DNA from: Sphaerisporangium corydalis
GTDB lineage: Bacteria > Actinomycetota > Actinomycetes > Streptosporangiales > Streptosporangiaceae
Assembly: GCF_025506355.1 (NCBI RefSeq)
Contig: NZ_JANZYP010000006.1
Span: 1 to 64,000, forward strand
Length of the DNA: 64,000 nt
Direction of reading: 5' to 3'
Positions 1 through 64,000 of this stretch are shown in pieces. The notes beneath the pieces were generated by a model. That model was not told the origin of the DNA. It searched no databases and was given only the letters and a program-made list of their open reading frames with translations. The position numbers were made by a program, and so were the translations under genes. Within the stretch, counting starts at the first letter, position 1, and each line of letters starts with the position of its first letter.

Positions 1-149
1 CGGGGGGCGGGGGGGGTCGGCAGGGACACCGGGCGGGTCAGCTCGGATGTGACGTCCGTTTCCACGTCCACATCCATGTCGTCGTCGGCGACCTTCGCCG
101 CCGCCTTGTCGGTCACCTCGTTGCCCGTCCGTTGACTCACGTAGACCAT
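1..149 (-). CDS. Unknown protein, N-terminal fragment (gene runs off the window)
   Basis: An ATG at 149 opens a frame that reads to the window edge without a stop (49 residues visible). It overlaps the last 13 bases of the flippase gene upstream, which suggests translational coupling in the polysaccharide operon. The visible part is hydrophilic and acidic (a run DDDMDVDVETD), then turns Pro-rich, as in a disordered cytoplasmic N-terminus. No domain is visible. By context it could be another cell-surface polysaccharide protein, but nothing in these residues shows that. Confidence 0.55.
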   Translation of the reverse strand, partial: MVYVSQRTGNEVTDKAAAKVADDDMDVDVETDVTSELTRPVSLPTPPAP

Positions 150-1585
150 GATGCGGCGTCAGGCGCCTCCCGCGCGCTTGCCGACTGCGGCGTTTCCGGT
201 TGATCCAGGATCTTTCGCAGCCCGCCGAAGATCAGCAACGCGACCAGCGCCTCGCTGAACAGCAGCCCGTACCCTACCGAGGAGATGCCGGTGACCGGCA
301 ACAGGATGAGCGAGGACGACAGCACGAGGACCGCCAGCCCGATCTGGACCAGGGCGAGCAGGCGCGCCTGGCTCCGGGCCCGCAGCCCGCTCAGATAGAT
401 CTCGATGAGCACGCGGGGGAGGACGGCGAGGGCCATCAGGCGCAGCAACGGGGTGCCGTGCTCGGCGAACCCCGGCCCGAACACCGAGAGGATCAGCGGC
501 GCCGCGAGGAACGTCACCGCCGACACCGGCGCGATGATCAGATACGAGCGGCGTAACGCCTGGCGCGAGTTGGCGGCCAGGTGCGCCTGGTCGGTGGACC
601 CCGTCACGGTGAGGGACGTGGCCATGTTGATGGCCAGCAGCTCGATCATCGCGCCCAGGGTCTGCGCCATGGCGAAGTAGCCGAACATCTCCCCGCTGAC
701 CCGCGACGCGACGTACACCGGGAGGAAGTAGACGATCGCCAGGATGGAGAACGCGCCGGGGTAGTCCCCGGCCAGGAAGCGGCCGATCTCCCGCAGCCGG
801 GCCGGCCGCGTGCCCGCCGGCGCCCGACGGGCGTGCCGGGGGACCAGCACGCCGAAGATGAACAGGTTGATCGGGATCAGCGCGAGCGCGGTGGGGACGA
901 TCCAGGAGACGTAGATGCCGTCGTCGGGCAGTGCCCCGGCCACCGCGACCAGCAGGCCCATCTTGACCAGGCCGAAGCACAGGCTGTTGACCGGCACCCA
1001 GACGGCCTGCCGCATCCCGGCGAGCGCCACGTCCTGGAGGGTGAACACCGACCAGATGGCCACCGAGGCGAGGAAGAACAGCCCAGGGCCGAGGCCGGCC
1101 AGCGAGGCGTAGTTGGCGCCCCAGAACGGCAGCGTGAGCAGGAACGCCACCGCCGCCACCACGGCCGTGACCGTGGCGATGAGGTATCCCCGGCCGATCA
1201 GCCCGCCGGTGCGGCGCCCGGCGACGGGGATGAACCGGGCCAGGGCGCCGGTCAGGCCGAGCGCGGTGAGCCCGGCGAACAGCCGCATGGCGGTGATCAG
1301 CGCCTGGCTGCGCCCGAAGTCCTCCGGGGTGTACAGCCGCGCGGCGAGCAGCCAGTAGCCCATGCCGAGGACCGCCGTGACGCCGGTGTTGGCCATCAGG
1401 GCGTAGCCGTTGAGGAAGAGCGGGTTGCGCAGGTCGCGCATGAGGCGCCGCCGCAGTACGGCCCACCTCCCGCCGGCCTCTCCGGCGTCCGGCTCCTTCG
1501 GCCGGCCGTCGGCCACTGTCGTGCTCAAGGTCGCGTCACCCCCCTCGTCGACGCGCGAAGTCGCCCCCGCGGTTACCTCACTCAC
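137..1585 (-). CDS. Polysaccharide flippase-like membrane protein (Wzx/MOP superfamily)
   Basis: A 482-residue protein. After a hydrophilic N-terminus of about 50 residues it has roughly 12 to 14 hydrophobic helices spread over the whole length, with short basic loops, the layout of Wzx/MATE-type lipid-linked oligosaccharide flippases. The segment around LYTPEDFGRSQALIT in the first helix pair is typical of this group. It would move a lipid-linked sugar unit across the membrane. The GTG start at 1585 overlaps the stop of the deacetylase gene by 8 bases, so the two are probably translated in a coupled way. The family is clear from topology and from the neighbouring glycosyltransferases; the substrate is unknown. 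Confidence 0.8.
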   Translation of the reverse strand: MSEVTAGATSRVDEGGDATLSTTVADGRPKEPDAGEAGGRWAVLRRRLMRDLRNPLFLNGYALMANTGVTAVLGMGYWLLAARLYTPEDFGRSQALITAMRLFAGLTALGLTGALARFIPVAGRRTGGLIGRGYLIATVTAVVAAVAFLLTLPFWGANYASLAGLGPGLFFLASVAIWSVFTLQDVALAGMRQAVWVPVNSLCFGLVKMGLLVAVAGALPDDGIYVSWIVPTALALIPINLFIFGVLVPRHARRAPAGTRPARLREIGRFLAGDYPGAFSILAIVYFLPVYVASRVSGEMFGYFAMAQTLGAMIELLAINMATSLTVTGSTDQAHLAANSRQALRRSYLIIAPVSAVTFLAAPLILSVFGPGFAEHGTPLLRLMALAVLPRVLIEIYLSGLRARSQARLLALVQIGLAVLVLSSSLILLPVTGISSVGYGLLFSEALVALLIFGGLRKILDQPETPQSASAREAPDAASWST

Positions 1586-2378
1586 GCCCGACCACGTGGC
1601 GCAGGCCGTACCGCGTGCGGCGCACCACCGCGTAACCCTTGGTCAGCGCGTGCTCCTTGAGGTAGATCATCGGAACGCCCTGGCCCTCGACGGCCCGGCG
1701 GAACCGGCTCATGGTGGTGGACCGCCCCACGGTGAGCCGGGGCAGCGCCAGCACGTCGTCCGCGTCGCCCGCGAGCGAGTTGGCCACCGCGCAGGCGGCC
1801 CAGTAGCCGGCCTTGCGCACCTCCTTGCGCACGCGGGCGCTGGAGTACCCGTACGGGTAGGCCATGGTGGCGACCGGGCGTCCCACCTTGTCCTCGATCA
1901 GGGCCTTGTTGCGCCGCAGCTCCTGGCGCAGCGCCGCGTCGGGTAGCTGGTCGAGCTGCGGGTGGCTGTGGCTGTGCCCGGCGATCTCGATGCCGCAGGT
2001 CACGGCCTCGCGCGCCTGGCTCCAGCAGAGCATGCGGTCGAGCGGTCTGCCCGCGGCGTCGTCGCCGGCGTCGCCGACCCACCCGCTGGTCAGGAACACC
2101 GTCGCGGGGAACCCGAGGCGCGACAGCACCGGCAGCGCCTCGGCGTGGAAGTCGGCGTACCCGTCGTCGAAGGTCACGACCACGGGCCGTTCGGGCGCCG
2201 GGCCGCCTCCGGTGCCGTACAGGGAGGCGACCAGGTCGGCCAGGGTGAGCGGGGTGAAGCCGCGGTCCTTCAGGTAGGTCATCTGCGACTCGAACACCGA
2301 AGGACGCACCGCCAGCGGCCGGGTCGCGCCGTTCGGGCGATCGGTCACGGAGTGGTACATCAGGATCGGCACGCGCAT
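1578..2378 (-). CDS. Polysaccharide deacetylase (NodB domain, CE4)
   Basis: A 266-residue CE4-type enzyme. It starts with MRVPILMYHSV, the usual opening of stand-alone NodB proteins, followed by motif 1 TFDDGYAD (catalytic base and metal Asp), motif 2 HSHSHPQL (metal His residues) and motif 3 around AYPYGYSS. Family members remove N- or O-acetyl groups from polysaccharides such as PNAG-like polymers or chitooligosaccharides. I placed the start at the ATG at 2378, 5 bases after the upstream stop, because the longer reading contains no family sequence. No signal peptide is visible, so it may act on lipid-linked or cytoplasmic intermediates. It lies between glycosyltransferase and flippase genes. 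Confidence 0.85.
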   Translation of the reverse strand: MRVPILMYHSVTDRPNGATRPLAVRPSVFESQMTYLKDRGFTPLTLADLVASLYGTGGGPAPERPVVVTFDDGYADFHAEALPVLSRLGFPATVFLTSGWVGDAGDDAAGRPLDRMLCWSQAREAVTCGIEIAGHSHSHPQLDQLPDAALRQELRRNKALIEDKVGRPVATMAYPYGYSSARVRKEVRKAGYWAACAVANSLAGDADDVLALPRLTVGRSTTMSRFRRAVEGQGVPMIYLKEHALTKGYAVVRRTRYGLRHVVGRE

Positions 2379-2383
2379 GATGG

Positions 2384-3370
2384 TCACCGTTCGTGTTCGA
2401 TGGTTCGTCCCGCCCGGTTCCCGCGCATGCGCAGCCGGGCGGAGCCCACGGCGTACCCCCAGGTCGTCCAGGCCAGGCCGGCGACGATCGCCCCGGCCCT
2501 GGCCAGCCCGGCGAGATCGCCCCGCAGGGCGTCCCCCACGCCGCGCAGGGCGCCGGCGGGCAGCGTCTTCATGGCGTGGGCACGCTCGCTGGACAGCCCG
2601 TCGCCGGCGCCGACGCTCTGGGCGACCAGCGCCTTCGACAGCCCTTCGGCGTAGCACCGGGAGCGGAAGTAGCGGAAGGTGGCCCGCGAGGCGGGGACGC
2701 GGTGGCCGATGACCGCCCGGGGCTCGAACATCATGATCGAGCCCGGCCTGCGCTGGGAGAGCCGGATGCAGAACTCGGTCTCCTCGCAGCCCAGCGGGCG
2801 GCTCTTACGGCCCTGGACGCTGCGGCCGATGCCGGAGTGGAACCCTCCGACCTCGCCCACGACCTCCCGGCGGAAGGCGGCGTTCCCCCCCATCACGTTG
2901 CGGATGGGCTTGCGCTCGGCGGGAAGGCCGCGATAGGTGCACCCGATGGTCCAGTCGAACTCCTCGGGGAACCACCGCGGCCGGTCACCGCTGTCCCACA
3001 TCGGCCTGGTCAACCCGCCGACCCCCACGACGGCCGGGGCGGTACCGGGCTCGACTCGCATGGCCTCCGCGAACGCCTCCAGCCACTCGGCGTCCGCCAC
3101 CGCGTCGTCGTCCAGGAACGCCACGACGTCACCGGTGGCGGTGGCCACGCCGGTGTTCTTGCCGCCGGACAGACCCCGCTCGTGGCCGTTCTCCACCACG
3201 ATCGCGTCGGCGTACTCCCGCTTGAGCCTGAGGTGCAGGTCAGGGTTGTAGTCGACGACGAGGATCAGTTCATGCGGCTGACGCCTCTGGCTGCGCACCG
3301 ATTGCACGGCGGCCCTGATGTCGTCCCACCGGTCCTCGGTGTAGACGCATATGACGACGGAGATGTTCAT
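2384..3370 (-). CDS. Family 2 glycosyltransferase
   Basis: A 328-residue GT-A enzyme. The N-terminus MNISVVICVYTEDRW starts the nucleotide-binding fold, FLDDDAVAD near residue 90 is the metal-binding DxD, and CEETEFCIRL near residue 205 fits the catalytic ED motif of GT2 enzymes. A more hydrophobic C-terminal stretch (ARAGAIVAGLAWTTWGYAVG) may contact the membrane. It probably adds one sugar to a lipid-linked polysaccharide; donor and acceptor cannot be read from the sequence. It follows the other GT2 gene by 5 bases and precedes the deacetylase by 5. Confidence 0.85.
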   Translation of the reverse strand: MNISVVICVYTEDRWDDIRAAVQSVRSQRRQPHELILVVDYNPDLHLRLKREYADAIVVENGHERGLSGGKNTGVATATGDVVAFLDDDAVADAEWLEAFAEAMRVEPGTAPAVVGVGGLTRPMWDSGDRPRWFPEEFDWTIGCTYRGLPAERKPIRNVMGGNAAFRREVVGEVGGFHSGIGRSVQGRKSRPLGCEETEFCIRLSQRRPGSIMMFEPRAVIGHRVPASRATFRYFRSRCYAEGLSKALVAQSVGAGDGLSSERAHAMKTLPAGALRGVGDALRGDLAGLARAGAIVAGLAWTTWGYAVGSARLRMRGNRAGRTIEHER

Positions 3371-3375
3371 TTCCG

Positions 3376-4209
3376 TTATGCCGCGCCCTGGTCGGCGGCC
3401 GGCTGGGCCGCCGGGGACAGCCCGACCTCGGTCGGGGGACGACGCCACTCGCGCATGATCGTCTTGAGCACGCGCCAGCCGTCCCGCACCACGCGCAGGT
3501 TGCTCTCGCCGTGGATGCGGCACCGCTCGTGGCTCGGCACCTCGTGGACCCGCAGGCCGGCCTTGGCCGCGCGGATGTTCAGCAGCGTCTCCACCTCGAA
3601 CCCCTCGCAGTCGAGGTCGAGGACGGCGAGGTGCCGCGCCCAGAAGGCGTTGTAGCCGTAGCACAGGTCGGTGTACTGCGTGCCGTAGATCACGTTGACC
3701 AGGCCGCGCAGGACGCTGTTGCCCAGGCGGCGGCCGAACGTGAGGTCGTCGCTGCCGCCACCGCTGGCGTAGCGCGAGCCCTTGACGAAGTCGGCGCCGG
3801 TGACCAGCGCGCCGACGAAGTGGATGATCTCCCTGCCGTCGGTCGAGCCGTCGGCGTCGATCATCACGATGATGTCGCCGGTGCACTCGGCGAAGCCGGT
3901 GCGCAGGGCGTCGCCCTTGCCCTTGCCACGCTGCTGGATGACGCGCAGGTTCGGGCGCAGGCGGCGGGCGACGGCGACGGTGTCGTCGGTGGAGTTGCCG
4001 TCGACCAGGACGATCTCGTGGATCCAGTGGGGCAGCGTGGCGAAAACGTGCGGAAGGTTCTCCGCTTCGTTCATGGCCGGTACGACCACGCTGACGGTCG
4101 GGGATATGGCCAGGTGCGGGGTGAGGGGTGTGAAACGGTCCACTGTCGGCAGTGGCCTCAGGCTGTGAAGCTGAGGTTTCCCGTTGTGCTTGGTGATCTC
4201 GGGACTCAT
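3376..4209 (-). CDS. Family 2 glycosyltransferase, dolichol-phosphate-mannose-synthase type
   Basis: A 277-residue cytoplasmic GT2 enzyme. It shows VSVVVPAMNEAENL, LVDGNSTDDT, then RGKGKGDALRTG and MIDADGSTD, a pattern seen in polyprenyl-phosphate glycosyltransferases (DPM1-like). Such enzymes load a sugar onto a polyprenyl carrier for later use outside the membrane. I used the ATG at 4209 because GGAAGGA lies 11 bases upstream; a longer reading to 4257 lacks a comparable ribosome site. A 130-bp gap separates it from the GNAT gene; that gap holds an imperfect GC-rich hairpin around 4270-4306 that may attenuate transcription. Confidence 0.85.
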   Translation of the reverse strand: MSPEITKHNGKPQLHSLRPLPTVDRFTPLTPHLAISPTVSVVVPAMNEAENLPHVFATLPHWIHEIVLVDGNSTDDTVAVARRLRPNLRVIQQRGKGKGDALRTGFAECTGDIIVMIDADGSTDGREIIHFVGALVTGADFVKGSRYASGGGSDDLTFGRRLGNSVLRGLVNVIYGTQYTDLCYGYNAFWARHLAVLDLDCEGFEVETLLNIRAAKAGLRVHEVPSHERCRIHGESNLRVVRDGWRVLKTIMREWRRPPTEVGLSPAAQPAADQGAA

Positions 4210-4339
4210 TTTGAGGGATGTCCTTCCGGGCGGTCTGACATCGGCGGCGACTGCCAACAGGACCGGCGCGACTGGACGGAGAGGGGTTTCTCCGCCCCGG
4301 TCAGAGCAGTAGAGGTGCGGGCTCGTTGTCGGGGGCGCT

Positions 4340-5458
4340 TCAGCGGGCCCCCGAGGGTTCCTTTTCGATTGATTCGGGCTGGAGGGAGGTGCGGACCCGT
4401 CCGAAGCCCTTCAGCAGCCGGTCGGCCAGCCGATAGAGCGATGGGCGGTCGACCACGATGTTGCGGGCCTTGTTGACCGGCGTCCGCCCCATCCAGTGCA
4501 CGGCGGCCGTCGCCGACGGGCGGGAGACCCGTCCCTCGGAGACGTGGATGACGCCGTTCTTCAGCCAGCCCTTGTACTCCCGGCCCCCCTTGCCCATGTC
4601 GACCTGGCCCAGACCGTGTGAAGCGGCCTGCTCCGCCATGTGCAAGTGGTGCATTATCCCGGGGGAGTACCGGGCGAACTCGGGGTCGTAGGCGGGGAAC
4701 CAGCCGACCAGGGTGTTGTGGGTGCGCAGGCCGAAGTGGCCCGCGACCGGGGTGTCCCCGGCGTAGAGCATCGTCAGCACGCCGCCGAAGGACGGCGACC
4801 CGCTGGCGTGCATCTCGTCGATCAGCTCGACGATCCACGGCTGTGCGAACCGGTCGACCCGTCCGGTCCTGCGGTACTGGTCGGACTTCCACCCTGTCAG
4901 GACGCGCATGGACTCGGCGTCGGCCGCGGCCCATGCGAGGCGGATCTCCCCGTGCTCGCGGGCGAGCTTGCGCTCCTTGTAGCGAACCGTCTTGTAGTTC
5001 TTGGGGGAGTTCTCCCTGACCAGGCCGATGTAGGACTCGAATCCGGCGGTGAGGTCCATCATCGGCACCGGGCGCACCGCCGACTCGTGCGGCGCCCAGG
5101 TGGGCTGGCCCGCGACCATGTGGTCGAAGTCGAAGACCGACAGGCCGCAGCCCCGCAGGAGCTCACGCGCGGGCAGGTCGAGGTCCGGGACCGAGATGAG
5201 GCCGTGGCAGGTGGTCAGCCAGCTGCCGAGCGGCTTGCCGATTCCGAAGGCGTGCCGTTCGAACGGCAGGAAGCCCACCACCTTGCCGCCGTCCTCGACG
5301 ACGGCCACGCGCACGTAGGAGCGGAGCCGGCCGAGGGCCAGGGCGAACTCGACGGAGAGGAACGGGTTGTCCAGCGACGCGGAGGCGTGCTGGAGTTCGC
5401 GCCACCGGGTGAGCTCCGGTTCCTGGAGCTCGCCCGGCCGGACGACCGTGACCTTCAC
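4340..5458 (-). CDS. FemAB/GNAT-like protein of the cellulose/EPS (CelD-like) type
   Basis: A 372-residue protein resembling the Acetyltransf_6 (CelD/BcsL, FemAB-like) group: an N-terminal half with VVGFLPFER, and a C-terminal GNAT half with VAGHFGLRTHNTLVGWFPAYD and the helix MAEQAASHGLGQVDMG. These proteins occur in exopolysaccharide operons and are thought to transfer acyl or aminoacyl groups to the polymer. The GTG start at 5458 overlaps the upstream stop as GTGA, so the two genes are translationally coupled. The exact reaction is not known. Confidence 0.75.
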   Translation of the reverse strand: MKVTVVRPGELQEPELTRWRELQHASASLDNPFLSVEFALALGRLRSYVRVAVVEDGGKVVGFLPFERHAFGIGKPLGSWLTTCHGLISVPDLDLPARELLRGCGLSVFDFDHMVAGQPTWAPHESAVRPVPMMDLTAGFESYIGLVRENSPKNYKTVRYKERKLAREHGEIRLAWAAADAESMRVLTGWKSDQYRRTGRVDRFAQPWIVELIDEMHASGSPSFGGVLTMLYAGDTPVAGHFGLRTHNTLVGWFPAYDPEFARYSPGIMHHLHMAEQAASHGLGQVDMGKGGREYKGWLKNGVIHVSEGRVSRPSATAAVHWMGRTPVNKARNIVVDRPSLYRLADRLLKGFGRVRTSLQPESIEKEPSGAR

Positions 5459-5826
5459 CTTGACCCGGCCCCCTGTTCGGTGTGCACACTGCCGTTGCCC
5501 CGGTACAGCGACCGGAGCACCCACATGAATCCACCGAGCACGGCGACGGTGGCCACACCGGCGCGCGGGGACCAAGCGTCAAACATAAGCATGGCCTCGG
5601 CTAACAGAACGTTTATAACGAGACTCGCGGCGGCGCCCACCGTTAGAGCCGCGAGAGGGTCACGATCACGCAACAGTCCGACGACCGAGGCGCCAGGCAC
5701 CACCAAAAGGAACAGCGGGGTCAGAATCAGTCGTGCCGGAGTCTGGATGTCGGCCAGCGCGATCACCGCTCCCGCGGCGCACGCGATCGCCAGCACCCAT
5801 GTGAGCACCGTCCTGTTGGTCCGCAT
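5455..5826 (-). CDS. Small integral membrane protein, first gene of the polysaccharide operon
   Basis: A 123-residue protein with about four hydrophobic helices (roughly residues 8-27, 33-50, 60-80, 88-108) and a short charged loop RDRDP. I do not recognise a catalytic motif. It is the first gene of the minus-strand polysaccharide operon and is coupled to the next gene through a GTGA overlap, so it probably supports export or polymer assembly at the membrane. That role is inferred from position only. Confidence 0.65.
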   Translation of the reverse strand: MRTNRTVLTWVLAIACAAGAVIALADIQTPARLILTPLFLLVVPGASVVGLLRDRDPLAALTVGAAASLVINVLLAEAMLMFDAWSPRAGVATVAVLGGFMWVLRSLYRGNGSVHTEQGAGSR

Positions 5827-6001
5827 CTCTCCTGGCTCCGCTGGTCAAGGCCGACTAACGACATGGTTGATCGCTGCTCTCATAGGACCAACCACGCTAT
5901 GCGATCGTCAATGCCGACGCCCTAACCCGGTCACTGGTTTACCTCCACGAGGGCAAGAACCGTTGTGTAGTCAATCACGCCGGTCACGCCAACGACTGAT
6001 G

Positions 6002-6035
6002 CCCCCGATACCAGTGGGACTCCAGGGATCGGGGG
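6002..6035 (-). terminator. Inverted repeat downstream of the sigma factor gene
   Basis: Arms CCCCCGAT (6002-6009) and ATCGGGGG (6028-6035) with an 18-base loop lie about 50 bases past the stop of the minus-strand sigma factor gene. No clear U-run follows, so it is a probable rather than certain terminator. The rest of 5827-6085 is non-coding and should hold the promoter of the polysaccharide operon. Confidence 0.5.
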
Positions 6036-6085
6036 TCATCAAAAGGTACCCCCGGTTTGCCCCGGATGTGGAGTCGAAGGGGGAA

Positions 6086-7993
6086 TCAACTGGATTCCGC
6101 GTCCGATTCCTCGCTCGGCGTCCCGGACGCTGTGGGGTCGGACGTCGGCTGATCGTCCGGCGGCGGATCGGAGGCCGGCGGGGGGTCCTGCGCCTCCCAC
6201 GACACCTGACAGGTCGAGGAACCCGTCGTGGAACGCAAGGTCACGGTGCCCTGCCCCGCCTCTCCCGGCTCGTCGGCCGCGATCGAGAGCCGCACCTTGA
6301 CACCCGTCCTGAGCACGCCCTGTCCGGGCGAGACGGCCAGGCCGCCCGTCGCGGACGCCGTCCAGGAGACGGTGGCGTTGCGCGCCGAGACGAGGATCAC
6401 ACCGGCCCCGTCCTCGTCCAGCCCGCCGGGGCAGGAGACGACGAGCTTGGCCGCGGGCGCGGGGGCGGCCCGCGTGGGGGTGCGCGACGGGCGCGGGCGC
6501 GGGACGGCCGAGGACGCGGCCGGGCCCTGCGAGCCCCCGCCGGCGGGGGTGGGGGCCTTCTTCGGCGTGGCCGTGGGGGACGGTTTGGGCGGCGGGTCGG
6601 AGGAGGGCGGCGCGTCGGTGGGCTCCGGCCCGTAGCTGATCTCCAGTTCGCCGGGGGTGCGCGTGGGGAACTGGAGGGTCTGCGTCGTCCCGCCGGGCTT
6701 GGAGGCGTCCTGGCCGGTCGCCACGACCATGGCACCGGTCGCGACCAGCACGCACGCGATCGTCGCGAAGACCGGGGTCGACCGGCGGGAGGCCTTGCGC
6801 AGCCCTCTGCCGCCGCGCCTGCCCGCCTCGCCCCGCCCGTACTCCCGGCGGGCCGGCGTCCCGTGCCCGCCCGTGTCGCCGCGCCCGTACTCCCGCCGGG
6901 GTGGCGTCCCGTGCCCGCCCTGTCCCCCGTCTCCGGTGGCCGGTGGCAGGCCCGCCTCACCGTGGGCGGCCGTGATCTCCTGTCTGAGGGTCTCCTGCGA
7001 CACGGCCCGCACTCCGTGCCGGGGGGTCGCCCCGTGCGGCGCTCCGGTGCCGTACCGGTCCGCTCCCGCGACCCCGTACCTCGGGGTCTCCATCTGCTCG
7101 GTGGGGGTGCCCCGGTCCGCGCCCCTGCGGTCGCCCTTGGCGCGGCGCTCGGCCCCCACCGGCGGGAAGCCGTTCTTGTCGAACACGCCGGTGACCGTCA
7201 TGATCGCCGCGCGTGCCTGGTCGCCCGCGGGCCGGGCGCAGCTCTCCGCGACCCGGCGGCGCAGCGACAGCGGCGGGAAGGCCACCGGGATGGTGTCGAG
7301 CAGACGCTCGGCCGACACCCGGCGGTGCCGTCCCTCGGTGCACTCCTCGCACCCGATGATGTGCCGGGTCAGCCGCCGCCTGAGCTGCTGCGGGAGCGGC
7401 CCCTCGATGGAGTCGAGCAGCGCGGACAGGTCGGGGCAGTGCGCGCGCCCGGTCCTGGCGAGCACCACCGCGGCGGCGGCGTTCTCCAGGTGGTCGCGGG
7501 CACGGGTGAGCCGGCTCCCGGTCTGCCGGGAGTTCAGGCCGATGACGGCCCCGATCTCGGAGGTGCTCAGCTCGTGCCGGACGGCCAGGAGCAGGATGTC
7601 CCGCTCCTTCTGCCCGAGTTCGGCCAGCGACTCCCGCACGATCGCGGCGAGTTCCGGGTCCTCCTCGTCCCCTTCCAGCGGCGGTTCGGGCGTCATGCCG
7701 TGCGCGGGCGTCCGCCCGCGCCTGGCGGTGCACTCGAACCGCGTCAGCGCGTACAGCCAGGCGCGCAGGCGCCCCGGCTCGCGCAGCACGTCCGGGCGGC
7801 CGTGGCCGATGACGATCGCGTCGTGCACGGAGTCGGCGGCGGCGTCGGTGTCGTGCAGCAGTGATCGGGCGTAGTCGTTGAGTCGGTCGGCATAGGTGTC
7901 GTAGAGGCCGTCCGCCGCGCGGCTGTCCGCTCGGCGCAGAGCCTCCAGTAGTCGCTGATCGTCGGCACGGCCGACGCTCGGCCATCCGGGCAC
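6086..7993 (-). CDS. ECF sigma factor fused to zinc-finger, transmembrane and extracytoplasmic domain
   Basis: A 635-residue protein. The N-terminal ~180 residues carry sigma-70 region 2 (DGLYDTYADRLNDYARSLL) and region 4 (LGQKERDILLLAV, then a helix-turn-helix). Near residues 205-220 HIIGCEECTEG looks like the HxxxCxxC of anti-sigma zinc fingers. A long low-complexity linker follows, with two copies of a GGHGTPxRREYGRG unit, one membrane helix (about residues 403-426) and a Pro/Ser-rich external part ending in an Ig-like beta domain with two cysteines. ECF groups with such long C-terminal extensions (for example ECF52/53 in actinobacteria) are known; here sensor, anti-sigma-like part and sigma factor share one chain. 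I chose GTG 7993 because GGGGAGGA sits 7 bases upstream; a longer reading to 8134 has no such site. Confidence 0.85.
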   Translation of the reverse strand: MPGWPSVGRADDQRLLEALRRADSRAADGLYDTYADRLNDYARSLLHDTDAAADSVHDAIVIGHGRPDVLREPGRLRAWLYALTRFECTARRGRTPAHGMTPEPPLEGDEEDPELAAIVRESLAELGQKERDILLLAVRHELSTSEIGAVIGLNSRQTGSRLTRARDHLENAAAAVVLARTGRAHCPDLSALLDSIEGPLPQQLRRRLTRHIIGCEECTEGRHRRVSAERLLDTIPVAFPPLSLRRRVAESCARPAGDQARAAIMTVTGVFDKNGFPPVGAERRAKGDRRGADRGTPTEQMETPRYGVAGADRYGTGAPHGATPRHGVRAVSQETLRQEITAAHGEAGLPPATGDGGQGGHGTPPRREYGRGDTGGHGTPARREYGRGEAGRRGGRGLRKASRRSTPVFATIACVLVATGAMVVATGQDASKPGGTTQTLQFPTRTPGELEISYGPEPTDAPPSSDPPPKPSPTATPKKAPTPAGGGSQGPAASSAVPRPRPSRTPTRAAPAPAAKLVVSCPGGLDEDGAGVILVSARNATVSWTASATGGLAVSPGQGVLRTGVKVRLSIAADEPGEAGQGTVTLRSTTGSSTCQVSWEAQDPPPASDPPPDDQPTSDPTASGTPSEESDAESS

Positions 7994-8370
7994 GAAATCT
8001 TCCTCCCCGCAGGACGGGAACCTGGCATCTGGTCGCGCACGTTCGCGAGATTTTTCCCCTGCCCGCGCCAGGCCCCACACGCGTAGGACGCCCGTTCCGG
8101 CCGTCCGGTTCACCCGTGATTGTTTGATAATCATTGGGTATGACCTGGGAAAACAGGGCCGGGAGAGGCTGGTGAAACGGGTGTTTCTTCGCGGCAGCCG
8201 TGAGGTGATGATCGGTTACGCGGGCGGGCGCCGCCGGTAACGGATGGTGATCTCCGGATGGCCGGCGGCCGCGCGCCCGCCGGGCGCGCCGTCGTCCGGG
8301 CCCGGACGGCAAAACGCCCGATCCCGGGCCCGTGTGGGGCCGGGATCGGGCGCCCGCGCGCGGCGGGGTC
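7994..8370. other. Non-coding interval: sigma gene promoter and terminator of the VWA gene
   Basis: 377 bases without a convincing gene. The part next to 7993 should hold the promoter of the ECF sigma gene; the AT-richer patch at 8110-8135 (GATTGTTTGATAATCATTGG) is the best place to look. The far part holds the strong hairpin listed at 8315-8352. I see nothing else. Confidence 0.6.
8315..8352 (-). terminator. Rho-independent terminator of the VWA protein gene
   Basis: Perfect 13-base arms CGCCCGATCCCGG (8315-8327) and CCGGGATCGGGCG (8340-8352) enclose a 12-base loop. Read on the minus strand the stem is followed by TTTT (8314-8311). It lies 18 bases past the stop of the gene at 8371. Confidence 0.85.
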
Positions 8371-10176
8371 CTACTGGGCTGACCCGCTGCCATTGCAGTT
8401 GGGGGCGCAGAGCCGGCGGGAGATGCCCTCGAGGAAGACCTTCCGGATCTCCAGGGCGTTGTTGGGGAAGAACGCCTGGCCTTGGGTGGCGTTGGCGATC
8501 GCCTGCATCTGGCGCCGCCCGGCCGCGTCCTTGGCGCCGAGGGCGACGACGATGACGCTGATGGGCTGGGTCTCGTCGAACTCCGTCTGCAGCTTCTTGA
8601 GTATCGCGGCGTTGGAGATCCCGCCGTCGGGGTCGTCGTTGCCGACGCCGTCGGTGAAGACCAGGATCGTGTTGATCTTGTCGGCCTCGTACTCCGCCTT
8701 CATCTTGTCGTAGGCGGCCGCCAGGGTGTCGTTCAGTCCGGTGTCGCCCGTGGGCTTGGCCTTGATCTGGGTGAGCGACTGGCTGATGACGTCGCGGCGG
8801 GTGGCGCTGTTGACCTTGGCGCCGAGGGGGCCGACGGGCACGGCCTCGCGGTAGTCGACGCCCTTGCCGTTCAGGTTGGTGGAGAAGACCCAGGTGCCGA
8901 CCTCGGTCTTGTCCGGGAAGAGCTTCAGGCCCTCGATCGCGGTCGCCGCGATCAGCTTCATGCGGTCACCGGGTGCGCCGACGGCCGGCAGCGCCATGGT
9001 GCCCGAGATGTCCAGCAGGGCGAGGAGCCGCCCGCCGAGCTTGAGGCGCGACCACGCCTGCGAGAGCTTGGTCACCGAGGCCGCGTCCGGGATCTTGATC
9101 GCTCGCGGCGTCGCCGGGTTGAGGCCGTTGGCCTGGCTGATGGCGCCGCCGCCCTTGCCGTCCGGGGTGCGGAAGCCGTGGTCGCGGATGGTCTTCTTGG
9201 CCGTCGCGCCGGAGAGCGCGGTGGCGAAGCCCTTGGCCGCGTCGCGGGTGGCCTGGTCCTTGGCCGTGACGACGACGGGGTAGTCCAGGCTGATCGTGCC
9301 CTCGGCCGGGTACAGCGCCACGACCTCGCCCGGCTTGGTCTTGGCGTTGAAGGCCCAGATGCCCTGTTCGGTGGCGATGCCGATCGGGACGCGCGACGAC
9401 TGCTTGGCCATGGTGGCGAACATGTTCGCCGGGCTGGTCACCGCGTTCTCCGAGAGCTGCCTGAGCACGCCCACGAGCTGGTCCTCGCCGGCGCCCGACG
9501 CTTTGAGCACGCCGGAACCGGCGAGCAGGGCGCCGAGCCCGGCGGCGCTGACCGTGGGGTCCAGGGGCAGGACGCGGATCTTGCGCCCGAGGCCGTCGGG
9601 GGTGGCGGCGTTGGCGGCCGACATCAGCCCGCTCCAGCTCGGCTCGCCGAAGGCGCTCCGCAGCTTCTCGACGGCGGGTTTGGGGGCGGCGAGCACCACG
9701 GGCGAGCGGGCGATCGAGGCGAGCGGCGCGGACACGCCCGACCCCTTGGGCGTGGACCGCAGCTTGGCGACCCACAGGCTGGAGTCGGGGATCCACATGT
9801 CGGCGTCGAACCTGCCGGCGGTCGCGCCCGATCCGGCGATGGCGTTGGTGACGTTCGCGGAGTCGCCGCTCTTCACGGTGATCGCGAGGCACTTGCCCCC
9901 GACGGGGGTCCCGTTCTTGGTGAGACCGGCCGCGATCTTGGCGATGGCGGGCTCGATGTCGGGCGACGCGACGACCTGGAGTGCCACCTTGCCGTCGCCG
10001 CAGCCCTGGTCCCTGCTCATGATCACGTAAGCCGCGACGCCCAGCAGAACGGCGAGCGCGACGGCGCCCGCGAGCGGTACCAGCACCTTCCCCCGGCCCG
10101 CGCGACGGCGGCCCGACGGCTCTTGGTAAGGGTTGTAGCCGCCCTCAAGCTCGTCTGTGCGGTGGCGTCCGCCCAC
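8371..10176 (-). CDS. Membrane-anchored solute-binding and von Willebrand A domain protein
   Basis: A 601-residue protein. A basic, Gly/Tyr-rich cytoplasmic start (about 30 residues) precedes one membrane helix (VPLAGAVALAVLLGVAAYVIM). The middle ~300 residues resemble a type-2 periplasmic solute-binding protein (WIPDSSLWV, PVVLAAPKPAVEKL, YPAEGTISLDYPVVV). The C-terminal ~210 residues are a VWA domain with the metal-site motif DISGT, later Thr/Asp positions (PTGDTGLND, LVFTDGVGNDD) and two cysteines at the end. Substrate-binding/VWA fusions are common in actinomycetes, but their ligand is unknown. GTG 10176 is preceded by AGAGGACACC. No transporter genes are adjacent. Confidence 0.8.
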   Translation of the reverse strand: MGGRHRTDELEGGYNPYQEPSGRRRAGRGKVLVPLAGAVALAVLLGVAAYVIMSRDQGCGDGKVALQVVASPDIEPAIAKIAAGLTKNGTPVGGKCLAITVKSGDSANVTNAIAGSGATAGRFDADMWIPDSSLWVAKLRSTPKGSGVSAPLASIARSPVVLAAPKPAVEKLRSAFGEPSWSGLMSAANAATPDGLGRKIRVLPLDPTVSAAGLGALLAGSGVLKASGAGEDQLVGVLRQLSENAVTSPANMFATMAKQSSRVPIGIATEQGIWAFNAKTKPGEVVALYPAEGTISLDYPVVVTAKDQATRDAAKGFATALSGATAKKTIRDHGFRTPDGKGGGAISQANGLNPATPRAIKIPDAASVTKLSQAWSRLKLGGRLLALLDISGTMALPAVGAPGDRMKLIAATAIEGLKLFPDKTEVGTWVFSTNLNGKGVDYREAVPVGPLGAKVNSATRRDVISQSLTQIKAKPTGDTGLNDTLAAAYDKMKAEYEADKINTILVFTDGVGNDDPDGGISNAAILKKLQTEFDETQPISVIVVALGAKDAAGRRQMQAIANATQGQAFFPNNALEIRKVFLEGISRRLCAPNCNGSGSAQ

Positions 10177-10341
10177 GGTGTCCTCTTCGGGTGTCGATCT
10201 TTTCGAACGTGGCTCGCTGTCCAGCGACCATATAGGGAGATCCTGGGTAATGCTTACGGAACCATAGCGGCAAGGCCTAATGCGGCAAAACCGATCTTTT
10301 AGTGCGGTGATTACCCTGGGTGATGTCGCGCTCCATTCTCG

Positions 10342-10377
10342 CGATACATCTTGACACTCGTATAACGCGATGTATCG
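10342..10377 (+). promoter_or_regulatory. Inverted repeat overlapping a sigma-70-like promoter
   Basis: Arms CGATACATC (10342-10350) and GATGTATCG (10369-10377) are separated by 18 bases. Directly after the left arm comes TTGACA (10351-10356), and 16 bases later TATCGT (10373-10378), inside the right arm. The layout fits a promoter for the gene at 10452 with an operator spanning the core elements. A related CGCGATAT occurs at about 10391-10398. Confidence 0.55.
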
Positions 10378-10451
10378 TGACCGAATAGATCGCGATATTT
10401 CACGCTTTATGGGCGTGAGCGCGGATGTCGGCTGGGGGCAGGGAGCGGCTC

Positions 10452-10865
10452 GTGTCGATGGTCATGGAGGCCCGCGAGGCGTCGCCCGCCGCGCGCAGGG
10501 AGACGCGCCCCGACCTGCTGCTGATCGAGCTGGACGGGCACGGCTGCCCCGACGCGGTACGGCGGGCGCTGCGGGAGTCGGTCTGCGTCCGCGAGGTCGT
10601 CGTCGCCGGGCGGGCCTGCCGCGCGCTCGCCGACCCGGGCACCGCCCCCCAGGTGGCGGGCGCGCTGCGCGCCCAGGGACTCGACCTGGCCGTGGTCATC
10701 CTCCAGTGGATGGCGGTCACCCCCGCGCGCGGCGGTTTCTCGGTGCCCGCGCCCGTCGTGGCCACGGCCCCTGTGCGGATGCCGGCCCGTCGTCCGGGCG
10801 CCGCGATGCTGACCAGGCTCATCGTGGTGACCACGATGCCCGGCCTCGCGGGCACCACCCGCTGA
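10452..10865 (+). CDS. Hypothetical protein, 137 residues
   Basis: I do not recognise a family. The central part (DLLLIELDGHGCPDAVRRAL, then VVVAGRACRALAD and LDLAVVILQWMAV) has alternating strands and helices like a small alpha/beta fold, and the C-terminus is Pro/Arg-rich. GTG 10452 is used because GGGAG lies 8 bases upstream; an in-frame ATG at 10425 is the alternative. The promoter at 10342-10378 points to this gene. Confidence 0.55.
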   Translation: MSMVMEAREASPAARRETRPDLLLIELDGHGCPDAVRRALRESVCVREVVVAGRACRALADPGTAPQVAGALRAQGLDLAVVILQWMAVTPARGGFSVPAPVVATAPVRMPARRPGAAMLTRLIVVTTMPGLAGTTR

Positions 10866-10998
10866 CCGCCGGGGCGGCGCGGGCCGGGTCGTGATCTGGC
10901 AGCATGGGCCGTCGTCGGCGTGGCGGCCGGGTGGTGGTGGGTAGCCTGTCCGTCACAGGGTGTCGCATTCACGTCGCGGGAAGCTGTGGGGGAGAGCC

Positions 10999-11784
10999 GT
11001 GCCTTTCACGCCGAGTCACGTCGCCGCGGTGATCCCGCTCATCTCCTCGGCGCGGGTGCGCAAGGTGCTCGACCCGTGGGCGCTCGCCGTCGGCGCGATG
11101 GTGCCCGACCTGCCGCTCTTCCTGCCCTACCTCGACGCCTACTCCCGGTGGCACTCGCCCGTGGGCGTCGTCACCAACGACGTCGTCGCGGTGTTCGTGC
11201 TGCTCGCCCTCCTGCAGTTCGTGTTCCGCGACCCGCTGACCGCGCTGCTGCCTGACGGGGTCGCGGCCCGGGTCGCCGCCGTGCCCGGTCCCGGCTGGCG
11301 GCGGTTCCCCGCCATCGCCCTCGGCGCGGCGGCCGGCGCCGCCACCCACGTGCTCTGGGACTCCTTCACCCACGAGTGGGGCGCCGCCGTGTGGGGCTGG
11401 TCCTGGATGACCACCCCGGTGCACGGCTGGCTCACCGGCTACCGCGTGATGCAGTACCTCTCGTCGGTGGTCGGCCTCGCCCTGACCGCCTGGTGGCTGT
11501 TCCGGCGGCTCCGCCCCTCCGCCACCGGCCCGCCGGGCGTCGTGACCGCCGGGCGTCGCGCGTTGCCCGTGGCGATGCGGCTGGGCGTGCTGGTGTGCAC
11601 GTGCGCGGGCGCGTTCATGGCCTCGGGCGTCTGGACCCTGGTCGACCCGCCCAACCCCCTGCTCGGCTGGGCGGGGGTCCTCACCAAGACCGGCGTCGGC
11701 CTGGTCGTGGGGTTCTGCGCGGTGCTCACCGCCTACGCCCTGCTCTGGCAGCTCGGCCGGGTCCTACGCTTGTCACGTGCCTGA
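10999..11784 (+). CDS. DUF4184 family integral membrane protein
   Basis: A 261-residue protein matching the DUF4184 pattern: a start MPFTPSHVAAVIPL, GAMVPDLPLFLPYL with acidic and Pro residues in the first helix pair, THVLWDSFTHEWG in the middle, and five to six membrane helices. The conserved His/Asp residues recall membrane metal hydrolases of the YdjM/LexA-regulated type, but no function is established. GTG 10999 follows GGGGGAGAG. The 3' end overlaps the methyltransferase gene by 8 bases, so the two are co-transcribed. Confidence 0.8.
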   Translation: MPFTPSHVAAVIPLISSARVRKVLDPWALAVGAMVPDLPLFLPYLDAYSRWHSPVGVVTNDVVAVFVLLALLQFVFRDPLTALLPDGVAARVAAVPGPGWRRFPAIALGAAAGAATHVLWDSFTHEWGAAVWGWSWMTTPVHGWLTGYRVMQYLSSVVGLALTAWWLFRRLRPSATGPPGVVTAGRRALPVAMRLGVLVCTCAGAFMASGVWTLVDPPNPLLGWAGVLTKTGVGLVVGFCAVLTAYALLWQLGRVLRLSRA

Positions 11785-12646
11785 GCTCATTCCGGTGGAC
11801 GACGCCGCCGACCCCCGGCTGGCCGACTACGCGCGGCTGCGCGACGTCGAGCTGCGCAAGAGCGTGGAGGCCGAGCGCGGCCTGTTCATCGCCGAGGGCG
11901 AGAAGGTCATCCGCCGCGCGGTCGCGGCCGGGTTCCCGATCAGGTCGGTGCTGACCACCCCCCGGTGGCTCCCCGGGCTGGAGGACGTGCTGGGCGGGGC
12001 CCGGGTGTACGTCGCCGCCGAGGAGCTGATGGAGGGCATCGCCGGCTTCCCCGTCCACCGCGGCGCCCTCGCCTCCATGGCCCGCCTGGAGCTCCCGGCC
12101 GTGGCGGGGCTGCTCGCCGGGGAGTCCGGCGCCCGGTTCGCCCTGAACGGGCCGCCCCGCCGCGTCCTGGTCCTTGAGGACCTGACCGACCACGGCAACG
12201 TCGGCGCGATCTTCCGGTGCGCCGCCGCGCTCGGCGTCCAGGCGCTGGTCCTGTCCCCCCGCTGCGCCGACCCGCTGTACCGCAGGTCGGTGAAGGTCTC
12301 CATGGGCGCGGTCTTCGCGGTCCCGTACGCCCGGATGACGAACTGGCACGCCGGGCTCGCGGAGCTGCGCGAGGCGGGGTTTCGCACGCTGGCGCTCACC
12401 CCCGATCAGTCGGCCACGCCGATGGACGAGGTGGCCATGGGCGACCGGGTGGCCCTGCTGCTCGGGTCGGAGGGGGACGGGTTGTCCTCACGGTGGCTGC
12501 GCACGGCCGACGAGCCGGTGTGCATCCCGATGAGCCCGGCGGCGATGGGCCTCGGGGTCGACTCGCTCAACGTGGTCGCGGCGGCGGCCATCGCCTGTCA
12601 TGGTCTGATGAGAGAAGGTAGCCCGGCCAGCTCCCGTGCCGGCTGA
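11777..12646 (+). CDS. TrmH/SpoU-family RNA 2'-O-methyltransferase
   Basis: A 289-residue SPOUT enzyme. An N-terminal substrate-binding part (FIAEGEKVIRRAV) is followed by the catalytic knotted domain with motif 1 LEDLTDHGNVGAIFRCA (catalytic Asn and Arg), motif 2 LLLGSEGDGLS and motif 3 IPMSPAAMGLGVDSLNVVAAAAI. These enzymes methylate ribose 2'-OH in tRNA or rRNA using SAM. In motif 3 the family usually has IPM-x(4)-SLNVS; here extra residues precede DSLNV. The last 80 bases overlap the end of the convergent allophanate hydrolase gene. Confidence 0.85.
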   Translation: MPELIPVDDAADPRLADYARLRDVELRKSVEAERGLFIAEGEKVIRRAVAAGFPIRSVLTTPRWLPGLEDVLGGARVYVAAEELMEGIAGFPVHRGALASMARLELPAVAGLLAGESGARFALNGPPRRVLVLEDLTDHGNVGAIFRCAAALGVQALVLSPRCADPLYRRSVKVSMGAVFAVPYARMTNWHAGLAELREAGFRTLALTPDQSATPMDEVAMGDRVALLLGSEGDGLSSRWLRTADEPVCIPMSPAAMGLGVDSLNVVAAAAIACHGLMREGSPASSRAG

Positions 12647-14366
12647 TGTCGGGGGCGTCCCGCGTGGCGTAGGACTCGCAGAGGAAGCCGTGCACCTCGC
12701 GCCCGTCGGCCAGCCGCACCCAGCCGAGGCCGAGCGGCGGCGCGATCTGGGTCAGCAGGGTGCCGAGCGCGGCCGTGGTCAGCCCGAACAGCTCCACCTC
12801 CACCCGCACCCCCTCCTCGGCCGACCGCACCAGCCCCGGGCGCGGCGGTTCGCCGCCGTCGAGGGCGAACAGCCGGTAGAGCGGGGCGGTCTGTGCGGTG
12901 CCGAGCGCGGTGGCCCCGAGCGCGGTGAGCTGCCCGTTCAGCGGCTGCCCCGACCGGTGCGCGCCGACGACGGCGAGCACAGGCAGCGTGTCCGGCGGCG
13001 TGTCGGGCGGCGCGGTGGCCGTGGTCCCGGTCGTGAAGGCGGCGGCCAGACCGGCCAGCAGCCCGTCGGAGCCCGCCGGGCCCTGGAAGGTGACGCCGTG
13101 CGGGCGGCCGGCCGCCGTGGTCCCGGCGGGGACGGCGACGGCCGCGAGGTCGAGCAGGTTGGTGAACGTCGTGTAGTGGCCGAGCACGGTGTTGCGGTCG
13201 AGCGGGCTCTCCTCCATCTCGGCGATGGTGAAGGTCGTGGGCACGGTGGGGACCGCGAGGACGTCCATCGACGCCCAGGCCGCCCTGGTCTCGGCGCTCA
13301 GCGCCCGCAGCCGGTACAGCCCCTCGAAGGCGTCCACCGCGCTGAGCCCCGTGCCGCCGCCGAGGACGCGCCGGGTGACCGGGTGCAGCTCGCCGGGGTT
13401 ACGGGCGGCGAAGCCGCCGACGGCCGCGAGCCGTTCGGCGATCCACGGCCCCTCGTACAGCAGCCGCCCCGCAGCGAGGAACGGGTCCAGGTCGACCGGG
13501 ACGACCCGGTGACCCAGCGCGGAGAGCCTCTCGGTCACCTCGGCGAAGGCCGAGGCGGCGGCGTCGTCGCCGAAGAAGCCGGGGCGGGCGGGCACGCCGA
13601 TGGTGAGCGGCCCGGCGGCCGGCGGCACCGGGCACGGCACCGGAAGCGGGCGCGACCAGGGGTCGCCCGGCTCCGGCCCCGCGATGACCGAGAGGACGGC
13701 GAGCCCGTCGGCGACCGACGCGGCGAAGACGCTCGGGCAGTCCAGCGACGCGCACGCGGGCACCAGGCCGAGCGTGCTGACCAGGCCACGGCTGGGCTTG
13801 ATCCCGACGGTGCCGGTGAGCGCGGCGGGCACGCGACCAGAGCCCGCCGTGTCGGTGCCGATCGCGAAGGAGACCAGCCCGGCGGCCACCGCCACCGCCG
13901 ACCCCGAGCTGGACCCGCCGGAGATCAGCCCCGGCACCAGCGGCGACTCGCAGGCGCCGTACGGGCTGCGGGTGCCGGACAGGCCGGTGGCGAACTGGTC
14001 GAGGTTGGTCTTGCCGACCAGCAGGGCGCCGGCCGCGAGCAGCCGGTCCACCAGCGGCGCGCTCCGGTCCGGAACGTAGGCGTACGCGGGGCAGGCCGCC
14101 GTGGTCGGCAGCCCGGCGACGTCCACGTTGTCCTTGACCGCGAACGGGACCCCGTACAGGGCCGGCCGTGCGGCGGGGTCGGGCCAGCGGGACGCCAGCC
14201 CGGCCGCGTCGGCGAGCACGTCGGCGGCCGGTCGCAGGGTGATCCACACGTGGTCGTCGCCGCGCGCGGCGATCCGCCCGAGCACGTCCTCGGCGACGTC
14301 GGACGGGCGGGCCCGCCCGTCACGGTAGCGGCGGGCCAGACCGTCCAGGTCGAGGGGAGTGGTCAT
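12567..14366 (-). CDS. atzF: Allophanate hydrolase (AtzF-like amidase)
   Basis: A 599-residue protein with the two-domain layout of allophanate hydrolase. The amidase-signature domain (about 1-440) shows FAVKDNVD (catalytic Lys), GGSSSGSAVA (bridging cis-Ser) and GTDTAGSGRVPAA (nucleophile Ser). The ~150-residue C-terminal domain (VVGAHRSGQPLNGQL, then LFALDGGEPPRPGLV and LADGREVHGFLCE) matches the decarboxylating part. The enzyme turns allophanate into ammonia and CO2. ATG 14366 overlaps the permease stop as ATGA. No urea carboxylase gene is adjacent, so allophanate probably comes from biuret via the hydrolase at 15959 rather than from urea. Confidence 0.85.
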   Translation of the reverse strand: MTTPLDLDGLARRYRDGRARPSDVAEDVLGRIAARGDDHVWITLRPAADVLADAAGLASRWPDPAARPALYGVPFAVKDNVDVAGLPTTAACPAYAYVPDRSAPLVDRLLAAGALLVGKTNLDQFATGLSGTRSPYGACESPLVPGLISGGSSSGSAVAVAAGLVSFAIGTDTAGSGRVPAALTGTVGIKPSRGLVSTLGLVPACASLDCPSVFAASVADGLAVLSVIAGPEPGDPWSRPLPVPCPVPPAAGPLTIGVPARPGFFGDDAAASAFAEVTERLSALGHRVVPVDLDPFLAAGRLLYEGPWIAERLAAVGGFAARNPGELHPVTRRVLGGGTGLSAVDAFEGLYRLRALSAETRAAWASMDVLAVPTVPTTFTIAEMEESPLDRNTVLGHYTTFTNLLDLAAVAVPAGTTAAGRPHGVTFQGPAGSDGLLAGLAAAFTTGTTATAPPDTPPDTLPVLAVVGAHRSGQPLNGQLTALGATALGTAQTAPLYRLFALDGGEPPRPGLVRSAEEGVRVEVELFGLTTAALGTLLTQIAPPLGLGWVRLADGREVHGFLCESYATRDAPDISRHGSWPGYLLSSDHDRRWPPPRPR

Positions 14367-15955
14367 GAGGTGGCGGGCACCTCCGCCTCGGCGGGCGCGC
14401 TGCTGGTCCCTGGCCCGTCGTCCGCCGCCGCGGAGCCGGGCTTGAGGAAGTGGAAGCCGATCAAGGCCAGCCCCGCGAACAGGTACCCCAGGGAGACCTG
14501 GCCGTTGGCGTTCCACTCGACCTTGACGCCGTGGATCAGGCCGACGAACGCCAGCGCCGCCGCGATCAGGGCGTACCCGGCGGCCCACACGAACGAGCGG
14601 TCGATGATGAAGGCGGTGATGGAGCCGAGCATCAGCCCGGCGAGCACCGCGCCGCCGCCGAGCAGCGCCGTCCCCTCGTAGACCGTGCCGTTCTGCGCGA
14701 TGGCGTCGTACCCGACCTTCTGGGCGCTGGTCCCGGCCGCGGCCAGCACGTTGTCCATGTAGCCCTGCGCCCAGGCGGCGATGTTGGGGATGATGGCCAT
14801 CACCACGGCCACCGCGTGCGCCTTCGGCACCGACTGGAACGCCTGGGCGCCGATGAGCAGGCCGATGTAGAGCAGGATCGGCACGATCGCCGGGGTGGGC
14901 AGCACGGCGCCGAGCAGCGCGAACATCCCGAGGAAGCAGAACAGCGCGATGACGACGCCGCTGGCCATCGAGTAGCTGCTGCGCCCGCCCGCCGACTTCC
15001 AGCCCGGGTGCCCGATGTAGACGGCGGGCGGGAACGGGGAGCCCAGCATCGAGCCGACGACCGCGCCCGCGCCGTCGGCCAGCAGTACCGACCGCAGGTT
15101 GTAGGAGTCGCCCGCCGCGGCGGCGCTCTCGACGTTGCTCATGCCCTCGGTGAAGTTGTAGATGCCCAGCGGGATGGCGGTGGCGAGCAGCGGCGCGACC
15201 TCCCTGAGCCCGTCGACCAGCCGGTCGAGGTTGAGTGTCGGCAGGCTCACGGCGATGTTCTCTGCGGCGGCGCCCACGTCGGCGGGGTCCATGTACCCGC
15301 CGATCCAGGCGATGGCCGTGCCGGCGAGCAGCGCGGCCAGGCCGACGGGGATGTTGCCCGGCAGGCGCAGGCCGGTGAAGAACCCGACCAGGATGATCAC
15401 CAGGACCGGCAGCGCGATCCAGGCGGCCTCCCACATCTGCGCGGCGGGCCGCATCGAGATGAACGCGATGGAGATGCCCGCCAGCGTGCCGAGCATGGCC
15501 GCGCGCGGCGTGAAGCGGCGGATGTAGGGGCCGACGAACGCGCCGATGAGCACGATGACGCCGATGATGAAGCACCAGGCCAGCCCGGCCGCCCACGCCT
15601 GGAGAGGGTTCTTGGTGGCGAGGTAGGTGGGCAGCATGATGACGAAGACGACGATGAACATGTGCGGCACGCTCGGCCCGTACGGCATCGCGCACACGTC
15701 GGCCCGGTTCTCGCGGCGGGCCAGCCGGCGGGCGAGGTAGGTGTAGTACACGTTGCCGATGAGGAGCTGGATGCCCATCGCCGGCAGGATGACGCCGAAC
15801 ACGTCGGAGCCGGGCAGGTGGACGACCCCGAGGCACAGGCCGCTCAGCACCAGCACGTTCACCATCACGTTGAAGCCGAGCCCGAAGAAGGCGTTGGTGT
15901 CGCCGCTCACCCACCAGGGGAGCTTGAGACCGGCCGGGGAGGTTGTCGTGGTCAT
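14363..15955 (-). CDS. NCS2-family purine/pyrimidine-type permease
   Basis: A 530-residue membrane protein with 12 to 14 helices. Features of the NCS2/AzgA group include the early SGDTNAFFGLGFNVMVN, a central NFTEGMSNVESAAAAGDSY resembling the conserved substrate-site helix, and GSPFPPAVYIGHPGWKSAGGRS. Family members import uracil, xanthine, adenine or related ring compounds by proton symport. Its position between biuret hydrolase-like and allophanate hydrolase genes suggests uptake of biuret, cyanurate or a similar N-rich compound. It is joined to the next gene by a 4-base overlap and lies 3 bases after the previous stop. Confidence 0.8.
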   Translation of the reverse strand: MTTTTSPAGLKLPWWVSGDTNAFFGLGFNVMVNVLVLSGLCLGVVHLPGSDVFGVILPAMGIQLLIGNVYYTYLARRLARRENRADVCAMPYGPSVPHMFIVVFVIMLPTYLATKNPLQAWAAGLAWCFIIGVIVLIGAFVGPYIRRFTPRAAMLGTLAGISIAFISMRPAAQMWEAAWIALPVLVIILVGFFTGLRLPGNIPVGLAALLAGTAIAWIGGYMDPADVGAAAENIAVSLPTLNLDRLVDGLREVAPLLATAIPLGIYNFTEGMSNVESAAAAGDSYNLRSVLLADGAGAVVGSMLGSPFPPAVYIGHPGWKSAGGRSSYSMASGVVIALFCFLGMFALLGAVLPTPAIVPILLYIGLLIGAQAFQSVPKAHAVAVVMAIIPNIAAWAQGYMDNVLAAAGTSAQKVGYDAIAQNGTVYEGTALLGGGAVLAGLMLGSITAFIIDRSFVWAAGYALIAAALAFVGLIHGVKVEWNANGQVSLGYLFAGLALIGFHFLKPGSAAADDGPGTSSAPAEAEVPATS

Positions 15956-15958
15956 CGG

Positions 15959-16639
15959 TCAGCTCCGCGCTTCTAGTGCCTTGAGATAGCCGCCGGAGGG
16001 GGCGACCCAGCCGAAGATGCCGCCCTGGGCGGCGATCATTTCGAGCCCGTACCGCTGGAACTCGGCGAAGTACGAGCCCACGCAGTCCGACAGGACCAGG
16101 CACTCGTAACCGCGGTCGTTGGCCTCGCGGACGGTGGTGTGCACGCACACCTCGGTGGTGACCCCGGTCACGACCAGGCTGCGGATCCCGCCCTCGTGCA
16201 GGACCTCGTCGAGGCCGGTGGCGTAGAACGCGCCCTTGCCGGGCTTGTCGACGACGAGTTCGCCGTCGGCGGGGGCCAGTTCGTCGATGATGTCGTGGCC
16301 GTACTCGCCGCGGATCAGGATCCGTCCCTTGGGGCCGGGATCCCCGATGCGCAGCGAGGGCGCGCCTCGGCCGAGCTTGGCGGGCGGGCAGTCGGACAGG
16401 TCGGGCAGGTGCCCCTCGCGGGTGTGGATGACGGTCATCCCGGCGGCGCGGGTGGCGGCCAGCACGGCGGCGAGCGGCGGGATCACCTGCCGGAGCAGGG
16501 TGACGTCATTGCCGAGGGTCTCCCCGAAGCCCCCGGGTTCGACGAAGTCCCGTTGCATGTCGATGAGAAGAAGTGCGGTGTGCCGGGGGTCGAACGCGTA
16601 GGCGTAGGGTTCGGCCTCGACGAGAAGCGGATCGGACAT
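15959..16639 (-). CDS. biuH: Cysteine hydrolase, probable biuret hydrolase (isochorismatase superfamily)
   Basis: A 226-residue cysteine hydrolase with the full superfamily triad: Asp27 in LLIDMQRDF, Lys132 in [10 protein letters not shown] and Cys165 in [11 protein letters not shown]. Biuret hydrolases of this superfamily split biuret into allophanate and ammonia. The next two genes are a permease and an allophanate hydrolase, the context reported for biuret hydrolases, which is why I prefer that name over ureidoacrylate hydrolase or nicotinamidase. The ATG at 16639 is 37 bases from the candidate GntR operator. Confidence 0.75.
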
Positions 16640-16673
16640 GGGTGGCTCCGTCCCTCAGATCCTCCTTTTGTCG

Positions 16674-16687
16674 ATTGTCGACAGAAT
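16674..16687 (-). promoter_or_regulatory. Candidate GntR/FadR operator before the biuret operon
   Basis: The sequence ATTGTCGACAGAAT contains the palindrome TGTCGACA (16676-16683). Sites of the TTGTCGACAA kind are typical of FadR-subfamily GntR regulators, and such a regulator is encoded directly upstream. It lies between the regulator stop and the hydrolase start, where it would repress the catabolic genes. Confidence 0.5.
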
Positions 16688-16755
16688 TGTGTCGCGCGCT
16701 GGTCGCTCCGGTTACGCTTCTGTTAGCCCGGTGATCGTCCGGATCGTTTGGGTGA

Positions 16756-17406
16756 TCAGCCGATGTAGGTGCGGGCGCCGTGCCGGGCCAGCGCGGACAG
16801 GGCGGTGGCCGGGTCGCCGGAGGCGATGGCGTCGAAGAGCCGCTGGTGGCGCTCCACTCCCAGGGAGGGGGCGCGCTGCTCGGCCTCCCTGCGCAGGTTG
16901 GCCGCCATGTAGAGCTGCAGCTTGAGGATGACCGGCTCGTAGACGAGCTGGAGCTGGCGGTGGCCGGCCAGCGCGACGAGCGCGACGTGGAACCGCCGGT
17001 GCGCCTCGTTCTCGCTGAGCGGGTCGTCGGCCGCGACCGCCGCCGCCATGCCGTCCAGCGCTCCGGCGAGCGCGGTGAGGTCGTGCGCGCCGTCGGGCGG
17101 CAGCGCGGTCTCGACCGCGTAGCGCTCCAGCACGTCGCGCAGGCCGAACAGCTCGTTCACGTCCTCGGGGGACAGCTCGGCGACGCGGACCCCGCGGCGG
17201 GGCGAATGCTCCACCAGGCCCTGCTGCCCGAGCGACCGGAGCGCTTCGCGCAGCGGCGCCCTGCTGGTGCCGAACCGCTGGGTGAGCTGCTCCTCGATCA
17301 GCCGCTCGCCCGGTGCGAGCGCCCCGCTGAGAATCTCGTGGCGGATGCGCCGCATCGAGAGCTCGACGAGGCTGGGAGGCTCCAGGATCCCGTCGTCCGG
17401 CTCCAC
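16756..17406 (-). CDS. GntR-family regulator, FadR/FCD type
   Basis: A 216-residue regulator. The winged helix (about 15-75) shows IRHEILSGALAPGERL, RFGTSRAPLREAL and GLVEHSPRRGVRV, the GntR pattern. The C-terminal helical FCD domain contains LRDVLERYAVE, the metal or ligand His of NEAHRRFHVALVALAGH, and GVERHQRLFDAIASGD. GTG 17406 is supported by GAGGAGG 7 bases upstream. By position it should control the biuret genes, with release on binding a pathway compound. Confidence 0.85.
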   Translation of the reverse strand: MEPDDGILEPPSLVELSMRRIRHEILSGALAPGERLIEEQLTQRFGTSRAPLREALRSLGQQGLVEHSPRRGVRVAELSPEDVNELFGLRDVLERYAVETALPPDGAHDLTALAGALDGMAAAVAADDPLSENEAHRRFHVALVALAGHRQLQLVYEPVILKLQLYMAANLRREAEQRAPSLGVERHQRLFDAIASGDPATALSALARHGARTYIG

Positions 17407-17441
17407 CCGTCCACCTCCTCTCGCCGTTGCGATCAACTCTG

Positions 17442-18281
17442 TCAGACGTCGCGGGGCGCGGCGCGGGCGGTGGCGGTGGTGAGGAGCCTGCGGGCGGTGC
17501 GGTAGCGGGCGGCGTCGCTGGTGTCGCCGAGCAGCACGCCGACCATGGTGTGCCCGCCGACGACCGAGACGAACATCAGGCAGTACCCGGCGGCACGGGT
17601 GTACCCGGTCTTCAGGCCCTCGGCCTCGCCCGGCAGCAGCCGGTTGGTGTTGTGCCAGGCGTGCGCGCGGTGCGCACCCGTACGGGTCACCGCGTGCCGG
17701 GGGGTGCGGACGACCGCGGCGATGACCGGGTCCTTCAGGACGATCCTGGCCAGGGCGACCTGGTCCCGCGCGGTGGAGTGGTCGCCGCCGGTCTGCGGGA
17801 GCCCGTCGGGGTTGGTGTACACCGTGTCGCGCAGGCCGAGGGCGGCCGCCGCGCGGTTCATCTTGGCCACGAAGCGCTGGACGCCGGGGCCGTAACGCCG
17901 CGCGAGCGCGTTGGAGGCGTCGGCCCCCGACGGCAGCAGGAGGGCGTACAGGAGGTCCCGCACGGTGAGCCGTTCGCCGGCCCGCAGGCCCGCCCGGGTG
18001 GCGCCGGAGGACGCGGCGTGCCGGACGTCGGCGCGGGAGACGGTGACGACGTCGTCCAGTGACGCCGAGTGCCGCACGACGTAGGCGGTCATGATCTTGG
18101 TGAGGCTGGCGACGGGCGCGCGCCGCGTCTCGCGCTTGGCGAACTGGACCGTTCCCGATGTGACGTCGACGAGGTAGACCTCCTTCGCCGTGACCAGCGG
18201 AGCGGTCCGCGCGAGGGCCGGGCCGGTGAGGCCGGCGGCCGTCAGGAGCGCGGCCAGGAGAAGGACGGTCACCATGCGCAT
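17442..18281 (-). CDS. D-alanyl-D-alanine carboxypeptidase (PBP5-like, peptidase S11)
   Basis: A 279-residue secreted serine peptidase. The first ~25 residues form a signal peptide ending near ALA-RT. The three penicillin-binding motifs are present: SLTK with nucleophile Ser59, SGADASN as the SxN box, and KTGY as the KTG box. It would trim the terminal D-Ala from peptidoglycan stem peptides outside the cell. The C-terminal beta domain of classical PBP5 is missing, as in many short actinobacterial versions. Only 35 bases separate it from the GntR gene downstream, so read-through is possible. Confidence 0.85.
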   Translation of the reverse strand: MRMVTVLLLAALLTAAGLTGPALARTAPLVTAKEVYLVDVTSGTVQFAKRETRRAPVASLTKIMTAYVVRHSASLDDVVTVSRADVRHAASSGATRAGLRAGERLTVRDLLYALLLPSGADASNALARRYGPGVQRFVAKMNRAAAALGLRDTVYTNPDGLPQTGGDHSTARDQVALARIVLKDPVIAAVVRTPRHAVTRTGAHRAHAWHNTNRLLPGEAEGLKTGYTRAAGYCLMFVSVVGGHTMVGVLLGDTSDAARYRTARRLLTTATARAAPRDV

Positions 18282-18293
18282 TCGGTAATGATC

Positions 18294-18317
18294 CCATGTC
18301 CGCCATCTCGGACATGG
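18294..18317. promoter_or_regulatory. Inverted repeat in the divergent promoter region
   Basis: Arms CCATGTCC (18294-18301) and GGACATGG (18310-18317) with an 8-base spacer lie 12 bases before the carboxypeptidase start. The position between two divergent genes suggests an operator; no regulator is assigned. Confidence 0.4.
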
Positions 18318-18483
18318 TGAAGGACGCGCGGACTATGGCGGTATTTGCGACAAATGCCAGGTGGGACGGCCAAAGAGCCTGATGCCCGAAACTTCGTTTT
18401 TCGCGCACTGGGGATGCAACCAGACGGCAAGTGGGGAGCAACCACAGCGGCGTACACCTATGAGTGGACGAAAGGGGACAGCC

Positions 18484-19035
18484 ATGAGAACGCGAGGCGG
18501 CCGGACGCCGGTAGGCGATCTGGTACCGATCATGACTAGTGGTACGGCCACCGCGTTCAAGCTACTGGTCGCCACGCTGGCCTTCGCCGGCGCCTACTTC
18601 GGAGTGACGACCACGCGCAGCGCGGCCGAGCCCGACCACGGAACGACCCTCGTCGCCGGCACCCCGGTCAGGACCGTCGTGCTGTCGGCGCGGTCGATGC
18701 CGGTCGAGGCCAGGCACATCCCCCAGGCCGGCATGGTCACCGTGGCCGCCGCCACCGCCACCGCCTCCTGCGGGCGGACCTACCACGCCCAGGCCGTCAT
18801 CGACCCCGGCCCCTCCGGCGACCCCGTCGTGTACGGCTGGCGCCTGCAGCGTTGGAGCGTCTCCGCGCACGAGTGGCGGTCCTACCTGTTCTCCGGGACC
18901 GACGGGTTCATGGGCGCCCAGCGCACCGTCGAGTGGTACCCGCGCGTCGTGGACAACCCCGGCTGGTACCGCGTCGAGCTGACCGTCGCCGGCAAGGGCG
19001 GCGTGCTCAGCGAGAAGTTCCAGATCACCTGCTGA
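18484..19035 (+). CDS. Secreted or anchored hypothetical protein
   Basis: A 183-residue protein with one hydrophobic segment (about residues 22-42, TAFKLLVATLAFAGAYFGV), which acts as a signal anchor or signal peptide. The exported part contains two cysteines, one near SCGRTYHAQAV and one as the final residue, likely a disulfide that closes a small beta-sandwich (VVYGWRLQRWSV, WYRVELTVAGKGG). I do not recognise the family. ATG 18484 follows AAAGGGGA at good spacing. Confidence 0.6.
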   Translation: MRTRGGRTPVGDLVPIMTSGTATAFKLLVATLAFAGAYFGVTTTRSAAEPDHGTTLVAGTPVRTVVLSARSMPVEARHIPQAGMVTVAAATATASCGRTYHAQAVIDPGPSGDPVVYGWRLQRWSVSAHEWRSYLFSGTDGFMGAQRTVEWYPRVVDNPGWYRVELTVAGKGGVLSEKFQITC

Positions 19036-19098
19036 ACGGCGGCACCCCGGGCCCGCCCGCGAGGGACGCCCGTGGTCCGGCCCGCACGGGGCCGAGGG

Positions 19099-22000
19099 TC
19101 ACAGGTTGCCGAGGGCCTTACGCGCCGCCGACACCCACCGGGGGATGCCGACACGCTCCCCGACCGCCAGCGCCTTCTCGAAGTGCCTGCGCCCCTCGTC
19201 GGGCTGCCCCAGATGCATCGCGAGGTCGCCGAGCGTCTGCGCCACCGGCCACAGCGCCACCACGCCGGTGCCCGCGCCCGCGATGCGGTCGGAGAACGGG
19301 CCGAGCGTGGAGTACGCGTCCTGCATGCGATCGCGGTCGCCCAGCAGCATCCCCGCCAGCGCCCGCCACGTCATGGCCAGCTCGTACAGGAAGTCGGGAC
19401 GCACGGCGGTCCTGGTCGCCGCGACCGCGCGGGCGTCCTTGGTGTGGCCCGCCGAGGCGAGGGCGACGGCGTAGGCGTCCAGGGTCCACTTGGCTCCGCG
19501 CCGGTGCGCCTCCTCCAGCGGATCCACCATGTCGGCGGCCTTGCCGTCGACCAGGTGGAGGCAGAACGTGGTGATCAGCGGCAGGTCCTGGCGGCCCTCC
19601 AGCATGCCCGCGCGAGCGGTGAGCCGTGCGGCGTTGCGGTAGGCCTTCTCCGCGCCGGTGTAGTCGCCGGTGATCATCATGCGCATGCCGGCGTACCAGG
19701 CGCCGACCGCCGACGGCGCCGGCAGGTCGTACTGCTTGGCGAGCCGTTCGGCGGCGCTGATCTGGGCGTCGGCCTCGGCGAAGTCGCCGCGCGCCGCCGC
19801 GCACTCCATGAGCACCAGGTGGGCCAGCGCCTGCACGGCGATCTGCCCGGACGCGGCGCCGACCTCCAGCAGCTCGCGGCCGATGGCCTCCCGCTCGTCC
19901 ACGACCGTGATGACGTACGACTGGCGCAGCCGGCCGCTCAGCGCGACGGCGAGCAGCGCGGGGTCGCCGCTCTGCCGCGCCAGCTCCTCGGCCTCCAATG
20001 AAGCCTCGTACCCGCGGCCGGTCGCCGAGCCCTCCAGCTCCAGGGCCAGGGTCGCCAGCAGGCTGGCGCGCAGCGACTGCTCGCCGGGGGGCAGTTCGAT
20101 GAGCGCCCGCTCGGTGACGTCCACGATCTCCCAGGCGGTGCGGGTGAGGTCGCGGGCGATGCCCTTGTACGGCACGGCGACCGACGCGGCGATGCGCGCG
20201 GTCATCTCCAGGTCGCCCAGCGGCAGCGCGGCGTCCATCGCCTCGCGGCGGCGGGCGCGCGCGGCCGTCATGTCCCCGCACAGCGCGAGGGCCTTGATCA
20301 GGCGGAGCTGCAGCAGCAGCCGCTCCTTGGGGGGCCCGCCCGAGGGGTGACCCCGGTCGAAGGCGGCGATGGCCCGCTCCCAGAGCGTCGCCGCCTCGCG
20401 GTGGGCGTAACGGCGTTCGGCCTGCTCGGCGGCCAGGCCCGCGTAGTGGACGGCCTTCGTCGCGGTCTCCACCGTGCCGGCGGCGTCGTAGTGGTGGGCC
20501 AGGGCCGCGACGTCGGACGGCGACCGGCTCTCCACGACCGACGCGACGGCGGCGTGCAGCCGCGACCGGCGTAGTCGCGAGGCGTCGGAGTAGAGGGTGT
20601 CGCGGACCAGGTCGTGGTCGAAGCGGAGCATTCCCGGGCCCGGTTCGGTGACCAGCCCGGCCAGCAGCCCGGCCTCCACCGCGTCGACCACGGCCTCCTC
20701 GTCGCCCGAGATGTCGACCAGGGTGTCGATGTCGACGTCGCGGCCGATCACCGCCGCCTGCAGCAGGATCTGCTGGGCGGTCACCGGCAGCCGGGTGATG
20801 CGGCGGCGCAGCACGTCGCGCACGCCCGATGGGACCTCGGAGATGACCTCGGCGGCGGTCGCCCGCCCGCCGGTGGCCTCGGAGTCCAGCAGCCGGACCG
20901 TCTCGCGGACGAAGAACGGGTTGCCGCCGGTGCGCTCGATGATGGTGCTGACGGCGTCCTCGTCGACCTCGCGGACGCAGGTCGCCCGGACCAGCTCGGC
21001 CACCGCCTCCTGGTCGAGCCCCTCAAGGCCGACGCGCACCGGGCCGAGCCGGGCGAGCGCGGCGAGCACGTCGGACTGCTGGTCGTTGAGCTCGCCGTCC
21101 CGGCAGGTCACCACGAGCAGCACCCGGCTGGTCGCCAGCAGGCTGGGCAGGGCGCGCAGCAGGGCCAGCGTCTGGTCGTCGGCCCAGTGCAGGTCCTCAA
21201 GAGTGAGCAGCACGGGGGCGTCGCGGGCGATCCCCGCGATGTACCCGCCGACGGCGCGGTGCAGCCGGAAGCCGCCCGAGGCCTGGTCGTCCTCGTCGGT
21301 GGGGGCGGCGTCGTCCAGCAGCGGGGCCAGCAGCGAGCCGTACTCGCCGGTGCCACGGACGGAGACCAGCGAGCGCAGCACCTCGACCCACGCCCAGCCG
21401 GGCGGGGTGGCGCTGCTGTCGGGGCAGCCGCCGGACGCGGAGATCCAGCCCTGCCGCGACAGCTCAAGGCCGAGCTGGCGCACCAGCGTCGTCTTGCCGG
21501 CGCCCGGGTCGCCGCCGACCACGGCGGCGGTGAACCGGCCCGACAGGGCGTGCGGCGCGGCGCCGGTGAGCCGGGCGAGCTCGGCGTCGCGGCCGACGAA
21601 CGGCTCGGGCGACAGCGGGGGCATGTCGGCGGCCTGGTTCTCCGGGCGCGGCGGCCAGGTGCCGGCGATCTCGGTGTGCCGGGGACGCTGGGGGACCGTC
21701 AGCTCCAGGGCCGGGTCCTGCGACAGGATGTCCGACTCCATCTTCCGCAGCGCGGGCCCCGGGTCGATGCCGAGCTCGTCGGCCAAGGTCGTGCGGGCCC
21801 GGCGCAGCGCGGCCAGGGCGTCGCCCTGCCGCCCGCAGCGGTACAGGCCCAGGGCGAGCAGCCGCCAGCCCTCCTCGCGGAGGGGATGCTCGCCGGTGAG
21901 CGCCTCCAGGTCGGGCACGGTCTCGGCGTGCAGGCCGAGGCGCAGCCCCGCGTCGGAGTGCCGCTCCCTGGCCACCAGCCGCAGCTCGGAGAGCCTGCTG

Positions 22001-22464
22001 ACCTCGGCCTCGGCCCACTGCTGCTCGGCGAAGTCGGAGTAGGGCGTGCCGCGCCACAGCCCGAGCGCGGTCTCCAGGCCCGAGCGCGCCGGCTCGAAGT
22101 CGTCGTTCTCCAGGTACTTGCCGGCCGACCTGACCATGGCCTCGAACCGCAGCGCGTCGACCTGGTCGGGCGCGGTGCGCAGGGCGTACCCCGAGGCGAC
22201 GGTCACCAGCAGCCGGTTGGGGCCGCCGCGCGGGCGGCCGGGTTCGAGGACCCGCCGCAGGCGCGAGATGTACACCTGGAGGCCGGACTGCGCGCCCTTG
22301 GCGCCCTCGTCGGTCCACAGGTCGAAGAGCAGGGTGTCGACGGGCACGACCTGGCCGCGTGCGACGAGTAATCGCGCGAGCACGGCTCGCTGTCGCAGAC
22401 CGCCGAGGTCGACCTCGGCCTCGTCGTACGCCTCGACTGGCCCAAGAACGCGGAACGTCACCAT
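19099..22464 (-). CDS. AfsR/SARP-type transcriptional regulator with AAA and TPR domains
   Basis: A 1121-residue regulator. The N-terminus is an OmpR-like winged helix (VTFRVLGPVEAYD to LRTAPD, about 1-95) followed by a bacterial transcriptional activation domain (about 100-245, ending DELGIDPGPALRKME). A STAND-type ATPase (about 290-560) has Walker A GGDPGAGKTTL and Walker B LLTLEDLHWADD; the last ~450 residues are helical TPR-like repeats. Such proteins activate secondary metabolism or cell-wall genes. It stands alone, with its own promoter in 22465-22560. It is about 7 kb from the RiPP cluster and I see no direct link. Confidence 0.85.
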   Translation of the reverse strand: MVTFRVLGPVEAYDEAEVDLGGLRQRAVLARLLVARGQVVPVDTLLFDLWTDEGAKGAQSGLQVYISRLRRVLEPGRPRGGPNRLLVTVASGYALRTAPDQVDALRFEAMVRSAGKYLENDDFEPARSGLETALGLWRGTPYSDFAEQQWAEAEVSRLSELRLVARERHSDAGLRLGLHAETVPDLEALTGEHPLREEGWRLLALGLYRCGRQGDALAALRRARTTLADELGIDPGPALRKMESDILSQDPALELTVPQRPRHTEIAGTWPPRPENQAADMPPLSPEPFVGRDAELARLTGAAPHALSGRFTAAVVGGDPGAGKTTLVRQLGLELSRQGWISASGGCPDSSATPPGWAWVEVLRSLVSVRGTGEYGSLLAPLLDDAAPTDEDDQASGGFRLHRAVGGYIAGIARDAPVLLTLEDLHWADDQTLALLRALPSLLATSRVLLVVTCRDGELNDQQSDVLAALARLGPVRVGLEGLDQEAVAELVRATCVREVDEDAVSTIIERTGGNPFFVRETVRLLDSEATGGRATAAEVISEVPSGVRDVLRRRITRLPVTAQQILLQAAVIGRDVDIDTLVDISGDEEAVVDAVEAGLLAGLVTEPGPGMLRFDHDLVRDTLYSDASRLRRSRLHAAVASVVESRSPSDVAALAHHYDAAGTVETATKAVHYAGLAAEQAERRYAHREAATLWERAIAAFDRGHPSGGPPKERLLLQLRLIKALALCGDMTAARARRREAMDAALPLGDLEMTARIAASVAVPYKGIARDLTRTAWEIVDVTERALIELPPGEQSLRASLLATLALELEGSATGRGYEASLEAEELARQSGDPALLAVALSGRLRQSYVITVVDEREAIGRELLEVGAASGQIAVQALAHLVLMECAAARGDFAEADAQISAAERLAKQYDLPAPSAVGAWYAGMRMMITGDYTGAEKAYRNAARLTARAGMLEGRQDLPLITTFCLHLVDGKAADMVDPLEEAHRRGAKWTLDAYAVALASAGHTKDARAVAATRTAVRPDFLYELAMTWRALAGMLLGDRDRMQDAYSTLGPFSDRIAGAGTGVVALWPVAQTLGDLAMHLGQPDEGRRHFEKALAVGERVGIPRWVSAARKALGNL

Positions 22465-22623
22465 TTCAGCCGCCACGCTATGCGGGCCCGTCAAGGACGC
22501 ACAAGGTGTTCGACAAGGCCCGCCCTCCTTATATGCCCGCCCGTAACGGGGCCTCGACACGGCCACGGGTGTCACGAGGCTACAGGTACCGGCGTCCGCT
22601 CGTTGACGATGTGCGCACCGGGA

Positions 22624-23688
22624 CTAGGAGTGCGAGGCGGGCTGCGGGGAGCGGTGGTCGCCGGCGGCGCCGCGTCGCCGCAGCAGGGACCACGCGCCGA
22701 GGGCGAGGGCGCCCCAAGGGATCTCGATCGTGTACGTCCAGAACCCGAACAGGATCGCGGCGGCGGTCGCCGGGCCGGCGGGCTGGCCGAAGGCGATCAG
22801 CAGCGCGGCGGTGCCGCCCTCCATGATCCCCGCGCCGCTCGGGGTGATCAGCGCGCTGGTGAGCACGCGGCTGACCGCGAAGACGGCCACGGTCTCGGCG
22901 GGGCCGGGGTAGGAGCCGGTCGCCACCAGGCAGCACGCCATGATCAGGCACTGCAGGGCCAGGAAGGCGAACATGCCGAGCGACAGGCCAGGCCACCGCC
23001 GGTGGACGATTTCGGCGGTGTCGGCGCGCAGCCGGTGGATCGCGTCAGAGGCGAACCGCGCGGGCGGGCGGATCCGGCGCGGCAGCAGGCCGAGCAGCCC
23101 GTCCACGGCGCGGCCGAGCAGGGTGGCGGCCCGCTCCCAGTAGAGCGCGGCGGCCACGACCGCGACCAGGACCAGGATGGACACCGCGCCGCCCCACGCG
23201 GCGTTGGTCACCCGGGAGTCGGGGATGCGCCCGGCGACGAGCAGGGCGATGATGCCGGCCGCGGGCAGGATGAAGCGGAACAGGGTGTTCCAGATGCCGG
23301 TGACCAGGGTGTAGACCACGACCGGGCGGGTGGCGAAGCCCCATCCCTTGGTCATCCCGAAGGTCAGCGCCACCCCGGCCGCGCCGCCGAAGGGCAGCAG
23401 GTTGCTGACGGCGCTCCCGGCGGCGTTCAGCGTCAGGGCCTGGAGGTGGGAGAGCCCCGGCAGGGCCGAGGTCATCACGAACGTGTAGGCGTACAGGCTG
23501 GCCAGCCACAGCACGCCCATCAGAAGGATCGTCCGCCAGCTCAGCGCGGCGAACTGCGCGCCGATCTCGGTCCAGCTCACGTTGGCGCCGGTGAGCCCGT
23601 GCACGATCTGCGGCAGGAACACCACGAGTAGGACGGCCAGGGCGAGGGAGGCCACGGAAAGGCCTGCCTGAACCCATTTGTTCCTCAT
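22624..23688 (-). CDS. Lysylphosphatidylglycerol synthase-type (UPF0104) membrane protein
   Basis: A 354-residue protein with about eight membrane helices, including the family segments LSNLLPFGGAAGVALTFGM-like near residues 94-112 and RVLTSALITPSGAGIMEGG near residue 270. This is the flippase half of MprF, found alone in many actinomycetes. The catalytic aminoacyl-transfer domain is absent, so it probably translocates a lipid rather than modifying one. PIG-L deacetylase and GT4 genes nearby point to glycolipid chemistry, but that is inference. Confidence 0.8.
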   Translation of the reverse strand: MRNKWVQAGLSVASLALAVLLVVFLPQIVHGLTGANVSWTEIGAQFAALSWRTILLMGVLWLASLYAYTFVMTSALPGLSHLQALTLNAAGSAVSNLLPFGGAAGVALTFGMTKGWGFATRPVVVYTLVTGIWNTLFRFILPAAGIIALLVAGRIPDSRVTNAAWGGAVSILVLVAVVAAALYWERAATLLGRAVDGLLGLLPRRIRPPARFASDAIHRLRADTAEIVHRRWPGLSLGMFAFLALQCLIMACCLVATGSYPGPAETVAVFAVSRVLTSALITPSGAGIMEGGTAALLIAFGQPAGPATAAAILFGFWTYTIEIPWGALALGAWSLLRRRGAAGDHRSPQPASHS

Positions 23689-23851
23689 CGGGTGCCCCCT
23701 GCCTCGTCCGGTGTCGTTCTCGCGCGCCGCCTCTCCCGCGGCCGGTGGTGCGGGCGGCTCCCAGTCTGCCCAGCGGCCGCCGGGCCGATCTCATCCTCGC
23801 GGAGGAGATCCGACCCTGAGCGGGAACCGGGTCCGCGCCCTGCCGTCCCCC

Positions 23852-24676
23852 TCATCCGGTCTGCGGGGGGAGGTCGTCGAACGGGTGGGTCCGCCGGGTG
23901 CCCGGCGGCAGGTCGCGGCGCACGTACCACTCGGTGCCGAAGATCAGCCGGTACAGCGGGCCGGGGATCCTCAGCATGACCGCGAGCGTGCGGTCGGTGT
24001 CGCCGCCGGTCGCCTGGGAGGCGTGGGCGGCCATGCTGGCCCGTTTGACCTTGGCGAACCTGCGGACGTTGATCCGGTGGGTGATCACCTCGCCGGGGGA
24101 GTACGCCCGCTCGAACGAGCGCACGTCGAACTCGGGGGGGAAGCGGTAGAAGCGCTGGGCGAGCCGGAGCCCCCTGAGCAGGGGGTCGCGGTTGACGGTG
24201 GCCTCCAGCAGGATGGGCGTCCCGGCGATCTCGGCCGCGCGCTGCCCGACCCGGTAGACCTGGACGTGGTCGGGGTGGCCGTAGCCGCCGGCCGGGTCGT
24301 AGATCGTCAGCAGGTCGGCGCTCTCCTCCTTGAGCACCGCGGCCAGCCGCTGGGCGGCCTCCTCGATGTCGGCGTCGATGAAGGAGTTCTCCGGGCGGTC
24401 GTCGCTCTCGCCGGTGCCCTCGCCGAGCCCGGAGTCGCCGTAGCCGAGCAGCACCACGCGGGCCACCCCCAGCGCGGCGGCCGACTCGTACAGCTCGGCC
24501 GTGCGCGCCTCGGCGAGCCGGTCGCCGTGGGGCAGGTCGGCGAGCCCGCGCTCGCCGGCGGTGGCCACGACGAGGATGACCCGATGCCCCTCGGCCGCCA
24601 GCATCGCCATGGTCCCGGCGGTCAGCAGCGCTTCGTCATCGGGATGGGCGTGGAAGAAGACCGCGGTACGTGCCAC
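23852..24676 (-). CDS. PIG-L/LmbE-family N-acetyl sugar deacetylase
   Basis: A 274-residue zinc deacetylase. The metal motif HAHPDDE occupies residues 9-15 and the second His motif is GHPDHVQV near residue 135; ATAGERGLAD follows the first motif as in MshB and Mca. Members remove acetyl groups from GlcNAc-containing substrates or cleave mycothiol conjugates. The sequence alone does not separate MshB, Mca and glycolipid deacetylases. GTG start at 24676. The neighbouring GT4 gene reads the other way from a shared 190-bp promoter region. Confidence 0.8.
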   Translation of the reverse strand: MARTAVFFHAHPDDEALLTAGTMAMLAAEGHRVILVVATAGERGLADLPHGDRLAEARTAELYESAAALGVARVVLLGYGDSGLGEGTGESDDRPENSFIDADIEEAAQRLAAVLKEESADLLTIYDPAGGYGHPDHVQVYRVGQRAAEIAGTPILLEATVNRDPLLRGLRLAQRFYRFPPEFDVRSFERAYSPGEVITHRINVRRFAKVKRASMAAHASQATGGDTDRTLAVMLRIPGPLYRLIFGTEWYVRRDLPPGTRRTHPFDDLPPQTG

Positions 24677-24866
24677 GCCGCAATGATTCCACGGCGCCGT
24701 TCCCCGCGTCCCCGGCGCCTCCCCCGGGCGGGGGTCCAGAAGTCCGGTTGAACTCCGTCAAAACGGTCGTCACCGGTCACGGCGCCCAGGAGGGCCGGGC
24801 CGGGCCGCTCACGGGGGCGGTACGGCCGCGTTTGAAGCGGGTCGCGGGCTCTGCCAGGCTGGCGGG

Positions 24867-25970
24867 GTGCGGATCCTTCACGTCAGTGACTGCTACCTGC
24901 CCCGGCTCGGGGGCATCGAGGTGCAGGTGGCCGATCTGGTTCGAGCGCAGTCCGACGCCGGTCACCACGTCGAGGTGGCCACGGCGACCCCGGGCGAGCG
25001 CGTCGCCGGCGTCCACCGCGTCGTCGCCCGGATGCCCTTCGACCTGCCGGTCCACCCTTTCGGAGGACGCCACCTGCTCCGCCTGATGACGGCACGGCGC
25101 CCGGACGTCGTGCACGTCCACACCGGCGCGGTGTCGCCGTTCGCCTGGATGGGCGTGCGCGCCGCCGTGCGGGCCGGGCTGCCGGTGGTGGTGACCGTGC
25201 ACAGCATGTGGGACCCGGTCACGCGCGCGGTCTACCGGGGGCTCGACGGGGTGTTCGGGTGGAGCCGGTGGCGCATCGTGGGCACCGCCGTCAGCCAGGC
25301 CGCCGCTGTGCCGATCCGCGCCGTCGCCGGGCGGCGGGTGCCCGTGGACGTGGTGTCCAACGGGCTGGACGTCTCGGCGTGGCGCCCGGCGGACCTCGCG
25401 CGCCCCGAGGGGACGGGCGAGGTGCACATCGTGGCCGTGGGACGGCTGGCCCCGCGCAAGCAGCCGGTGCGGTTGCTCAGGCTCCTGCTGGAGGCCAGGC
25501 GCCGCGTGCCGAAGGAGGTCGCGATGCGGGCCACCCTGGTGGGGGACGGGCCCGCGCGCGGTTCGATGGTGCGTTTCCTGCGCGCCCACGACATGGAGGG
25601 GTGGGTGTCGCTGCCGGGCCGCTACTCCCGCGACCAGATCCGCGAGCTGCTGGCCTCGGCGGACGTGTTCGTCGCGCCGGCGCCGAGGGAGTCGTTCGGC
25701 ATCGCCGCCCTGGAGGCGCGGGCCGCCGGGGTGCCGGTGGTGGCCCGCGCGCAGAGCGGGGTCGCCGACTTCGTCCGGCCGGGCAAGGAGGGCCTGCTCG
25801 GCGGCACCTTCGACGAGCTGGTGCGCTCGGTCGCGCGGCTGGCGCGCGACCGGGAGCTGCGCGAGCTGATCGCCCGGCACAACCGGGAGACCGAGCTCAC
25901 CCGGTGCGCCTGGCCGGCCGTCCTCGAAGGGTTCGAGCGCTCGTACGAGCTGGCGGCGGCCAGGGTCTGA
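24867..25970 (+). CDS. Family 4 glycosyltransferase (GT-B)
   Basis: A 367-residue GT-B enzyme. The start MRILHVSDCYLPRLGGIE is the usual acceptor-site loop of GT4 proteins, VAVGRLAPRKQP opens the C-terminal nucleotide-binding half, and PRESFGIAALEARAAGVPVV carries the ExxxxxxxE motif that holds the donor sugar. It would retain anomeric configuration, as PimA or MshA do. Next to a PIG-L deacetylase it resembles the MshA/MshB pair in arrangement, but I cannot claim mycothiol synthesis from the sequence. It ends 2 bases before the convergent lipoprotein gene. Confidence 0.85.
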   Translation: MRILHVSDCYLPRLGGIEVQVADLVRAQSDAGHHVEVATATPGERVAGVHRVVARMPFDLPVHPFGGRHLLRLMTARRPDVVHVHTGAVSPFAWMGVRAAVRAGLPVVVTVHSMWDPVTRAVYRGLDGVFGWSRWRIVGTAVSQAAAVPIRAVAGRRVPVDVVSNGLDVSAWRPADLARPEGTGEVHIVAVGRLAPRKQPVRLLRLLLEARRRVPKEVAMRATLVGDGPARGSMVRFLRAHDMEGWVSLPGRYSRDQIRELLASADVFVAPAPRESFGIAALEARAAGVPVVARAQSGVADFVRPGKEGLLGGTFDELVRSVARLARDRELRELIARHNRETELTRCAWPAVLEGFERSYELAAARV

Positions 25971-25972
25971 CG

Positions 25973-26356
25973 TCAGGAGCAGGCGGAGGCCAGCTTCTGG
26001 GTGGCCTCGGAGGCCTTGGTGGCGAACTGCGGGAGCTTGGCCGCGGCCGCGGCGGGGTCGGAAGCGTCGATCTTGAGACCGCTCCAGGTGGTCGACAGGT
26101 CCGCGAGCGTCGTCTTCAGCTCACCGTCGGCCTGGCCGGACAGTTCGTTGAGCCTGGTCGCCAGCGCGGCGCCGGCCTTGTTGATGCCGCCCAGGTCGCC
26201 GGTGGCCGCCGACATCTGGGTGGTGTAGTCCTGGAACGCCTTCATCGCGCCTTCGCAGGAGGCCTTGGCGCTACCGCCGCCGCACGCCGAGGCGAGTGAG
26301 ACGAGGACGGCCGCCGAGGAGACGGCGAGGATCCGGCGGGTGACGGTGACGTTCAT
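25973..26356 (-). CDS. Small lipoprotein, unknown function
   Basis: A 127-residue protein with a signal peptide and lipobox (LASAC), so it should be lipid-anchored on the outer face of the membrane. The mature part is mostly helical (EGAMKAFQDYTTQMSAATG, AGAALATRLNEL) with one cysteine near the start and one at the end. I do not recognise the family. Confidence 0.65.
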   Translation of the reverse strand: MNVTVTRRILAVSSAAVLVSLASACGGGSAKASCEGAMKAFQDYTTQMSAATGDLGGINKAGAALATRLNELSGQADGELKTTLADLSTTWSGLKIDASDPAAAAAKLPQFATKASEATQKLASACS

Positions 26357-26966
26357 TGTGTGCCTTTCCTAGTGGTCTGTCGCGATGGACAGGCTAGGGA
26401 CGGCAACTTGCGGATCACTTTCACCGTGCCTGCACGGGCGGGAACGGGCTTGGAGGAGCCGGTCCGGAGAAGGTACGCGCTAGAAGGGGAGTACTCGGCC
26501 TGAGGGGCTGCGCAGGTCCAGAGGGCTGGGACGACGTACTGGCTTGGGCCGTGGTGTGATGAGAATCCGCTTCATGACCTTCTCCTTCGGTACGGGCTCA
26601 CACTTCCCTCGTCGCTCGTCGGCGGACAGGTCCTTTTCCCCAATGGGTATTTCAACGGCCGGGCGAGGTGCGTGGACCCGACCTCACCTCCTGTTTACCC
26701 TTTCTTGGGCCGCCGCAGACGCTTCCGACCTCAGTTTCTCTGATCTTGATAGGCCACGGAACCCCTAACGAACCCCTCGCGGGGGAGGGCTCGCACCCCG
26801 GCGGGCGGGGCGTTCGCGGGTCCGTGACGGGGGTGGACATAGCTGAAGGCTAAAAACGCAATGTTTCCGCTGGCAACCTGTTTTGTTGCAAGCTCCCGCG
26901 ACCGCCCCCTCCGCGCCGGGCGCCGAGGGGGCCGGCACGGGTACGCCGAAGGCGCCGGGGGAGGCG
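26357..26966. other. Non-coding interval containing one candidate micro-ORF
   Basis: 610 bases between the lipoprotein and the acyl-CoA dehydrogenase. Apart from the 31-codon minus-strand frame at 26480-26575 I see no gene: the plus-strand frames here have no ribosome site or recognisable sequence. The 26680-26740 stretch (around TTTACCCTTTCTTGGG) is AT-richer than the surroundings and may hold a promoter. A weak stem near 26870-26890 could end the dehydrogenase transcript. Confidence 0.5.
26480..26575 (-). CDS. Candidate 31-residue basic peptide
   Basis: A minus-strand ATG at 26575 is preceded by GAAGGAGAAGG, one of the best ribosome sites in the window. The frame gives a 31-residue peptide that starts MKRILITPRPKP, is rich in Arg, Lys and Pro, and ends GRVLPF. 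It has no Cys and no membrane helix. I do not recognise it. It could be a small regulatory protein, a leader peptide or a chance frame; the ribosome site and the placement alone in a 610-base gap are the evidence. Confidence 0.4.
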   Translation of the reverse strand: MKRILITPRPKPVRRPSPLDLRSPSGRVLPF

Positions 26967-28172
26967 TCACGCCGGCCCGGGGGCGGCCAGCATGGCGCCG
27001 AGGCGAAGCGCCTGCTCGGTGGCGCCGCCCAGGGTGAACTCGGCCTGCTTGGCGTGCAGGAAGTAGCGGTGCACGAAGTACTCCTCGGCGATGCCCATGC
27101 CGCCGTGGACGTGCACGACCGCGTGGGCCACGCGGTGCCCGCCGTCGGCCGCCCAGAACTTGGCCGTGGCCACCGCCTCGGCCGCCCGCCTTTCCTGGTC
27201 CGCCGTCGTGCCCTGAGCCGCCGCCTCGGCCCGCGCCTCCTCCGACAGCAGCCAGGCGGCCTGCCACATCGTGAGCCGGATGGCCTCGACGTCGATGTGG
27301 GCGTCGGCGAGCCGGTGGCCGACGGCCTGGAACGAGCCGATGGGGCGGTTGAACTGGTGGCGCTTGCCGGTGTACTCGGCGGCGGCCTCCAGCGCGCGGG
27401 CGGTGACGCCGAGCTGGACCGCGCACAGCCCGAGCGTGGCCATCTCCCGCAGCCGTCCTGCCATCCCCTGGCCGCCCGGCTCCGCGCCCGTCCCGTCCTG
27501 GGCGTCCGGCTCCGCGCCCGTCCCGTCCTGGGCGTCCGCGCCGGGGCCGAGCAGCGCGTCGTCGGGCAGCGTGAGGTCCAGGTGGAGCAGGCCGGTGACC
27601 TCCTTGGCCGTCGTCCGCTGCGGGGTGACCGTCAGGCCCGCCGTGCCGGCCGGGACCAGGAAGATCCGTTCCCCGGCCGGGACCAGGATCAGGTCGGCCA
27701 CGGTCGCGTACGGGACCCCGGTCCTGACGCCTTCGAGCCGCCAGCCGCCGCCGGTCCGCCGGGCCGTCACCCCGGGCGCGCCGGCCGGGCCCGCGAGCGC
27801 CGCGGTCAGGACGAGCTCGCCCCGTACGGCGGGGCGCACCCACCTCTCCCGCTGCTCGGAGGTGCCGAAGGCCGCGATGGGCCAGGCGCCGAGCACCGCC
27901 GTCGCGAGCAGCGGCACCGGGGCGAGCACGCGGCCGGCCTGCTCCAGCACCAGGCACTGCTCCAGCGTGCCGTACCCGCCCCCGCCCAGATCGGCGGGCA
28001 GCGCGATGCCCACCAGCCCCGCGTCGGCGAGCGTGGACCACAGGCCGGGGTCGAACCGTTCGGCGCCCCGGCCCTCCAGCTCGGTGAGGGAGTCGTGGGT
28101 GACCCGGTCGGTCAGGATGCGGCCGGCGAGCCGTACGAGCTCGCGCTGGTCCTCTGTGTAGGCGAAGTCCAT
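26967..28172 (-). CDS. Acyl-CoA dehydrogenase, FadE28/ChsE1-like subunit
   Basis: A 401-residue acyl-CoA dehydrogenase with the helical N-domain (DFAYTEDQRELVR), a beta middle domain and a C-terminal four-helix bundle (KRHQFNRPIGSFQAVGHRLAD, HVHGGMGIAEEYFVHRYF). It resembles the subunit of actinobacterial heterotetrameric enzymes such as ChsE1-ChsE2, which dehydrogenate CoA thioesters of steroid side chains. An insertion in the middle domain contains a perfect doublet of DAQDGTGAEP. It lies 7 bases after the partner gene, so they form an operon. The real substrate is unknown. Confidence 0.8.
   Translation of the reverse strand: MDFAYTEDQRELVRLAGRILTDRVTHDSLTELEGRGAERFDPGLWSTLADAGLVGIALPADLGGGGYGTLEQCLVLEQAGRVLAPVPLLATAVLGAWPIAAFGTSEQRERWVRPAVRGELVLTAALAGPAGAPGVTARRTGGGWRLEGVRTGVPYATVADLILVPAGERIFLVPAGTAGLTVTPQRTTAKEVTGLLHLDLTLPDDALLGPGADAQDGTGAEPDAQDGTGAEPGGQGMAGRLREMATLGLCAVQLGVTARALEAAAEYTGKRHQFNRPIGSFQAVGHRLADAHIDVEAIRLTMWQAAWLLSEEARAEAAAQGTTADQERRAAEAVATAKFWAADGGHRVAHAVVHVHGGMGIAEEYFVHRYFLHAKQAEFTLGGATEQALRLGAMLAAPGPA
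27477..27536 (-). repeat. Perfect tandem repeat of 30 bp inside the acyl-CoA dehydrogenase gene
   Basis: Two identical 30-bp units (27477-27506 and 27507-27536) keep the frame and duplicate a ten-residue Asp/Gly/Glu-rich segment of a surface loop. The absence of any mismatch points to a recent duplication or an assembly effect. Confidence 0.85.
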
Positions 28173-28179
28173 GTCGTCC

Positions 28180-29367
28180 TCAGCGTGGCGGGCGTGGCAT
28201 GCCGAGACCGATCATCGCGATCATGTCCCGCTGGATCTCGTTGGTGCCGCCGCCGAAGGTGAGCATCAGGATCGTGCGGTACATCCGCTCGATCCGCCCG
28301 TGCAGCACGGCGCCGGGGGTGTCGGTCAGGTGGGCGTCCTCGCCGAAGCACTCCATGAGCAGGCGGTAGGCCTCGATCGCGAACTCGGTTCCGAAGATCT
28401 TGGTGACCGAGGCGTCCGCCGGGCCCACCTTGACCCCGTGGTCCAGACCCCACGCGATCTTCCAGTTGACCAGCTTGAGGAACTCGACCTTGGCGTGCAC
28501 CCGGCCGAGGTTGGCCTGGACCCACTCCTGGTCCAGGACCCTGCGCCCGTCGCCGAGGCGGGTGGCCGCCGCCCAGTCGCGGGTGCCCGCGAGCACGGCC
28601 TGGATCCCGGCCGCCGAGCACAGCGCGACGCGTTCGTGGTTGAGCTGGCCGGTGATCAGTTTCCAGCCGTCGCCGGGGCGGCCCACCAGCGCGCCGTCCG
28701 GCACCCGGACGTTGTCGTAGAAGGTCTGGCTGGTGACCTGACCGGCCATCGTCGGCACCGGGGACCAGCCGAACCCGGGGGTGCCGGTCGGCACCAGGAA
28801 CACCGACAGGCCCTTGTGCCGCGCGGCCTCGGGGTCGGTGCGGACGGCGAGCCACACGTAGTCGGCGGCGCTGATGACGCTCGTCCACATCTTCTGCCCA
28901 ATGATCACCCATTCGTCGCCGTCGCGCTCGGCCCGCGTGCGGAGCGCCGCGAGGTCGGTGCCGGCCTCGGGTTCGGAGTAGCCGATGGCGAAGTGCATCT
29001 CCCCGGCCAGGATCCTCGGCAGGAAGAAGTCCTTCTGCTCCGGCGTGCCGTACTCCATCAGGGCCGGCCCGACGCTGCCGAGGGTCAGCAGGGGGATCGG
29101 GACCCCGGCGGCCATCGCCTCGTCCGCGAAGATCAGCTGCTCGACCATGGTGCGGTTCTGCCCGCCGTACTCCTTCGGCCACCCGATGCCGAGCCAGCCG
29201 TCCTGGCCCAGGCGGCGGATGATCCGGCAGTAGGCGCTGTCCTTGCCCATCGTGGCGGACTCGCCCCCGGACATCTCCTCGCGGAGGGCGGGTGTCATGA
29301 TCTCGGTGAAGTAGTCCCGAAGCTCCGCGCGGAGCCTCTCCTGCTCTGGCGTGTAGGCGATCTTCAT
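28180..29367 (-). CDS. Acyl-CoA dehydrogenase, FadE29/ChsE2-like subunit
   Basis: A 395-residue acyl-CoA dehydrogenase. GIGWPKEYGG, FAIGYSEPEAGTDLAAL, VRVPDGALVG and the C-terminal FGGGTNEIQRDMIAMIGL closely follow the FadE29/ChsE2 pattern. Together with the gene at 26967 it should form an alpha2-beta2 flavoenzyme that puts a double bond into a CoA thioester. Other genes of steroid side-chain breakdown are not in the window, so the substrate could equally be a branched or aromatic acid. ATG start at 29367. Confidence 0.85.
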   Translation of the reverse strand: MKIAYTPEQERLRAELRDYFTEIMTPALREEMSGGESATMGKDSAYCRIIRRLGQDGWLGIGWPKEYGGQNRTMVEQLIFADEAMAAGVPIPLLTLGSVGPALMEYGTPEQKDFFLPRILAGEMHFAIGYSEPEAGTDLAALRTRAERDGDEWVIIGQKMWTSVISAADYVWLAVRTDPEAARHKGLSVFLVPTGTPGFGWSPVPTMAGQVTSQTFYDNVRVPDGALVGRPGDGWKLITGQLNHERVALCSAAGIQAVLAGTRDWAAATRLGDGRRVLDQEWVQANLGRVHAKVEFLKLVNWKIAWGLDHGVKVGPADASVTKIFGTEFAIEAYRLLMECFGEDAHLTDTPGAVLHGRIERMYRTILMLTFGGGTNEIQRDMIAMIGLGMPRPPR

Positions 29368-29448
29368 GGTCGCACGCTCATGGTCGTATCCCCTCCCGGC
29401 GGAGGTATCGTGCCACGTGGCCGCGACTCCAGCAATCGCTTGGTGGGT

Positions 29449-29700
29449 TCAGCGGACGGCCCCGGGCGTGCCGGGCGGCCAGATGCCCACGTGCAGGAGC
29501 TCGTGGGCGTAGGAGTACGCCACGAGCTGGCTGCGGTTGCTGCAGGCGAACTGGTCGAGGAGCTTGCCGATCCGCTCCGCCACCGTGTACCTGCTGAGAT
29601 GCATCTCGCGGGCGATCCTCGTCGTCGTGTACCCCCGAGCCAGCATGACGATCAACCATCTGTCGCGATCATTTACCCGGTCGTCGGAAGCAAGATCCAT
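29449..29700 (-). CDS. Stand-alone LuxR-type HTH protein
   Basis: An 83-residue protein that is almost only a GerE/LuxR helix-turn-helix (LARGYTTTRIAREMHLSRYTVAERIGKLLDQ, then SNRSQLVAYSYAHELL). No sensory domain precedes it. ATG 29700 follows AAGGGACA; a longer reading to 29733 adds nothing recognisable. Single-domain LuxR proteins act as transcription activators or partner with larger regulators. It sits at the left edge of the RiPP cluster and is a candidate to bind the CCCACG-type palindromes at 31987 and 43505, but that is inference. Confidence 0.75.
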   Translation of the reverse strand: MDLASDDRVNDRDRWLIVMLARGYTTTRIAREMHLSRYTVAERIGKLLDQFACSNRSQLVAYSYAHELLHVGIWPPGTPGAVR

Positions 29701-29810
29701 GAGTGTCCCTTGGTCGGATCGACTTCGCCGCAAGCGCTGTGGGGAGGTGCCTCGTCACCGACTCTAGGCAGGCCCGCTTAACCACCGGTATGGCGTGACC
29801 ATGCGGCCGG

Positions 29811-31721
29811 TTATCGGGCGTGGCCCCGCCCTCCCGTGATCAGGGAGTCCCACGGGCGCGCCGGGGTGTCCGTCCCCCGGGGCGCCTTGCCCTGGAGGAT
29901 CTCCTCGTACAGCCTCCGGAGCACCGGGCTCGGGTCGATGCCGAGCTCCGCCGCGAGGTACCGGCGCACGGTCTCGAACTGCGACAGCGCCTCGGGCGCG
30001 CGCCCGCAGCCGGCCAGCGCCGTCATCCTGGCCGCCACCAGCCGCTCACGCGCCGGGAAGAACGGCACCAGGTCGTCGAGCCCGGTCAGGACCTCCACGT
30101 GCCTGCCCCGCTCGATCTCCAGCTCCGCCCAGTCCTCGTTGATCGTGAGATACAGCTCGGTGAACCTGGCGACCGCCTCGTCGATCAGCGGGACACCGGA
30201 GAACTCCGCGAGCGGCCGGCCCCGCCACAGGCGCGTGGCGTAGTCGAGCAGGGCGAGCGCCGTCTCGGCGTCCCCCCTGCGCCGCATGTCGCGACCGGCC
30301 CCGGCGAGGTGCCGGAACTTCAGCAGGTCGAGGTCGTCGGGCCCGGCGTCGAGCCGGTACCCCCAGCCCTCGTAGGAGATCCGGTCACCGATCTTCCTGC
30401 GCAACGCCGAGACGTACACCTGGAGGTTCTTGCGCGCCGTGGGCGGCGGACGCTCGCCCCACAGGGAGTCGATCAGCTGGTCGGTCGGGACCACCTGGTT
30501 CGAGCTCGACAGCAGGATGGCGGCCAGCAGCCGGGCCTTGCGCGCGCTGATGTGCACCATCGCGCCGTCCACCCGGATCTCCAGCGCCCCGAGCACGCAG
30601 GCGTCCATGCTCGGCGTCCTGTCCCGCGCCAGCCCGGTCCTGTCGGTGCCCAGCATCAGGAACCCGGCCAGGTCGATCGTGGAGGACCCCTGCCGGGTCG
30701 CCTGGCGGTGCAGCGTGCGCACCATGGACAACGCGGAGATGGAGACGTCGTCAACGCCGGCCTTGGACTCGAACCACCGCCAGTCGCCGTCCGGGTTGAC
30801 CTCGAGGAAGACCGGCCCGTCCTCGGTCAGCAGGAAGTCGAAGGCGCCGTAGCGCAGCCCCCACAGCTCGGCGAGCTTGTGCACCGCCTCCTCGACCGCC
30901 TCGGGGACCGCCACCGGGCGCACCGCCACCGACGCCGCGTCGCGCCAGATCGCCTCCGGCGAGGACTTGCCGACCTGGAAGGCCCGGATCTCGCCGTTCA
31001 CGTAGTACACGCGAAGCTCCGCCCGGTGGTCCACGTACTCCTGGACGATCATCGGCGTGTCCCGTACGGCCAGGTACCTGGCCCGGGCGCCGTCCATGAT
31101 CTCCGGGAAGATCCCCTCCATGGTGCCGGGCTCGGTCTCCACGAAGTGCCGGTTGAGCGCCTTGACGATGATCCGGTCGCTCGACAGGGCCGCGCTCGCC
31201 GCCCCCGGGTCGGTCGTGACGATCGTCCGCGGCGTGCGGATCCCCGCCCGCGCCGCGCCGTCGAGCTGGACCAGCCGTCCCGGGTCGGCGCCGCCGGGCA
31301 GCCGGACCGCCGACAGCGACGAGATCTGGTCGACCAGGGCGCACCAGGAGTCGGCCCGGAACAGCGACGGCGCCGAACCGTCCCCCTCGGGGATGGCCCG
31401 CGCCGAGAAGTGCCGTACCCAGGTGACCGTGGGGATGACGCGCCGCCCGTCCACCGTCAGCGACCCGTCCTCGTGCAGGGTGAGGATCCGCAGGTCGGCG
31501 ACCGACCCGGCGTCGATCCGCACGCTCGGCACGCCGAGGGTGCGCAGCCCCCGCTGGAGCACGGCGAACTCGGCGAGCCCCGCGCGATCCGCCAGGACCA
31601 CGCAGGGCAGGGGGACCGTGGGGTCGACGATCTCCTCCGGAAGGTGCCAGGTCACGCCGGGAGGGCCGGACGGCATCCGCAGGGTGTACGGAACATCGCC
31701 GGGTCCCCGATTGAAGTTCAC
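29811..31721 (-). CDS. ATP-grasp ligase (RiPP-maturase type) fused to a SARP/BTAD activator
   Basis: A 636-residue protein with two halves. Residues ~37-340 resemble the ATP-grasp enzymes of MvdD/graspetide-type RiPP maturation: pre-grasp segment PCVVLADRAGL, ATP Lys187 (IIVKALNRHF), QEYVDHRAELRV (Glu228, Glu235, Arg237), FDF with Asp295, and FLEVNPDG with metal ligands Glu307 and Asn309. These residues are intact, so catalysis is possible. Residues ~375-460 are an OmpR-like winged helix (LGALEIRVDG to YRLDAG) and ~465-620 a BTAD domain (AAELGIDPSPVLRRLYEE). I know of no characterised protein joining these two parts. I chose GTG 31721 (GGTGGA 7 bases upstream); ATG 31676 is possible. It is divergent from the ABC-YcaO operon. 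Confidence 0.85.
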   Translation of the reverse strand: MNFNRGPGDVPYTLRMPSGPPGVTWHLPEEIVDPTVPLPCVVLADRAGLAEFAVLQRGLRTLGVPSVRIDAGSVADLRILTLHEDGSLTVDGRRVIPTVTWVRHFSARAIPEGDGSAPSLFRADSWCALVDQISSLSAVRLPGGADPGRLVQLDGAARAGIRTPRTIVTTDPGAASAALSSDRIIVKALNRHFVETEPGTMEGIFPEIMDGARARYLAVRDTPMIVQEYVDHRAELRVYYVNGEIRAFQVGKSSPEAIWRDAASVAVRPVAVPEAVEEAVHKLAELWGLRYGAFDFLLTEDGPVFLEVNPDGDWRWFESKAGVDDVSISALSMVRTLHRQATRQGSSTIDLAGFLMLGTDRTGLARDRTPSMDACVLGALEIRVDGAMVHISARKARLLAAILLSSSNQVVPTDQLIDSLWGERPPPTARKNLQVYVSALRRKIGDRISYEGWGYRLDAGPDDLDLLKFRHLAGAGRDMRRRGDAETALALLDYATRLWRGRPLAEFSGVPLIDEAVARFTELYLTINEDWAELEIERGRHVEVLTGLDDLVPFFPARERLVAARMTALAGCGRAPEALSQFETVRRYLAAELGIDPSPVLRRLYEEILQGKAPRGTDTPARPWDSLITGGRGHAR

Positions 31722-31909
31722 TGAGAATCCACCGCCTCGCCTCGGGTATCCCATACAGACTCGCTTCGGCGGCGGCTCAGCTCCGAACCACGCGCGCACC
31801 AGGGGCGAGGGGCGGGCCGGGGAGGGACGGCGGCTCGTAGCCGCCGCTCGTGGTGACGTCGTCCATGCGCCGATGGTCATCGGACCGGCCGGGACGCACA
31901 ATCGCCCCT

Positions 31910-31947
31910 CTGTCGTTCGGCAGATGAACCACCTGTCGTTCGGCAGA
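31910..31947. repeat. 15-bp direct repeat, candidate SARP operator
   Basis: CTGTCGTTCGGCAGA occurs twice without mismatch (31910-31924 and 31933-31947), 23 bp start to start, about two helix turns. SARP proteins usually bind direct repeats on one face of the helix. It lies some 190 bases before the SARP-fusion start and 150 before the exporter start, so it could serve either or both genes. Each unit is also partly palindromic (CTG...CAG). Confidence 0.55.
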
Positions 31948-31986
31948 GGCGCCGTCCCGCGATCTCCGCCCGATCGGGATCGGTAG

Positions 31987-32032
31987 CCCACGTTCGTGGG
32001 GTTGTGCCACCTCCTTGTCACGAGGCGATACT
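31987..32032 (+). promoter_or_regulatory. Shared promoter module A, before the ABC-YcaO-TfuA operon
   Basis: The palindrome CCCACGTTCGTGGG (31987-32000; 6-2-6 geometry, perfect) is followed by TTGTGC (32002-32007, -35 position), 19 bases, then GATACT (32027-32032, -10 position) and CGACC. The same order and spacing occur on the minus strand before the precursor gene (43518 to 43473). A start point near 32039 gives a leader of about 60 bases before GTG 32099. The palindrome would then be centred near -45, as expected for an activator site. Confidence 0.7.
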
Positions 32033-32098
32033 CGACCATCGGCGGGCGCTCGGTGGACCGGCAGGGACGTGACGGACGGCGAAGTGAAGGGTGGGACC

Positions 32099-33040
32099 GT
32101 GTCGGGTGACGTGGTGACGGCCGAAGGGCTGACCAAACGCTATCGGCGAAGCGCCAGGCCGGCCGTGGACGACGTCTCGTTCGAGATCGCGCAGGGGGAG
32201 ACCATCGGCCTCCTCGGGCCCAACGGCGCCGGCAAGACCACCCTGATCAAGATGATCTGCGGGGTCACCGCCCCCACCTCAGGCCAGGTGCGCGTCTTCG
32301 GCGCCGACCCGGTGCGCCAGCCGGTCGAGGCCAAGAGCGGCATCGGGGCGATGCACCAGTCGGGCCCGTTCGACATGATGCTGCCCGCGCTCGACAACCT
32401 GCGGATCGCCGCCCGCTTCCGCGGCCTGAAGTGGCGCGACGCCCGGCCGTGGGCGCTGGAGGTGGCCGATTTCCTCGGCCTGACCGACGCGCTGCAGCGG
32501 CTGTGCTTCCAGCTCTCCGGCGGCCAGCGGCAGCGGCTGCAACTGGTGCGGGCGCTGCTCACCATCCCGCGGCTGCTGATCCTGGACGAGCCGTCCGCCG
32601 GGCTGGACGTGGCGGGGCGCCGCCAGGTCGAGCGCTTCGTGACCTGGCTGCGCGAGGAGCACGGGGTGACCATCCTGTGGACCAGCCACCACATCGACGA
32701 GCTTGAGCGCAACAGCCAGCGCGTCCTGGTCATCGACCGGGGGCGCGTGCTGCGCTTCGCCAAGCCGCGCGAGATCGTCGAGGAGTTCGGCAGCACCCAC
32801 ATGCTGGTGACCGTCGAGGACCCCGAGGCGGCGCGCGTCGTGGCGGCCTGGGCCGAGAAGGCCGGGCTGACGGCCACGGCCGCCGAGTTCGAGGTGCGCG
32901 TCCACGGCGCGAAGGTGCGGGACGTGCTGCCGGAGCTGTCGCGGCACTGCCAGGACCACGGGGTCGCGATCAGCGGGGTCTCCACCGCCTCGGACTCGCT
33001 GGAACGGGCCTTCCTCCGGATGACCGAGAACGAGGGGTGA
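32099..33040 (+). CDS. ABC transporter ATP-binding protein (antibiotic-export type)
   Basis: A 313-residue ATPase of the DrrA/CcmA type. It shows Walker A GPNGAGKTT, the Q-loop region MHQSGPF, signature LSGGQRQR, Walker B LLILDEPSAG and the H-loop TSHHIDEL, then a ~90-residue C-terminal extension typical of drug exporters. With the permease at 33043 it should export the finished peptide or give self-protection. GTG 32099 is used (AAGGG upstream); several longer in-frame starts exist. The operon promoter is at 31987-32032. Confidence 0.85.
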   Translation: MSGDVVTAEGLTKRYRRSARPAVDDVSFEIAQGETIGLLGPNGAGKTTLIKMICGVTAPTSGQVRVFGADPVRQPVEAKSGIGAMHQSGPFDMMLPALDNLRIAARFRGLKWRDARPWALEVADFLGLTDALQRLCFQLSGGQRQRLQLVRALLTIPRLLILDEPSAGLDVAGRRQVERFVTWLREEHGVTILWTSHHIDELERNSQRVLVIDRGRVLRFAKPREIVEEFGSTHMLVTVEDPEAARVVAAWAEKAGLTATAAEFEVRVHGAKVRDVLPELSRHCQDHGVAISGVSTASDSLERAFLRMTENEG

Positions 33041-33042
33041 CC

Positions 33043-33855
33043 ATGACCGAGACGCTGCGGTTCGACAACGCCCCCCCGGCCGGTACCGCGAAGGCGGCCG
33101 ATCTGTCGGCGGTGCTCTACCGGGAGTACGCGCTGCTCGCCCGCAACCGGGTGTACCTCATCCTCGGCCTGACGCCGATGCTGGTGTACCTGCTGCTGGT
33201 GAACACCTCGCTGAGCAACCTCGTCACCGTCGTCGGCTACCGGGGCGTCGAGGTGCGGTTCGCGGTCTTCCTGCTGCCCATGACGCTGGCGATGTCGGTG
33301 GTCAGCGCGGCGGGGACCTCCAGCATGGCGCTGTTCCAGGAGGAGCTGAGCGGGGTGGCGACGCAACTGTGGTCCTACCCGCTGCGCAGGTCGCGGTTCC
33401 TGCTCGGCAAGGTTATCGCCGGGGTGTCGCTGGTGCTGGCGCAGAGCCTGCTGGGCCTCGGCGTGGCGGTGCTCATCTTCGACTTCCCCTTCGACCTGGA
33501 AGGCTGGCTCGGCCTGCTGACGGCGCTCACGCTGGCCGCCCTGGCCTTCAACGGCCTGTACCTGGCGGTGGCGATCACGATCACCGACTTCCAGGCCTTC
33601 ATGGTGCTGTCGAACGTGTCGATCCCCGTGCTCGTCTTCAGCGCCCCGTCGCTCTACACCGTCGACAGCATGCCGACGGTGCTGCAGTGGGTGGCGGCGG
33701 TCAACCCGCTGACGTACGCGATCAACGGGATGCGGGACGCCGCGCTGTTCGGCTTCGCCGACGCGTGGGGGAACATGCTCGTGCTGGTCGTCATGGCGGT
33801 CGTGGGCTACACCGTGGGCGGCCGTGGCCTGCTCAACCGCGCACGCAACATCTGA
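33043..33855 (+). CDS. ABC-2 type permease
   Basis: A 270-residue protein with six membrane helices in the ABC-2 layout (LYREYALLARNRVYLILG before helix 1, and VNPLTYAINGMRDAALFG before the last helix, a common ABC-2 motif). It pairs with the ATPase encoded directly upstream. ATG 33043 is preceded by GAGGGG; a GTG at 33037 overlapping the ATPase stop is an alternative. Next comes the YcaO gene after 22 bases, which links export to peptide modification. Confidence 0.85.
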   Translation: MTETLRFDNAPPAGTAKAADLSAVLYREYALLARNRVYLILGLTPMLVYLLLVNTSLSNLVTVVGYRGVEVRFAVFLLPMTLAMSVVSAAGTSSMALFQEELSGVATQLWSYPLRRSRFLLGKVIAGVSLVLAQSLLGLGVAVLIFDFPFDLEGWLGLLTALTLAALAFNGLYLAVAITITDFQAFMVLSNVSIPVLVFSAPSLYTVDSMPTVLQWVAAVNPLTYAINGMRDAALFGFADAWGNMLVLVVMAVVGYTVGGRGLLNRARNI

Positions 33856-33877
33856 TCCCGTACAAGGGCGAGGGACG

Positions 33878-35035
33878 ATGCGGACAGACAATTCTCTTTC
33901 CTGGATGCTCTCTGACTCCGACCAGTCCAAGGTCCGGCTGCCGGGCACCGACAGGGCCCGCGACCCGGCGGCGACCTCGGAGATGGCCCGCCGCGCCGCG
34001 CGGAAGGTGGGCATCACCCGGGTCGCGGACATCACCAGGCTCGACACCATCGGCATCCCCACCTACCAGGCCATCAGACCGACCTCCAGGACGCTGGCCG
34101 TGTCGCAGGGCAAGGGGGTCACCCCCGAGCTGGCGAAACTGTCGGCGACGATGGAGGCCGTCGAGCTCTGGCACGCCGAGCAGCCCATGCCCGCGATCGC
34201 GACGGCCTCCCCGCGCGAGGTCGCGGGGCACCTCGGGTACGACGTCCGCGACCTGCCGCTCTCCACGCCGACCGTGCTGCACGACGGGCTGCCGCTGGAC
34301 TGGGTCGCCGGCTGGTCGCTGGTCGACGGCGCCGAGACGCTCGTGCCCCGCGACGCGGTGGCGTTCACGCTCGCGCGCAGGCAGGGCTGGAACCCGCCGG
34401 TGTTCTTCGAGTCCACCAACGGCCTGGCCAGCGGGAACACGCTCGTGGAGGGCATACTGCACGCCCTTTACGAGGTGATCGAGCGGGACGCCGTGACGGC
34501 GTCGCTCACCGGCGGCGACCGGGGCGTCCGCGTCGGACCGGCCACGCTGGGGTCGCCGGTCGTCGACGAGCTGTGCGCGATGCTCGCGCGGGCCGGGGTC
34601 GCCCTGGAGGTCAGGTCCCTGCCGTCGGCCACGGGGGTGCCGTGCTTCCTGGCCCGGATCACCTGCGAGGACTACCCCCCGCCGTTCCTCGGCTACGGCT
34701 GCCACCTCAGCTCCGAGATCGCGCTCACCCGGGCGATCACCGAGGCCGCGCAGTCCAGGCTGGGCTACGTCTCCGGGGCGCGTGACGACCTGCGGCCGGA
34801 GGTCCACAAGGACCCGGGCCCGAGGCGTGCGCCGGTCCCGGCGGCGGACGGCGAGGCGATCCAGGAGGCGCCAGCGCACGGCAGCCTGGTCGACGACCTG
34901 GAGGACGTGGTCAAGCGCGCCGCCGTCGCGTTCTCCCACGCCCCGCTCGTCGTCGACCTGACCAGGGACGACATCGGGGTGCCCGTCGTCAGAGTCGTGG
35001 CGCCCGGCAGCCGCGTCATCCCGGAGGTGTTCTAG
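33878..35035 (+). CDS. YcaO-domain cyclodehydratase/thioamide synthetase
   Basis: A 385-residue YcaO protein. ATP/Mg motifs are visible: SATMEAVELWHAE around residues 89-101, ALYEVIERDA near 195, and ALTRAITEAAQSR near 282. It lacks the Pro-rich PxPxP tail of azoline-forming YcaO enzymes and ends SRVIPEVF. YcaO proteins activate a backbone amide with ATP; with a TfuA partner, as here, the known outcome is a thioamide (thioviridamide family, McrA glycine). With Cys as nucleophile it could instead make thiazolines on the CLC core. No separate E1/ocin-ThiF leader-binding partner is present. ATG 33878 follows GCGAGGGA. Confidence 0.85.
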   Translation: MRTDNSLSWMLSDSDQSKVRLPGTDRARDPAATSEMARRAARKVGITRVADITRLDTIGIPTYQAIRPTSRTLAVSQGKGVTPELAKLSATMEAVELWHAEQPMPAIATASPREVAGHLGYDVRDLPLSTPTVLHDGLPLDWVAGWSLVDGAETLVPRDAVAFTLARRQGWNPPVFFESTNGLASGNTLVEGILHALYEVIERDAVTASLTGGDRGVRVGPATLGSPVVDELCAMLARAGVALEVRSLPSATGVPCFLARITCEDYPPPFLGYGCHLSSEIALTRAITEAAQSRLGYVSGARDDLRPEVHKDPGPRRAPVPAADGEAIQEAPAHGSLVDDLEDVVKRAAVAFSHAPLVVDLTRDDIGVPVVRVVAPGSRVIPEVF

Positions 35036-36477
35036 TGAGCCCCGCGAAGGTGGTCGTGTACGCCGGGCCGACGATCTCCCGCGAGGAGGTGCTCGGCGTG
35101 GTCCCGCAGGCGCGGGTGCGCCCGCCCGCCGCACGGGGCGACCTGCTCAAGGAGGAGTGGGGCCGGGACGACACCGCCGTCATCATCGACGGCTACTACC
35201 GCGAGCGGCTGTCGGTGGGCCACAAGGAGATCCTCTGGCTGCTCGACGCGGGCGTGAACGTCATCGGCGCCGCGAGCATGGGCGCGCTCCGCGCTGCCGA
35301 GCTGAGCCCCTACGGCATGACCGGCGTCGGGTCGGTGTACCGCATGTACGCGACCGGCGAGGTCGACGGGGACGACGAGGTCGCGATCCTGCACGGGCCC
35401 GCCGAACGGGGGTACCCCGCCGGCACGGTGGCCATGGTCAACCTCCGCTACGGCTGCCAGGAGGGGGCCAGGACGGACCTGGTCCCGGCGGCGGCCGGTG
35501 AGCGCATCGTCGAGGTGGCCAAGGCCAGGCCGTTCACCCACCGGACGTGGGACGAGCTGGCGGGCGAGCTGGGCTGCGGCGACCACGACGCGCTGCGCAC
35601 GCTGGAGCGGATGATCGGGACGGGCGCGTGGGACCTGAAGCGCCTGGACGCGCTGTCGGCCCTGCGAACCGCCACCCGCCGGGCCGATGTGTCCGGTACG
35701 CGGGCGGGCGGCGAGGTCCTGCACGGTGTGTCCGGTACGCGGGCCGCTGACCCGGCCGATGCGCGGGCCGCTGACGAGGCCCCGGCCGATGCGTGGGCCG
35801 CTGACGAGGCCCCAGCCGGTGGGTGGGTCGCCGACGAGGCGCTGACGGGGGTCATCCACTACGAGGCGCTCAGGTGGCGGTCGACCCGCGAGTACGCGCC
35901 GGGCAGGTGGATGTCCGACCTCGACGTGCTGAACGCGGCGCGGCTGTTCGGCGAGGACTACCCCCGGCTGCACGAGGAGGTCCTCACCGGACTCCTCGCG
36001 GGCTTCGCCGAGGCCCAGGGCCTGGAGGTGGACGCGTACGCCCGCGCCCGGCTCGGGGCCGGCGAGGACCCCGATCTGCCGCCCGCCCTCGCCTCCTGGC
36101 TCACCGGCGCCGAAGCGGCCACGCTTCCGGTCGCCGAGCGGCTGCGGCTGGTCATGGTGCGGGTGTGGCCGGTCTGGCAGTCGGCCGACTGGCGGCCGGA
36201 CGTCCTCGCGCGGGTCAAGGAGTCGAGCCGGTGGGCCGAGTGGACGGGCCTGGTCGCCCACGCCGACGAGGTCGCGGAGAAGACGCGCGGCCGGGTGGTC
36301 GTCCCGCCACCGGAGGTCTGCGCGAAGCTCTTCCTGCGGCACTGGAAGCGGGGCGGGACCTCGGCGGAGGTCGAGATGGCCCGGCGGGGGTTCTTCGGCA
36401 TGGAGGACCTGGGCCGGACCGTGACCAGGTTCTTCGCCATGGACGTCCAGAACGCCCGCGCCGCCAGGACCCGCTGA
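35035..36477 (+). CDS. TfuA-like protein with extended C-terminus
   Basis: A 480-residue protein. The first ~215 residues are a TfuA domain (VVVYAGPTISREEVLG, IIDGYYRERLSVGHKEILWLLDAGV, GAASMGALRAAEL, MYATGEVDGDDEVAI). TfuA partners assist YcaO enzymes in thioamide formation, probably by handling the sulfur source. The C-terminal ~210 residues (from VIHYEALRWRSTREY) are helical and contain no motif I know; some TfuA proteins carry such tails. A linker between the halves holds three 30-bp repeats. The GTG start shares one base with the YcaO stop (TAGTG), so the pair is translated together. Confidence 0.8.
   Translation: MSPAKVVVYAGPTISREEVLGVVPQARVRPPAARGDLLKEEWGRDDTAVIIDGYYRERLSVGHKEILWLLDAGVNVIGAASMGALRAAELSPYGMTGVGSVYRMYATGEVDGDDEVAILHGPAERGYPAGTVAMVNLRYGCQEGARTDLVPAAAGERIVEVAKARPFTHRTWDELAGELGCGDHDALRTLERMIGTGAWDLKRLDALSALRTATRRADVSGTRAGGEVLHGVSGTRAADPADARAADEAPADAWAADEAPAGGWVADEALTGVIHYEALRWRSTREYAPGRWMSDLDVLNAARLFGEDYPRLHEEVLTGLLAGFAEAQGLEVDAYARARLGAGEDPDLPPALASWLTGAEAATLPVAERLRLVMVRVWPVWQSADWRPDVLARVKESSRWAEWTGLVAHADEVAEKTRGRVVVPPPEVCAKLFLRHWKRGGTSAEVEMARRGFFGMEDLGRTVTRFFAMDVQNARAARTR
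35755..35844 (+). repeat. Three in-frame 30-bp repeats in the TfuA linker
   Basis: Units at 35755-35784, 35785-35814 and 35815-35844 encode versions of ADAWAADEAP. The first two differ at two bases and the third is more diverged, so the array grew stepwise. Just before it, VSGTRA is also doubled (around 35686 and 35728). Confidence 0.8.
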
Positions 36478-36493
36478 ACATGGCCCCGCACTC

Positions 36494-37870
36494 ATGACGA
36501 GCGCGACCACGGTCGGCCGGGTGTTCGATCCGGCCGGGCCCGAGCATCGGCCCGACCCGCATCCGCTCTTCCACCGGATGCGCGAGCAGGCGCCGGTCCA
36601 CCGGCACGTGAGCCCGTCCGGACGCGCGTTCTGGTACCTGACCCGGTACGCCGACGTGCAGCGGGCGCTCCTGCACCCGGACCTCGGGCGGGAACTGGAC
36701 CGGCTGCCGCCCGAGCTCGCGGCGGTGCACCGCAGGTGGGACCGCGACCCGCTGGCGATGGTCAGGCGGAACATGTTCAACCTCGACCCACCCGACCACA
36801 CCCGGCTGCGGCGGCTGATGGCGCCCGCGTTCGGCCCGCGTACCGTGGCGGCGCTCGAACGGCGCGTTCACCAGGTCGTCGGCGAGCTGGCCGGCGGCCT
36901 GGCCGCCGGGGCCGAGACCGGGGCCGAGACCGGGGGCGAGGCCGAGGTAGAGGTCGACCTGATCGAGGCGCTGGCCCTGCCGCTGCCGATCATGGTCGTC
37001 GCCGAGCTGGTCGGCTTCCCCGCCGCCGACCTGCCGCGGCTCCGCCGGTGGAGCGACGCCATGCTGCGCGGCCGGGACGCGGCCCAGGTGCGCCGCGCCG
37101 GGCTGGAGTTCGTCGCGTACGTCAACGAACGGATCGACGAACGGCGGGCCCGCCCGGACACGTACACCGGTGAACGGCAAGCCGGGCCGGACGCGGACGG
37201 ACGGCGGGCCGGGCCGGGTACGGACGACGACGGGCGGCCTGGCGGGGCCGGCGAGGACCTGTTGTCGCGGCTCGTGCGGGCGGAGCGCGACGGTGCGGGG
37301 ATCAGCCATGAGGAGCTGGTGTCCAGTGTGTTCCAGTTGCTGCTCGCCGGCGACGAGACGACGGTCAACCTCATCGGCAACGGCGTGCTGGAACTGCTGC
37401 GCCACCCCGACCAGCTCGACCGGCTGCGCGCGCGGCCGGAGATGATCGGCTCCATGGTCGAGGAGGCGATGCGGTTCAACGGGCCCGTCGGGCACTCCCG
37501 GCCGCTGTACGCGCTGGCCGACGTGCGGTTCGGGGACGCCGTGATCCCCCGGGGCGACATCGTCCTGCCGGTGCTGCTGGCGGCCAACCGCGACCCCGCG
37601 GTGTTCCCCCGGCCGGACGTCTTCGACATCGGCCGCGACCCGAACCGGCACCTGGGCTTCGGCCACGGGATTCACTTCTGCCTCGGCGCGGCGCTGGCGC
37701 GGCTGCAGGCCAGGGCCGCGATCGGCGCGCTGGTGCGCCGCTTCCCCGGTATGGCCCTGGCCGCCGACCCGGCCGGCCTTGAGTGGACGCCGGACCTGTT
37801 CCTGCACGGTGTGCGCCGCCTGCCCCTGCTGCTCCGGCAGCGCCCCCCGGTGAAAGGGTCCCGCCGATGA
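36494..37870 (+). CDS. Cytochrome P450
   Basis: A 458-residue soluble bacterial P450. The I-helix LLLAGDETT near residue 285, the K-helix ExxR in VEEAMRF and the heme loop FGHGIHFCLG near 389-398 (axial Cys) are complete. Two low-complexity insertions (GAETGAETGGEAEVE near 138, and a Gly/Asp/Arg-rich stretch near 220-255) make it longer than the usual ~400 residues. In this operon it should oxidise the modified peptide, for example hydroxylation or oxidative cross-linking. No ferredoxin gene is adjacent. It ends with an ATGA overlap into the methyltransferase gene. Confidence 0.85.
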   Translation: MTSATTVGRVFDPAGPEHRPDPHPLFHRMREQAPVHRHVSPSGRAFWYLTRYADVQRALLHPDLGRELDRLPPELAAVHRRWDRDPLAMVRRNMFNLDPPDHTRLRRLMAPAFGPRTVAALERRVHQVVGELAGGLAAGAETGAETGGEAEVEVDLIEALALPLPIMVVAELVGFPAADLPRLRRWSDAMLRGRDAAQVRRAGLEFVAYVNERIDERRARPDTYTGERQAGPDADGRRAGPGTDDDGRPGGAGEDLLSRLVRAERDGAGISHEELVSSVFQLLLAGDETTVNLIGNGVLELLRHPDQLDRLRARPEMIGSMVEEAMRFNGPVGHSRPLYALADVRFGDAVIPRGDIVLPVLLAANRDPAVFPRPDVFDIGRDPNRHLGFGHGIHFCLGAALARLQARAAIGALVRRFPGMALAADPAGLEWTPDLFLHGVRRLPLLLRQRPPVKGSRR

Positions 37871-38901
37871 CCGACCACGTGACGAGCCACGAGGGGTACG
37901 CGAAGCTGTCCCAAATGGCGTTCGGGTACGCCACCTCGCAGATCCTGTACGCGGCCGTCCGCCTGTGCGTGCTGGAGGGGCTGGCCGCCGGCGCGCGGCC
38001 GGTGGAGGAGCTGGCGCGCGCCCTCGGGTGCGACCCGGGGGCGCTGCGCCGGCTGTTGCGCGCGCTGGTCGTGCTGGGCGTGGCCGAGGAGGACGGCGCC
38101 GGGGGTTTCGCCCTGGCCGAACTCGGCCGGCCGCTGCTCGCCGTTCACCCGCTGTCGATCCGCTCCAGCGTGCTGCTGCTCGGCGACCCCGCCACGTGGG
38201 GGGCGTGGGGGGCGCTGACGCACGGCGTGCGGACCGGCGAGGCGGCGTTCGACCACGTACACGGCCGGCCGCTCTTCGACCATCTCGCCCGCCATCCCGG
38301 CCTGTCGGAGATCTTCAACACGGCGATGCGCGAGGGCGCCGAGCAGATCGCGCCCGAGGTGCCCAAGGCGTACGACTTCGGTGGCGCCCGCACGGTGGTC
38401 GACATCGGCGGCGGCAACGGCACGGTGCTGGCCGCGATCCTGTCGGCCGCGCCCGGCGCCCGGGGGATCCTGTTCGACACCGCCGAGGGGGCGGCGGGCG
38501 CCGCCGGGACGTTCCGGCGGGCGGGGGTGGCCGACCGGTGCTCGATCGAGACGGGCGACTTCTTCCAGGGCGTGCCGGAGGGCGACGTGCTGGTGGTGAA
38601 GGGCGTCCTGCACGACTGGGACGACGAGCGGTGCGCCACTCTGCTGCGCGGCTGCCGCGCGTCGATCGCGCCCGGCGGGCGCCTGCTGGTGCTGGAGCCG
38701 GTGCTGCCGCCCCGGCTCGACACCCCCGAGGCGTCCGGGGTCGTCATGAGCGACATCGCCATGCTCGTCTACACCGGCGGCCGGGAGCGCGGCGGGGACG
38801 AGTTCCGGTACCTGTTCGCGGCGAGCGGGTTCCACCTGGCCGGCGTCACGCCGCCGCTGGCGGGCTCGGCGATCAGGATCCTGGTCGCCGACCCGGTCTG
38901 A
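37867..38901 (+). CDS. SAM-dependent O-methyltransferase (AcNppA/AziB2 type)
   Basis: A 344-residue two-domain methyltransferase: an N-terminal dimerisation winged helix (LSQMAFGYATSQILYAAVRL, ARALGCDPGALRRLLRAL) and a class I SAM-binding domain with VVDIGGGNGTVL, then GDFFQGVPEGDVLVVKGVLHDWDDE, where the His is the usual catalytic base of plant-COMT-like enzymes. It probably methylates a hydroxyl or acid on the peptide after P450 oxidation. It is translationally coupled to the P450 gene and is the last gene of the operon. Confidence 0.85.
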   Translation: MTDHVTSHEGYAKLSQMAFGYATSQILYAAVRLCVLEGLAAGARPVEELARALGCDPGALRRLLRALVVLGVAEEDGAGGFALAELGRPLLAVHPLSIRSSVLLLGDPATWGAWGALTHGVRTGEAAFDHVHGRPLFDHLARHPGLSEIFNTAMREGAEQIAPEVPKAYDFGGARTVVDIGGGNGTVLAAILSAAPGARGILFDTAEGAAGAAGTFRRAGVADRCSIETGDFFQGVPEGDVLVVKGVLHDWDDERCATLLRGCRASIAPGGRLLVLEPVLPPRLDTPEASGVVMSDIAMLVYTGGRERGGDEFRYLFAASGFHLAGVTPPLAGSAIRILVADPV

Positions 38902-38940
38902 GCACGGACGCGGGCGCGGTCTGAGCACGGGCGCGGGCCC
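38895..38940 (+). repeat. 23-bp tandem duplication across the methyltransferase stop codon
   Basis: Units 38895-38917 and 38918-38940 differ at two bases. The first contains the functional TGA of the methyltransferase gene, the second a copy of it. Similar stop-codon duplications occur at 48367-48444 and, spaced, at 43023/43141. Confidence 0.75.
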
Positions 38941-39039
38941 GGATGAGTACCCGCGCACGTGGCCGGGCGGCTTGAGTAACGTCCCTGCTCTGGTGGTCCG
39001 GTGGGCGGGCGCGCATAGTGTGCCGGTGGCGCAAACTCG

Positions 39040-39049
39040 CTCAATTGAG
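39040..39049. promoter_or_regulatory. Palindrome CTCAATTGAG before the response regulator gene
   Basis: A perfect 10-bp palindrome in an AT-richer patch 48 bases before ATG 39097. It could be an operator or part of the promoter of the regulator gene; nothing else supports it. Confidence 0.35.
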
Positions 39050-39096
39050 ATTTCCAGGTGACAAAACGGGGCGAATTGGGGTCCACAGGTGAGGTG

Positions 39097-39780
39097 ATGC
39101 CCGCTGTGCGGGTCGTCGTCGGCGAGCCGGACCGCGCCGTGCGTGCCCGGCTCAGGAGCGTGCTGCACGTCGGCACCGGCGTGTGCGTGGTGGGGGAGGC
39201 CAGCGGCACGCACCGGCTGACCGACCTGGTCGTCCGGCGCAGGCCGAGGGTGGCGGTGGTGAACGCGGCCCTGCGGCAGGCGGCCGGCGCCGAGTTCGCG
39301 CCGATCGTCGCGGCGCTGGCCAGGAACAGGACGCAGGTGCTGCTGGTCTCGGAGACGCCGGACGAGGAGCTGCTCGGCCGCGCGCTGCGCGAGGGCGTCG
39401 GCGGCTTCCTGCACCGGGAGTCGCTGTCCGAGGAGATCGTGCACGCGATCCGGACGGTCGCCGCCGGCCACACGTTCATCTCCGGCTCCATGATCACGCG
39501 GCTGCGCGACCGCGTCGCCGCCGTGGTCACCGGGGTCGACCACGAGCTCGCCGCGCTCACCCGGCGCGAGGCCGAGGTGCTGACCCTGGTCGCGACCGGG
39601 CTGTCGAACGCCGGCATCGCCGAGAAACTCGGCATCGGCACTGGAACGGTCCGTTCCCATCTGGCCCGCATCCTGACCAAATTGCAGGCGACCAACCGCG
39701 CGCACGCGGTCGGCATCGCCTACGAGTCCGGCTACATCACGAGCGCCTCTCCCCACCCTCGGGCTCCCGGTCGGGCCTGA
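39097..39780 (+). CDS. LuxR-family response regulator with degenerate receiver
   Basis: A 227-residue NarL/FixJ-type protein. The receiver domain (about 1-125) keeps the fold (VRVVVGEPDRAVRARL) but has Asn56 (VAVVNAAL) where the phospho-accepting Asp should be, and the usual Lys of strand 5 is replaced (GGFLHRES). It is therefore unlikely to be switched by phosphorylation; ligand binding or constant activity is more likely. The LuxR helix-turn-helix (LTRREAEVLTLVATGLSNAGIAEKL, residues ~150-205) is intact. ATG 39097 is chosen for the GAGG before it. No histidine kinase gene is adjacent. Its 3' end overlaps the convergent FAD enzyme gene by 44 bases. Confidence 0.8.
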   Translation: MPAVRVVVGEPDRAVRARLRSVLHVGTGVCVVGEASGTHRLTDLVVRRRPRVAVVNAALRQAAGAEFAPIVAALARNRTQVLLVSETPDEELLGRALREGVGGFLHRESLSEEIVHAIRTVAAGHTFISGSMITRLRDRVAAVVTGVDHELAALTRREAEVLTLVATGLSNAGIAEKLGIGTGTVRSHLARILTKLQATNRAHAVGIAYESGYITSASPHPRAPGRA

Positions 39781-41161
39781 CCTGCGCGGGCGGCCCGGAG
39801 AGCCACCACTTGTGCAGAGCGGGGTACTGCGTGACCGCCTCCTCCGTCGTCAGCAGGGTCTCCGGCCTCCCCGAGAGCGCCAGGAACAGCGCCGAACGGT
39901 CCTTCCCCGCGTCGGTGGCCATCAGCGTCTGGGCGCGGAACAGGTCGGCGGCCAGCTCCCGATTGCTCAGCGCGGCCCGGGTCAGCCGGGTGCGGACCTG
40001 GCGCTCGGCCGGGGACACCTCACGCCGGCCCTCCTCCGGATGCCCGCCGTCCTGCCGGATCGCCATCAGCCACGACCTCTCCGCCTCGGCCGCCATGGCC
40101 GCCCGCAGACGGGAGGAACGGGACGGCGCGTACCCGCCCCGCCTCAGCTCCCGGTCCAGGCGGAGCGCGCCCAGCGCGGCGACCGACATCCCGTGCGAGT
40201 ACACGGGGTTCACCGCCACGACCGCGTCGCCGAGCGCCACGAACCCGTCAGGCAGGGCCGCCCGCTCGAAGAACCGCCGCCGGTTGGAGGTGTCGCGGTA
40301 GGGCCGGATGCGGCCGAGCGGGGTGGCCGCCGCCATGAGGTCGGCCACGATCGGGTCGCGCAGCGAGCGCGCGAAGTCCAGGAAGCCCCGCTCGTCGGCC
40401 GGCGGCTCGCCACCCCGCGTGCCGGTCAGGGTGACGATCCACCGGCCGTCCTCGATCGGGAACAACGTCGCCCCCTGGCCCGGCCGCCCGCCGGACGGAC
40501 GCGGGTGCAGCATGATCGCCGGAAGGTCGGCGGCGAGCTCCGCGGGCGCCTGGTAGACCCATGTGGAGTAGGCCAGCCCCGAGGAGACGGTCACCTCCTC
40601 GACCTCCGGCGCGCCGATCTCGGCCAGCCACCGTGGCGCCTTCGACCTGCGCCCGGTCGCGTCGACGACCAGATCGGCCCCGACCGTCTCCACCGGGCCG
40701 TTCTCACGGACGACGCGGACCCCGGTGACCCGGGTCGCGTCCCCCGTCAGCCCCAGCGCCCGCGCGCCCTGCCACGTGGAGATGGTGTCGTCGCCCAGCG
40801 CGCGCGTCCGCACCACCTGGTCCAGCAGGCCCCGGCTGCAGGCGATGAGGCCGGCGCCGGTGTCCAGGCGCCGGAACCATCCCTCGGGGGCGAGGATCAG
40901 CGCGTCGCCGGGGAGACCGCGCGGCTGCGCGCCCCGAGCGAAGAGCTCCTCGACGGCGCCGGGAAGCAGCGCGCGCAGCGCCGTCACCCCGCCGGTCACC
41001 AGCACGTGGTTGTGGTGCGACTGGGGCACCCCCCGCCGGGGACGCGGGCCGGACGGGTAGTGGTCGTTCTCGATCAGCACGACGTCGTCGGCGTGCCTCG
41101 CGAGCACGGCGGCGGCCAGCACCCCCGCGAACCCCCCGCCCAGGACGACCGCCCTGGTCAT
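39737..41161 (-). CDS. FAD-dependent oxidoreductase
   Basis: A 474-residue flavoprotein. The N-terminal GGGFAGVLAA motif binds the ADP part of FAD, VVDATGRRSKAPRWL and GDAVVAVNPVYSHGMSVA complete the p-hydroxybenzoate-hydroxylase-type fold. It resembles epoxidase, halogenase-like and geranylgeranyl-reductase-like proteins, but the WxWxIP motif of tryptophan halogenases is absent. Being last in the precursor/radical SAM operon, it could oxidise thiazoline to thiazole or hydroxylate the core Trp. It starts 40 bases after the PqqD-like gene. Confidence 0.75.
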   Translation of the reverse strand: MTRAVVLGGGFAGVLAAAVLARHADDVVLIENDHYPSGPRPRRGVPQSHHNHVLVTGGVTALRALLPGAVEELFARGAQPRGLPGDALILAPEGWFRRLDTGAGLIACSRGLLDQVVRTRALGDDTISTWQGARALGLTGDATRVTGVRVVRENGPVETVGADLVVDATGRRSKAPRWLAEIGAPEVEEVTVSSGLAYSTWVYQAPAELAADLPAIMLHPRPSGGRPGQGATLFPIEDGRWIVTLTGTRGGEPPADERGFLDFARSLRDPIVADLMAAATPLGRIRPYRDTSNRRRFFERAALPDGFVALGDAVVAVNPVYSHGMSVAALGALRLDRELRRGGYAPSRSSRLRAAMAAEAERSWLMAIRQDGGHPEEGRREVSPAERQVRTRLTRAALSNRELAADLFRAQTLMATDAGKDRSALFLALSGRPETLLTTEEAVTQYPALHKWWLSGPPAQVRPDREPEGGERRS

Positions 41162-41201
41162 GGACGCGGGGACGGCGGGGCGTCCCGGGCAGGTGACCGC
41201 C

Positions 41202-41480
41202 TCATGCCGGGCGCTCTTCGATCAGCTCGCTCTCGATCATGGTGCCGATGAAGTCGTGCACGTCCGTCCGGATGCGCCTGCTCACGGCGGTGTTGCTGCC
41301 GGCGAACTCGTGGGACAGCTTCGAGACGATCGGCTCACGCTCCCCGTCGCTCTCGACGAGCATCCAGATGCGGGAGCCCGTCGAGTTCAGAGTGCGGAAA
41401 TCCCCGGTCTCGGTGTGGTACAGCGAGATGCCTTCGGCGGTCTCCTGCCATATCACTGCGTCGTTGATTCGGAGCGACAC
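41202..41480 (-). CDS. PqqD-like RiPP recognition element
   Basis: A 92-residue PqqD-family protein (INDAVIWQETAEGISLYHTETGDF, LNSTGSRIWMLVES, VSRRIRTDVHDFIGTMIESELIEE): three strands and three helices, the small winged fold that binds RiPP leader peptides and delivers them to the tailoring enzyme. GTG 41480 is supported by GGAGG 7 bases upstream. It lies 12 bases after the radical SAM gene, its likely partner, and it may also serve the YcaO enzyme, which lacks its own leader-binding protein. Confidence 0.85.
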   Translation of the reverse strand: MSLRINDAVIWQETAEGISLYHTETGDFRTLNSTGSRIWMLVESDGEREPIVSKLSHEFAGSNTAVSRRIRTDVHDFIGTMIESELIEERPA

Positions 41481-41492
41481 ACTTCACCTCCG

Positions 41493-42953
41493 CTATACCG
41501 GCGTTATGGGGAGCAGTTCGCCGAGCTTGACGACGTTCGGCGAGGGCGGGACATAGGTCTTCCAGTCGTCGAAGACCGGGTGCACGTCACCGTTGGCGAC
41601 CAGGAGGGGCGTAGTCATCTCGACGTTCTTCTTGGCGAGCTCGGCGGGGCTGATCCCCGCCTCCAGCCAGAGCTGCGTGGCCAGGCCGTGCCGCAGGATC
41701 CTGCACTGGTGCCGGCTGTTGCGCCGCAGGTCGCCCGACTCCGCCATGTGGGCGGCGCGGCACCCGCCGCCGCAGGACGACTTGATGTAGCACTTGGCGC
41801 AGTCGGCGTGGAAGTCGCCGCCGAACACCGAGCTGTTGCGCATGTCACGCAGGACCGGGCTGGCGAAGGTCTCGGCCAGCGACTGCCGCCGCAGGTTGCC
41901 CGCGTGGTGCGGCCGGCCGGTGACGAGCTTGCACGGGTAGACGTCGCCCAGCGAGTTGATGTAGATCTCGTTGCCGCCCATCCCGCAGTTGGCCCGCACC
42001 GAGCACGGCGACATCGCCTTGGGGCCGTCGGGGCTCAGCTTGCCGGCGGCGGGCGAGGTCCAGGCGATCTCCTGGATCCGCATGTGGTCCTGCCAGCCGA
42101 AGTCGTACTCGTCGCTCACCCCCCGGCCCAGGTTGTTGTGGTACATCAGCCGGATGCTGTGGACGTCGAGCCCCTCGATGAACGTCGCGAAGTCCTCGAG
42201 CTCGTCGATGTTGTCCGAGGTGACGATGTGGTTGATCTTCGGTACGACGCCGGCCTCGTTGAGGAGCTGGAGGGCGCGGTAGGTCTTGTCGAACGAGCCG
42301 GCGCCCCGGGTGCGGTCGTGCGTCTCGGCCGTGCCGCCGTCGACGCTCACCGTCACGGAGTTGAACAGCTCGGCGAACCGCTGTGCCACCTCCGGCTTCC
42401 TGATCATCGTGGCGTTGGTGACGATGTTCGACTTCAGGCCCCGGGAATCGGAGTACTCCACGATCTGGAACAAATCTTTTCTGAGCATCGGCTCGCCGCC
42501 GGTGAACACCAGGATCTCGGCCCCGAAGTCGGCGATCTGGGAGACCAGGTCGAGCGATTCCGCGGTATTGAGCTCACCCGGCAGGCATTTCTCCGACGAG
42601 GCGTAGCAGTAGGGGCAACGGAGGTTACAGCCGTCGGTGATGGCGTAGTAGACCTGGCGGAGCGGCGGCTCCTTTATCCGTACCGTCGGGTGTTTCCCGT
42701 TGTAATAGACGATCCAGCTCAGAATGAGTTTGGCGAGCGCCCGTTCGGTCTCGTCGGTCTGCTCCAGCGGCGCCGGCTCCCCGCCGGCCCGCGGCCGGGC
42801 CAGGGCGGAAAGGACGCCGAACTCACGCGGATTGAGGACGCACCGACCGCCCACATGCGGATTGACCACCAGGTGGTCGTCGTCGTGCACGAAGTAGGTG
42901 AGGCCTTCGGGCACGTCGAACAACGCGCGGTTTCCGGCCAGCTTCCCAGGCAT
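41493..42953 (-). CDS. Radical SAM/SPASM peptide maturase
   Basis: A 486-residue enzyme. The radical SAM cluster motif CNLRCPYC uses Cys109, Cys113 and Cys116; GGEP follows in the SAM-binding strand (VFTGGEPML). The C-terminal SPASM region has the Cys pattern for extra Fe-S clusters (CSVRANCG, GDVYPC, then CAKCYIKSSCGGGC and a last Cys). Residues 1-90 include a PqqD-like stretch (VNPHVGGRCVLN), as in fused maturases. Such enzymes make thioether, C-C or C-N links or epimerise residues. The adjacent Cys-containing precursor makes a sactionine-type or Cys/Trp link plausible. ATG 42953 follows GAAGGGGA. Confidence 0.88.
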   Translation of the reverse strand: MPGKLAGNRALFDVPEGLTYFVHDDDHLVVNPHVGGRCVLNPREFGVLSALARPRAGGEPAPLEQTDETERALAKLILSWIVYYNGKHPTVRIKEPPLRQVYYAITDGCNLRCPYCYASSEKCLPGELNTAESLDLVSQIADFGAEILVFTGGEPMLRKDLFQIVEYSDSRGLKSNIVTNATMIRKPEVAQRFAELFNSVTVSVDGGTAETHDRTRGAGSFDKTYRALQLLNEAGVVPKINHIVTSDNIDELEDFATFIEGLDVHSIRLMYHNNLGRGVSDEYDFGWQDHMRIQEIAWTSPAAGKLSPDGPKAMSPCSVRANCGMGGNEIYINSLGDVYPCKLVTGRPHHAGNLRRQSLAETFASPVLRDMRNSSVFGGDFHADCAKCYIKSSCGGGCRAAHMAESGDLRRNSRHQCRILRHGLATQLWLEAGISPAELAKKNVEMTTPLLVANGDVHPVFDDWKTYVPPSPNVVKLGELLPITPV

Positions 42954-43022
42954 CCGTTCCCCTTCACGCTCCAGCGGCAGGCGCGGCCCCGGACCGTTGC
43001 CGGGGGGCACGCGGCCGGGGCC

Positions 43023-43060
43023 GCGCCTGCGAGCCGTTCGGACGCGTTAGCTCCCGATCC
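43023..43060. repeat. Copy A of a 38-bp repeat derived from the precursor 3' end
   Basis: 36 of 38 bases match 43141-43178. On the minus strand it repeats the codons for SGAN of the precursor, but where the precursor has its TAG stop this copy has GCG. It lies past the GC tract, 70 bases before the radical SAM gene. Confidence 0.8.
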
Positions 43061-43065
43061 CGATA

Positions 43066-43140
43066 CGGCCCCGGGGCCCCCCCCCGCCCCGGGGGCGGTC
43101 GGGGCCCGGGGGGGGGGGGGGGGGGCCCGGGGCGGGCCCC
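43066..43140. other. Extreme GC tract with an 18-base G run
   Basis: A 75-base stretch of almost only G and C, including 18 consecutive G (43108-43125) flanked by CCC on both sides. On the transcript of the precursor operon this would be a C run within strong self-complementary sequence, and could act as an attenuator between precursor and maturase genes. Equally, homopolymers of this kind are a known sequencing or assembly artefact, and the flanking 38-bp repeats make a mis-join plausible. Confidence 0.7.
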
Positions 43141-43178
43141 GCGCCTGCGAGCCGTTCGGACTAGTTAGCTCCCGATCC
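43141..43178. repeat. Copy B of the 38-bp repeat, containing the precursor stop
   Basis: This copy overlaps the last codons and the TAG stop of the precursor gene (minus strand). The distance to copy A is 118 bp. Confidence 0.8.
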
Positions 43179-43433
43179 GGATCCGGACCAGGCTCCACAC
43201 AGGCAGGACGCCGCCGCGTCGAGGTCGTGCGCCTCGACCTCGGGGGTGGTCCACTGCCCGTCCCCGGAGTGCGCCATCACCTCAGGCAGGACGGCGGGAA
43301 GCCGGGACTTCAGGGAGACGAGCAGGTCGGTCTCCTCGCGGGTCAAGGTGGCGAACGCCTCCTCGATCTCCGGGCGGGTCGAGCTGCTCAGGACTCCGGC
43401 ATCGCGCAGAGTTTGCCTCGGATCGAAGGCCAT
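43161..43433 (-). CDS. RiPP precursor peptide with CLCGAW core
   Basis: A 90-residue peptide. Residues 1-52 are an acidic, helical leader (LRDAG near 9-13, FATLTREETDLL at 27-38, SLKSRL at 40-45). Residues 53-72 form an acidic linker, and the C-terminus reads AAASCLCGAWSGSGSGAN (73-90), with the only two Cys at 77 and 79 and a Trp at 82. This is where RiPP cores sit, directly upstream of the radical SAM and PqqD-like genes. Cys77, Cys79, Trp82 and the Ser/Gly tail are the likely modification sites. AGAGGTG precedes ATG 43433, and a strong promoter module lies 40 bases further up. Confidence 0.85.
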   Translation of the reverse strand: MAFDPRQTLRDAGVLSSSTRPEIEEAFATLTREETDLLVSLKSRLPAVLPEVMAHSGDGQWTTPEVEAHDLDAAASCLCGAWSGSGSGAN

Positions 43434-43472
43434 GCCTTCACCTCTCTATCTGGTGAGATGCGTTGCAGGTCG

Positions 43473-43518
43473 AGTATGGGCCGACGGCGACAAGGTGGCA
43501 CAACCCCACAAACGTGGG
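43473..43518 (-). promoter_or_regulatory. Shared promoter module B, before the precursor operon
   Basis: Read on the minus strand: palindrome CCCACGTTTGTGGG (43518-43505, one mismatch from perfect), TTGTGC (43503-43498), 19 bases, CATACT (43478-43473), CGACC. It matches module A at 31987-32032 in order and spacing, although the 19-base spacers are only partly similar. The expected start near 43466 gives a ~33-base leader before the precursor ATG. Confidence 0.7.
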
Positions 43519-43575
43519 CTCGCCATCGGCATTTTCAAAAGCGATGCGGAAACGCGTGAAAGGCCGGACGGCAAC

Positions 43576-43609
43576 CACACGAACGTGGGTGCCCGGACCA
43601 CTTGTGGTC
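43576..43609. promoter_or_regulatory. Two further 6-2-6 palindromes in tandem
   Basis: CACACGAACGTGGG (43576-43589) shares 17 of 18 bases with the site at 31987 including its CAACC flank. GACCACTTGTGGTC (43596-43609) is a perfect 6-2-6 palindrome with its centre exactly 20 bp further on. They lie 94-127 bases before the leader-like peptide gene and probably control that plus-strand operon. No clear -10/-35 pair like modules A and B follows. Confidence 0.55.
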
Positions 43610-43702
43610 GCCGATCGGCCGTTTCAGGCTTATCGCGCAGGACGAAATCCAAACGGCAGGTTTCCCGCGCCCCGGACCGGTCGCCGACGAAAGGGAGAGT
43701 CG

Positions 43703-43903
43703 ATGAACAGAACCGGATCGGGCACGTTCGACGCCCTGGCCAAGCTGCGCGCGGCGGGGCACCCCATCGACCTGCTCGACGAGCGGCAGCGAAGGGTCTT
43801 CGCCGAGCTCTCCGAGACCGAGGTCGCGCTGCTGAACTCGATCAAGAAGCGCCTGGACGACACGGCGGGCGAAGTGGAAGGACAGGAGCTCAAGCTCGTA
43901 TGA
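43703..43903 (+). CDS. Leader-like peptide without a core
   Basis: A 66-residue acidic helical peptide. Residues 9-58 align without gaps to residues 3-52 of the precursor at 43161, with 18 of 50 identical (for example Phe9, Leu15-Arg16, Ala18-Gly19, Phe33-Ala34, Leu43-Leu44, Ser46, Lys48, Arg50-Leu51). It then stops after EVEGQELKLV, with no Cys and no core. I recall that database entries exist for such short peptides under the name aroma-sacti cluster domain, but could not check this. It may be a decoy or competitor for the leader-binding protein, a sensor partner, or a structural subunit. ATG 43703 follows AAAGGGAGAG; the stop overlaps the next start as ATGA. Confidence 0.8.
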   Translation: MNRTGSGTFDALAKLRAAGHPIDLLDERQRRVFAELSETEVALLNSIKKRLDDTAGEVEGQELKLV

Positions 43904-46900
43904 CCGGCAAGGGCCCGAGACCCGCCCGTCGTCACATCGTGGTCCTGTTCATCGACATCGTCGGGTCCACCGAACTCGCCGAGCGCCTCGACCCTGAGCT
44001 GCTGCTGCACATCCTGGAGCGCTACTACGCAGCCTGCCGGACGGAGATCTCCGAGCACGGCGGCGTCGTGGAGAAGTACATCGGCGACGCGATCATGGCG
44101 GTTTTCGGCGTGCCCGCCGCCCGGGAGGACGACGCGCTGCGTGCGGTCCTCACCGCGCACGCGGCGATGTCGGCCGTCCACCGGCTGGGCGCCGAACTGG
44201 CCCCGACCCACGGGGTCCGGCTGGACGCCCACTGCGGCATCGCCTTCGGTGAGGTGATGGTCGTCGGCGCGCCCGGCCCGGACGTGCGCGTGATCGGGGA
44301 CACGGTCAACACCGCGAGCCGCCTGCAGTCCGCGGCGGCGGCCGGCGAGATCCTGCTGGGCGGCGAGGTCGCCCGGCTGGTCCGGCACCGCGCGGTGCTG
44401 GAGGAGGTCCCCCCGCTCCGGCTCAAGGGCAAGAAGGACCCGGTGCGCGCGTGGCTGCTGGTCGGCGTGAAGCCGGACCGGGACGAGCCGGAGACCGGCA
44501 CGATCCCGCTGATCGGCAGATCCGAGGAGCTGCGCCAGCTCACCCAGATCCACGACCGGGCCCTGCGCCACCGCCAGTGCGGCATGGCGACGCTTCTCGG
44601 CGTCCCCGGCATCGGCAAGTCCCGGCTGGTCAGGGAGTTCCTGAACGACCTGCCCGCCGAGGTGGCCGTGCTCACCGGCCGGTGCCCCTCCTACGGCATC
44701 GGCGCCACCTACCGGCCCATCGCGGAGATGCTGGAGGCCGTCAACGGGGACTGGCCCGCCATCGCCGAGGCACTCGGTCCCGAGAGCGAGCGGGCGTTGC
44801 GCGGGCTGGCGGGCCCGGCCGCGGCGGACGACGCCGAGGCCCCGGGGATCGCGGAGATCGCGCAGGCCGTGCGGTCGTTCTTCGAGGTGGTCGCCCAGCG
44901 CCGGCCGCTGGTGGTGGTGCTGGACAACCTGCAGTGGGCCGAGCCGACCCTGCTGGACCTGATCGAGGACTGCGCGGCGTGGCTCGCCGACGTGCCCGTG
45001 CTCCTGGTCTGCGTGGCCCGGCCGGAACTGTACGAGATCCGTCCCTCGTGGGGAGGGGGCATGGCCTGCGCCATGTCGCTGGAGCTCGGCCCGCTGAGCC
45101 GGCCGAACATGGCACGGCTGGTCGCCGAGCTGTGCGCCGCGCGTGCCGACGTCGTCGCCCACGACGACGACACCCTGTACCGCAGGGTCGCCTACGGCTC
45201 GGACGGCAACCCGCTGTTCGCCGAGCTGCTGCTGGAGACCCTCGCCGAGGGGGCCGCCACCCTGCCGCCCACCATCCAGGCGCTGCTGGGCGCCCGGCTG
45301 GACCGGCTGGGCGAGGCCGAGCGCGAGGTGCTCGAAAGGGCCGCGACCGTCGGGCAGGCCTTCACGGTGGAACAGGTGGCGGCCCTGCTCACCGCCGGCG
45401 CCCCCGAGCCGGTGGCGCCGCTGCGGCGGCTCCAGCGCGACCGCCTGATCCGGCGCGGCGCGCTTCCCGGGTCGTTCGAGTTCACCCAGACCCTCACCCG
45501 CGAGACCGTCTACGCGCTGACGAGCAAGGAGCTGCGCGCGGACTGGCACCGGACGCTGGCCGACTGGTTCGGCGACCGGGCCGCCGGCGCCTCGGACGAC
45601 GCCCCGTTCGCGGGGTCGTCGTCGGGGGACGTCAGCCGGCACCTGCTCGCGGCCTGCCGGCTCACCCGTGAGGTGCGCCCCGGCGACCCACTCCTGCGCG
45701 AGCTGACCGACCGGGCCGCCGCGTCGCTCATGCGGGACGGCGGCGAGGCGTTGCACCGCAAGGACCTGCCGGCCGCGATCGCGCTGCTGGAGCTGGGGCG
45801 GGAGCTGCTCCCGGCGGGCAGGGGCGAGCACCGCTGGCTGGCCGTCCGCATCAGTGACGCGGAGCTGGCACGGGGGGAGGGCGCGCGTGCGGTGGCCGCG
45901 CTGGACCACGCCGAGGAGCTGCTGCCGGCCGACCCGCGCAACCTGCTCACCTGCGCGATCCAGCGGGAGGTCCTCGACCTGCGGTCGGGCGCCAGGGGCC
46001 CGGCGCTCGGACCCCTGCGGGAACGGCTGGCGGCCGACCCGCGTGACGACCTCGGCTGGTGCCGGTTCCACCAGCTCGAAGCCTGGATCCACATCGACGG
46101 CGGCCGGTTCGGCGCCGCCGACCTGGCGTTCCGTGACGGGCTCGACCGGGCCAGGTCGATGGGCGACCGCTACGAGGAGGACCGCCTGCTGGGCGGGCTG
46201 TGCGAGCTGGTGCAGTGGTCGCTCACCCCGGTGGCGGACGGGCTCGCGCTCTGCGCCGACCTGCTGGCCCGGTTCGCCGGCGACCGCGCCCTGCTGGTGC
46301 CGGTGCTCGTCACCCGGGCCCGCCTGCTGGCGCTGTCCGGCGACCTCGCCACCGCCCGCAGGTCGCTCGACACGGCCGCCCGCTACGCGGAGGAACTGCA
46401 CCTCGAGCTGTCGGCGATCGTGGTCGTCCAGGTGCGCGGACTGGTGGAGTCCCTGGCCGGGGACCACCAGGCCGCGAAGACCCTGTTCCGCCGGGCCGCC
46501 GCCGCGCTCCGCACCGTGGGGCACGGAGCGCCCGCCGCCACGCTGGAGGTCTACGCGGCCCGCGAGACGCTCCGGCAGGGAGACGTCCGGCAGGCGGACC
46601 TGGAGCTGGCGCGGGACGAGGCCACGCCGCGCCAGTTCCGCGGCGAGCTGGCCGCCATCGCGGTACGGGCCGCGATCGCGTCGTCCGACGGCGAGCACGC
46701 CGAGGCGCTGGGCGCCGCCGTGCGCGCGGCCGAGCTGATCGAGTCGACCGACGACCCGTGCCTGCGAGGCGACATCCTCTTCGCCATCGCCGAGGTCCAC
46801 CGGGCCGCCGGACGCGACCCGGCCGACGCCGCGCGGCGCGCGGCCGACGCCTACCTGAGCAAGGGCGCGAGCCTGCTCGCGCGCGGAGTACGTGACTGGA

Positions 46901-46920
46901 TGGGGGAGCCGTGTCCCTGA
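43900..46920 (+). CDS. Class III nucleotide cyclase fused to AAA ATPase and TPR-like repeats
   Basis: A 1006-residue signalling protein. Residues ~10-180 are a class III adenylate/guanylate cyclase with metal ligands Asp19 (LFIDIVGST) and Asp63 (EKYIGDAIM), purine-site Lys59 and Asp134, and transition-state Asn137 and Arg141 (VNTASRLQ), so it looks active. Residues ~200-560 are a STAND ATPase (Walker A GVPGIGKSR, Walker B VVVLDNLQWAEP). The rest is helical repeat (TPR-like). It is coupled by ATGA to the leader-like peptide gene and overlaps the protease gene by 10 bases. It may respond to the peptide or to ligand and signal through cAMP or cGMP. Confidence 0.85.
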   Translation: MTGKGPRPARRHIVVLFIDIVGSTELAERLDPELLLHILERYYAACRTEISEHGGVVEKYIGDAIMAVFGVPAAREDDALRAVLTAHAAMSAVHRLGAELAPTHGVRLDAHCGIAFGEVMVVGAPGPDVRVIGDTVNTASRLQSAAAAGEILLGGEVARLVRHRAVLEEVPPLRLKGKKDPVRAWLLVGVKPDRDEPETGTIPLIGRSEELRQLTQIHDRALRHRQCGMATLLGVPGIGKSRLVREFLNDLPAEVAVLTGRCPSYGIGATYRPIAEMLEAVNGDWPAIAEALGPESERALRGLAGPAAADDAEAPGIAEIAQAVRSFFEVVAQRRPLVVVLDNLQWAEPTLLDLIEDCAAWLADVPVLLVCVARPELYEIRPSWGGGMACAMSLELGPLSRPNMARLVAELCAARADVVAHDDDTLYRRVAYGSDGNPLFAELLLETLAEGAATLPPTIQALLGARLDRLGEAEREVLERAATVGQAFTVEQVAALLTAGAPEPVAPLRRLQRDRLIRRGALPGSFEFTQTLTRETVYALTSKELRADWHRTLADWFGDRAAGASDDAPFAGSSSGDVSRHLLAACRLTREVRPGDPLLRELTDRAAASLMRDGGEALHRKDLPAAIALLELGRELLPAGRGEHRWLAVRISDAELARGEGARAVAALDHAEELLPADPRNLLTCAIQREVLDLRSGARGPALGPLRERLAADPRDDLGWCRFHQLEAWIHIDGGRFGAADLAFRDGLDRARSMGDRYEEDRLLGGLCELVQWSLTPVADGLALCADLLARFAGDRALLVPVLVTRARLLALSGDLATARRSLDTAARYAEELHLELSAIVVVQVRGLVESLAGDHQAAKTLFRRAAAALRTVGHGAPAATLEVYAARETLRQGDVRQADLELARDEATPRQFRGELAAIAVRAAIASSDGEHAEALGAAVRAAELIESTDDPCLRGDILFAIAEVHRAAGRDPADAARRAADAYLSKGASLLARGVRDWMGEPCP

Positions 46921-47801
46921 CGCCCGCGAACACGCCGCCACCCTGGCGGCGGGAGAAACGCGCCCACTTCCCCGGGGTGCCCGCGTGGGGGCTGGCCACC
47001 ACGCGGCAGGCCCCGGAGCGCTTCCAGGTCAGCCCGCTGGCGGAGGTGACCAAGGAGTGGGCGTGGGGCGGCGCCGACGGCACGGGTGTGCGCGTGTGCG
47101 TGGTGGACACCGGCGTGGACGCGGCGCACCCGAGGGTCGGCGCCCTCGAACGGTCCTTCGGCGTCGTCAGCGTGGAGGGGGGCGGGCTGGCGGTGGCCTC
47201 GTGCGACCCGGTCGACCCGGCCGGGCACGGCACGGCCTGCGCCGGGGTGATCAGGTCGATCGCCCCGGGGGTGTCGCTCACCTCGCTGCGGGTGCTCACC
47301 GACGGGAAGACCGGCTCGGGCGACGCCCTCATGACCGGGCTGGCCTGGGCCATCGACGCGGGCTTCGACCTGGTCAACCTCAGCCTCTCCACCACGAGGT
47401 CGGACTTCCGGCAGTCCTTGCAGGAGCTCGCCGACCGCGCGTACTTCCGGCGCTGCCTGCTGGTCGCCGCCGCGCACAACATGCCCGTGCTCAGCTTCCC
47501 GTGGACGTTCTCCTCGGTGGTGTCGGTGGCCGCCCACGACGAGGCCGACCCGATGAGGTACTACTACAACCCCGCGCCGCCCGCGGAGTTCCACGCGCGC
47601 GGGGTGAAGGTGTCGGTCGCCTGGCCCGGCGGCCGGGAGATCCGCAGCACCGGCAACAGCTTCGCGGCACCGCACATCACCGGCATCTGCGCGCTCATCC
47701 TGAGCAAGCACCCCTGGCTCACGCCGTTCCAGCTCAAGACGGTCCTCTATCTGGCCGCGGACAACACCACGACGCAGAACGGAGAGGTACATGGCCCCTG
47801 A
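46911..47801 (+). CDS. Subtilisin-like serine peptidase (S8), cytoplasmic
   Basis: A 296-residue S8 peptidase with the full catalytic triad: Asp66 (VVDTGVD), His106 (GHGTACAG) and Ser250 (GNSFAAPHITG), and the oxyanion Asn in AAAHN. There is no signal peptide or propeptide, so it should work in the cytoplasm. Subtilases of this kind can remove RiPP leaders (as LanP does) or act in regulated proteolysis. Its operon with the leader-like peptide favours leader processing, but that is inference. GTG 46911 start. Confidence 0.82.
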   Translation: MSLTPANTPPPWRREKRAHFPGVPAWGLATTRQAPERFQVSPLAEVTKEWAWGGADGTGVRVCVVDTGVDAAHPRVGALERSFGVVSVEGGGLAVASCDPVDPAGHGTACAGVIRSIAPGVSLTSLRVLTDGKTGSGDALMTGLAWAIDAGFDLVNLSLSTTRSDFRQSLQELADRAYFRRCLLVAAAHNMPVLSFPWTFSSVVSVAAHDEADPMRYYYNPAPPAEFHARGVKVSVAWPGGREIRSTGNSFAAPHITGICALILSKHPWLTPFQLKTVLYLAADNTTTQNGEVHGP

Positions 47802-48393
47802 CGACTTCGACGGCACCGAGCACAGGTTGCTGCAGTCCATCGTCGAGGTGGCGCGCCACATGTTCGGCGCCGCCGCATCCTCCATCTTCCTGGTGGACCC
47901 CGACACCGGTGAGCTGGTCTTCGAAGCCGTCTCGGGCGAGGGGGAGAAGGAACTCGTCGGGAGCCGCTTCCCCGCGGGGACCGGGATCGTCGGCTGGGTC
48001 GCGGCGAGCGGGCAGCCGATGGTCGCCGACGACGTGTCGACCGTGGAGCAGTTCGCCCAGCACGCCGCCGAGTCCACCGGCTACGTCCCGCGCGTCATCA
48101 TGGCCGCGCCGCTGATCCGGTTCGAGGAGTGCATCGGCGTCCTTGAGGTGCTGGACCGCACCGCCTCCCGCAGCGAGCTGGACGACATCGAGCTCCTGGG
48201 GCTGTTCGCCATGCAGGCCGCGTGCGGCCTGGAGTTCCTGCTCAGGCTGCGGCGGGGCGAGGGCAGGGAGCCGGCCCACGACCCGCAGGCGCTCCTGCGG
48301 CGGATCGCCGAGCGGCTGCCGGGCCGGGCCCGTCCGTCGGACACGGCGGCCGTCCGCCTGCTCGCCATCGCCGACGAGCTCCTCGCCCCCTGA
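47791..48393 (+). CDS. GAF-domain protein
   Basis: A 200-residue protein whose residues ~12-150 form a GAF domain (LLQSIVEVARHMFGAAASSIFLVDP, GIVGWVAASGQPMVADDVS, PLIRFEECIGVLEVLDR). GAF domains bind cyclic nucleotides or other small ligands. Placed after a nucleotide cyclase gene it could read the cyclase product. The C-terminal ~50 residues are helical and carry no output domain. It overlaps the peptidase gene by 11 bases; the 3' end is duplicated in tandem. Confidence 0.8.
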   Translation: MAPDDFDGTEHRLLQSIVEVARHMFGAAASSIFLVDPDTGELVFEAVSGEGEKELVGSRFPAGTGIVGWVAASGQPMVADDVSTVEQFAQHAAESTGYVPRVIMAAPLIRFEECIGVLEVLDRTASRSELDDIELLGLFAMQAACGLEFLLRLRRGEGREPAHDPQALLRRIAERLPGRARPSDTAAVRLLAIADELLAP

Positions 48394-48444
48394 ACGGGCC
48401 GCCCGATCGCCGACGGCTCCTCGCGCCCCTGAACGGGCCGCCCG
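48367..48444 (+). repeat. 39-bp tandem duplication across the GAF gene stop codon
   Basis: Unit 1 (48367-48405) contains the last codons and TGA of the GAF gene; unit 2 (48406-48444) repeats them with small changes (GAG lost a base pair, one extra G later), so it is not a coding copy. Confidence 0.8.
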
Positions 48445-48461
48445 GCGGGAATTCCTTTATG

Positions 48462-48487
48462 CGGCCGGCCCGCTTTATGGCCGGCCG
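48462..48487 (+). terminator. Hairpin after the cyclase-peptidase-GAF operon
   Basis: Arms CGGCCGGCC (48462-48470) and GGCCGGCCG (48479-48487) with the loop CGCTTTAT. The stem is strong but no U run follows, so it may be an unusual terminator. Confidence 0.5.
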
Positions 48488-48557
48488 ATCGAATGCGGCG
48501 CCCCGGTGGCCCGCACCCGGAATCGGGAAAAGGACGGTCCATTCGACGGGACAACGA

Positions 48558-48569
48558 GGTTTATAAACC
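48558..48569. promoter_or_regulatory. Perfect 12-bp palindrome GGTTTATAAACC
   Basis: An AT-rich palindrome in otherwise GC-rich sequence about 200 bases before the LuxR regulator gene; a candidate operator or -10 region. No binding protein assigned. Confidence 0.4.
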
Positions 48570-48664
48570 ATGGGCGCCTGCTGGGCGCGGGTGCGGGTCG
48601 CGGTTTCGCCCCGGCCGCCATAAGGGCCGGAGTGAGGCGATGTCCCGCCTGCGACTCGACAATC

Positions 48665-48681
48665 ATCGAATGAGGTTCGAT
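48665..48681. promoter_or_regulatory. Inverted repeat ATCGAA-N5-TTCGAT
   Basis: Six-base arms at 48665-48670 and 48676-48681, 91 bases before ATG 48772. Candidate operator of the LAL regulator. Confidence 0.35.
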
Positions 48682-48771
48682 TCTTGGCATTGGGCAGAAC
48701 AGTGGACCAAGGAGAGTCGCGCGGCCGGGGAGCGCGCGGCGCCGTGGTCGCCGATTTCCTGAAGGGGTGAC

Positions 48772-51405
48772 ATGGCAGAGAGCGGTCCGCGCCCCGGCGA
48801 CTCATGGCCGCTCGTCGGCCGCGCCGCCGCGCTGCGCACCATCACCGAGGCCGTGACGCTGGCCGACGCCCACGGCGTGGTGATCGCGGGACCGCCGGGA
48901 GTGGGCAGGACGCGCCTGGCCGAGGAGGCGGTCGCGCGGCTCGCCGCGGCGGGCCACCCGACGGCCTGGGCGACCGGGACCCGCGCCGCCGGGACGATGG
49001 CGCTGGGCGCGCTGCTCCACCTGGTCCCCCCGGGCGACTCGCCGGTCCTCGTGGCGGGGCACACCTTCGCCAAGATCGTGGAACGGTTCAGCGTTCCCGG
49101 CGGCAGGCGGCCGGTGCTCGTCGTGGACGACGCCCACCTGCTCGACAGCGCCTCGGCCGCGCTCGTCCACCGGCTCGCCGTGCACACCAGGACCTTCGTG
49201 CTCCTCACGGCACGCCAGGGCCACCCCGCGCCCGACGCGGTGACGGCGCTGTGGAAGGAACGGGTGGCCCGGCGCGTCGACCTGCAGCCGCTGAGCGACG
49301 GCGACGTCGACACGCTGCTCGAACGCGGCCTGGACAGCCCGCTGGACGCCGTCACCCGCCGCACGCTGCGCCGCCTGTCCGTCGGCAACCCGCTGGTGCT
49401 GCGCGAGCTCGTGCGGTCGGGGCTGGAGGGATCGGCGCTGCGCCGCGTCGACGGCCTGTGGCACCTGGTCGGCCGGCTGCAGATCACCCCGAGGCTCGGT
49501 GACCTGATCGAGGCGCAGATGCAGGTCGACGACCCGGGCGTGCTGGCCGTGCTGGAGGTGCTCGCCTGCAAGGAACCCCTCTGCCGGCTCGTGCTCGAAC
49601 GCATCACCGGCCACGCCGCCGTCGTGCAGGCGGAACGGCGCGGCCTGGTCGTGGTGGAACGATCCGGATCGCGCGACCAGGCACGGCTCGCGATCCCCGC
49701 GTACGGGGAGGTGGTCAGGGCCCGGATGCCGCGCGCGCGTGCCCTCGCGATCTGGGAGCGGCTCGCCGAGTCCCTCGCCGGGTCGCCGCGCCGCCGCGCG
49801 GACGACGCGCTCGAACTGGCCGTGTGGCGGCTGGAGGCGGGGCTCGGCTCGTCGGCGCAGGAGCTGCTGGCCGCCGCCCGGCGCGCCGCCGAACGGCTGG
49901 AGCTCGACCTGGCCGAGCGGCTGGCGGTCGCCTCCCGTGACGCCCAGGGCGGGGTGGACGCCGAGCTGACCCTGGCCGAGGTGCTGGCCTGGCAGGGGCG
50001 TTACGTCGACGCGGCCGGCACGCTCCCGGCCCCGGAGGAGTGCGACGGCCAGGAACGCGCCGACCGGCGGGCGATGCTCACCGAGCGCATCGGCCACTGG
50101 CACCACGACGCCGCGCCCGCCCGGCGGCGACCGGCGGGCGATCGGGCCGCGGCGGCCGTGCGGACCTGGACGACGCTGCTCGCCGGGCACGTCACGGAGA
50201 CCCTCACGGCCGGCGAGGCGCTGCTGGCCCGGCCGTGCACGCTGCCCGCGCGGGCGGCGATCTGCGCGACCACCGCCGTCACGGTCGCCGCCGGCCTCGC
50301 CGGGGACCTCGCTCTGGTCGGGCGGCGCAGCGCCACGGGCCTGGCGGTCGCCTCGGAGCACCGCGCGGCGCTGCCCTGGGCGCGGACCCAGGTCCGCGGC
50401 GCCAGGTGCCTCGCCGACCTGCTGGGCGGGGCGCTCACCGCCGCGTCCGAGACCGCGGAGGACATGTACCGCGAGGTCGTCGAGACCCAGATGGCCCCCC
50501 TGGTCGGCGTGTGGACCGCCGCGCGGGGCATCGTGGCCAAGGCCCAGGGGCGGGTACGGCCGGCACAGCAGGCGCTGCTGGAGGCGGTCGTGCTGCTGGA
50601 GGGGCACGACCCGCTCCGGTTGCGGCGCGTCTACCTGGCCGAGCTGGCCGGCGCGCACGCGATGGCGGGGGACACCGTCCAGGCGGACGCGTGGCTCGGC
50701 CGGATGGACGCCTCTCCCGCGACGCCGGGGGCGCTGTTCGACCCGCTGATCGAGCGCAACCGCGCCTGGGCCGCCGCCGCCGCGCTGGACCTTCCCCTCG
50801 CGGCGTGCCTGGCCACCGGGGCCGCGAAGGTCGCCCGCGAGGCCGGAGCGCCGCTGGTCGAGGCACTGGCGCTGTCCGACGCCGCGAGGTTCGGCGCCGC
50901 CAAGGAGGTGCGCGACCGGCTGGGCGAGCTCGCCAGGGACACCGCCACCCCCGCGACGCGGGCGTTCGCCCTGGCGGCCACCGCGCTCGCCACCGACGAC
51001 GCCCAGCTGCTGGCGGAGGCGGCCGAGACGCTGCACACCATGGGCCACCTGCTGTTCGCCGCCGAGGCGGCCGCGACCGCCTACCGCCTGCACGCCGGGG
51101 CGGGCCGGCACACCTCGGCCAAGAACGCGCTCGTGTTCGCCCGTGAGCTGCTGGCCGAGTGCGGCGGCGCGCGCACGCCGCTGACGGACCTGACCGGCAG
51201 CGAGGCGTCGCTGACCCCCAGGGAACTGCAGGTGGCGAAGCTGATCGCGACCGGGCTGTCCGGACGCGCCGTCGCCAACCGCCTCGGCCTCTCGCTCCGC
51301 ACCGTCAACAACCACCTCGGCCGCGTGTACACCAAGCTCGGCGTCTCCGGCCGCCACACCCTCGCCCAGGTCCTGGACCGCGCGCCCGCACAGGCGAAGG
51401 GCTGA
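48772..51405 (+). CDS. LAL-type LuxR regulator with altered Walker A
   Basis: An 877-residue large LuxR regulator: a STAND ATPase (about 12-270), helical repeats, and a C-terminal LuxR helix-turn-helix (LTPRELQVAKLIATGLSGRAVANRL). The Walker A motif reads GPPGVGRT, with Arg in place of the catalytic Lys, while Walker B (LVVDDAHLLD) is normal, so nucleotide binding or hydrolysis may be weak. ATG 48772 follows GAAGGGG. LAL regulators often control secondary metabolite clusters; this one flanks the RiPP region but has its own promoter region. Confidence 0.82.
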   Translation: MAESGPRPGDSWPLVGRAAALRTITEAVTLADAHGVVIAGPPGVGRTRLAEEAVARLAAAGHPTAWATGTRAAGTMALGALLHLVPPGDSPVLVAGHTFAKIVERFSVPGGRRPVLVVDDAHLLDSASAALVHRLAVHTRTFVLLTARQGHPAPDAVTALWKERVARRVDLQPLSDGDVDTLLERGLDSPLDAVTRRTLRRLSVGNPLVLRELVRSGLEGSALRRVDGLWHLVGRLQITPRLGDLIEAQMQVDDPGVLAVLEVLACKEPLCRLVLERITGHAAVVQAERRGLVVVERSGSRDQARLAIPAYGEVVRARMPRARALAIWERLAESLAGSPRRRADDALELAVWRLEAGLGSSAQELLAAARRAAERLELDLAERLAVASRDAQGGVDAELTLAEVLAWQGRYVDAAGTLPAPEECDGQERADRRAMLTERIGHWHHDAAPARRRPAGDRAAAAVRTWTTLLAGHVTETLTAGEALLARPCTLPARAAICATTAVTVAAGLAGDLALVGRRSATGLAVASEHRAALPWARTQVRGARCLADLLGGALTAASETAEDMYREVVETQMAPLVGVWTAARGIVAKAQGRVRPAQQALLEAVVLLEGHDPLRLRRVYLAELAGAHAMAGDTVQADAWLGRMDASPATPGALFDPLIERNRAWAAAAALDLPLAACLATGAAKVAREAGAPLVEALALSDAARFGAAKEVRDRLGELARDTATPATRAFALAATALATDDAQLLAEAAETLHTMGHLLFAAEAAATAYRLHAGAGRHTSAKNALVFARELLAECGGARTPLTDLTGSEASLTPRELQVAKLIATGLSGRAVANRLGLSLRTVNNHLGRVYTKLGVSGRHTLAQVLDRAPAQAKG

Positions 51406-51421
51406 GCACGCGCCACCACCG

Positions 51422-52114
51422 CTAGGCGGGGCCGTGGGAGCGGGGGGTGACCAGGCCGGACTCGTAGGCGGTGACGACCGCCTGGGTGCGGTCGCGCAGG
51501 CCCAGCTTGCCGAGTACCCGACTGACGTGCGTCTTGACGGTCTCCTCGGTGACCGTCAGCCGGGCCGCGATCTCGGGGTTGGACAGGCCTTCCGCCACCA
51601 GGCGCAGGACCTGGGTCTCGCGCGGGGTGAGCGTGGCGAGCGCCGGCGCGGCCGGGGCGCCGGGCCTCGGGCGCAGCAGGGCGAACTCGCTGATCAGCCG
51701 GCGGGTGACCGCCGGGGCCAGCAGCGCCTCCCCGGCGGCGATCACGCGGACCGCGTCGAAGAGCCGCTCGGCGGTGACGTCCTTGAGCAGGAACCCGCTG
51801 GCCCCGGCGCGCAGCGCGTCGTAGATGTACTCGTCCAGGTCGAACGTCGTCAGGATCAGGACGCGCGGCCCGGTGCCCGCCGCGCCGGCGAGGCGCCGGG
51901 TGGCCTCAATGCCGTCCATGCCCGGCATGCGGACGTCCATCAGGACGACGTCGGGGGACAGCTCACGGCAGGCGCGTACGGCCTCGGCGCCGTCGGAGGC
52001 CGTGCCGACGACGGTGAAGTCCGGCTGGGTGCCGAGCAGCTCGGCGAACCCCGTACGCACCACGGGGTGGTCGTCGGCGACGACGATCCTGATCGCCGGG
52101 GGCGGGGAGCTCAT
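51422..52114 (-). CDS. NarL-family response regulator
   Basis: A 230-residue two-component regulator. The receiver has the acidic pair in VADDHP, phospho-Asp in VVLMDVRMPG and Lys in GFLLKD, all intact. The LuxR helix-turn-helix is LTPRETQVLRLVAEGLSNPEIAARL. It overlaps the kinase gene by 4 bases (ATGA) and should be its partner. The likely target is the divergent ABC exporter through the palindrome at 53521-53546. Confidence 0.88.
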   Translation of the reverse strand: MSSPPPAIRIVVADDHPVVRTGFAELLGTQPDFTVVGTASDGAEAVRACRELSPDVVLMDVRMPGMDGIEATRRLAGAAGTGPRVLILTTFDLDEYIYDALRAGASGFLLKDVTAERLFDAVRVIAAGEALLAPAVTRRLISEFALLRPRPGAPAAPALATLTPRETQVLRLVAEGLSNPEIAARLTVTEETVKTHVSRVLGKLGLRDRTQAVVTAYESGLVTPRSHGPA

Positions 52115-53475
52115 CCGGCCGCCTCGTCCTTCCCCGGCAGGCGGGCCTCGACGAGGAAGCCGCCGCCGGCGCCGGGTCCGGCGCGCAGCCGTCCGCCGAC
52201 GGCTGAGGCACGCTCCCGCATCCCGGCCAGACCATGCCCTCCGGCCGGCGACCAGGCGTCCGGCCCTTCCGGCGGTGCCGAAGCGCCCGGCCCGCCTCTC
52301 TCACGCGGTGCCGAGGCGCCCGGACAGCCTCTCTCACGCGGTGCCGAGGCGGGCGGGCGTTCCCGGTCCGGGGCCGCCGGTGGGGGCGTGCCGGGGCCGT
52401 TGTCGCGGATCAGGAGTGTCAGGGCGTCCTCGGTGTAGTGCAGTTCCACGTCGACGGCGGCGCCGGGCGCGTGCCGGCGGGCGTTGGTGAGGGCCTCCTG
52501 GACGATGCGGTACGCCGCGAGCTCCACGCCGGGGCCGAGCGCGACCGGCGGGCCCCTGAGGATCAGGCGGGTGCCCGTCCCGGACGCGTCCCGTGACTCG
52601 TCCAGCAGCTCGTTCAGCTCCCGCAGGCTCAGGCCCGGCTGGGGCCGCCGGTCCGCCGGCTCCGCCCGCGCGTCCTCCCGCAGCACGCCGAGTAGGCGCC
52701 GCATCTCGGTCAGCGCCGCCCGCGCGGTGTCGCCGATGGCCGACAGCCGCTCCGCGCCCGCGGCCGGCATCCCCGGGGTGGTCAGCCGGGCCGTCTCCGC
52801 CTGCACCGCGACCATGGAGATGTGGTGGGCCACGACGTCGTGCAGCTCGCGGGCGATGCGCGCCCGCTCGCCGCGCGCCGTGTACTCCAGCAGGGTCCCG
52901 TCCACGACCCGCCGGGCGGCGCCGCTCTCCATCGCCTCGCCGCGCGCCCGCCGCGCGATCCCGGCCAGGGCGCAGGCCGGGGCCAGGGAGGCCAGCAGCA
53001 GCGTGAGGACCCGGGTCTCGCCGGCGGGCGTCCCCGCCAGCGCCAGCACGGGGAACGGCACGGCGAGGAGCACGGCCAGCCGTTGCGAGCCGGCGCGGCC
53101 GAGCCGGTACCCCACGGCGAGCTGGACGCCCACGCCGGCGACGGTCAGCGTCTCGAAGGCCGTGAGGGACAGCACGCTCGCGGCGGTGACGACCACGGCG
53201 GCCACGGCCGGCTGCGCCCACAGCAGGGCGAACGGCAGCGTGGTGGCCAGGGCGACCAGGGCCAGCACCAGCATCAGCGGCCCCCTGCCCGGCCCCGCCA
53301 CGGCCGGGACACCCGCGGACCGCCCCAGCGACTCGGCCACCGCGAACAGGGCGGGCGCCGCGGCGGCCACCAGCAGCCCCGGCGAAGGGGCGGACAACAA
53401 GGAGCCGTGCGGAGGCGCCGGGGTGCGTCGTGTCCATCTGTCGCGCCGGTCGTCCGCTCGGTTCACACGGGTCAT
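52111..53475 (-). CDS. Membrane sensor histidine kinase (HisKA_3, DesK-like)
   Basis: A 454-residue kinase with four to five N-terminal membrane helices, the HisKA_3 box RELHDVVAHHISMVAVQAE (phospho-His) and a HATPase_c domain (YRIVQEALTNARRHAPG, LLIRDNGPGTP, GHGLAGMRERA). Between the G1 and G2 boxes of the ATPase lies a Pro/Gly/Arg-rich insertion made of repeated units. I use ATG 53475 as the start; 53502 is possible. It forms a two-component pair with the regulator at 51422 and may sense membrane-active compounds, like related pairs next to ABC exporters. Confidence 0.85.
   Translation of the reverse strand: MTRVNRADDRRDRWTRRTPAPPHGSLLSAPSPGLLVAAAAPALFAVAESLGRSAGVPAVAGPGRGPLMLVLALVALATTLPFALLWAQPAVAAVVVTAASVLSLTAFETLTVAGVGVQLAVGYRLGRAGSQRLAVLLAVPFPVLALAGTPAGETRVLTLLLASLAPACALAGIARRARGEAMESGAARRVVDGTLLEYTARGERARIARELHDVVAHHISMVAVQAETARLTTPGMPAAGAERLSAIGDTARAALTEMRRLLGVLREDARAEPADRRPQPGLSLRELNELLDESRDASGTGTRLILRGPPVALGPGVELAAYRIVQEALTNARRHAPGAAVDVELHYTEDALTLLIRDNGPGTPPPAAPDRERPPASAPRERGCPGASAPRERGGPGASAPPEGPDAWSPAGGHGLAGMRERASAVGGRLRAGPGAGGGFLVEARLPGKDEAAG
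52274..52339 (-). repeat. 33-bp tandem repeat in the histidine kinase gene
   Basis: Units 52274-52306 and 52307-52339 (three mismatches) plus a partial third unit encode repeats of GASAPRERG inside the ATP lid region of the kinase domain. Confidence 0.8.
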
Positions 53476-53520
53476 TGTCGTCGCTGGTCGAGGCCCCGGC
53501 ATCCCCCGGCCCCGTGATTC

Positions 53521-53546
53521 GGCCGTCCCTCACGTGAGGGACGGCC
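53521..53546. promoter_or_regulatory. Perfect 26-bp palindrome between kinase and exporter genes
   Basis: GGCCGTCCCTCAC (53521-53533) is followed directly by its exact complement (53534-53546), centre CACGTG. It lies 46 bases before the kinase start and 88 before the exporter ATPase start, the place expected for the operator of the two-component system. As RNA it could also form a hairpin. Confidence 0.65.
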
Positions 53547-53634
53547 GGCCGCGGGCGTCCCCCGCGCCGGTGACGGCCAAGATGGCTCCACGCCGTGACG
53601 ACCACGCCCCGGGCCGCTGCCTACTGTGCCTGGC

Positions 53635-54564
53635 ATGGAAGCAATCATCGAAGTCGACGGGCTGCGCAAGCGGTTCGGCCGGACCACGGCCCTGGACGGG
53701 ATGACGTTCACCGTCACGCCGGGGCGGGTGACCGGCTTCGTCGGCCCCAACGGCGCGGGCAAGTCCACCACGATGCGGGTGATCCTCGGCCTGGACATGG
53801 CCGACGAGGGCACCGCCCTGGTCGGCGGCCGTCCGTACGCGAGCCTGCGCAACCCGCTCGGCCACGTCGGCGCCCTGCTGGACGCCGCCGCCCTGCAGCC
53901 GAGCCGCAAGGCGCGTGACCACCTGCTGTGGCTGGCCCACTCCCAGGGCCTGACGGCCAGGCGGGTCGACGAGGTGATCGAACTGGTCGGCCTGCGGTCG
54001 GTGGCCCGGCGGAAGGCGGGCGGCTTCTCCCTCGGCATGCGCCAGCGGCTCGGGATCGCCGCGGCCCTGATCGGCGACCCGCCGATCCTCATGCTGGACG
54101 AGCCGTCCAACGGCCTCGACCCCGAGGGCATCGTGTGGATCCGCGGCCTGCTGCGCTCGCTGGCCGCCGAGGGGCGCGCCGTCCTGGTGTCCAGCCACCT
54201 GATGAGCGAGCTCCAGGACACCGCGGGCCACCTGGTGGTCGTCGGCCGGGGCCGGGTCGTCGCCGACACCAGTGTGGCCGACCTGATCGAGACCGCGTCC
54301 GGCGGGCGGGTCACGCTGCGCACCACGGCGCGGCCTGAGGCGATGACGGCGCTGGCCCGCGCTGGCGCCACCGTGGCCGCCACCGGCAGCGACACCCTCA
54401 CCGTCTCCGGGCTGCCGGCCGAACGGGTCGTGACGCTCCTGGCGGAGGACGCGGTGCCGTTCTCGGAGGTGGCGGCGCACCGCGCCACCCTGGAGGAGGC
54501 CTACATGGACCTCACGCGGGACGCGGTCGATTTCCGCGCCGCCGGTCAGGAGGCGGCGCGATGA
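53635..54564 (+). CDS. ABC transporter ATP-binding protein
   Basis: A 309-residue ATPase: Walker A GPNGAGKST, signature FSLGMRQRL, Walker B LMLDEPSNG, H-loop SSHLMSE, and a C-terminal extension (VTLRTTARPEAMTAL). It belongs to the bacitracin/lantibiotic-export type (BcrA-like). ATG 53635 is chosen over GTG 53626. It overlaps the permease gene as ATGA. Confidence 0.85.
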   Translation: MEAIIEVDGLRKRFGRTTALDGMTFTVTPGRVTGFVGPNGAGKSTTMRVILGLDMADEGTALVGGRPYASLRNPLGHVGALLDAAALQPSRKARDHLLWLAHSQGLTARRVDEVIELVGLRSVARRKAGGFSLGMRQRLGIAAALIGDPPILMLDEPSNGLDPEGIVWIRGLLRSLAAEGRAVLVSSHLMSELQDTAGHLVVVGRGRVVADTSVADLIETASGGRVTLRTTARPEAMTALARAGATVAATGSDTLTVSGLPAERVVTLLAEDAVPFSEVAAHRATLEEAYMDLTRDAVDFRAAGQEAAR

Positions 54565-56129
54565 CCGTCACCGCCCCCTACCGCTCCGCCCTGCCCGCCG
54601 GCCGGGACGGCATCACGCGCACGCTGCGCGCCGAATGGACCAAGTTCAGGACGGTACGCGGCTGGATGATCACCACGGTTGCCGCGGCGCTGGTCACCAT
54701 GCTGCTCGGGTTGCTGTTCGCGGTCGGCAGCCGGACCTCGTGCAGCGTGGGCCCGGTCGAGGTCGCCTGCCCGGCGGTGCCGCTCGGTCCGGGCGGCGAG
54801 GCGGTGCAGGACCGGTTCTTCTTCGCGAACCAGACGCTGACCGGGGACGGCTCCATCACCGCCCGGGTGACCTCCATGACCGGCGTCATCACCTACCCCC
54901 CGCCGGACCACGACAAGCTCGTCTCCGGCCTGGTGCCGTGGGCGAAGGCCGGGATCATGATCAAGGCGAGCGCCGCGCCGGGGTCGTCGTACGCGGCGGT
55001 GACGCTCACCGGCCGGCACGGGGTGCGGATGCAGGACGACTTCACCCACGACACCGCGGGCCGCCCGGGCGGCGTCACGGCCGCCGCCCCGCGCTGGCTG
55101 CGGCTGACCCGCTCCGGCGGCACGCTCACCGGGTACGAGTCGCCCGACGGCACGCGGTGGACCGAGATCGGCACCGCCCGGCCGGCCGCTCTGCCGGCTA
55201 CGGTGCGGGCCGGGCTGTTCGTCACATCGCCCAGCGACATGACGGTGAAGGCGAACACCATGGGCGGGAGCATCGTCCAAGCACGCTTCACCCAGGCCAG
55301 CGCCGTCTTCGACCGGGTCGAGGTGCGAGGCCGGGCGTCCGGCGCCTGGCGCGGCGACGACGTGGGGGACGACGGGGGAAAGACCGACTGGGAGCGGTAC
55401 CACCGCCCGAGCGGGCTCCTCCAGGCCGGCGGCACCCTCACCGTGACCGGAAGCGGCGACATCGCGCCGAGCAGGGACGGCGTGCGCGTCGAGAGCACCC
55501 TCACCGGCGTGGTGCTCGGGCTGATCCTGGTGATCGTCGTGGCGGTCATGTTCGTCACCGCCGAGTACCGGCGCGGCCTGATCCGCACCACCCTGCTCGC
55601 CGAACCCCGACGCGGCCGGGTCCTGGCGGCGAAGGCCGCCGTGGCCGGCGCGGTCGCCTTCGTCACCGGGCTCACCGCCGGGGCCGTCGCGGTCCCGCTC
55701 AGCGTCGCGGTCCTGCGCGCGGGCGGCAACCACGTCCTCCCGGTGTCCCCGCTCACCGAGGTGCGCGTCGTGGCCGGGGTCGCCGCGCTGTTCGCCGCCA
55801 CCGCCGTGCTCGCCGTCGCCCTCGGCGCCCTGTACCGGCGGAGCGTCGCGGCGGTGACCACCGGCATCGTGCTGCTCGTCGTCCCCTACGTCATCGCGAC
55901 CGCCTCGGTCCTGCCCGATGCCGCGTCGGAGTGGCTGACGCGGCTCAGCCCGGCGGCCGGCTTCGCGATCCTGCAGAGCATCCCGGAGTACGCGCACGTC
56001 ACCGGCCACTACACGCCGTCGGACGGCTACTACCCCCTGGCGCCGTGGGCGGGCATGGCCGTGCTGTGCCTGTACGCCGCGCTCGCCCTCGGGCTGGCCG
56101 TGACCCGGCTGCGGCGGAGGGACGCGTGA
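54561..56129 (+). CDS. ABC-2 permease with a large extracytoplasmic beta domain
   Basis: A 522-residue permease. After the first helix (about residues 35-57) a ~260-residue extracytoplasmic domain is inserted (VTSMTGVITYPPP, then WLRLTRSGGTLTGYESPDGTRWTEIG, a DUF1349/laminin-G-like sandwich), followed by five more helices. BcrB-type permeases usually lack such an insertion; it could bind a sugar or peptide ligand outside the cell. It is coupled to the ATPase and to the second permease by short overlaps. Confidence 0.8.
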   Translation: MTVTAPYRSALPAGRDGITRTLRAEWTKFRTVRGWMITTVAAALVTMLLGLLFAVGSRTSCSVGPVEVACPAVPLGPGGEAVQDRFFFANQTLTGDGSITARVTSMTGVITYPPPDHDKLVSGLVPWAKAGIMIKASAAPGSSYAAVTLTGRHGVRMQDDFTHDTAGRPGGVTAAAPRWLRLTRSGGTLTGYESPDGTRWTEIGTARPAALPATVRAGLFVTSPSDMTVKANTMGGSIVQARFTQASAVFDRVEVRGRASGAWRGDDVGDDGGKTDWERYHRPSGLLQAGGTLTVTGSGDIAPSRDGVRVESTLTGVVLGLILVIVVAVMFVTAEYRRGLIRTTLLAEPRRGRVLAAKAAVAGAVAFVTGLTAGAVAVPLSVAVLRAGGNHVLPVSPLTEVRVVAGVAALFAATAVLAVALGALYRRSVAAVTTGIVLLVVPYVIATASVLPDAASEWLTRLSPAAGFAILQSIPEYAHVTGHYTPSDGYYPLAPWAGMAVLCLYAALALGLAVTRLRRRDA

Positions 56130-56902
56130 GGCGGGAACTGCACGCCGAGTGGACCAAGCTGCGCACCGTCGCGGCCCCCGGGTGGCTGCTGCTCGCGGTC
56201 GTCGCGCTGACGGCGGCCGCAAGCGCGGGGGTGGCCGCGACCGTGACCTGCCCGCCGGCCGGCTGCGCCTACGACGTCCCCAAGCTCGGCCTCGTCGGCG
56301 TCCAGCTCGGCCAGGCGGTCGTCGCGATCCTCGCCGTCCTGGTGATCGGGGGCGAGTACGGCACCGGCATGATCCGCACCACCCTCACCGCGATGCCCCG
56401 CCGGGCCGCCGTCCTCGCCGCCAAGGCGGCGGTGCTCACCGGCGCGACGCTGGCCGCCGGGACCGCCGCCGTGCTCGCGAGCATGCTCGCCGGGCGGCTC
56501 ATCCTGCCCGGCAACGGGTTCGTGCCCGCGCCCGGGCAGGCGCTCCTGTCGCTGGGCGACGGGCCCACGCTCCGCGCGGCGGCCGGGTCGGTGCTCTACC
56601 TCGCCCTGGTCGCGCTGCTCGGCCTCGGCGTCGCCACCGCCGTGCGGGAGTCCGCGGTGGCCATCGGGGTCGTGCTCGGCCTGCTCTACCTGTTCCCGAT
56701 CGTCATCGGCATGTTCGCCGACGAGGGCTGGCGGCACCTGCTGTACGCGATCGGGCCGTCGACCGCCGGGCTCACCGTCCAGGTGACCACCGGCCTGCGC
56801 GAGCTGCCCATCGGGCCGTGGACGGGCCTCGGCGTCCTGGCCGCCTGGGCCGCGGGGGCGCTGCTGTGCGGCGGCCTGATGCTCCGGGCCCGCGACGCCT
56901 GA
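56126..56902 (+). CDS. ABC-2 type permease
   Basis: A 258-residue permease with six membrane helices (LHAEWTKLRTV before helix 1, IGGEYGTGMIRTTL after helix 2, a signature of this exporter type that the previous gene shares as AEYRRGLIRTTL). The GTG start overlaps the upstream stop (GTGA). The two permeases probably form a heterodimer with the ATPase at 53635. Confidence 0.85.
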   Translation: MRRELHAEWTKLRTVAAPGWLLLAVVALTAAASAGVAATVTCPPAGCAYDVPKLGLVGVQLGQAVVAILAVLVIGGEYGTGMIRTTLTAMPRRAAVLAAKAAVLTGATLAAGTAAVLASMLAGRLILPGNGFVPAPGQALLSLGDGPTLRAAAGSVLYLALVALLGLGVATAVRESAVAIGVVLGLLYLFPIVIGMFADEGWRHLLYAIGPSTAGLTVQVTTGLRELPIGPWTGLGVLAAWAAGALLCGGLMLRARDA

Positions 56903-56972
56903 CCGCCCCGGCGCGGGCGGGCGGTCGGGGGAGCCGTCCGGGACCCCGGGCGGGCCGATCCGGGAGGGCGGG

Positions 56973-58181
56973 TCAGTCGTGGCGGAGGACGAAGGGGGCC
57001 TCGGCGTCGCCCCAGCCCACCGAGCCCACCGCCCACAGCCGGGAGGTGCCGGGCACCCGGGCGATGCCGGTCCTGCCGATGTCGTCGGACTCGGGGTACT
57101 GCTGGCCCTCCTCCTCACGCCGCAGCAGCGGGCCGTAGGAGGGGGTGAAGCCCTGGCCGTCGTAGTGCAGGAACAGGACCTGGCCGGAATGGTCGGCGTC
57201 GACGCCGCTGACCCACACGTCGTCCGCCGCCAGGGCCGTCAGCCCGTCGAGCCGGCCGCGCGGCACCGGGACCGGCACCCGCCTCCAGGCGGCGCCGTCC
57301 CAGTGGAGCACGAGCGGCGCCTCGGCCGAGTCGCCGGACGCCGTCACCCCGCCCACCGCCCACACGTCCGACGGCGAGACCATCCAGACCTTGCGCAGCA
57401 CCCCGCCCGCGATCTCCGGCGTGCGTCCCCGCTCCCACGACTGGACGTCCGGCCCGGAGACGGCGCTGCCGTGCCAGATCATCGGGGTGCCGCGCTTCCC
57501 GGAACCGGCCGGGGCGTCGGTGCCCACCGCCCATACGTGGCCGCGCCCGGCGGTGACCGCCGTGAAGTAGCCGTCGGCGCGCAGCGCGTTGCGGAACCCG
57601 CCGCCCCGCCATTCGGTGATCATCCCCTGGGAGGCGTTGCGGCCGACGAGCCAGGCGTGGCCCCCCGTGGTCGCGACGCCGGTCAGCGCGTAGTCGTCGG
57701 CCACGCCGAAAGGATGGAAACCCGTCCAGGTCCGGCCGTTCCAGTGGGCGGCGTAGGGGCTCTCGGCGTTGCCGACGACCCACGCGTCGTCCGGCCCGTC
57801 CGCGCTCACGCCGACGAGATGCCAGGCGGAGGAGGCGGGGACGCGCTTCTCGGTCCAGCGGGTGCCGTCCCAGTGCTGGACGGCGGGCGCGCCCTCGGTG
57901 TCCTCGGCGCTCGCCTCGTAGCCGACCGCCCAGGCGTCCCGGGGACCGGTCGAGGCGACGTCGAGCAGGGCCGCGCTGTCGTCGAGCCTGGCGGCCTTGA
58001 CGGCCTTCCAGGCGGGCGAGGACGCGATCTCGCCGGTCGCGGCCGGGCTCGCCGCGGCGCCCGGTGTCGCGGCCGGAGACCCCGGGGAGGGCCGCGCCGG
58101 CGGCCCGCCAGGCGCGCCGCCGCACGACGTCACCAGGACCAGGCAGGTGATCGCGATCGGCCAGCGCGGCGTAGTCCCCAT
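56973..58181 (-). CDS. Lipoprotein with repeated WxxxG beta-propeller-like blades
   Basis: A 402-residue protein with a signal peptide and lipobox (VTSCGG), then a Pro/Ala-rich spacer and repeated units of the type DAWAVGYEA, DAWVVGNAE, HVWAVGTDA, DVWAVGGV, LWAVGSVGW, each with a HWDG or HWNG turn. This points to a beta-propeller of five to seven blades on the outer cell face. I do not recognise a function. It stands alone, convergent to the permease gene. Confidence 0.7.
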   Translation of the reverse strand: MGTTPRWPIAITCLVLVTSCGGAPGGPPARPSPGSPAATPGAAASPAATGEIASSPAWKAVKAARLDDSAALLDVASTGPRDAWAVGYEASAEDTEGAPAVQHWDGTRWTEKRVPASSAWHLVGVSADGPDDAWVVGNAESPYAAHWNGRTWTGFHPFGVADDYALTGVATTGGHAWLVGRNASQGMITEWRGGGFRNALRADGYFTAVTAGRGHVWAVGTDAPAGSGKRGTPMIWHGSAVSGPDVQSWERGRTPEIAGGVLRKVWMVSPSDVWAVGGVTASGDSAEAPLVLHWDGAAWRRVPVPVPRGRLDGLTALAADDVWVSGVDADHSGQVLFLHYDGQGFTPSYGPLLRREEEGQQYPESDDIGRTGIARVPGTSRLWAVGSVGWGDAEAPFVLRHD

Positions 58182-58242
58182 GGCACGGCATGTTCCCAGG
58201 TGGTGCCGCGCCCCGCCACCGAACGCCGGTAACGGCTCTGGG

Positions 58243-59229
58243 CTAGCCGCCGAGCCGCCCGGCGACGTTTTCGTACGTTGTCAGGACCAGGTCCCAGAAG
58301 CGGGGGACGTCGATCGAGGTGCCGACCATGGCGTTCGGGGCGCGTCCGGCGAGGCCGAAGTCGGTGACGGTCATCCCCGAGGTGTACCGGCCGGCCGTCT
58401 CGACCTGGACCACGGCCGGTTCCAGCGTGACCAGCGAGGGGTCGATCAGGTAGGCGAGCGCGCATGCGTCGTGGACGGCGGGGCCCTCGTCGGCGGTGAC
58501 CATGCCGTAGAACTCCACGCAGGGCACGAGCAGGTCGGTGCCGAGCCGGCCCATCGCCCGCATGCGGTCGACGATCCTCCCGACGGCGAGCGCCTGGCGG
58601 CTCACGTCCAGGCCGATCGTCGTCACCGTCCAGCCGGCGCCGAAGACCACGGCGGCGGACTCGGGGTCGGCGGCGATGTTGAACTCGGCGGCGGGGGAGT
58701 AGTTGCCCCGGGTGTAGGAGCCGCCGAGGATCGCGAACTCGCGCGCCCAGTCGACCACCCTCGGCTCCTTGAGCACGGCCAGGGCCACGTTGGTGAGCGG
58801 GCCGATGGCGACCAGGGTGATCTCGCCGGGTGCGGCCCTGAGCGTGTCGATGATGAAGTCGGCGGCGTGCCCGTCGCGCGGGGGGAGCACGGCCTCGGGC
58901 AGCCGGGCCCCGCCCAGGCCGAACTCGCCGTGCACGTTGGCCGCGTCCTTCGGGGTGCGCCGCCGGGCGGCCAGGGTGTCCCGCGCGTCCGGTTCGTTCC
59001 ACGGGTCGCGCAGCAGGGGGCCCGCGCTTCCGGCCGTCACCGGGACCTCGGGGAAGCCGAGGAACTCGCGCAGCCGCAGGGCGTTGGCGGTGGTGTAGGC
59101 GAGGTTGACGTTCCCGCCGACGGTGGTGATCCCGACGATCTCCAGGGCGGGACTCCCGTGCGCGAGCGTGATGGCCAGCGCGTCGTCGATGCCCGGGTCA
59201 CAGTCGATGATGATCTTCCTGGCGCTCAC
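58243..59229 (-). CDS. Nucleoside hydrolase (IunH family)
   Basis: A 328-residue nucleoside hydrolase. The Ca-binding motif DCDPGIDD begins at residue 9; later EFNIAADPESAAVVF and VHDACALAYLIDP carry the other metal and base-recognition residues (Asn, Asp and His). It would split ribonucleosides to base and ribose for salvage. The GTG at 59229 has its GGAAGG very close, so the exact start is less certain. Confidence 0.88.
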   Translation of the reverse strand: MSARKIIIDCDPGIDDALAITLAHGSPALEIVGITTVGGNVNLAYTTANALRLREFLGFPEVPVTAGSAGPLLRDPWNEPDARDTLAARRRTPKDAANVHGEFGLGGARLPEAVLPPRDGHAADFIIDTLRAAPGEITLVAIGPLTNVALAVLKEPRVVDWAREFAILGGSYTRGNYSPAAEFNIAADPESAAVVFGAGWTVTTIGLDVSRQALAVGRIVDRMRAMGRLGTDLLVPCVEFYGMVTADEGPAVHDACALAYLIDPSLVTLEPAVVQVETAGRYTSGMTVTDFGLAGRAPNAMVGTSIDVPRFWDLVLTTYENVAGRLGG

Positions 59230-59303
59230 CCTTCCAGCTTGGCCGACACCCCACCACCCGGCAAATCGGGAATACCACCACCTGATGGGCGGTTGGCCGG
59301 ACA

Positions 59304-60032
59304 ATGGAGCCGACCAAGCGCGGCCGGGTACGGGTAGAGCCCACCGGCAAGCGCGTCCGCACGTACATCGGGGGGCGGCCGGTGGCCGACACCTCCAGCG
59401 CACTGCTGGTCTGGGAGATCCCGTACTACCCGGCCTACTACTTCCCGGCGGCCGACGTCGACCTGAGTCGTCTCACCGCGACCGGGGCGACCGAGCACTC
59501 GCCCAGCCGGGGCGACGCCCTGGTCCACGACATCGAGGGCAGGCCCGGAGCGGCCCTGGTGTACCGCGACTCGCCGATCGATGAGCTCAAGGACACGGTG
59601 CGGTTCTCCTGGGACGCGATGGACTCGTGGTTCGAGGAGGACGAGGAGGTCTTCGTCCACCCCCGCGACCCGTACACCAGGGTGGACGTCCTGGCGAGCT
59701 CGCGCCACGTGCGCGTCGAGGTGGACGGGGTCACCGTCGCGGACTCGCGGAGCCCGCGCATCCTGTACGAGACCGGGCTGCCGCCGAGGTACTACCTGCC
59801 GAAGCCCGATGTCCGCTTCGACCTGCTGGAGCACACCGACACGGTCACGCGCTGCCCGTACAAGGGGGAGGCGGAGTACTGGTCGGCCGGGGAGAGCAAG
59901 GACATCGCCTGGTCCTACCGCACGCCGCTGCCGGAGTCGCAGAAGATCGCGAGCCTGGTCGCCTTCTGGGACGAGAAGGTCGACACCTACGTCGACGGCG
60001 TCCTGCGCGACCGGCCGAAGACCCACTTCTAG
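59304..60032 (+). CDS. DUF427 protein with two domains
   Basis: A 242-residue protein with two DUF427 units: RVRTYIGGRPVADTSSALLVWE with PAYYFPAADV in the first, and VRVEVDGVTVADSRSPRILYE with PRYYLPKPDV, TRCPYKGEAEYWS and IASLVAFWDEKVDTYVDG in the second. The Cys-Pro-Tyr-Lys-Gly motif is typical. The fold is a small beta barrel with no assigned reaction. Confidence 0.85.
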   Translation: MEPTKRGRVRVEPTGKRVRTYIGGRPVADTSSALLVWEIPYYPAYYFPAADVDLSRLTATGATEHSPSRGDALVHDIEGRPGAALVYRDSPIDELKDTVRFSWDAMDSWFEEDEEVFVHPRDPYTRVDVLASSRHVRVEVDGVTVADSRSPRILYETGLPPRYYLPKPDVRFDLLEHTDTVTRCPYKGEAEYWSAGESKDIAWSYRTPLPESQKIASLVAFWDEKVDTYVDGVLRDRPKTHF

Positions 60033-60046
60033 GTCCTCCAGCGCAT

Positions 60047-60078
60047 ACGGCCCGCGCGTGGCGTCACGCGCGGGCCGT
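60047..60078. terminator. Bidirectional terminator hairpin
   Basis: Perfect 14-base arms (60047-60060 and 60065-60078) with the loop GCGT lie between the convergent DUF427 and small protein genes, 14 bases past one stop and 33 past the other. Confidence 0.85.
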
Positions 60079-60111
60079 GCGGGAGCCTGCCTGGGAGAGG
60101 CGGCGGCGCGC

Positions 60112-60411
60112 TCAGCGCCGGATGACGTGCAGGACGCTCGCGATCCTCTCCGCGGCGGTGACGATGTCGGAGGCGTGGCCGATGCGGCCGGCCCACGAGA
60201 GCCAGAACCACCATTCACCGTCCGCCGCGTTGGCGGCGAGGACGTCTTCGGTGACCGCGGGGGCCATTGGATTGATCACGCGGAGGCGCGGATAGAGCCC
60301 GGTGCGCGCGGTCAGGCGGACCTGGAAGGCGTGCGCCTCCAACTGCGCGGCGAGTCTCTCCAGGTGGTCGATGGCCTCGGCCGACTGGACGCTCGGTGTT
60401 GCGGTCTTCAT
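60112..60411 (-). CDS. Hypothetical small protein next to an HTH regulator
   Basis: A 99-residue protein with a helical N-terminal half (AIDHLERLAAQLEAHAFQVRL), a strand-rich middle (LRVINPMAPAVTEDV) and a Trp-rich WWFWLSWAG. It resembles the small partner proteins that accompany XRE-type regulators in Streptomyces, and such a regulator is encoded divergently at 60654. ATG 60411 has GGAG 6 bases upstream. Confidence 0.65.
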   Translation of the reverse strand: MKTATPSVQSAEAIDHLERLAAQLEAHAFQVRLTARTGLYPRLRVINPMAPAVTEDVLAANAADGEWWFWLSWAGRIGHASDIVTAAERIASVLHVIRR

Positions 60412-60653
60412 GGTGGTCTCCAGCGGGGACATTGTGGGACCGGTTGGGGACCAGACTGAACCTGTGCGCGCTCAGCGGCAATCAGAGCAAATCCACTGAT
60501 AAGTGGAATACCGTCGGTTGAAGCCGGGGTTTACGTGGAAACCACGCGGGTGCCCAGGCCTCAGTCTCGTAACGCTGTAGGTCTTTAGGTGCCGACTGGT
60601 TAACATCGGGGAAACATCCGTAAGGCCGAACACTCCAGTGGCGGAGGGCAAGA

Positions 60654-62132
60654 ATGGCCCGTGGAGAGCACTCCCCGGCGTGCGCGCGACGCTGGCGGGA
60701 ACAGGCCGTGTCCCGCCAGTGGAGCCCCTGGCAGACGACACAGGCCATCAACAGCTGCTGCGGGGTGAGCCTGCTCAAGGCGCACCGCCTCGCGCGCGGC
60801 TGGTCGGCGCGCCAGGCCATCGAGGAGCTGGAGCGCCTCTGCGAGGCGCATGCCCTGGGCCTGCCCCGGGCCAGCATCGACCTGCTGAACGCCTGGGAGA
60901 ACAACCGGGCCCGGCCGAGGCCGCAGACCATCGACCAGATCGCCCGGCTCTACGCGGCGAACGCCGTGCGCCTGGGCCTGGCCGCCGACTACTGCGACGA
61001 CGGCGAGGGCCCGAACGTCGTGGTCGTCGCCTCCAACCACGCCACCCCGCCCGAGGAGGCCGTCCCGCACGCCCGCGTCGTCGCGCTCGACCCCGACGAC
61101 GAGGCCGAGCGCCGCGCGCTGTTCCACCACGCCCTGCTGAGCTCCGGGCTCCCCCTGAACGGCCGCCTGCTCGCCGAGGTCGAGCGCACCCGCCAGGACA
61201 TGGACCGCACGCTCGCCGCCGGCACGATCAGCGAGGACCAGCTCGACCGGCTCGACGAGCAGGTGCTGCGCTACCGCCGCGAGTACATCAAGAGCGCCCC
61301 GCTGCCCATGCTCTACCGGCTGATGCTGGAGATCGCCGACGTGCGCCGGCTGGTCTCCTCCCGGCAGCCCGCCGTCACCCAGCGGCGCCTGCTGAACGCC
61401 ACCACCATGCTCGCCCTGCTCTCGGCCGACGCGCTGATGAAGCTCGGCGACACCCGCCAGGCCCACGCCTGGTACGGCACGGCGCGCGCCGCCTCCGACG
61501 ACATGGGCGAGGTCAGGCTGCGCGCCCTGGTGCGGGCGCAGGAGGCCATGCTGCCGTACTACTACGGCGACCTCACCGAGACCGTCAGGCTCGCGCGCGA
61601 GGCGCGGATGCTCGCCGGGAGCGCTCCAAGTTCGCCCGCCGCACTCGGCGCAGCCGCCGAGGCGCGCGCGCTGGCGCGGATGGGCGAGCACCAGGCCGCC
61701 CGCGTCGCGCTGGCCGAGGCCGAGCGCATCTTCTCGCGGATGCCCCGCGAGGGCGCCGACCACCTCGCGTTCCGCTTCTCCGAGCGGCGGCTGCAGTTCT
61801 ACCGCATGGGCACCCTCATCGAGCTGGGCGAGTCCCAGCAGGTGCAGGAGTGGATCTCCCGGCCCTCCAGCCCCTACACGATCGACCCGGCCCTGGTCCT
61901 GCTCGACCAGGCGGCGCACGTCGCCAGGGACGGCGGCTACGACGAGGCGTGCCGGCTCGCCGAGCAGGCCCTCACGCAGGTGCCGCCGGAGCACCGCACC
62001 TCGATCGTGGTCACCCGCGCCCGCGCCCTGCTGTCCACCGTCCCGCGCGGCCAGCGCCGCACGCCCGCCGCGCGACATTTACACGACCTTCTGGCGGAGG
62101 CGGGTCCGCAACTCGCGCTGGAACGCCCATGA
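60654..62132 (+). CDS. XRE-type HTH regulator with TPR-like repeats
   Basis: A 492-residue protein with a helix-turn-helix near residues 30-110 (WSARQAIEELERL, NAWENNRARPRPQTIDQIARLY) followed by ~370 residues of helical repeats. This type is widespread in actinomycetes, often with small partner proteins. It is coupled to the following phosphotransferase-like gene by an ATGA overlap and is divergent from the small gene at 60112. Confidence 0.8.
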   Translation: MARGEHSPACARRWREQAVSRQWSPWQTTQAINSCCGVSLLKAHRLARGWSARQAIEELERLCEAHALGLPRASIDLLNAWENNRARPRPQTIDQIARLYAANAVRLGLAADYCDDGEGPNVVVVASNHATPPEEAVPHARVVALDPDDEAERRALFHHALLSSGLPLNGRLLAEVERTRQDMDRTLAAGTISEDQLDRLDEQVLRYRREYIKSAPLPMLYRLMLEIADVRRLVSSRQPAVTQRRLLNATTMLALLSADALMKLGDTRQAHAWYGTARAASDDMGEVRLRALVRAQEAMLPYYYGDLTETVRLAREARMLAGSAPSSPAALGAAAEARALARMGEHQAARVALAEAERIFSRMPREGADHLAFRFSERRLQFYRMGTLIELGESQQVQEWISRPSSPYTIDPALVLLDQAAHVARDGGYDEACRLAEQALTQVPPEHRTSIVVTRARALLSTVPRGQRRTPAARHLHDLLAEAGPQLALERP

Positions 62133-63025
62133 GCATGCTGGCGGACGAGGCCGCCGCGATCTTGGTGGAAGTGTGCGACAGCGTCGGCCTCGACGCCAGG
62201 GACGCCCAGCTGCTCCGGGTCAGGAGCAACGCGGTCTTCAAGCTCCGCGACGAGATCGTGGTCCGCATCGCCACCGCGCCCGACGCCCTCACCCGGCTGC
62301 CGGTCGTGCTGGCCGTGGCCAGGTGGCTGGCCGACCAGGGCTTCCCGACGGTGCGCCCGGCCGACGAGCTGTGCGAGCAGCCCCTGGTGTTCGACGGGCG
62401 CGTGGTGACGTTCTGGCACTACGTGCCCGCCAGCGGGCGGCCCACGACCACCCAGCTCGGGAACATCCTGCGCAGCCTGCACCTTCTGCCGGTGCCGCCG
62501 TTCCCGCTGAAGCGGCTCGCCGACCCGCTGGCCGAGGTCCGTGACTCGGTCGAGCACCGCAAGGAGGTGCTCACCCCCTGCCAGCGGGCCTGGCTGCGCG
62601 ACAGGGTGGCCGAGCTGACCGCGCGCTGGGCCGAGTTGGAGACCGAGGGACCCTCGGTGCTGCTGCACGGGGACGCCTGGATCGACAACCTGCTGCGCTG
62701 CCAGGACGGCCACGCCGTGCTCTGCGACTGGGACGGGGTCGCCGTCGGCCCCCGCGAGTGGGACCTGGTCCACACCTACCACGGGCAGCGCCGGTTCGGC
62801 CTGACCGCCTCCGACGTCGACGCCTTCGCCGGGGCGTACGGCTCGGACCTGCGCCGCTGGCACGGCTACCCGACGCTCATGGAGATCAGGGACATGTACG
62901 CGGTCGGCATCCACATCCGCAACGCGGCCCGCGACCCGTTCTCCCGCAAGGAGCTGCCCCGCCGCCTCGACTCGCTCACCCGCGGCGACGGCCAGGCCCG
63001 CTGGTACCTCGCCGAACCCGCCTGA
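62129..63025 (+). CDS. Aminoglycoside phosphotransferase-family kinase
   Basis: A 298-residue APH-type protein: the catalytic loop HGDAWIDNLL (Asp and Asn) and the metal-binding DWDGVAVGPREWDL are intact, and the N-lobe has VVRIA. Substrates of this superfamily include antibiotics, sugars and choline, so drug resistance is not implied. The coupling to an HTH/TPR regulator gene suggests joint regulation. Confidence 0.8.
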   Translation: MSMLADEAAAILVEVCDSVGLDARDAQLLRVRSNAVFKLRDEIVVRIATAPDALTRLPVVLAVARWLADQGFPTVRPADELCEQPLVFDGRVVTFWHYVPASGRPTTTQLGNILRSLHLLPVPPFPLKRLADPLAEVRDSVEHRKEVLTPCQRAWLRDRVAELTARWAELETEGPSVLLHGDAWIDNLLRCQDGHAVLCDWDGVAVGPREWDLVHTYHGQRRFGLTASDVDAFAGAYGSDLRRWHGYPTLMEIRDMYAVGIHIRNAARDPFSRKELPRRLDSLTRGDGQARWYLAEPA

Positions 63026-63254
63026 CCCTCCCGCTTGCCCTTTCCGACCGGTCGCGGCCCGTGGCCGCCTGAGCGGACGGGCGTGGCAGACTGCTTTGTC
63101 ATGATCGTCCGGCGGTCGTGAGCGGCCGGTCGCGGGGCCACGCGTGCGACAAACCAGGCTGAGTGGGCATGGGTCAGACAATGGACTCCGCGCCCGGCGG
63201 CCCCCGCCTCCGGCCGCGCCTGTGCGAAGCCGCTCGTGAGAAGGGGAGACGAGA

Positions 63255-64000
63255 ATGATCTTCGAAGGTTCCCCCCTGGACGCCGGGCTCCTCTCGCCCG
63301 TACGGGCCGGCACGACGGTCGCGGCGCTGACCTGCGACGAGGCGTTCCTGCGGGGAATGCTCGACGCCGAGGCCGCGCTCGCCCGCGCCCAGGCGCGCTT
63401 CGGCATCGTGCCCACCTCGGCCGCCGAGGCCGTCACGGCGCTGTGCGAGAAGATCGAGATCGACGTGGCCGAGCTGGCCCGCCGCGCCCGGGAGGCGGGC
63501 AACCCCGTGGTCCCCCTGCTGGCCGAGCTCCGCGCCGCCGAGGGCTCGCTGGGCGGGTTCCTGCACCACGGGGCGACCAGCCAGGACATCGTGGACACCG
63601 CGCTGATGCTGATGGCGAAACGGGCGCGCGAGGTGATCCTCGCCGACCTCGGCCGCACGCTGTACGCCCTGGCCCGGCTCGCCGACGGGCACCGCGACAC
63701 GCCGATGGCCGGGCGCACCCTCGGGCAGCACGCCGTACCGATCACATTCGGCCTGAAGGCGGCCGGCTGGCTGACGCTGGTCGCCGAGGCCAGGGCCGCC
63801 CTGCGGGAGGCGCGGCTGCCCGCCCAGCTCGGCGGCGCCGCGGGCACCCTGGAAGGGCTCGGCCCCGCCGAGCTGACCGACGTGTTCGCCGACGAGCTCG
63901 GCCTGGCACGGGCCACACTGCCCTGGCACACACGCAGGACCGCCGTCGCCGGGCTCGGCGCGGCGCTCGCGACCACGGCAGGGGCGCTCGGGAAGATCGC
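63255..64000 (+). CDS. pcaB: 3-carboxy-cis,cis-muconate cycloisomerase-like protein, N-terminal part (runs off the window)
   Basis: 248 residues are visible. SPVRAGTTVAALTCDEAFLRGMLD, GGFLHHGATSQDIVDTALML and GRTLGQHAVPITFGLKAAGW follow the PcaB pattern within the fumarase/aspartase superfamily; the last two motifs line the active site. PcaB converts beta-carboxymuconate to gamma-carboxymuconolactone in protocatechuate breakdown. Adenylosuccinate lyase is less likely because of the HAVPITFGLK motif. ATG 63255 follows AAGGGGAGA. The signature loop lies beyond the window. Confidence 0.8.
   Translation, partial: MIFEGSPLDAGLLSPVRAGTTVAALTCDEAFLRGMLDAEAALARAQARFGIVPTSAAEAVTALCEKIEIDVAELARRAREAGNPVVPLLAELRAAEGSLGGFLHHGATSQDIVDTALMLMAKRAREVILADLGRTLYALARLADGHRDTPMAGRTLGQHAVPITFGLKAAGWLTLVAEARAALREARLPAQLGGAAGTLEGLGPAELTDVFADELGLARATLPWHTRRTAVAGLGAALATTAGALGKI

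Follow-up and report, generated by a model that had tools for sequence, protein, structure and literature searches.

A candidate thioamidated sactipeptide pathway encoded by two convergent, apparently co-regulated operons in Sphaerisporangium corydalis

The closest described relatives of the gene cluster considered here are the StsA/StsB/StsC sactipeptide systems of Actinomycetota (NF045574, NF045559), in which StsC binds the precursor StsA; according to the passages of PMC12710340 on this interaction, StsA has its W at −15, and StsC no longer binds when the WVKP motif is altered at W/V and K/P. For YcaO–TfuA enzymes, the overview of characterised classes in a May 2026 preprint (PMC13174530) comprises thioviridamide-like compounds, thiovarsolins, thioamidated thiopeptides, chimeric lanthipeptides and the std product, with no sactipeptide among them, and a Ser–Lys pair has been described for TfuA in the corresponding section of PMC13185837. 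A cluster family with a thioamide/"ranthipeptide" label was listed in the survey of Malit et al. in 2021 for Sphaerisporangium, Microbispora and Herbidospora, and section 13 of that survey names no Nonomuraea for it (PMC8120280). Two further systems share parts of the logic. In the maturation of QHNDH by QhpD, QhpE, QhpG and QhpF, as outlined in part of PMC7876137, a radical SAM enzyme forms thioethers, a flavoenzyme acts on a peptidyl Trp, a subtilase removes the leader and an ABC system is used for export, but it is a protein subunit that is matured and not a small product. The Branch 6 ATP-grasp loci, in the portion of PMC8939145 devoted to them, combine an ATP-grasp enzyme with YcaO, TfuA, a SPASM radical SAM enzyme and an adenylate cyclase.

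The cluster analyzed here lies in a window of 64,000 nucleotides from the soil actinomycete S. corydalis (contig NZ_JANZYP010000006.1, positions 1 to 64,000), and contains the following features:

29449..29733, minus strand: short LuxR-type HTH protein, start putative (PF00196, 27.5 bits; 26/26 loci)
29811..31721, minus strand: fusion of a SARP regulator with an ATP-grasp ligase domain of graspetide type, start putative (BTAD 122 bits; TIGR04187 103.3 bits, under the cut-off of 350)
31987..32035, plus strand: promoter-like block of 49 nt preceding the ABC-YcaO-TfuA-P450-OMT operon
32099..33040, plus strand: ABC transporter ATPase, DrrA-like, start codon putative with a GTG in frame at 32099 (PF00005, 110 bits)
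33037..33855, plus strand: ABC-2 permease (PF01061, 85.8 bits)
33878..35035, plus strand: YcaO (PF02624, 235.5 bits)
35035..36477, plus strand: TfuA (480 aa), with the Pfam domain covering residues 52-171, and with a long C-terminal region (PF07812, 138.8 bits)
36494..37870, plus strand: cytochrome P450, PikC-like (PF00067, 101.1 bits; PikC 257 bits)
37867..38901, plus strand: O-methyltransferase, CalO6-like (PF00891, 152.3 bits; CalO6 324 bits; 21/26 loci)
39058..39780, plus strand: LuxR-type response regulator (PF00196, 65 bits; 16/26 loci)
39737..41161, minus strand: flavin-dependent monooxygenase, closest solved proteins Lsd18/LasC and MonCI (325 and 273 bits; 26/26 loci)
41202..41480, minus strand: stand-alone PqqD-like RRE, StsC-like by position (PF05402, 39.7 bits, cut-off 23.4; 26/26 loci)
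41493..42953, minus strand: StsB-family radical SAM/SPASM sactipeptide maturase (NF045574, 924.8 bits, cut-off 625; PF04055 98.6 bits, PF13186 40.7 bits)
43161..43433, minus strand: precursor peptide, 90 aa (NF045559 and NF045560, both above cut-off)
43470..43518, minus strand: promoter-like block of 49 nt preceding the precursor operon
43703..43903, plus strand: companion small ORF, 66 aa, no Cys, tail EVEGQELKLV (NF045560, 78.1 bits; 18/26 loci)
43900..46920, plus strand: adenylate cyclase domain/AAA ATPase, TOMM kinase-cyclase-like (PF00211 73.1 bits, PF13191 89.2 bits; TIGR03903 125.7 bits, under the cut-off of 705.75)
46911..47801, plus strand: subtilase (S8), candidate leader peptidase (PF00082, 94.1 bits)
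47791..48393, plus strand: GAF-domain protein (PF01590, 65.1 bits)

The genes from the precursor to the flavin monooxygenase form a minus-strand operon that converges with a plus-strand operon of the ABC exporter pair (32099-33855), YcaO, TfuA, P450 and O-methyltransferase. The genes named in the initial annotation are real and located at or near the positions it gave, as Pfam matches and conservation across 26 cluster genomes (this one included) confirm. All 26 contain the small LuxR gene and the ABC pair besides precursor, radical SAM enzyme, PqqD and flavoenzyme; YcaO, TfuA and P450 occur in 25 and the O-methyltransferase in 21, and this conservation excludes a chance assembly. That annotation had not included the StsB/StsA identity, the flavin monooxygenase, the companion ORF, the ATP-grasp–SARP fusion and the promoter common to both operons. 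The combination, for which it knew of no characterised product, is not new in print, as the 2021 survey lists it in its section on these families: the genera agree, and so does the gene set of YcaO-TfuA, radical SAM/SPASM, stand-alone PqqD, P450, O-methyltransferase and Cys-bearing precursor. In contrast, section 13 of the survey (PMC8120280) describes no shared promoter, flavoenzyme or companion peptide.

The two halves of the cluster are strongly associated. Among 297 genomes of the order, a close YcaO (at least 66% identity; the next YcaO reaches at most 46%) occurs in 25, and it adjoins StsB in all 25, which contradicts the possibility, raised at the outset, that the two operons never co-occur in related genomes. 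StsB above cut-off was found in 27 of the 297 genomes, and 25 of these also have YcaO-TfuA (a Fisher test on 25/1/0/271, which counts the divergent G249 under "neither" and ignores relatedness, gives a p of about 2e-35). At one locus (L060), a precursor copy heads the ABC-ABC-YcaO-TfuA-P450 genes, and at another (L071), YcaO, TfuA, two precursors and the radical SAM gene follow each other on one strand. Furthermore, at the sequence level both operons start from the same promoter-like block, the two copies being identical at 38 of 49 positions. A search of the genome with the 24-nt block head, allowing up to 3 mismatches, gave exactly two matches, both exact and one per operon (reversed-pattern control: 1 match). 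The full block, searched with a permitted length of 46-52 nt, was found at 41 sites, all of 49 nt, in 25 of the 26 cluster genomes and in 0 of 27 hand-named comparison genomes, and the reversed-pattern control gave 0. The palindrome CCCACnTTnGTGkGG occurs no more than 300 nt upstream of the ABC gene in each of the 25 genomes read, and likewise upstream of a precursor at all 29 loci, 26 of them from cluster genomes and three from genus g79; among random 320-nt stretches it is found in 1.5%. The small LuxR protein, which is present at all 26 loci, is the best candidate for the regulator of the shared block.

Co-occurrence, the shared promoter and the precursor at the head of the YcaO operon in L060 make it very probable that the operons belong to one pathway, with the CLCGAW precursor as predicted substrate, in line with the initial annotation. 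For the complete reading, one co-regulated RiPP pathway with one precursor, we estimate a probability of roughly 0.6, and co-regulation in itself does not prove a common substrate. An unlikely alternative is that one regulator controls two parallel peptides, with the 43161-43433 precursor yielding a sactipeptide alone, and YcaO-TfuA (with the P450) acting on another substrate, such as the companion at 43703-43903 or an unlinked peptide. The leader domain that the companion shares with the precursor and the existence of StsB clusters without YcaO would fit such a division of labor, but in 8 of 26 loci YcaO-TfuA stands with the precursor and without any companion module in the stretches read (seven of them from a single genus, assigned to Microbispora through a contig match, and one from G074; L065 is truncated by a contig end). 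The YcaO operon headed by the precursor also argues against two substrates, as does the companion module that sits without YcaO at a separate locus in G014 and G016 (L127, L128), and the gaps yielded no further family of conserved small ORFs.

Within the single pathway, the sactipeptide half resembles StsA/StsB/StsC in maturase, precursor family, stand-alone PqqD-like RRE and WxxP motif. The precursor carries an aroma-sacti leader domain at about residues 4-55, the WxxP motif with W61 and P64, and the core CLCGAWSGSGSGAN. It scores 141.8 bits with the StsA-related CxC model NF045559 (cut-off 75) and 71.1 bits with NF045560 (cut-off 30), and stays below the cut-off of the StsA-proper model NF045558 (23.4 bits versus 42), whose 38 positions lack the N-terminal leader domain. 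W61, P64, C77, C79, W82, S83, G84 and G86 are invariant in all 21 aligned precursors, and W61 is 16 residues from C77, compared with the −15 position given for StsA in that part of PMC12710340. Since the radical SAM enzyme exceeds the StsB cut-off and the precursor that of the StsA-related family, a sactipeptide would be the expected product class, and a C–C link or ranthipeptide is not expected; the choice of "thioether or C-C links" left open earlier is thereby narrowed. A ranthipeptide, in which Cys would be joined to beta or gamma carbons by the radical SAM enzyme and YcaO-TfuA would thioamidate, appears quite improbable. It was the antiSMASH label for these clusters in the 2021 survey (PMC8120280, in the section concerned), and the SPASM domain is compatible with it, but StsB is by far the top family among the matches listed, and the ranthipeptide maturase model PapB, among the 25 of 80 matching families listed, is not passed (96.4 bits, cut-off 340). 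The ranthipeptide-type solved enzyme 5wgg, which we take to be CteB, reaches 55.6 bits versus 64.3 for the sactipeptide enzyme SkfB, a weak comparison.

Beyond the Sts systems, the cluster has YcaO, TfuA, P450, O-methyltransferase and an ABC exporter. The genes ycaO and tfuA belong to the families expected for thioamidated RiPPs and lie side by side (33878-36477); 25 of the 26 cluster genomes have this pair. The closest solved relative of the YcaO is MJ1094, presumably a thioamidating YcaO (111.4 bits), and thus by score it is closer to this enzyme than to the azoline-forming LynD (53.2) and TruD (51.7). S81 and K64 of TfuA, like many further residues, are invariant in 7 of 7 aligned sequences. 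YcaO enzymes of other RiPPs form azolines or amidines, and the core contains Cys and Ser, but such a product with TfuA as an accessory is very improbable here, as TfuA accompanies YcaO in 25 of 25 genomes, MJ1094 outscores the cyclodehydratase LynD by 111 to 53 bits, and neither a cyclodehydratase partner nor an azoline dehydrogenase was found in the 19 ORFs scanned.

The most likely product would be an StsA-type thioether peptide that is thioamidated by YcaO-TfuA, oxygenated by flavoenzyme and P450, often O-methylated, and exported. Judging from the protein families, the leader's WxxP motif would be held by the PqqD-like protein, and both cysteines of the CxC core would be joined to alpha-carbons by the StsB-type enzyme. 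YcaO would use ATP to activate a backbone amide of the core, with TfuA providing sulfide for the thioamide. The Lsd18-like flavoenzyme may oxygenate the invariant core Trp, with further oxidation by the P450 and, where present, capping of a hydroxyl by the O-methyltransferase. The flavoenzyme is closer to Lsd18 than to QhpG, and given its weak QhpG score (33 bits, cut-off 240), the Trp oxygenation is a guess. The S8 subtilase, whose NCBIfam matches to mycosin (105.2 bits) and QhpE (94 bits) are under cut-off, might remove the leader; it is present in all 26 cluster genomes, even where unlinked. The ABC pair would then export the product.

The companion ORF, which lacks Cys but shares the leader domain of the precursor, and the ATP-grasp–SARP fusion together suggest a second peptide system. 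The companion matches only aroma-sacti and StsA-related models, and its stop is overlapped by the ATG of the 43900..46920 gene. AMdnB and CdnC match the ATP-grasp domain with 55 and 52 bits, aligning in the ATP-binding half with the pattern FDF..EVNP.G.W. The Branch 6 loci share the enzymes listed above for them with this cluster, but the passages on them in PMC8939145 describe neither a precursor of this kind nor a fusion to SARP, and neither "SARP" nor "BTAD" appears in its text. Tentatively, at somewhat less than even odds, we propose that the product of the cluster is a thioamidated sactipeptide, the first of its kind, with some 14-21 residues, two CxC thioethers, at least one backbone thioamide and an oxygenated, often O-methylated Trp, and that in a second circuit the graspetide-type ligase modifies the EVEGQELKLV-ended peptide and couples it to transcription via the fused SARP activator.

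In the literature searched, the cluster appears only in surveys, no characterised product of it was found, and no characterised product combines alpha-thioethers with thioamides. The earlier listing reduces the surprise of the cluster itself; if the proposal is true, however, a single ribosomal product would carry both modifications, and a flavin epoxidase-like enzyme would act on a peptide. The shared promoter offers a handle, as the same regulator should switch on both operons, so that the product can be sought directly.

StsB clusters without YcaO-TfuA occur in genus g79 (3 of 3; L163-L165, 19.9 kb read), in G153 (L062) and in G249 (L077). Thioamidation is therefore dispensable for the sactipeptide half, and the two halves are not obligate partners (L163-L165, L062). 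The core CACGLWSGSG is found both with YcaO (G074) and without it (G153), and as cores with and without YcaO show no visible difference, nothing in the core indicates the thioamide site. G153 and genus g79 can serve as natural knock-outs for the role of thioamidation. In the radical SAM tree, the g79 enzymes nest within the YcaO-bearing ones, and the YcaO label has to change 3 times or more; in the flavoenzyme tree, with G249 left out, the minimum is 2. Given this nesting and these changes, YcaO losses are as likely as a late gain.

The gene cluster in the window is real and conserved, and its gene content is as the initial annotation had described it, with two operons and all of the named genes located. 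The two operons are convergent in the window, which belongs to a genome of 9.48 Mb in 162 contigs.

Operons and further genes of the window
Minus strand: operon with the 90-aa precursor (43161-43433), a radical SAM/SPASM enzyme, a stand-alone PqqD protein and a flavin monooxygenase
Plus strand: operon with an ABC pair, YcaO, TfuA, a P450 and an O-methyltransferase
29811-31721, minus strand: ATP-grasp ligase domain of the graspetide type, fused to a SARP regulator
43703-43903, plus strand: companion peptide of 66 aa
46911-47801, plus strand: S8 subtilase

TfuA adjoins YcaO, which is closest to MJ1094 (111 bits) and more distant from LynD (53 bits), the O-methyltransferase resembles CalO6 (324 bits), and the P450 resembles PikC (257 bits). 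Among solved proteins, the flavoenzyme is closest to the polyether epoxidases Lsd18/LasC (325 bits) and MonCI (273 bits). Rfam gave no matches in the window at gathering scores, and a TfuA structure model with a mean pLDDT of 58.9 from 7 rows was left unused. Elsewhere in the same genome there are two neighboring YcaO matches of 282 and 29 bits (G000:C97:189646-192295) and a further one of 331 bits (G000:C84:40195-41208).

The radical SAM enzyme scored 924.8 bits against the model of the sactipeptide maturase StsB (cut-off 625), and of the thioether or C-C links that the initial annotation named for such clusters, this result favors the thioether and not the C-C link. The precursor reached 141.8 bits with the CxC model related to StsA, the precursor peptide of the StsB system (cut-off 75), and 23.4 bits with the StsA model proper, which is below the cut-off of 42. 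An N-terminal domain of about 52 residues (NF045560) is followed by a WxxP motif and then by the core; the WxxP motif of StsA is reportedly required to bind the PqqD-like partner StsC (PMC12710340). Residues W61, P64, C77, C79, W82, S83, G84 and G86 were invariant in all 21 aligned precursors, and this alignment, a motif-free phmmer search and the tblastn counts are the fair evidence on conservation; another search demanded W..PE and C.C..WS, which builds part of the invariance into its result, and it missed the second precursor of locus L071. The flavoenzyme would act on the core Trp, proposed as its target because it is the sole invariant aromatic residue of the core. The structure model of the precursor shows a helical leader at high confidence (90-95 for residues 1-40) and a disordered core, and a Foldseek comparison of this model with the PDB gave six matches, all with E above 0.001. 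In the window, a 67-bp near-duplicate (87%) of the precursor 3′ end flanks a long G run on both sides (43002-43186), and the precursor and radical SAM genes stand some 118 bases further apart than in locus L005; the near-duplicate is possibly an assembly artefact.

The two operons are most likely parts of one pathway that acts on one precursor, as judged from genomic data, because they co-occur, share a promoter-like block, and are arranged in a telling way at two further loci; none of these features is proof of a shared substrate. StsB was found over the cut-off in 27 of the 297 genomes of the order sample, and 26 of these score at least 862 bits; the divergent G249 (locus L077, 683 bits) was counted in the 27 and excluded from the 26 cluster genomes. 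YcaO and TfuA lie in the same stretch in 25 of the 26; the StsB genomes without the pair are G153 and G249. A close YcaO (at least 66% identity) was present in 25 of the 297 genomes, all of them StsB genomes, with the next best match at 46% or less, and the co-occurrence in other genomes to which the initial annotation had looked is therefore confirmed, as the close YcaO stands beside StsB in 25/25. The precursor was found in 17 named loci, or 16 without L021; these come from Sphaerisporangium, Microbispora, Herbidospora and Nonomuraea. Of the 16, 14 show YcaO, and the remaining two, L007 and L014, stop short of it at the locus end and have it in longer stretches. In the class sample, StsB at E 1e-120 or better occurred in 5 of 394 genomes, all from the same family as the window. 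Two candidates were dropped, namely the Clostridia locus L021 as unrelated (36% over residues 41-90) and L078 of G173 as below the cut-off (263 bits). G249 gave neither a close YcaO nor a tblastn match for the precursor, and an S8 gene was absent at E 1e-40; an ABC pair and a PqqD-like gene accompany its divergent StsB.

As to the arrangements, a precursor copy stands at the head of an ABC-YcaO-TfuA-P450 run in G074 (L060), and the genes of G168 (L071), among which P450 and O-methyltransferase are missing, all share one strand. The promoter-like block came to light in a search for a hidden YcaO precursor, in which small ORFs of 18-150 aa, overlapping known genes by no more than 30%, were collected from the gaps in the window and in 25 relatives (961 in all) and clustered; groups from at least 6 genomes were considered, with at most 8 members listed each, so that rarer or very divergent peptides could escape. 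Frames through the common non-coding promoter made up the groups of 23, 22 and 10 genomes, nothing precursor-like was seen in three groups of 6 genomes, and a separate YcaO precursor was thus rejected for groups of this size. The block of 49 nt, from CCCACGTTYGTGGGGTTGTGCCACC to ATACTCGA, lies upstream of both operons, with 38/49 positions identical. With up to three mismatches, its 24-nt head has only two sites in the genome as assembled, one per operon; the reversed-pattern control gave one match. Among the 53 genomes searched, the full block has 41 sites, all of 49 nt, in 25 of the 26 cluster genomes (both sites in 16 of these 25), and none in the 27 others, which are 23 without StsB over the cut-off, G249, and three of g79, a genus of another family. 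G074 is the one cluster genome that gave no strict match, and it has variant sites ahead of both precursors. The palindrome alone was found 5′ of the ABC gene in all 25 genomes read (G074 left out) and 5′ of a precursor in 29/29 loci, g79 included, compared with 1.5% of random stretches for the tight pattern and 3.8% for a looser earlier one.

Clusters without YcaO also exist. StsB was over the cut-off in 3 of 199 g79 genomes, and the three loci (L163, L164, L165) have precursor, radical SAM, PqqD and flavoenzyme genes; the 19.9 kb read there hold no gene for YcaO, TfuA, P450 or O-methyltransferase, and a gene judged by eye to be peptidase S9-like lies 3′ of the flavoenzyme. G153 lacks YcaO and TfuA and has kept P450 and ABC genes, and its best YcaO elsewhere reaches 43%. 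A late addition of YcaO-TfuA, as the g79 loci could suggest, was dropped, since the radical SAM tree, whose sole outside row is G249 on a very long branch, nests the g79 rows among YcaO-bearing ones (95/91 support with G074). The minimum number of YcaO changes is three on this tree and two on the flavoenzyme tree, and losses of YcaO-TfuA are as likely as a gain. These clusters and trees suggest that thioamidation is dispensable for the remaining genes, and the cores are alike with and without YcaO.

The companion peptide shares the leader domain of the precursor (78.1 bits) and has no Cys, and it occurs in 18 of 26 loci, the window included. All 18, and also L127 and L128, have the tail EVEGQELKLV or a close variant of it, an invariance that is partly by construction, as one search required such a tail and another did not. 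The stop codon overlaps the start of a cyclase/AAA gene, and next come the genes for the S8 subtilase and the GAF protein. For G014 and G016, the companion module with ATP-grasp, SARP, cyclase/AAA, S8 and GAF genes is found at separate loci (L127, L128), and the module is therefore separable. The ATP-grasp domain aligns with the graspetide ligases AMdnB (55 bits) and CdnC (52 bits); ATP-grasp and SARP are separate neighboring genes in L127, L145 and L154, and no SARP part lies beside ATP-grasp in L135 and L156. Judged from gene linkage, the companion peptide would be the ATP-grasp substrate. The S8 gene was present in 29 of 30 genomes searched (26 cluster genomes and three of g79, the miss being G249); among the remaining 271 genomes of the order sample, 7 have it at an identity of at least 69%. 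In NCBIfam it matches the models for mycosin (105.2 bits) and QhpE (94 bits) best, both below the cut-off, and it is the best candidate for a putative leader remover of both peptides. Other peptides with this leader domain occur in L129, L131, L132 and L133 beside other radical SAM-like, cyclase/AAA, S8 and GAF genes, and for L129 and L132 the peptides read have the C-terminal residues GAGLW and GGALF.

The proposal of a product of a new type is supported in part: no characterized thioamide-sactipeptide was found in searches of open-licence literature, and the cluster type is already in print as a prediction. In the text available, two cluster families labelled ranthipeptide, with YcaO-TfuA, radical SAM/SPASM, stand-alone PqqD, P450 and O-methyltransferase, were described in 2021 from Sphaerisporangium, Microbispora and Herbidospora (PMC8120280), and ATP-grasp with YcaO, TfuA and SPASM enzymes was noted in 2022 (PMC8939145). 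The accessible text of a 2019 actinobacterial TfuA survey mentions neither Nonomuraea, Microbispora, Herbidospora nor P450 (PMC6511847), and the characterized YcaO-TfuA classes listed in May 2026 include no sactipeptide in the portion available (PMC13174530). As far as the text covered shows, the sactipeptide assignment, common promoter, flavoenzyme and companion peptide are new here. For the window's core CLCGAWSGSGSGAN, computed monoisotopic masses are 1268.491 (linear), 1264.460 (two thioethers), 1280.437 (with one thioamide in addition), 1296.432 (plus one O) and 1310.448 (plus O and CH2); preceded by DLDAAAS, they are 1911.773 (linear), 1907.741 (two thioethers) and 1923.719 (with one thioamide in addition).
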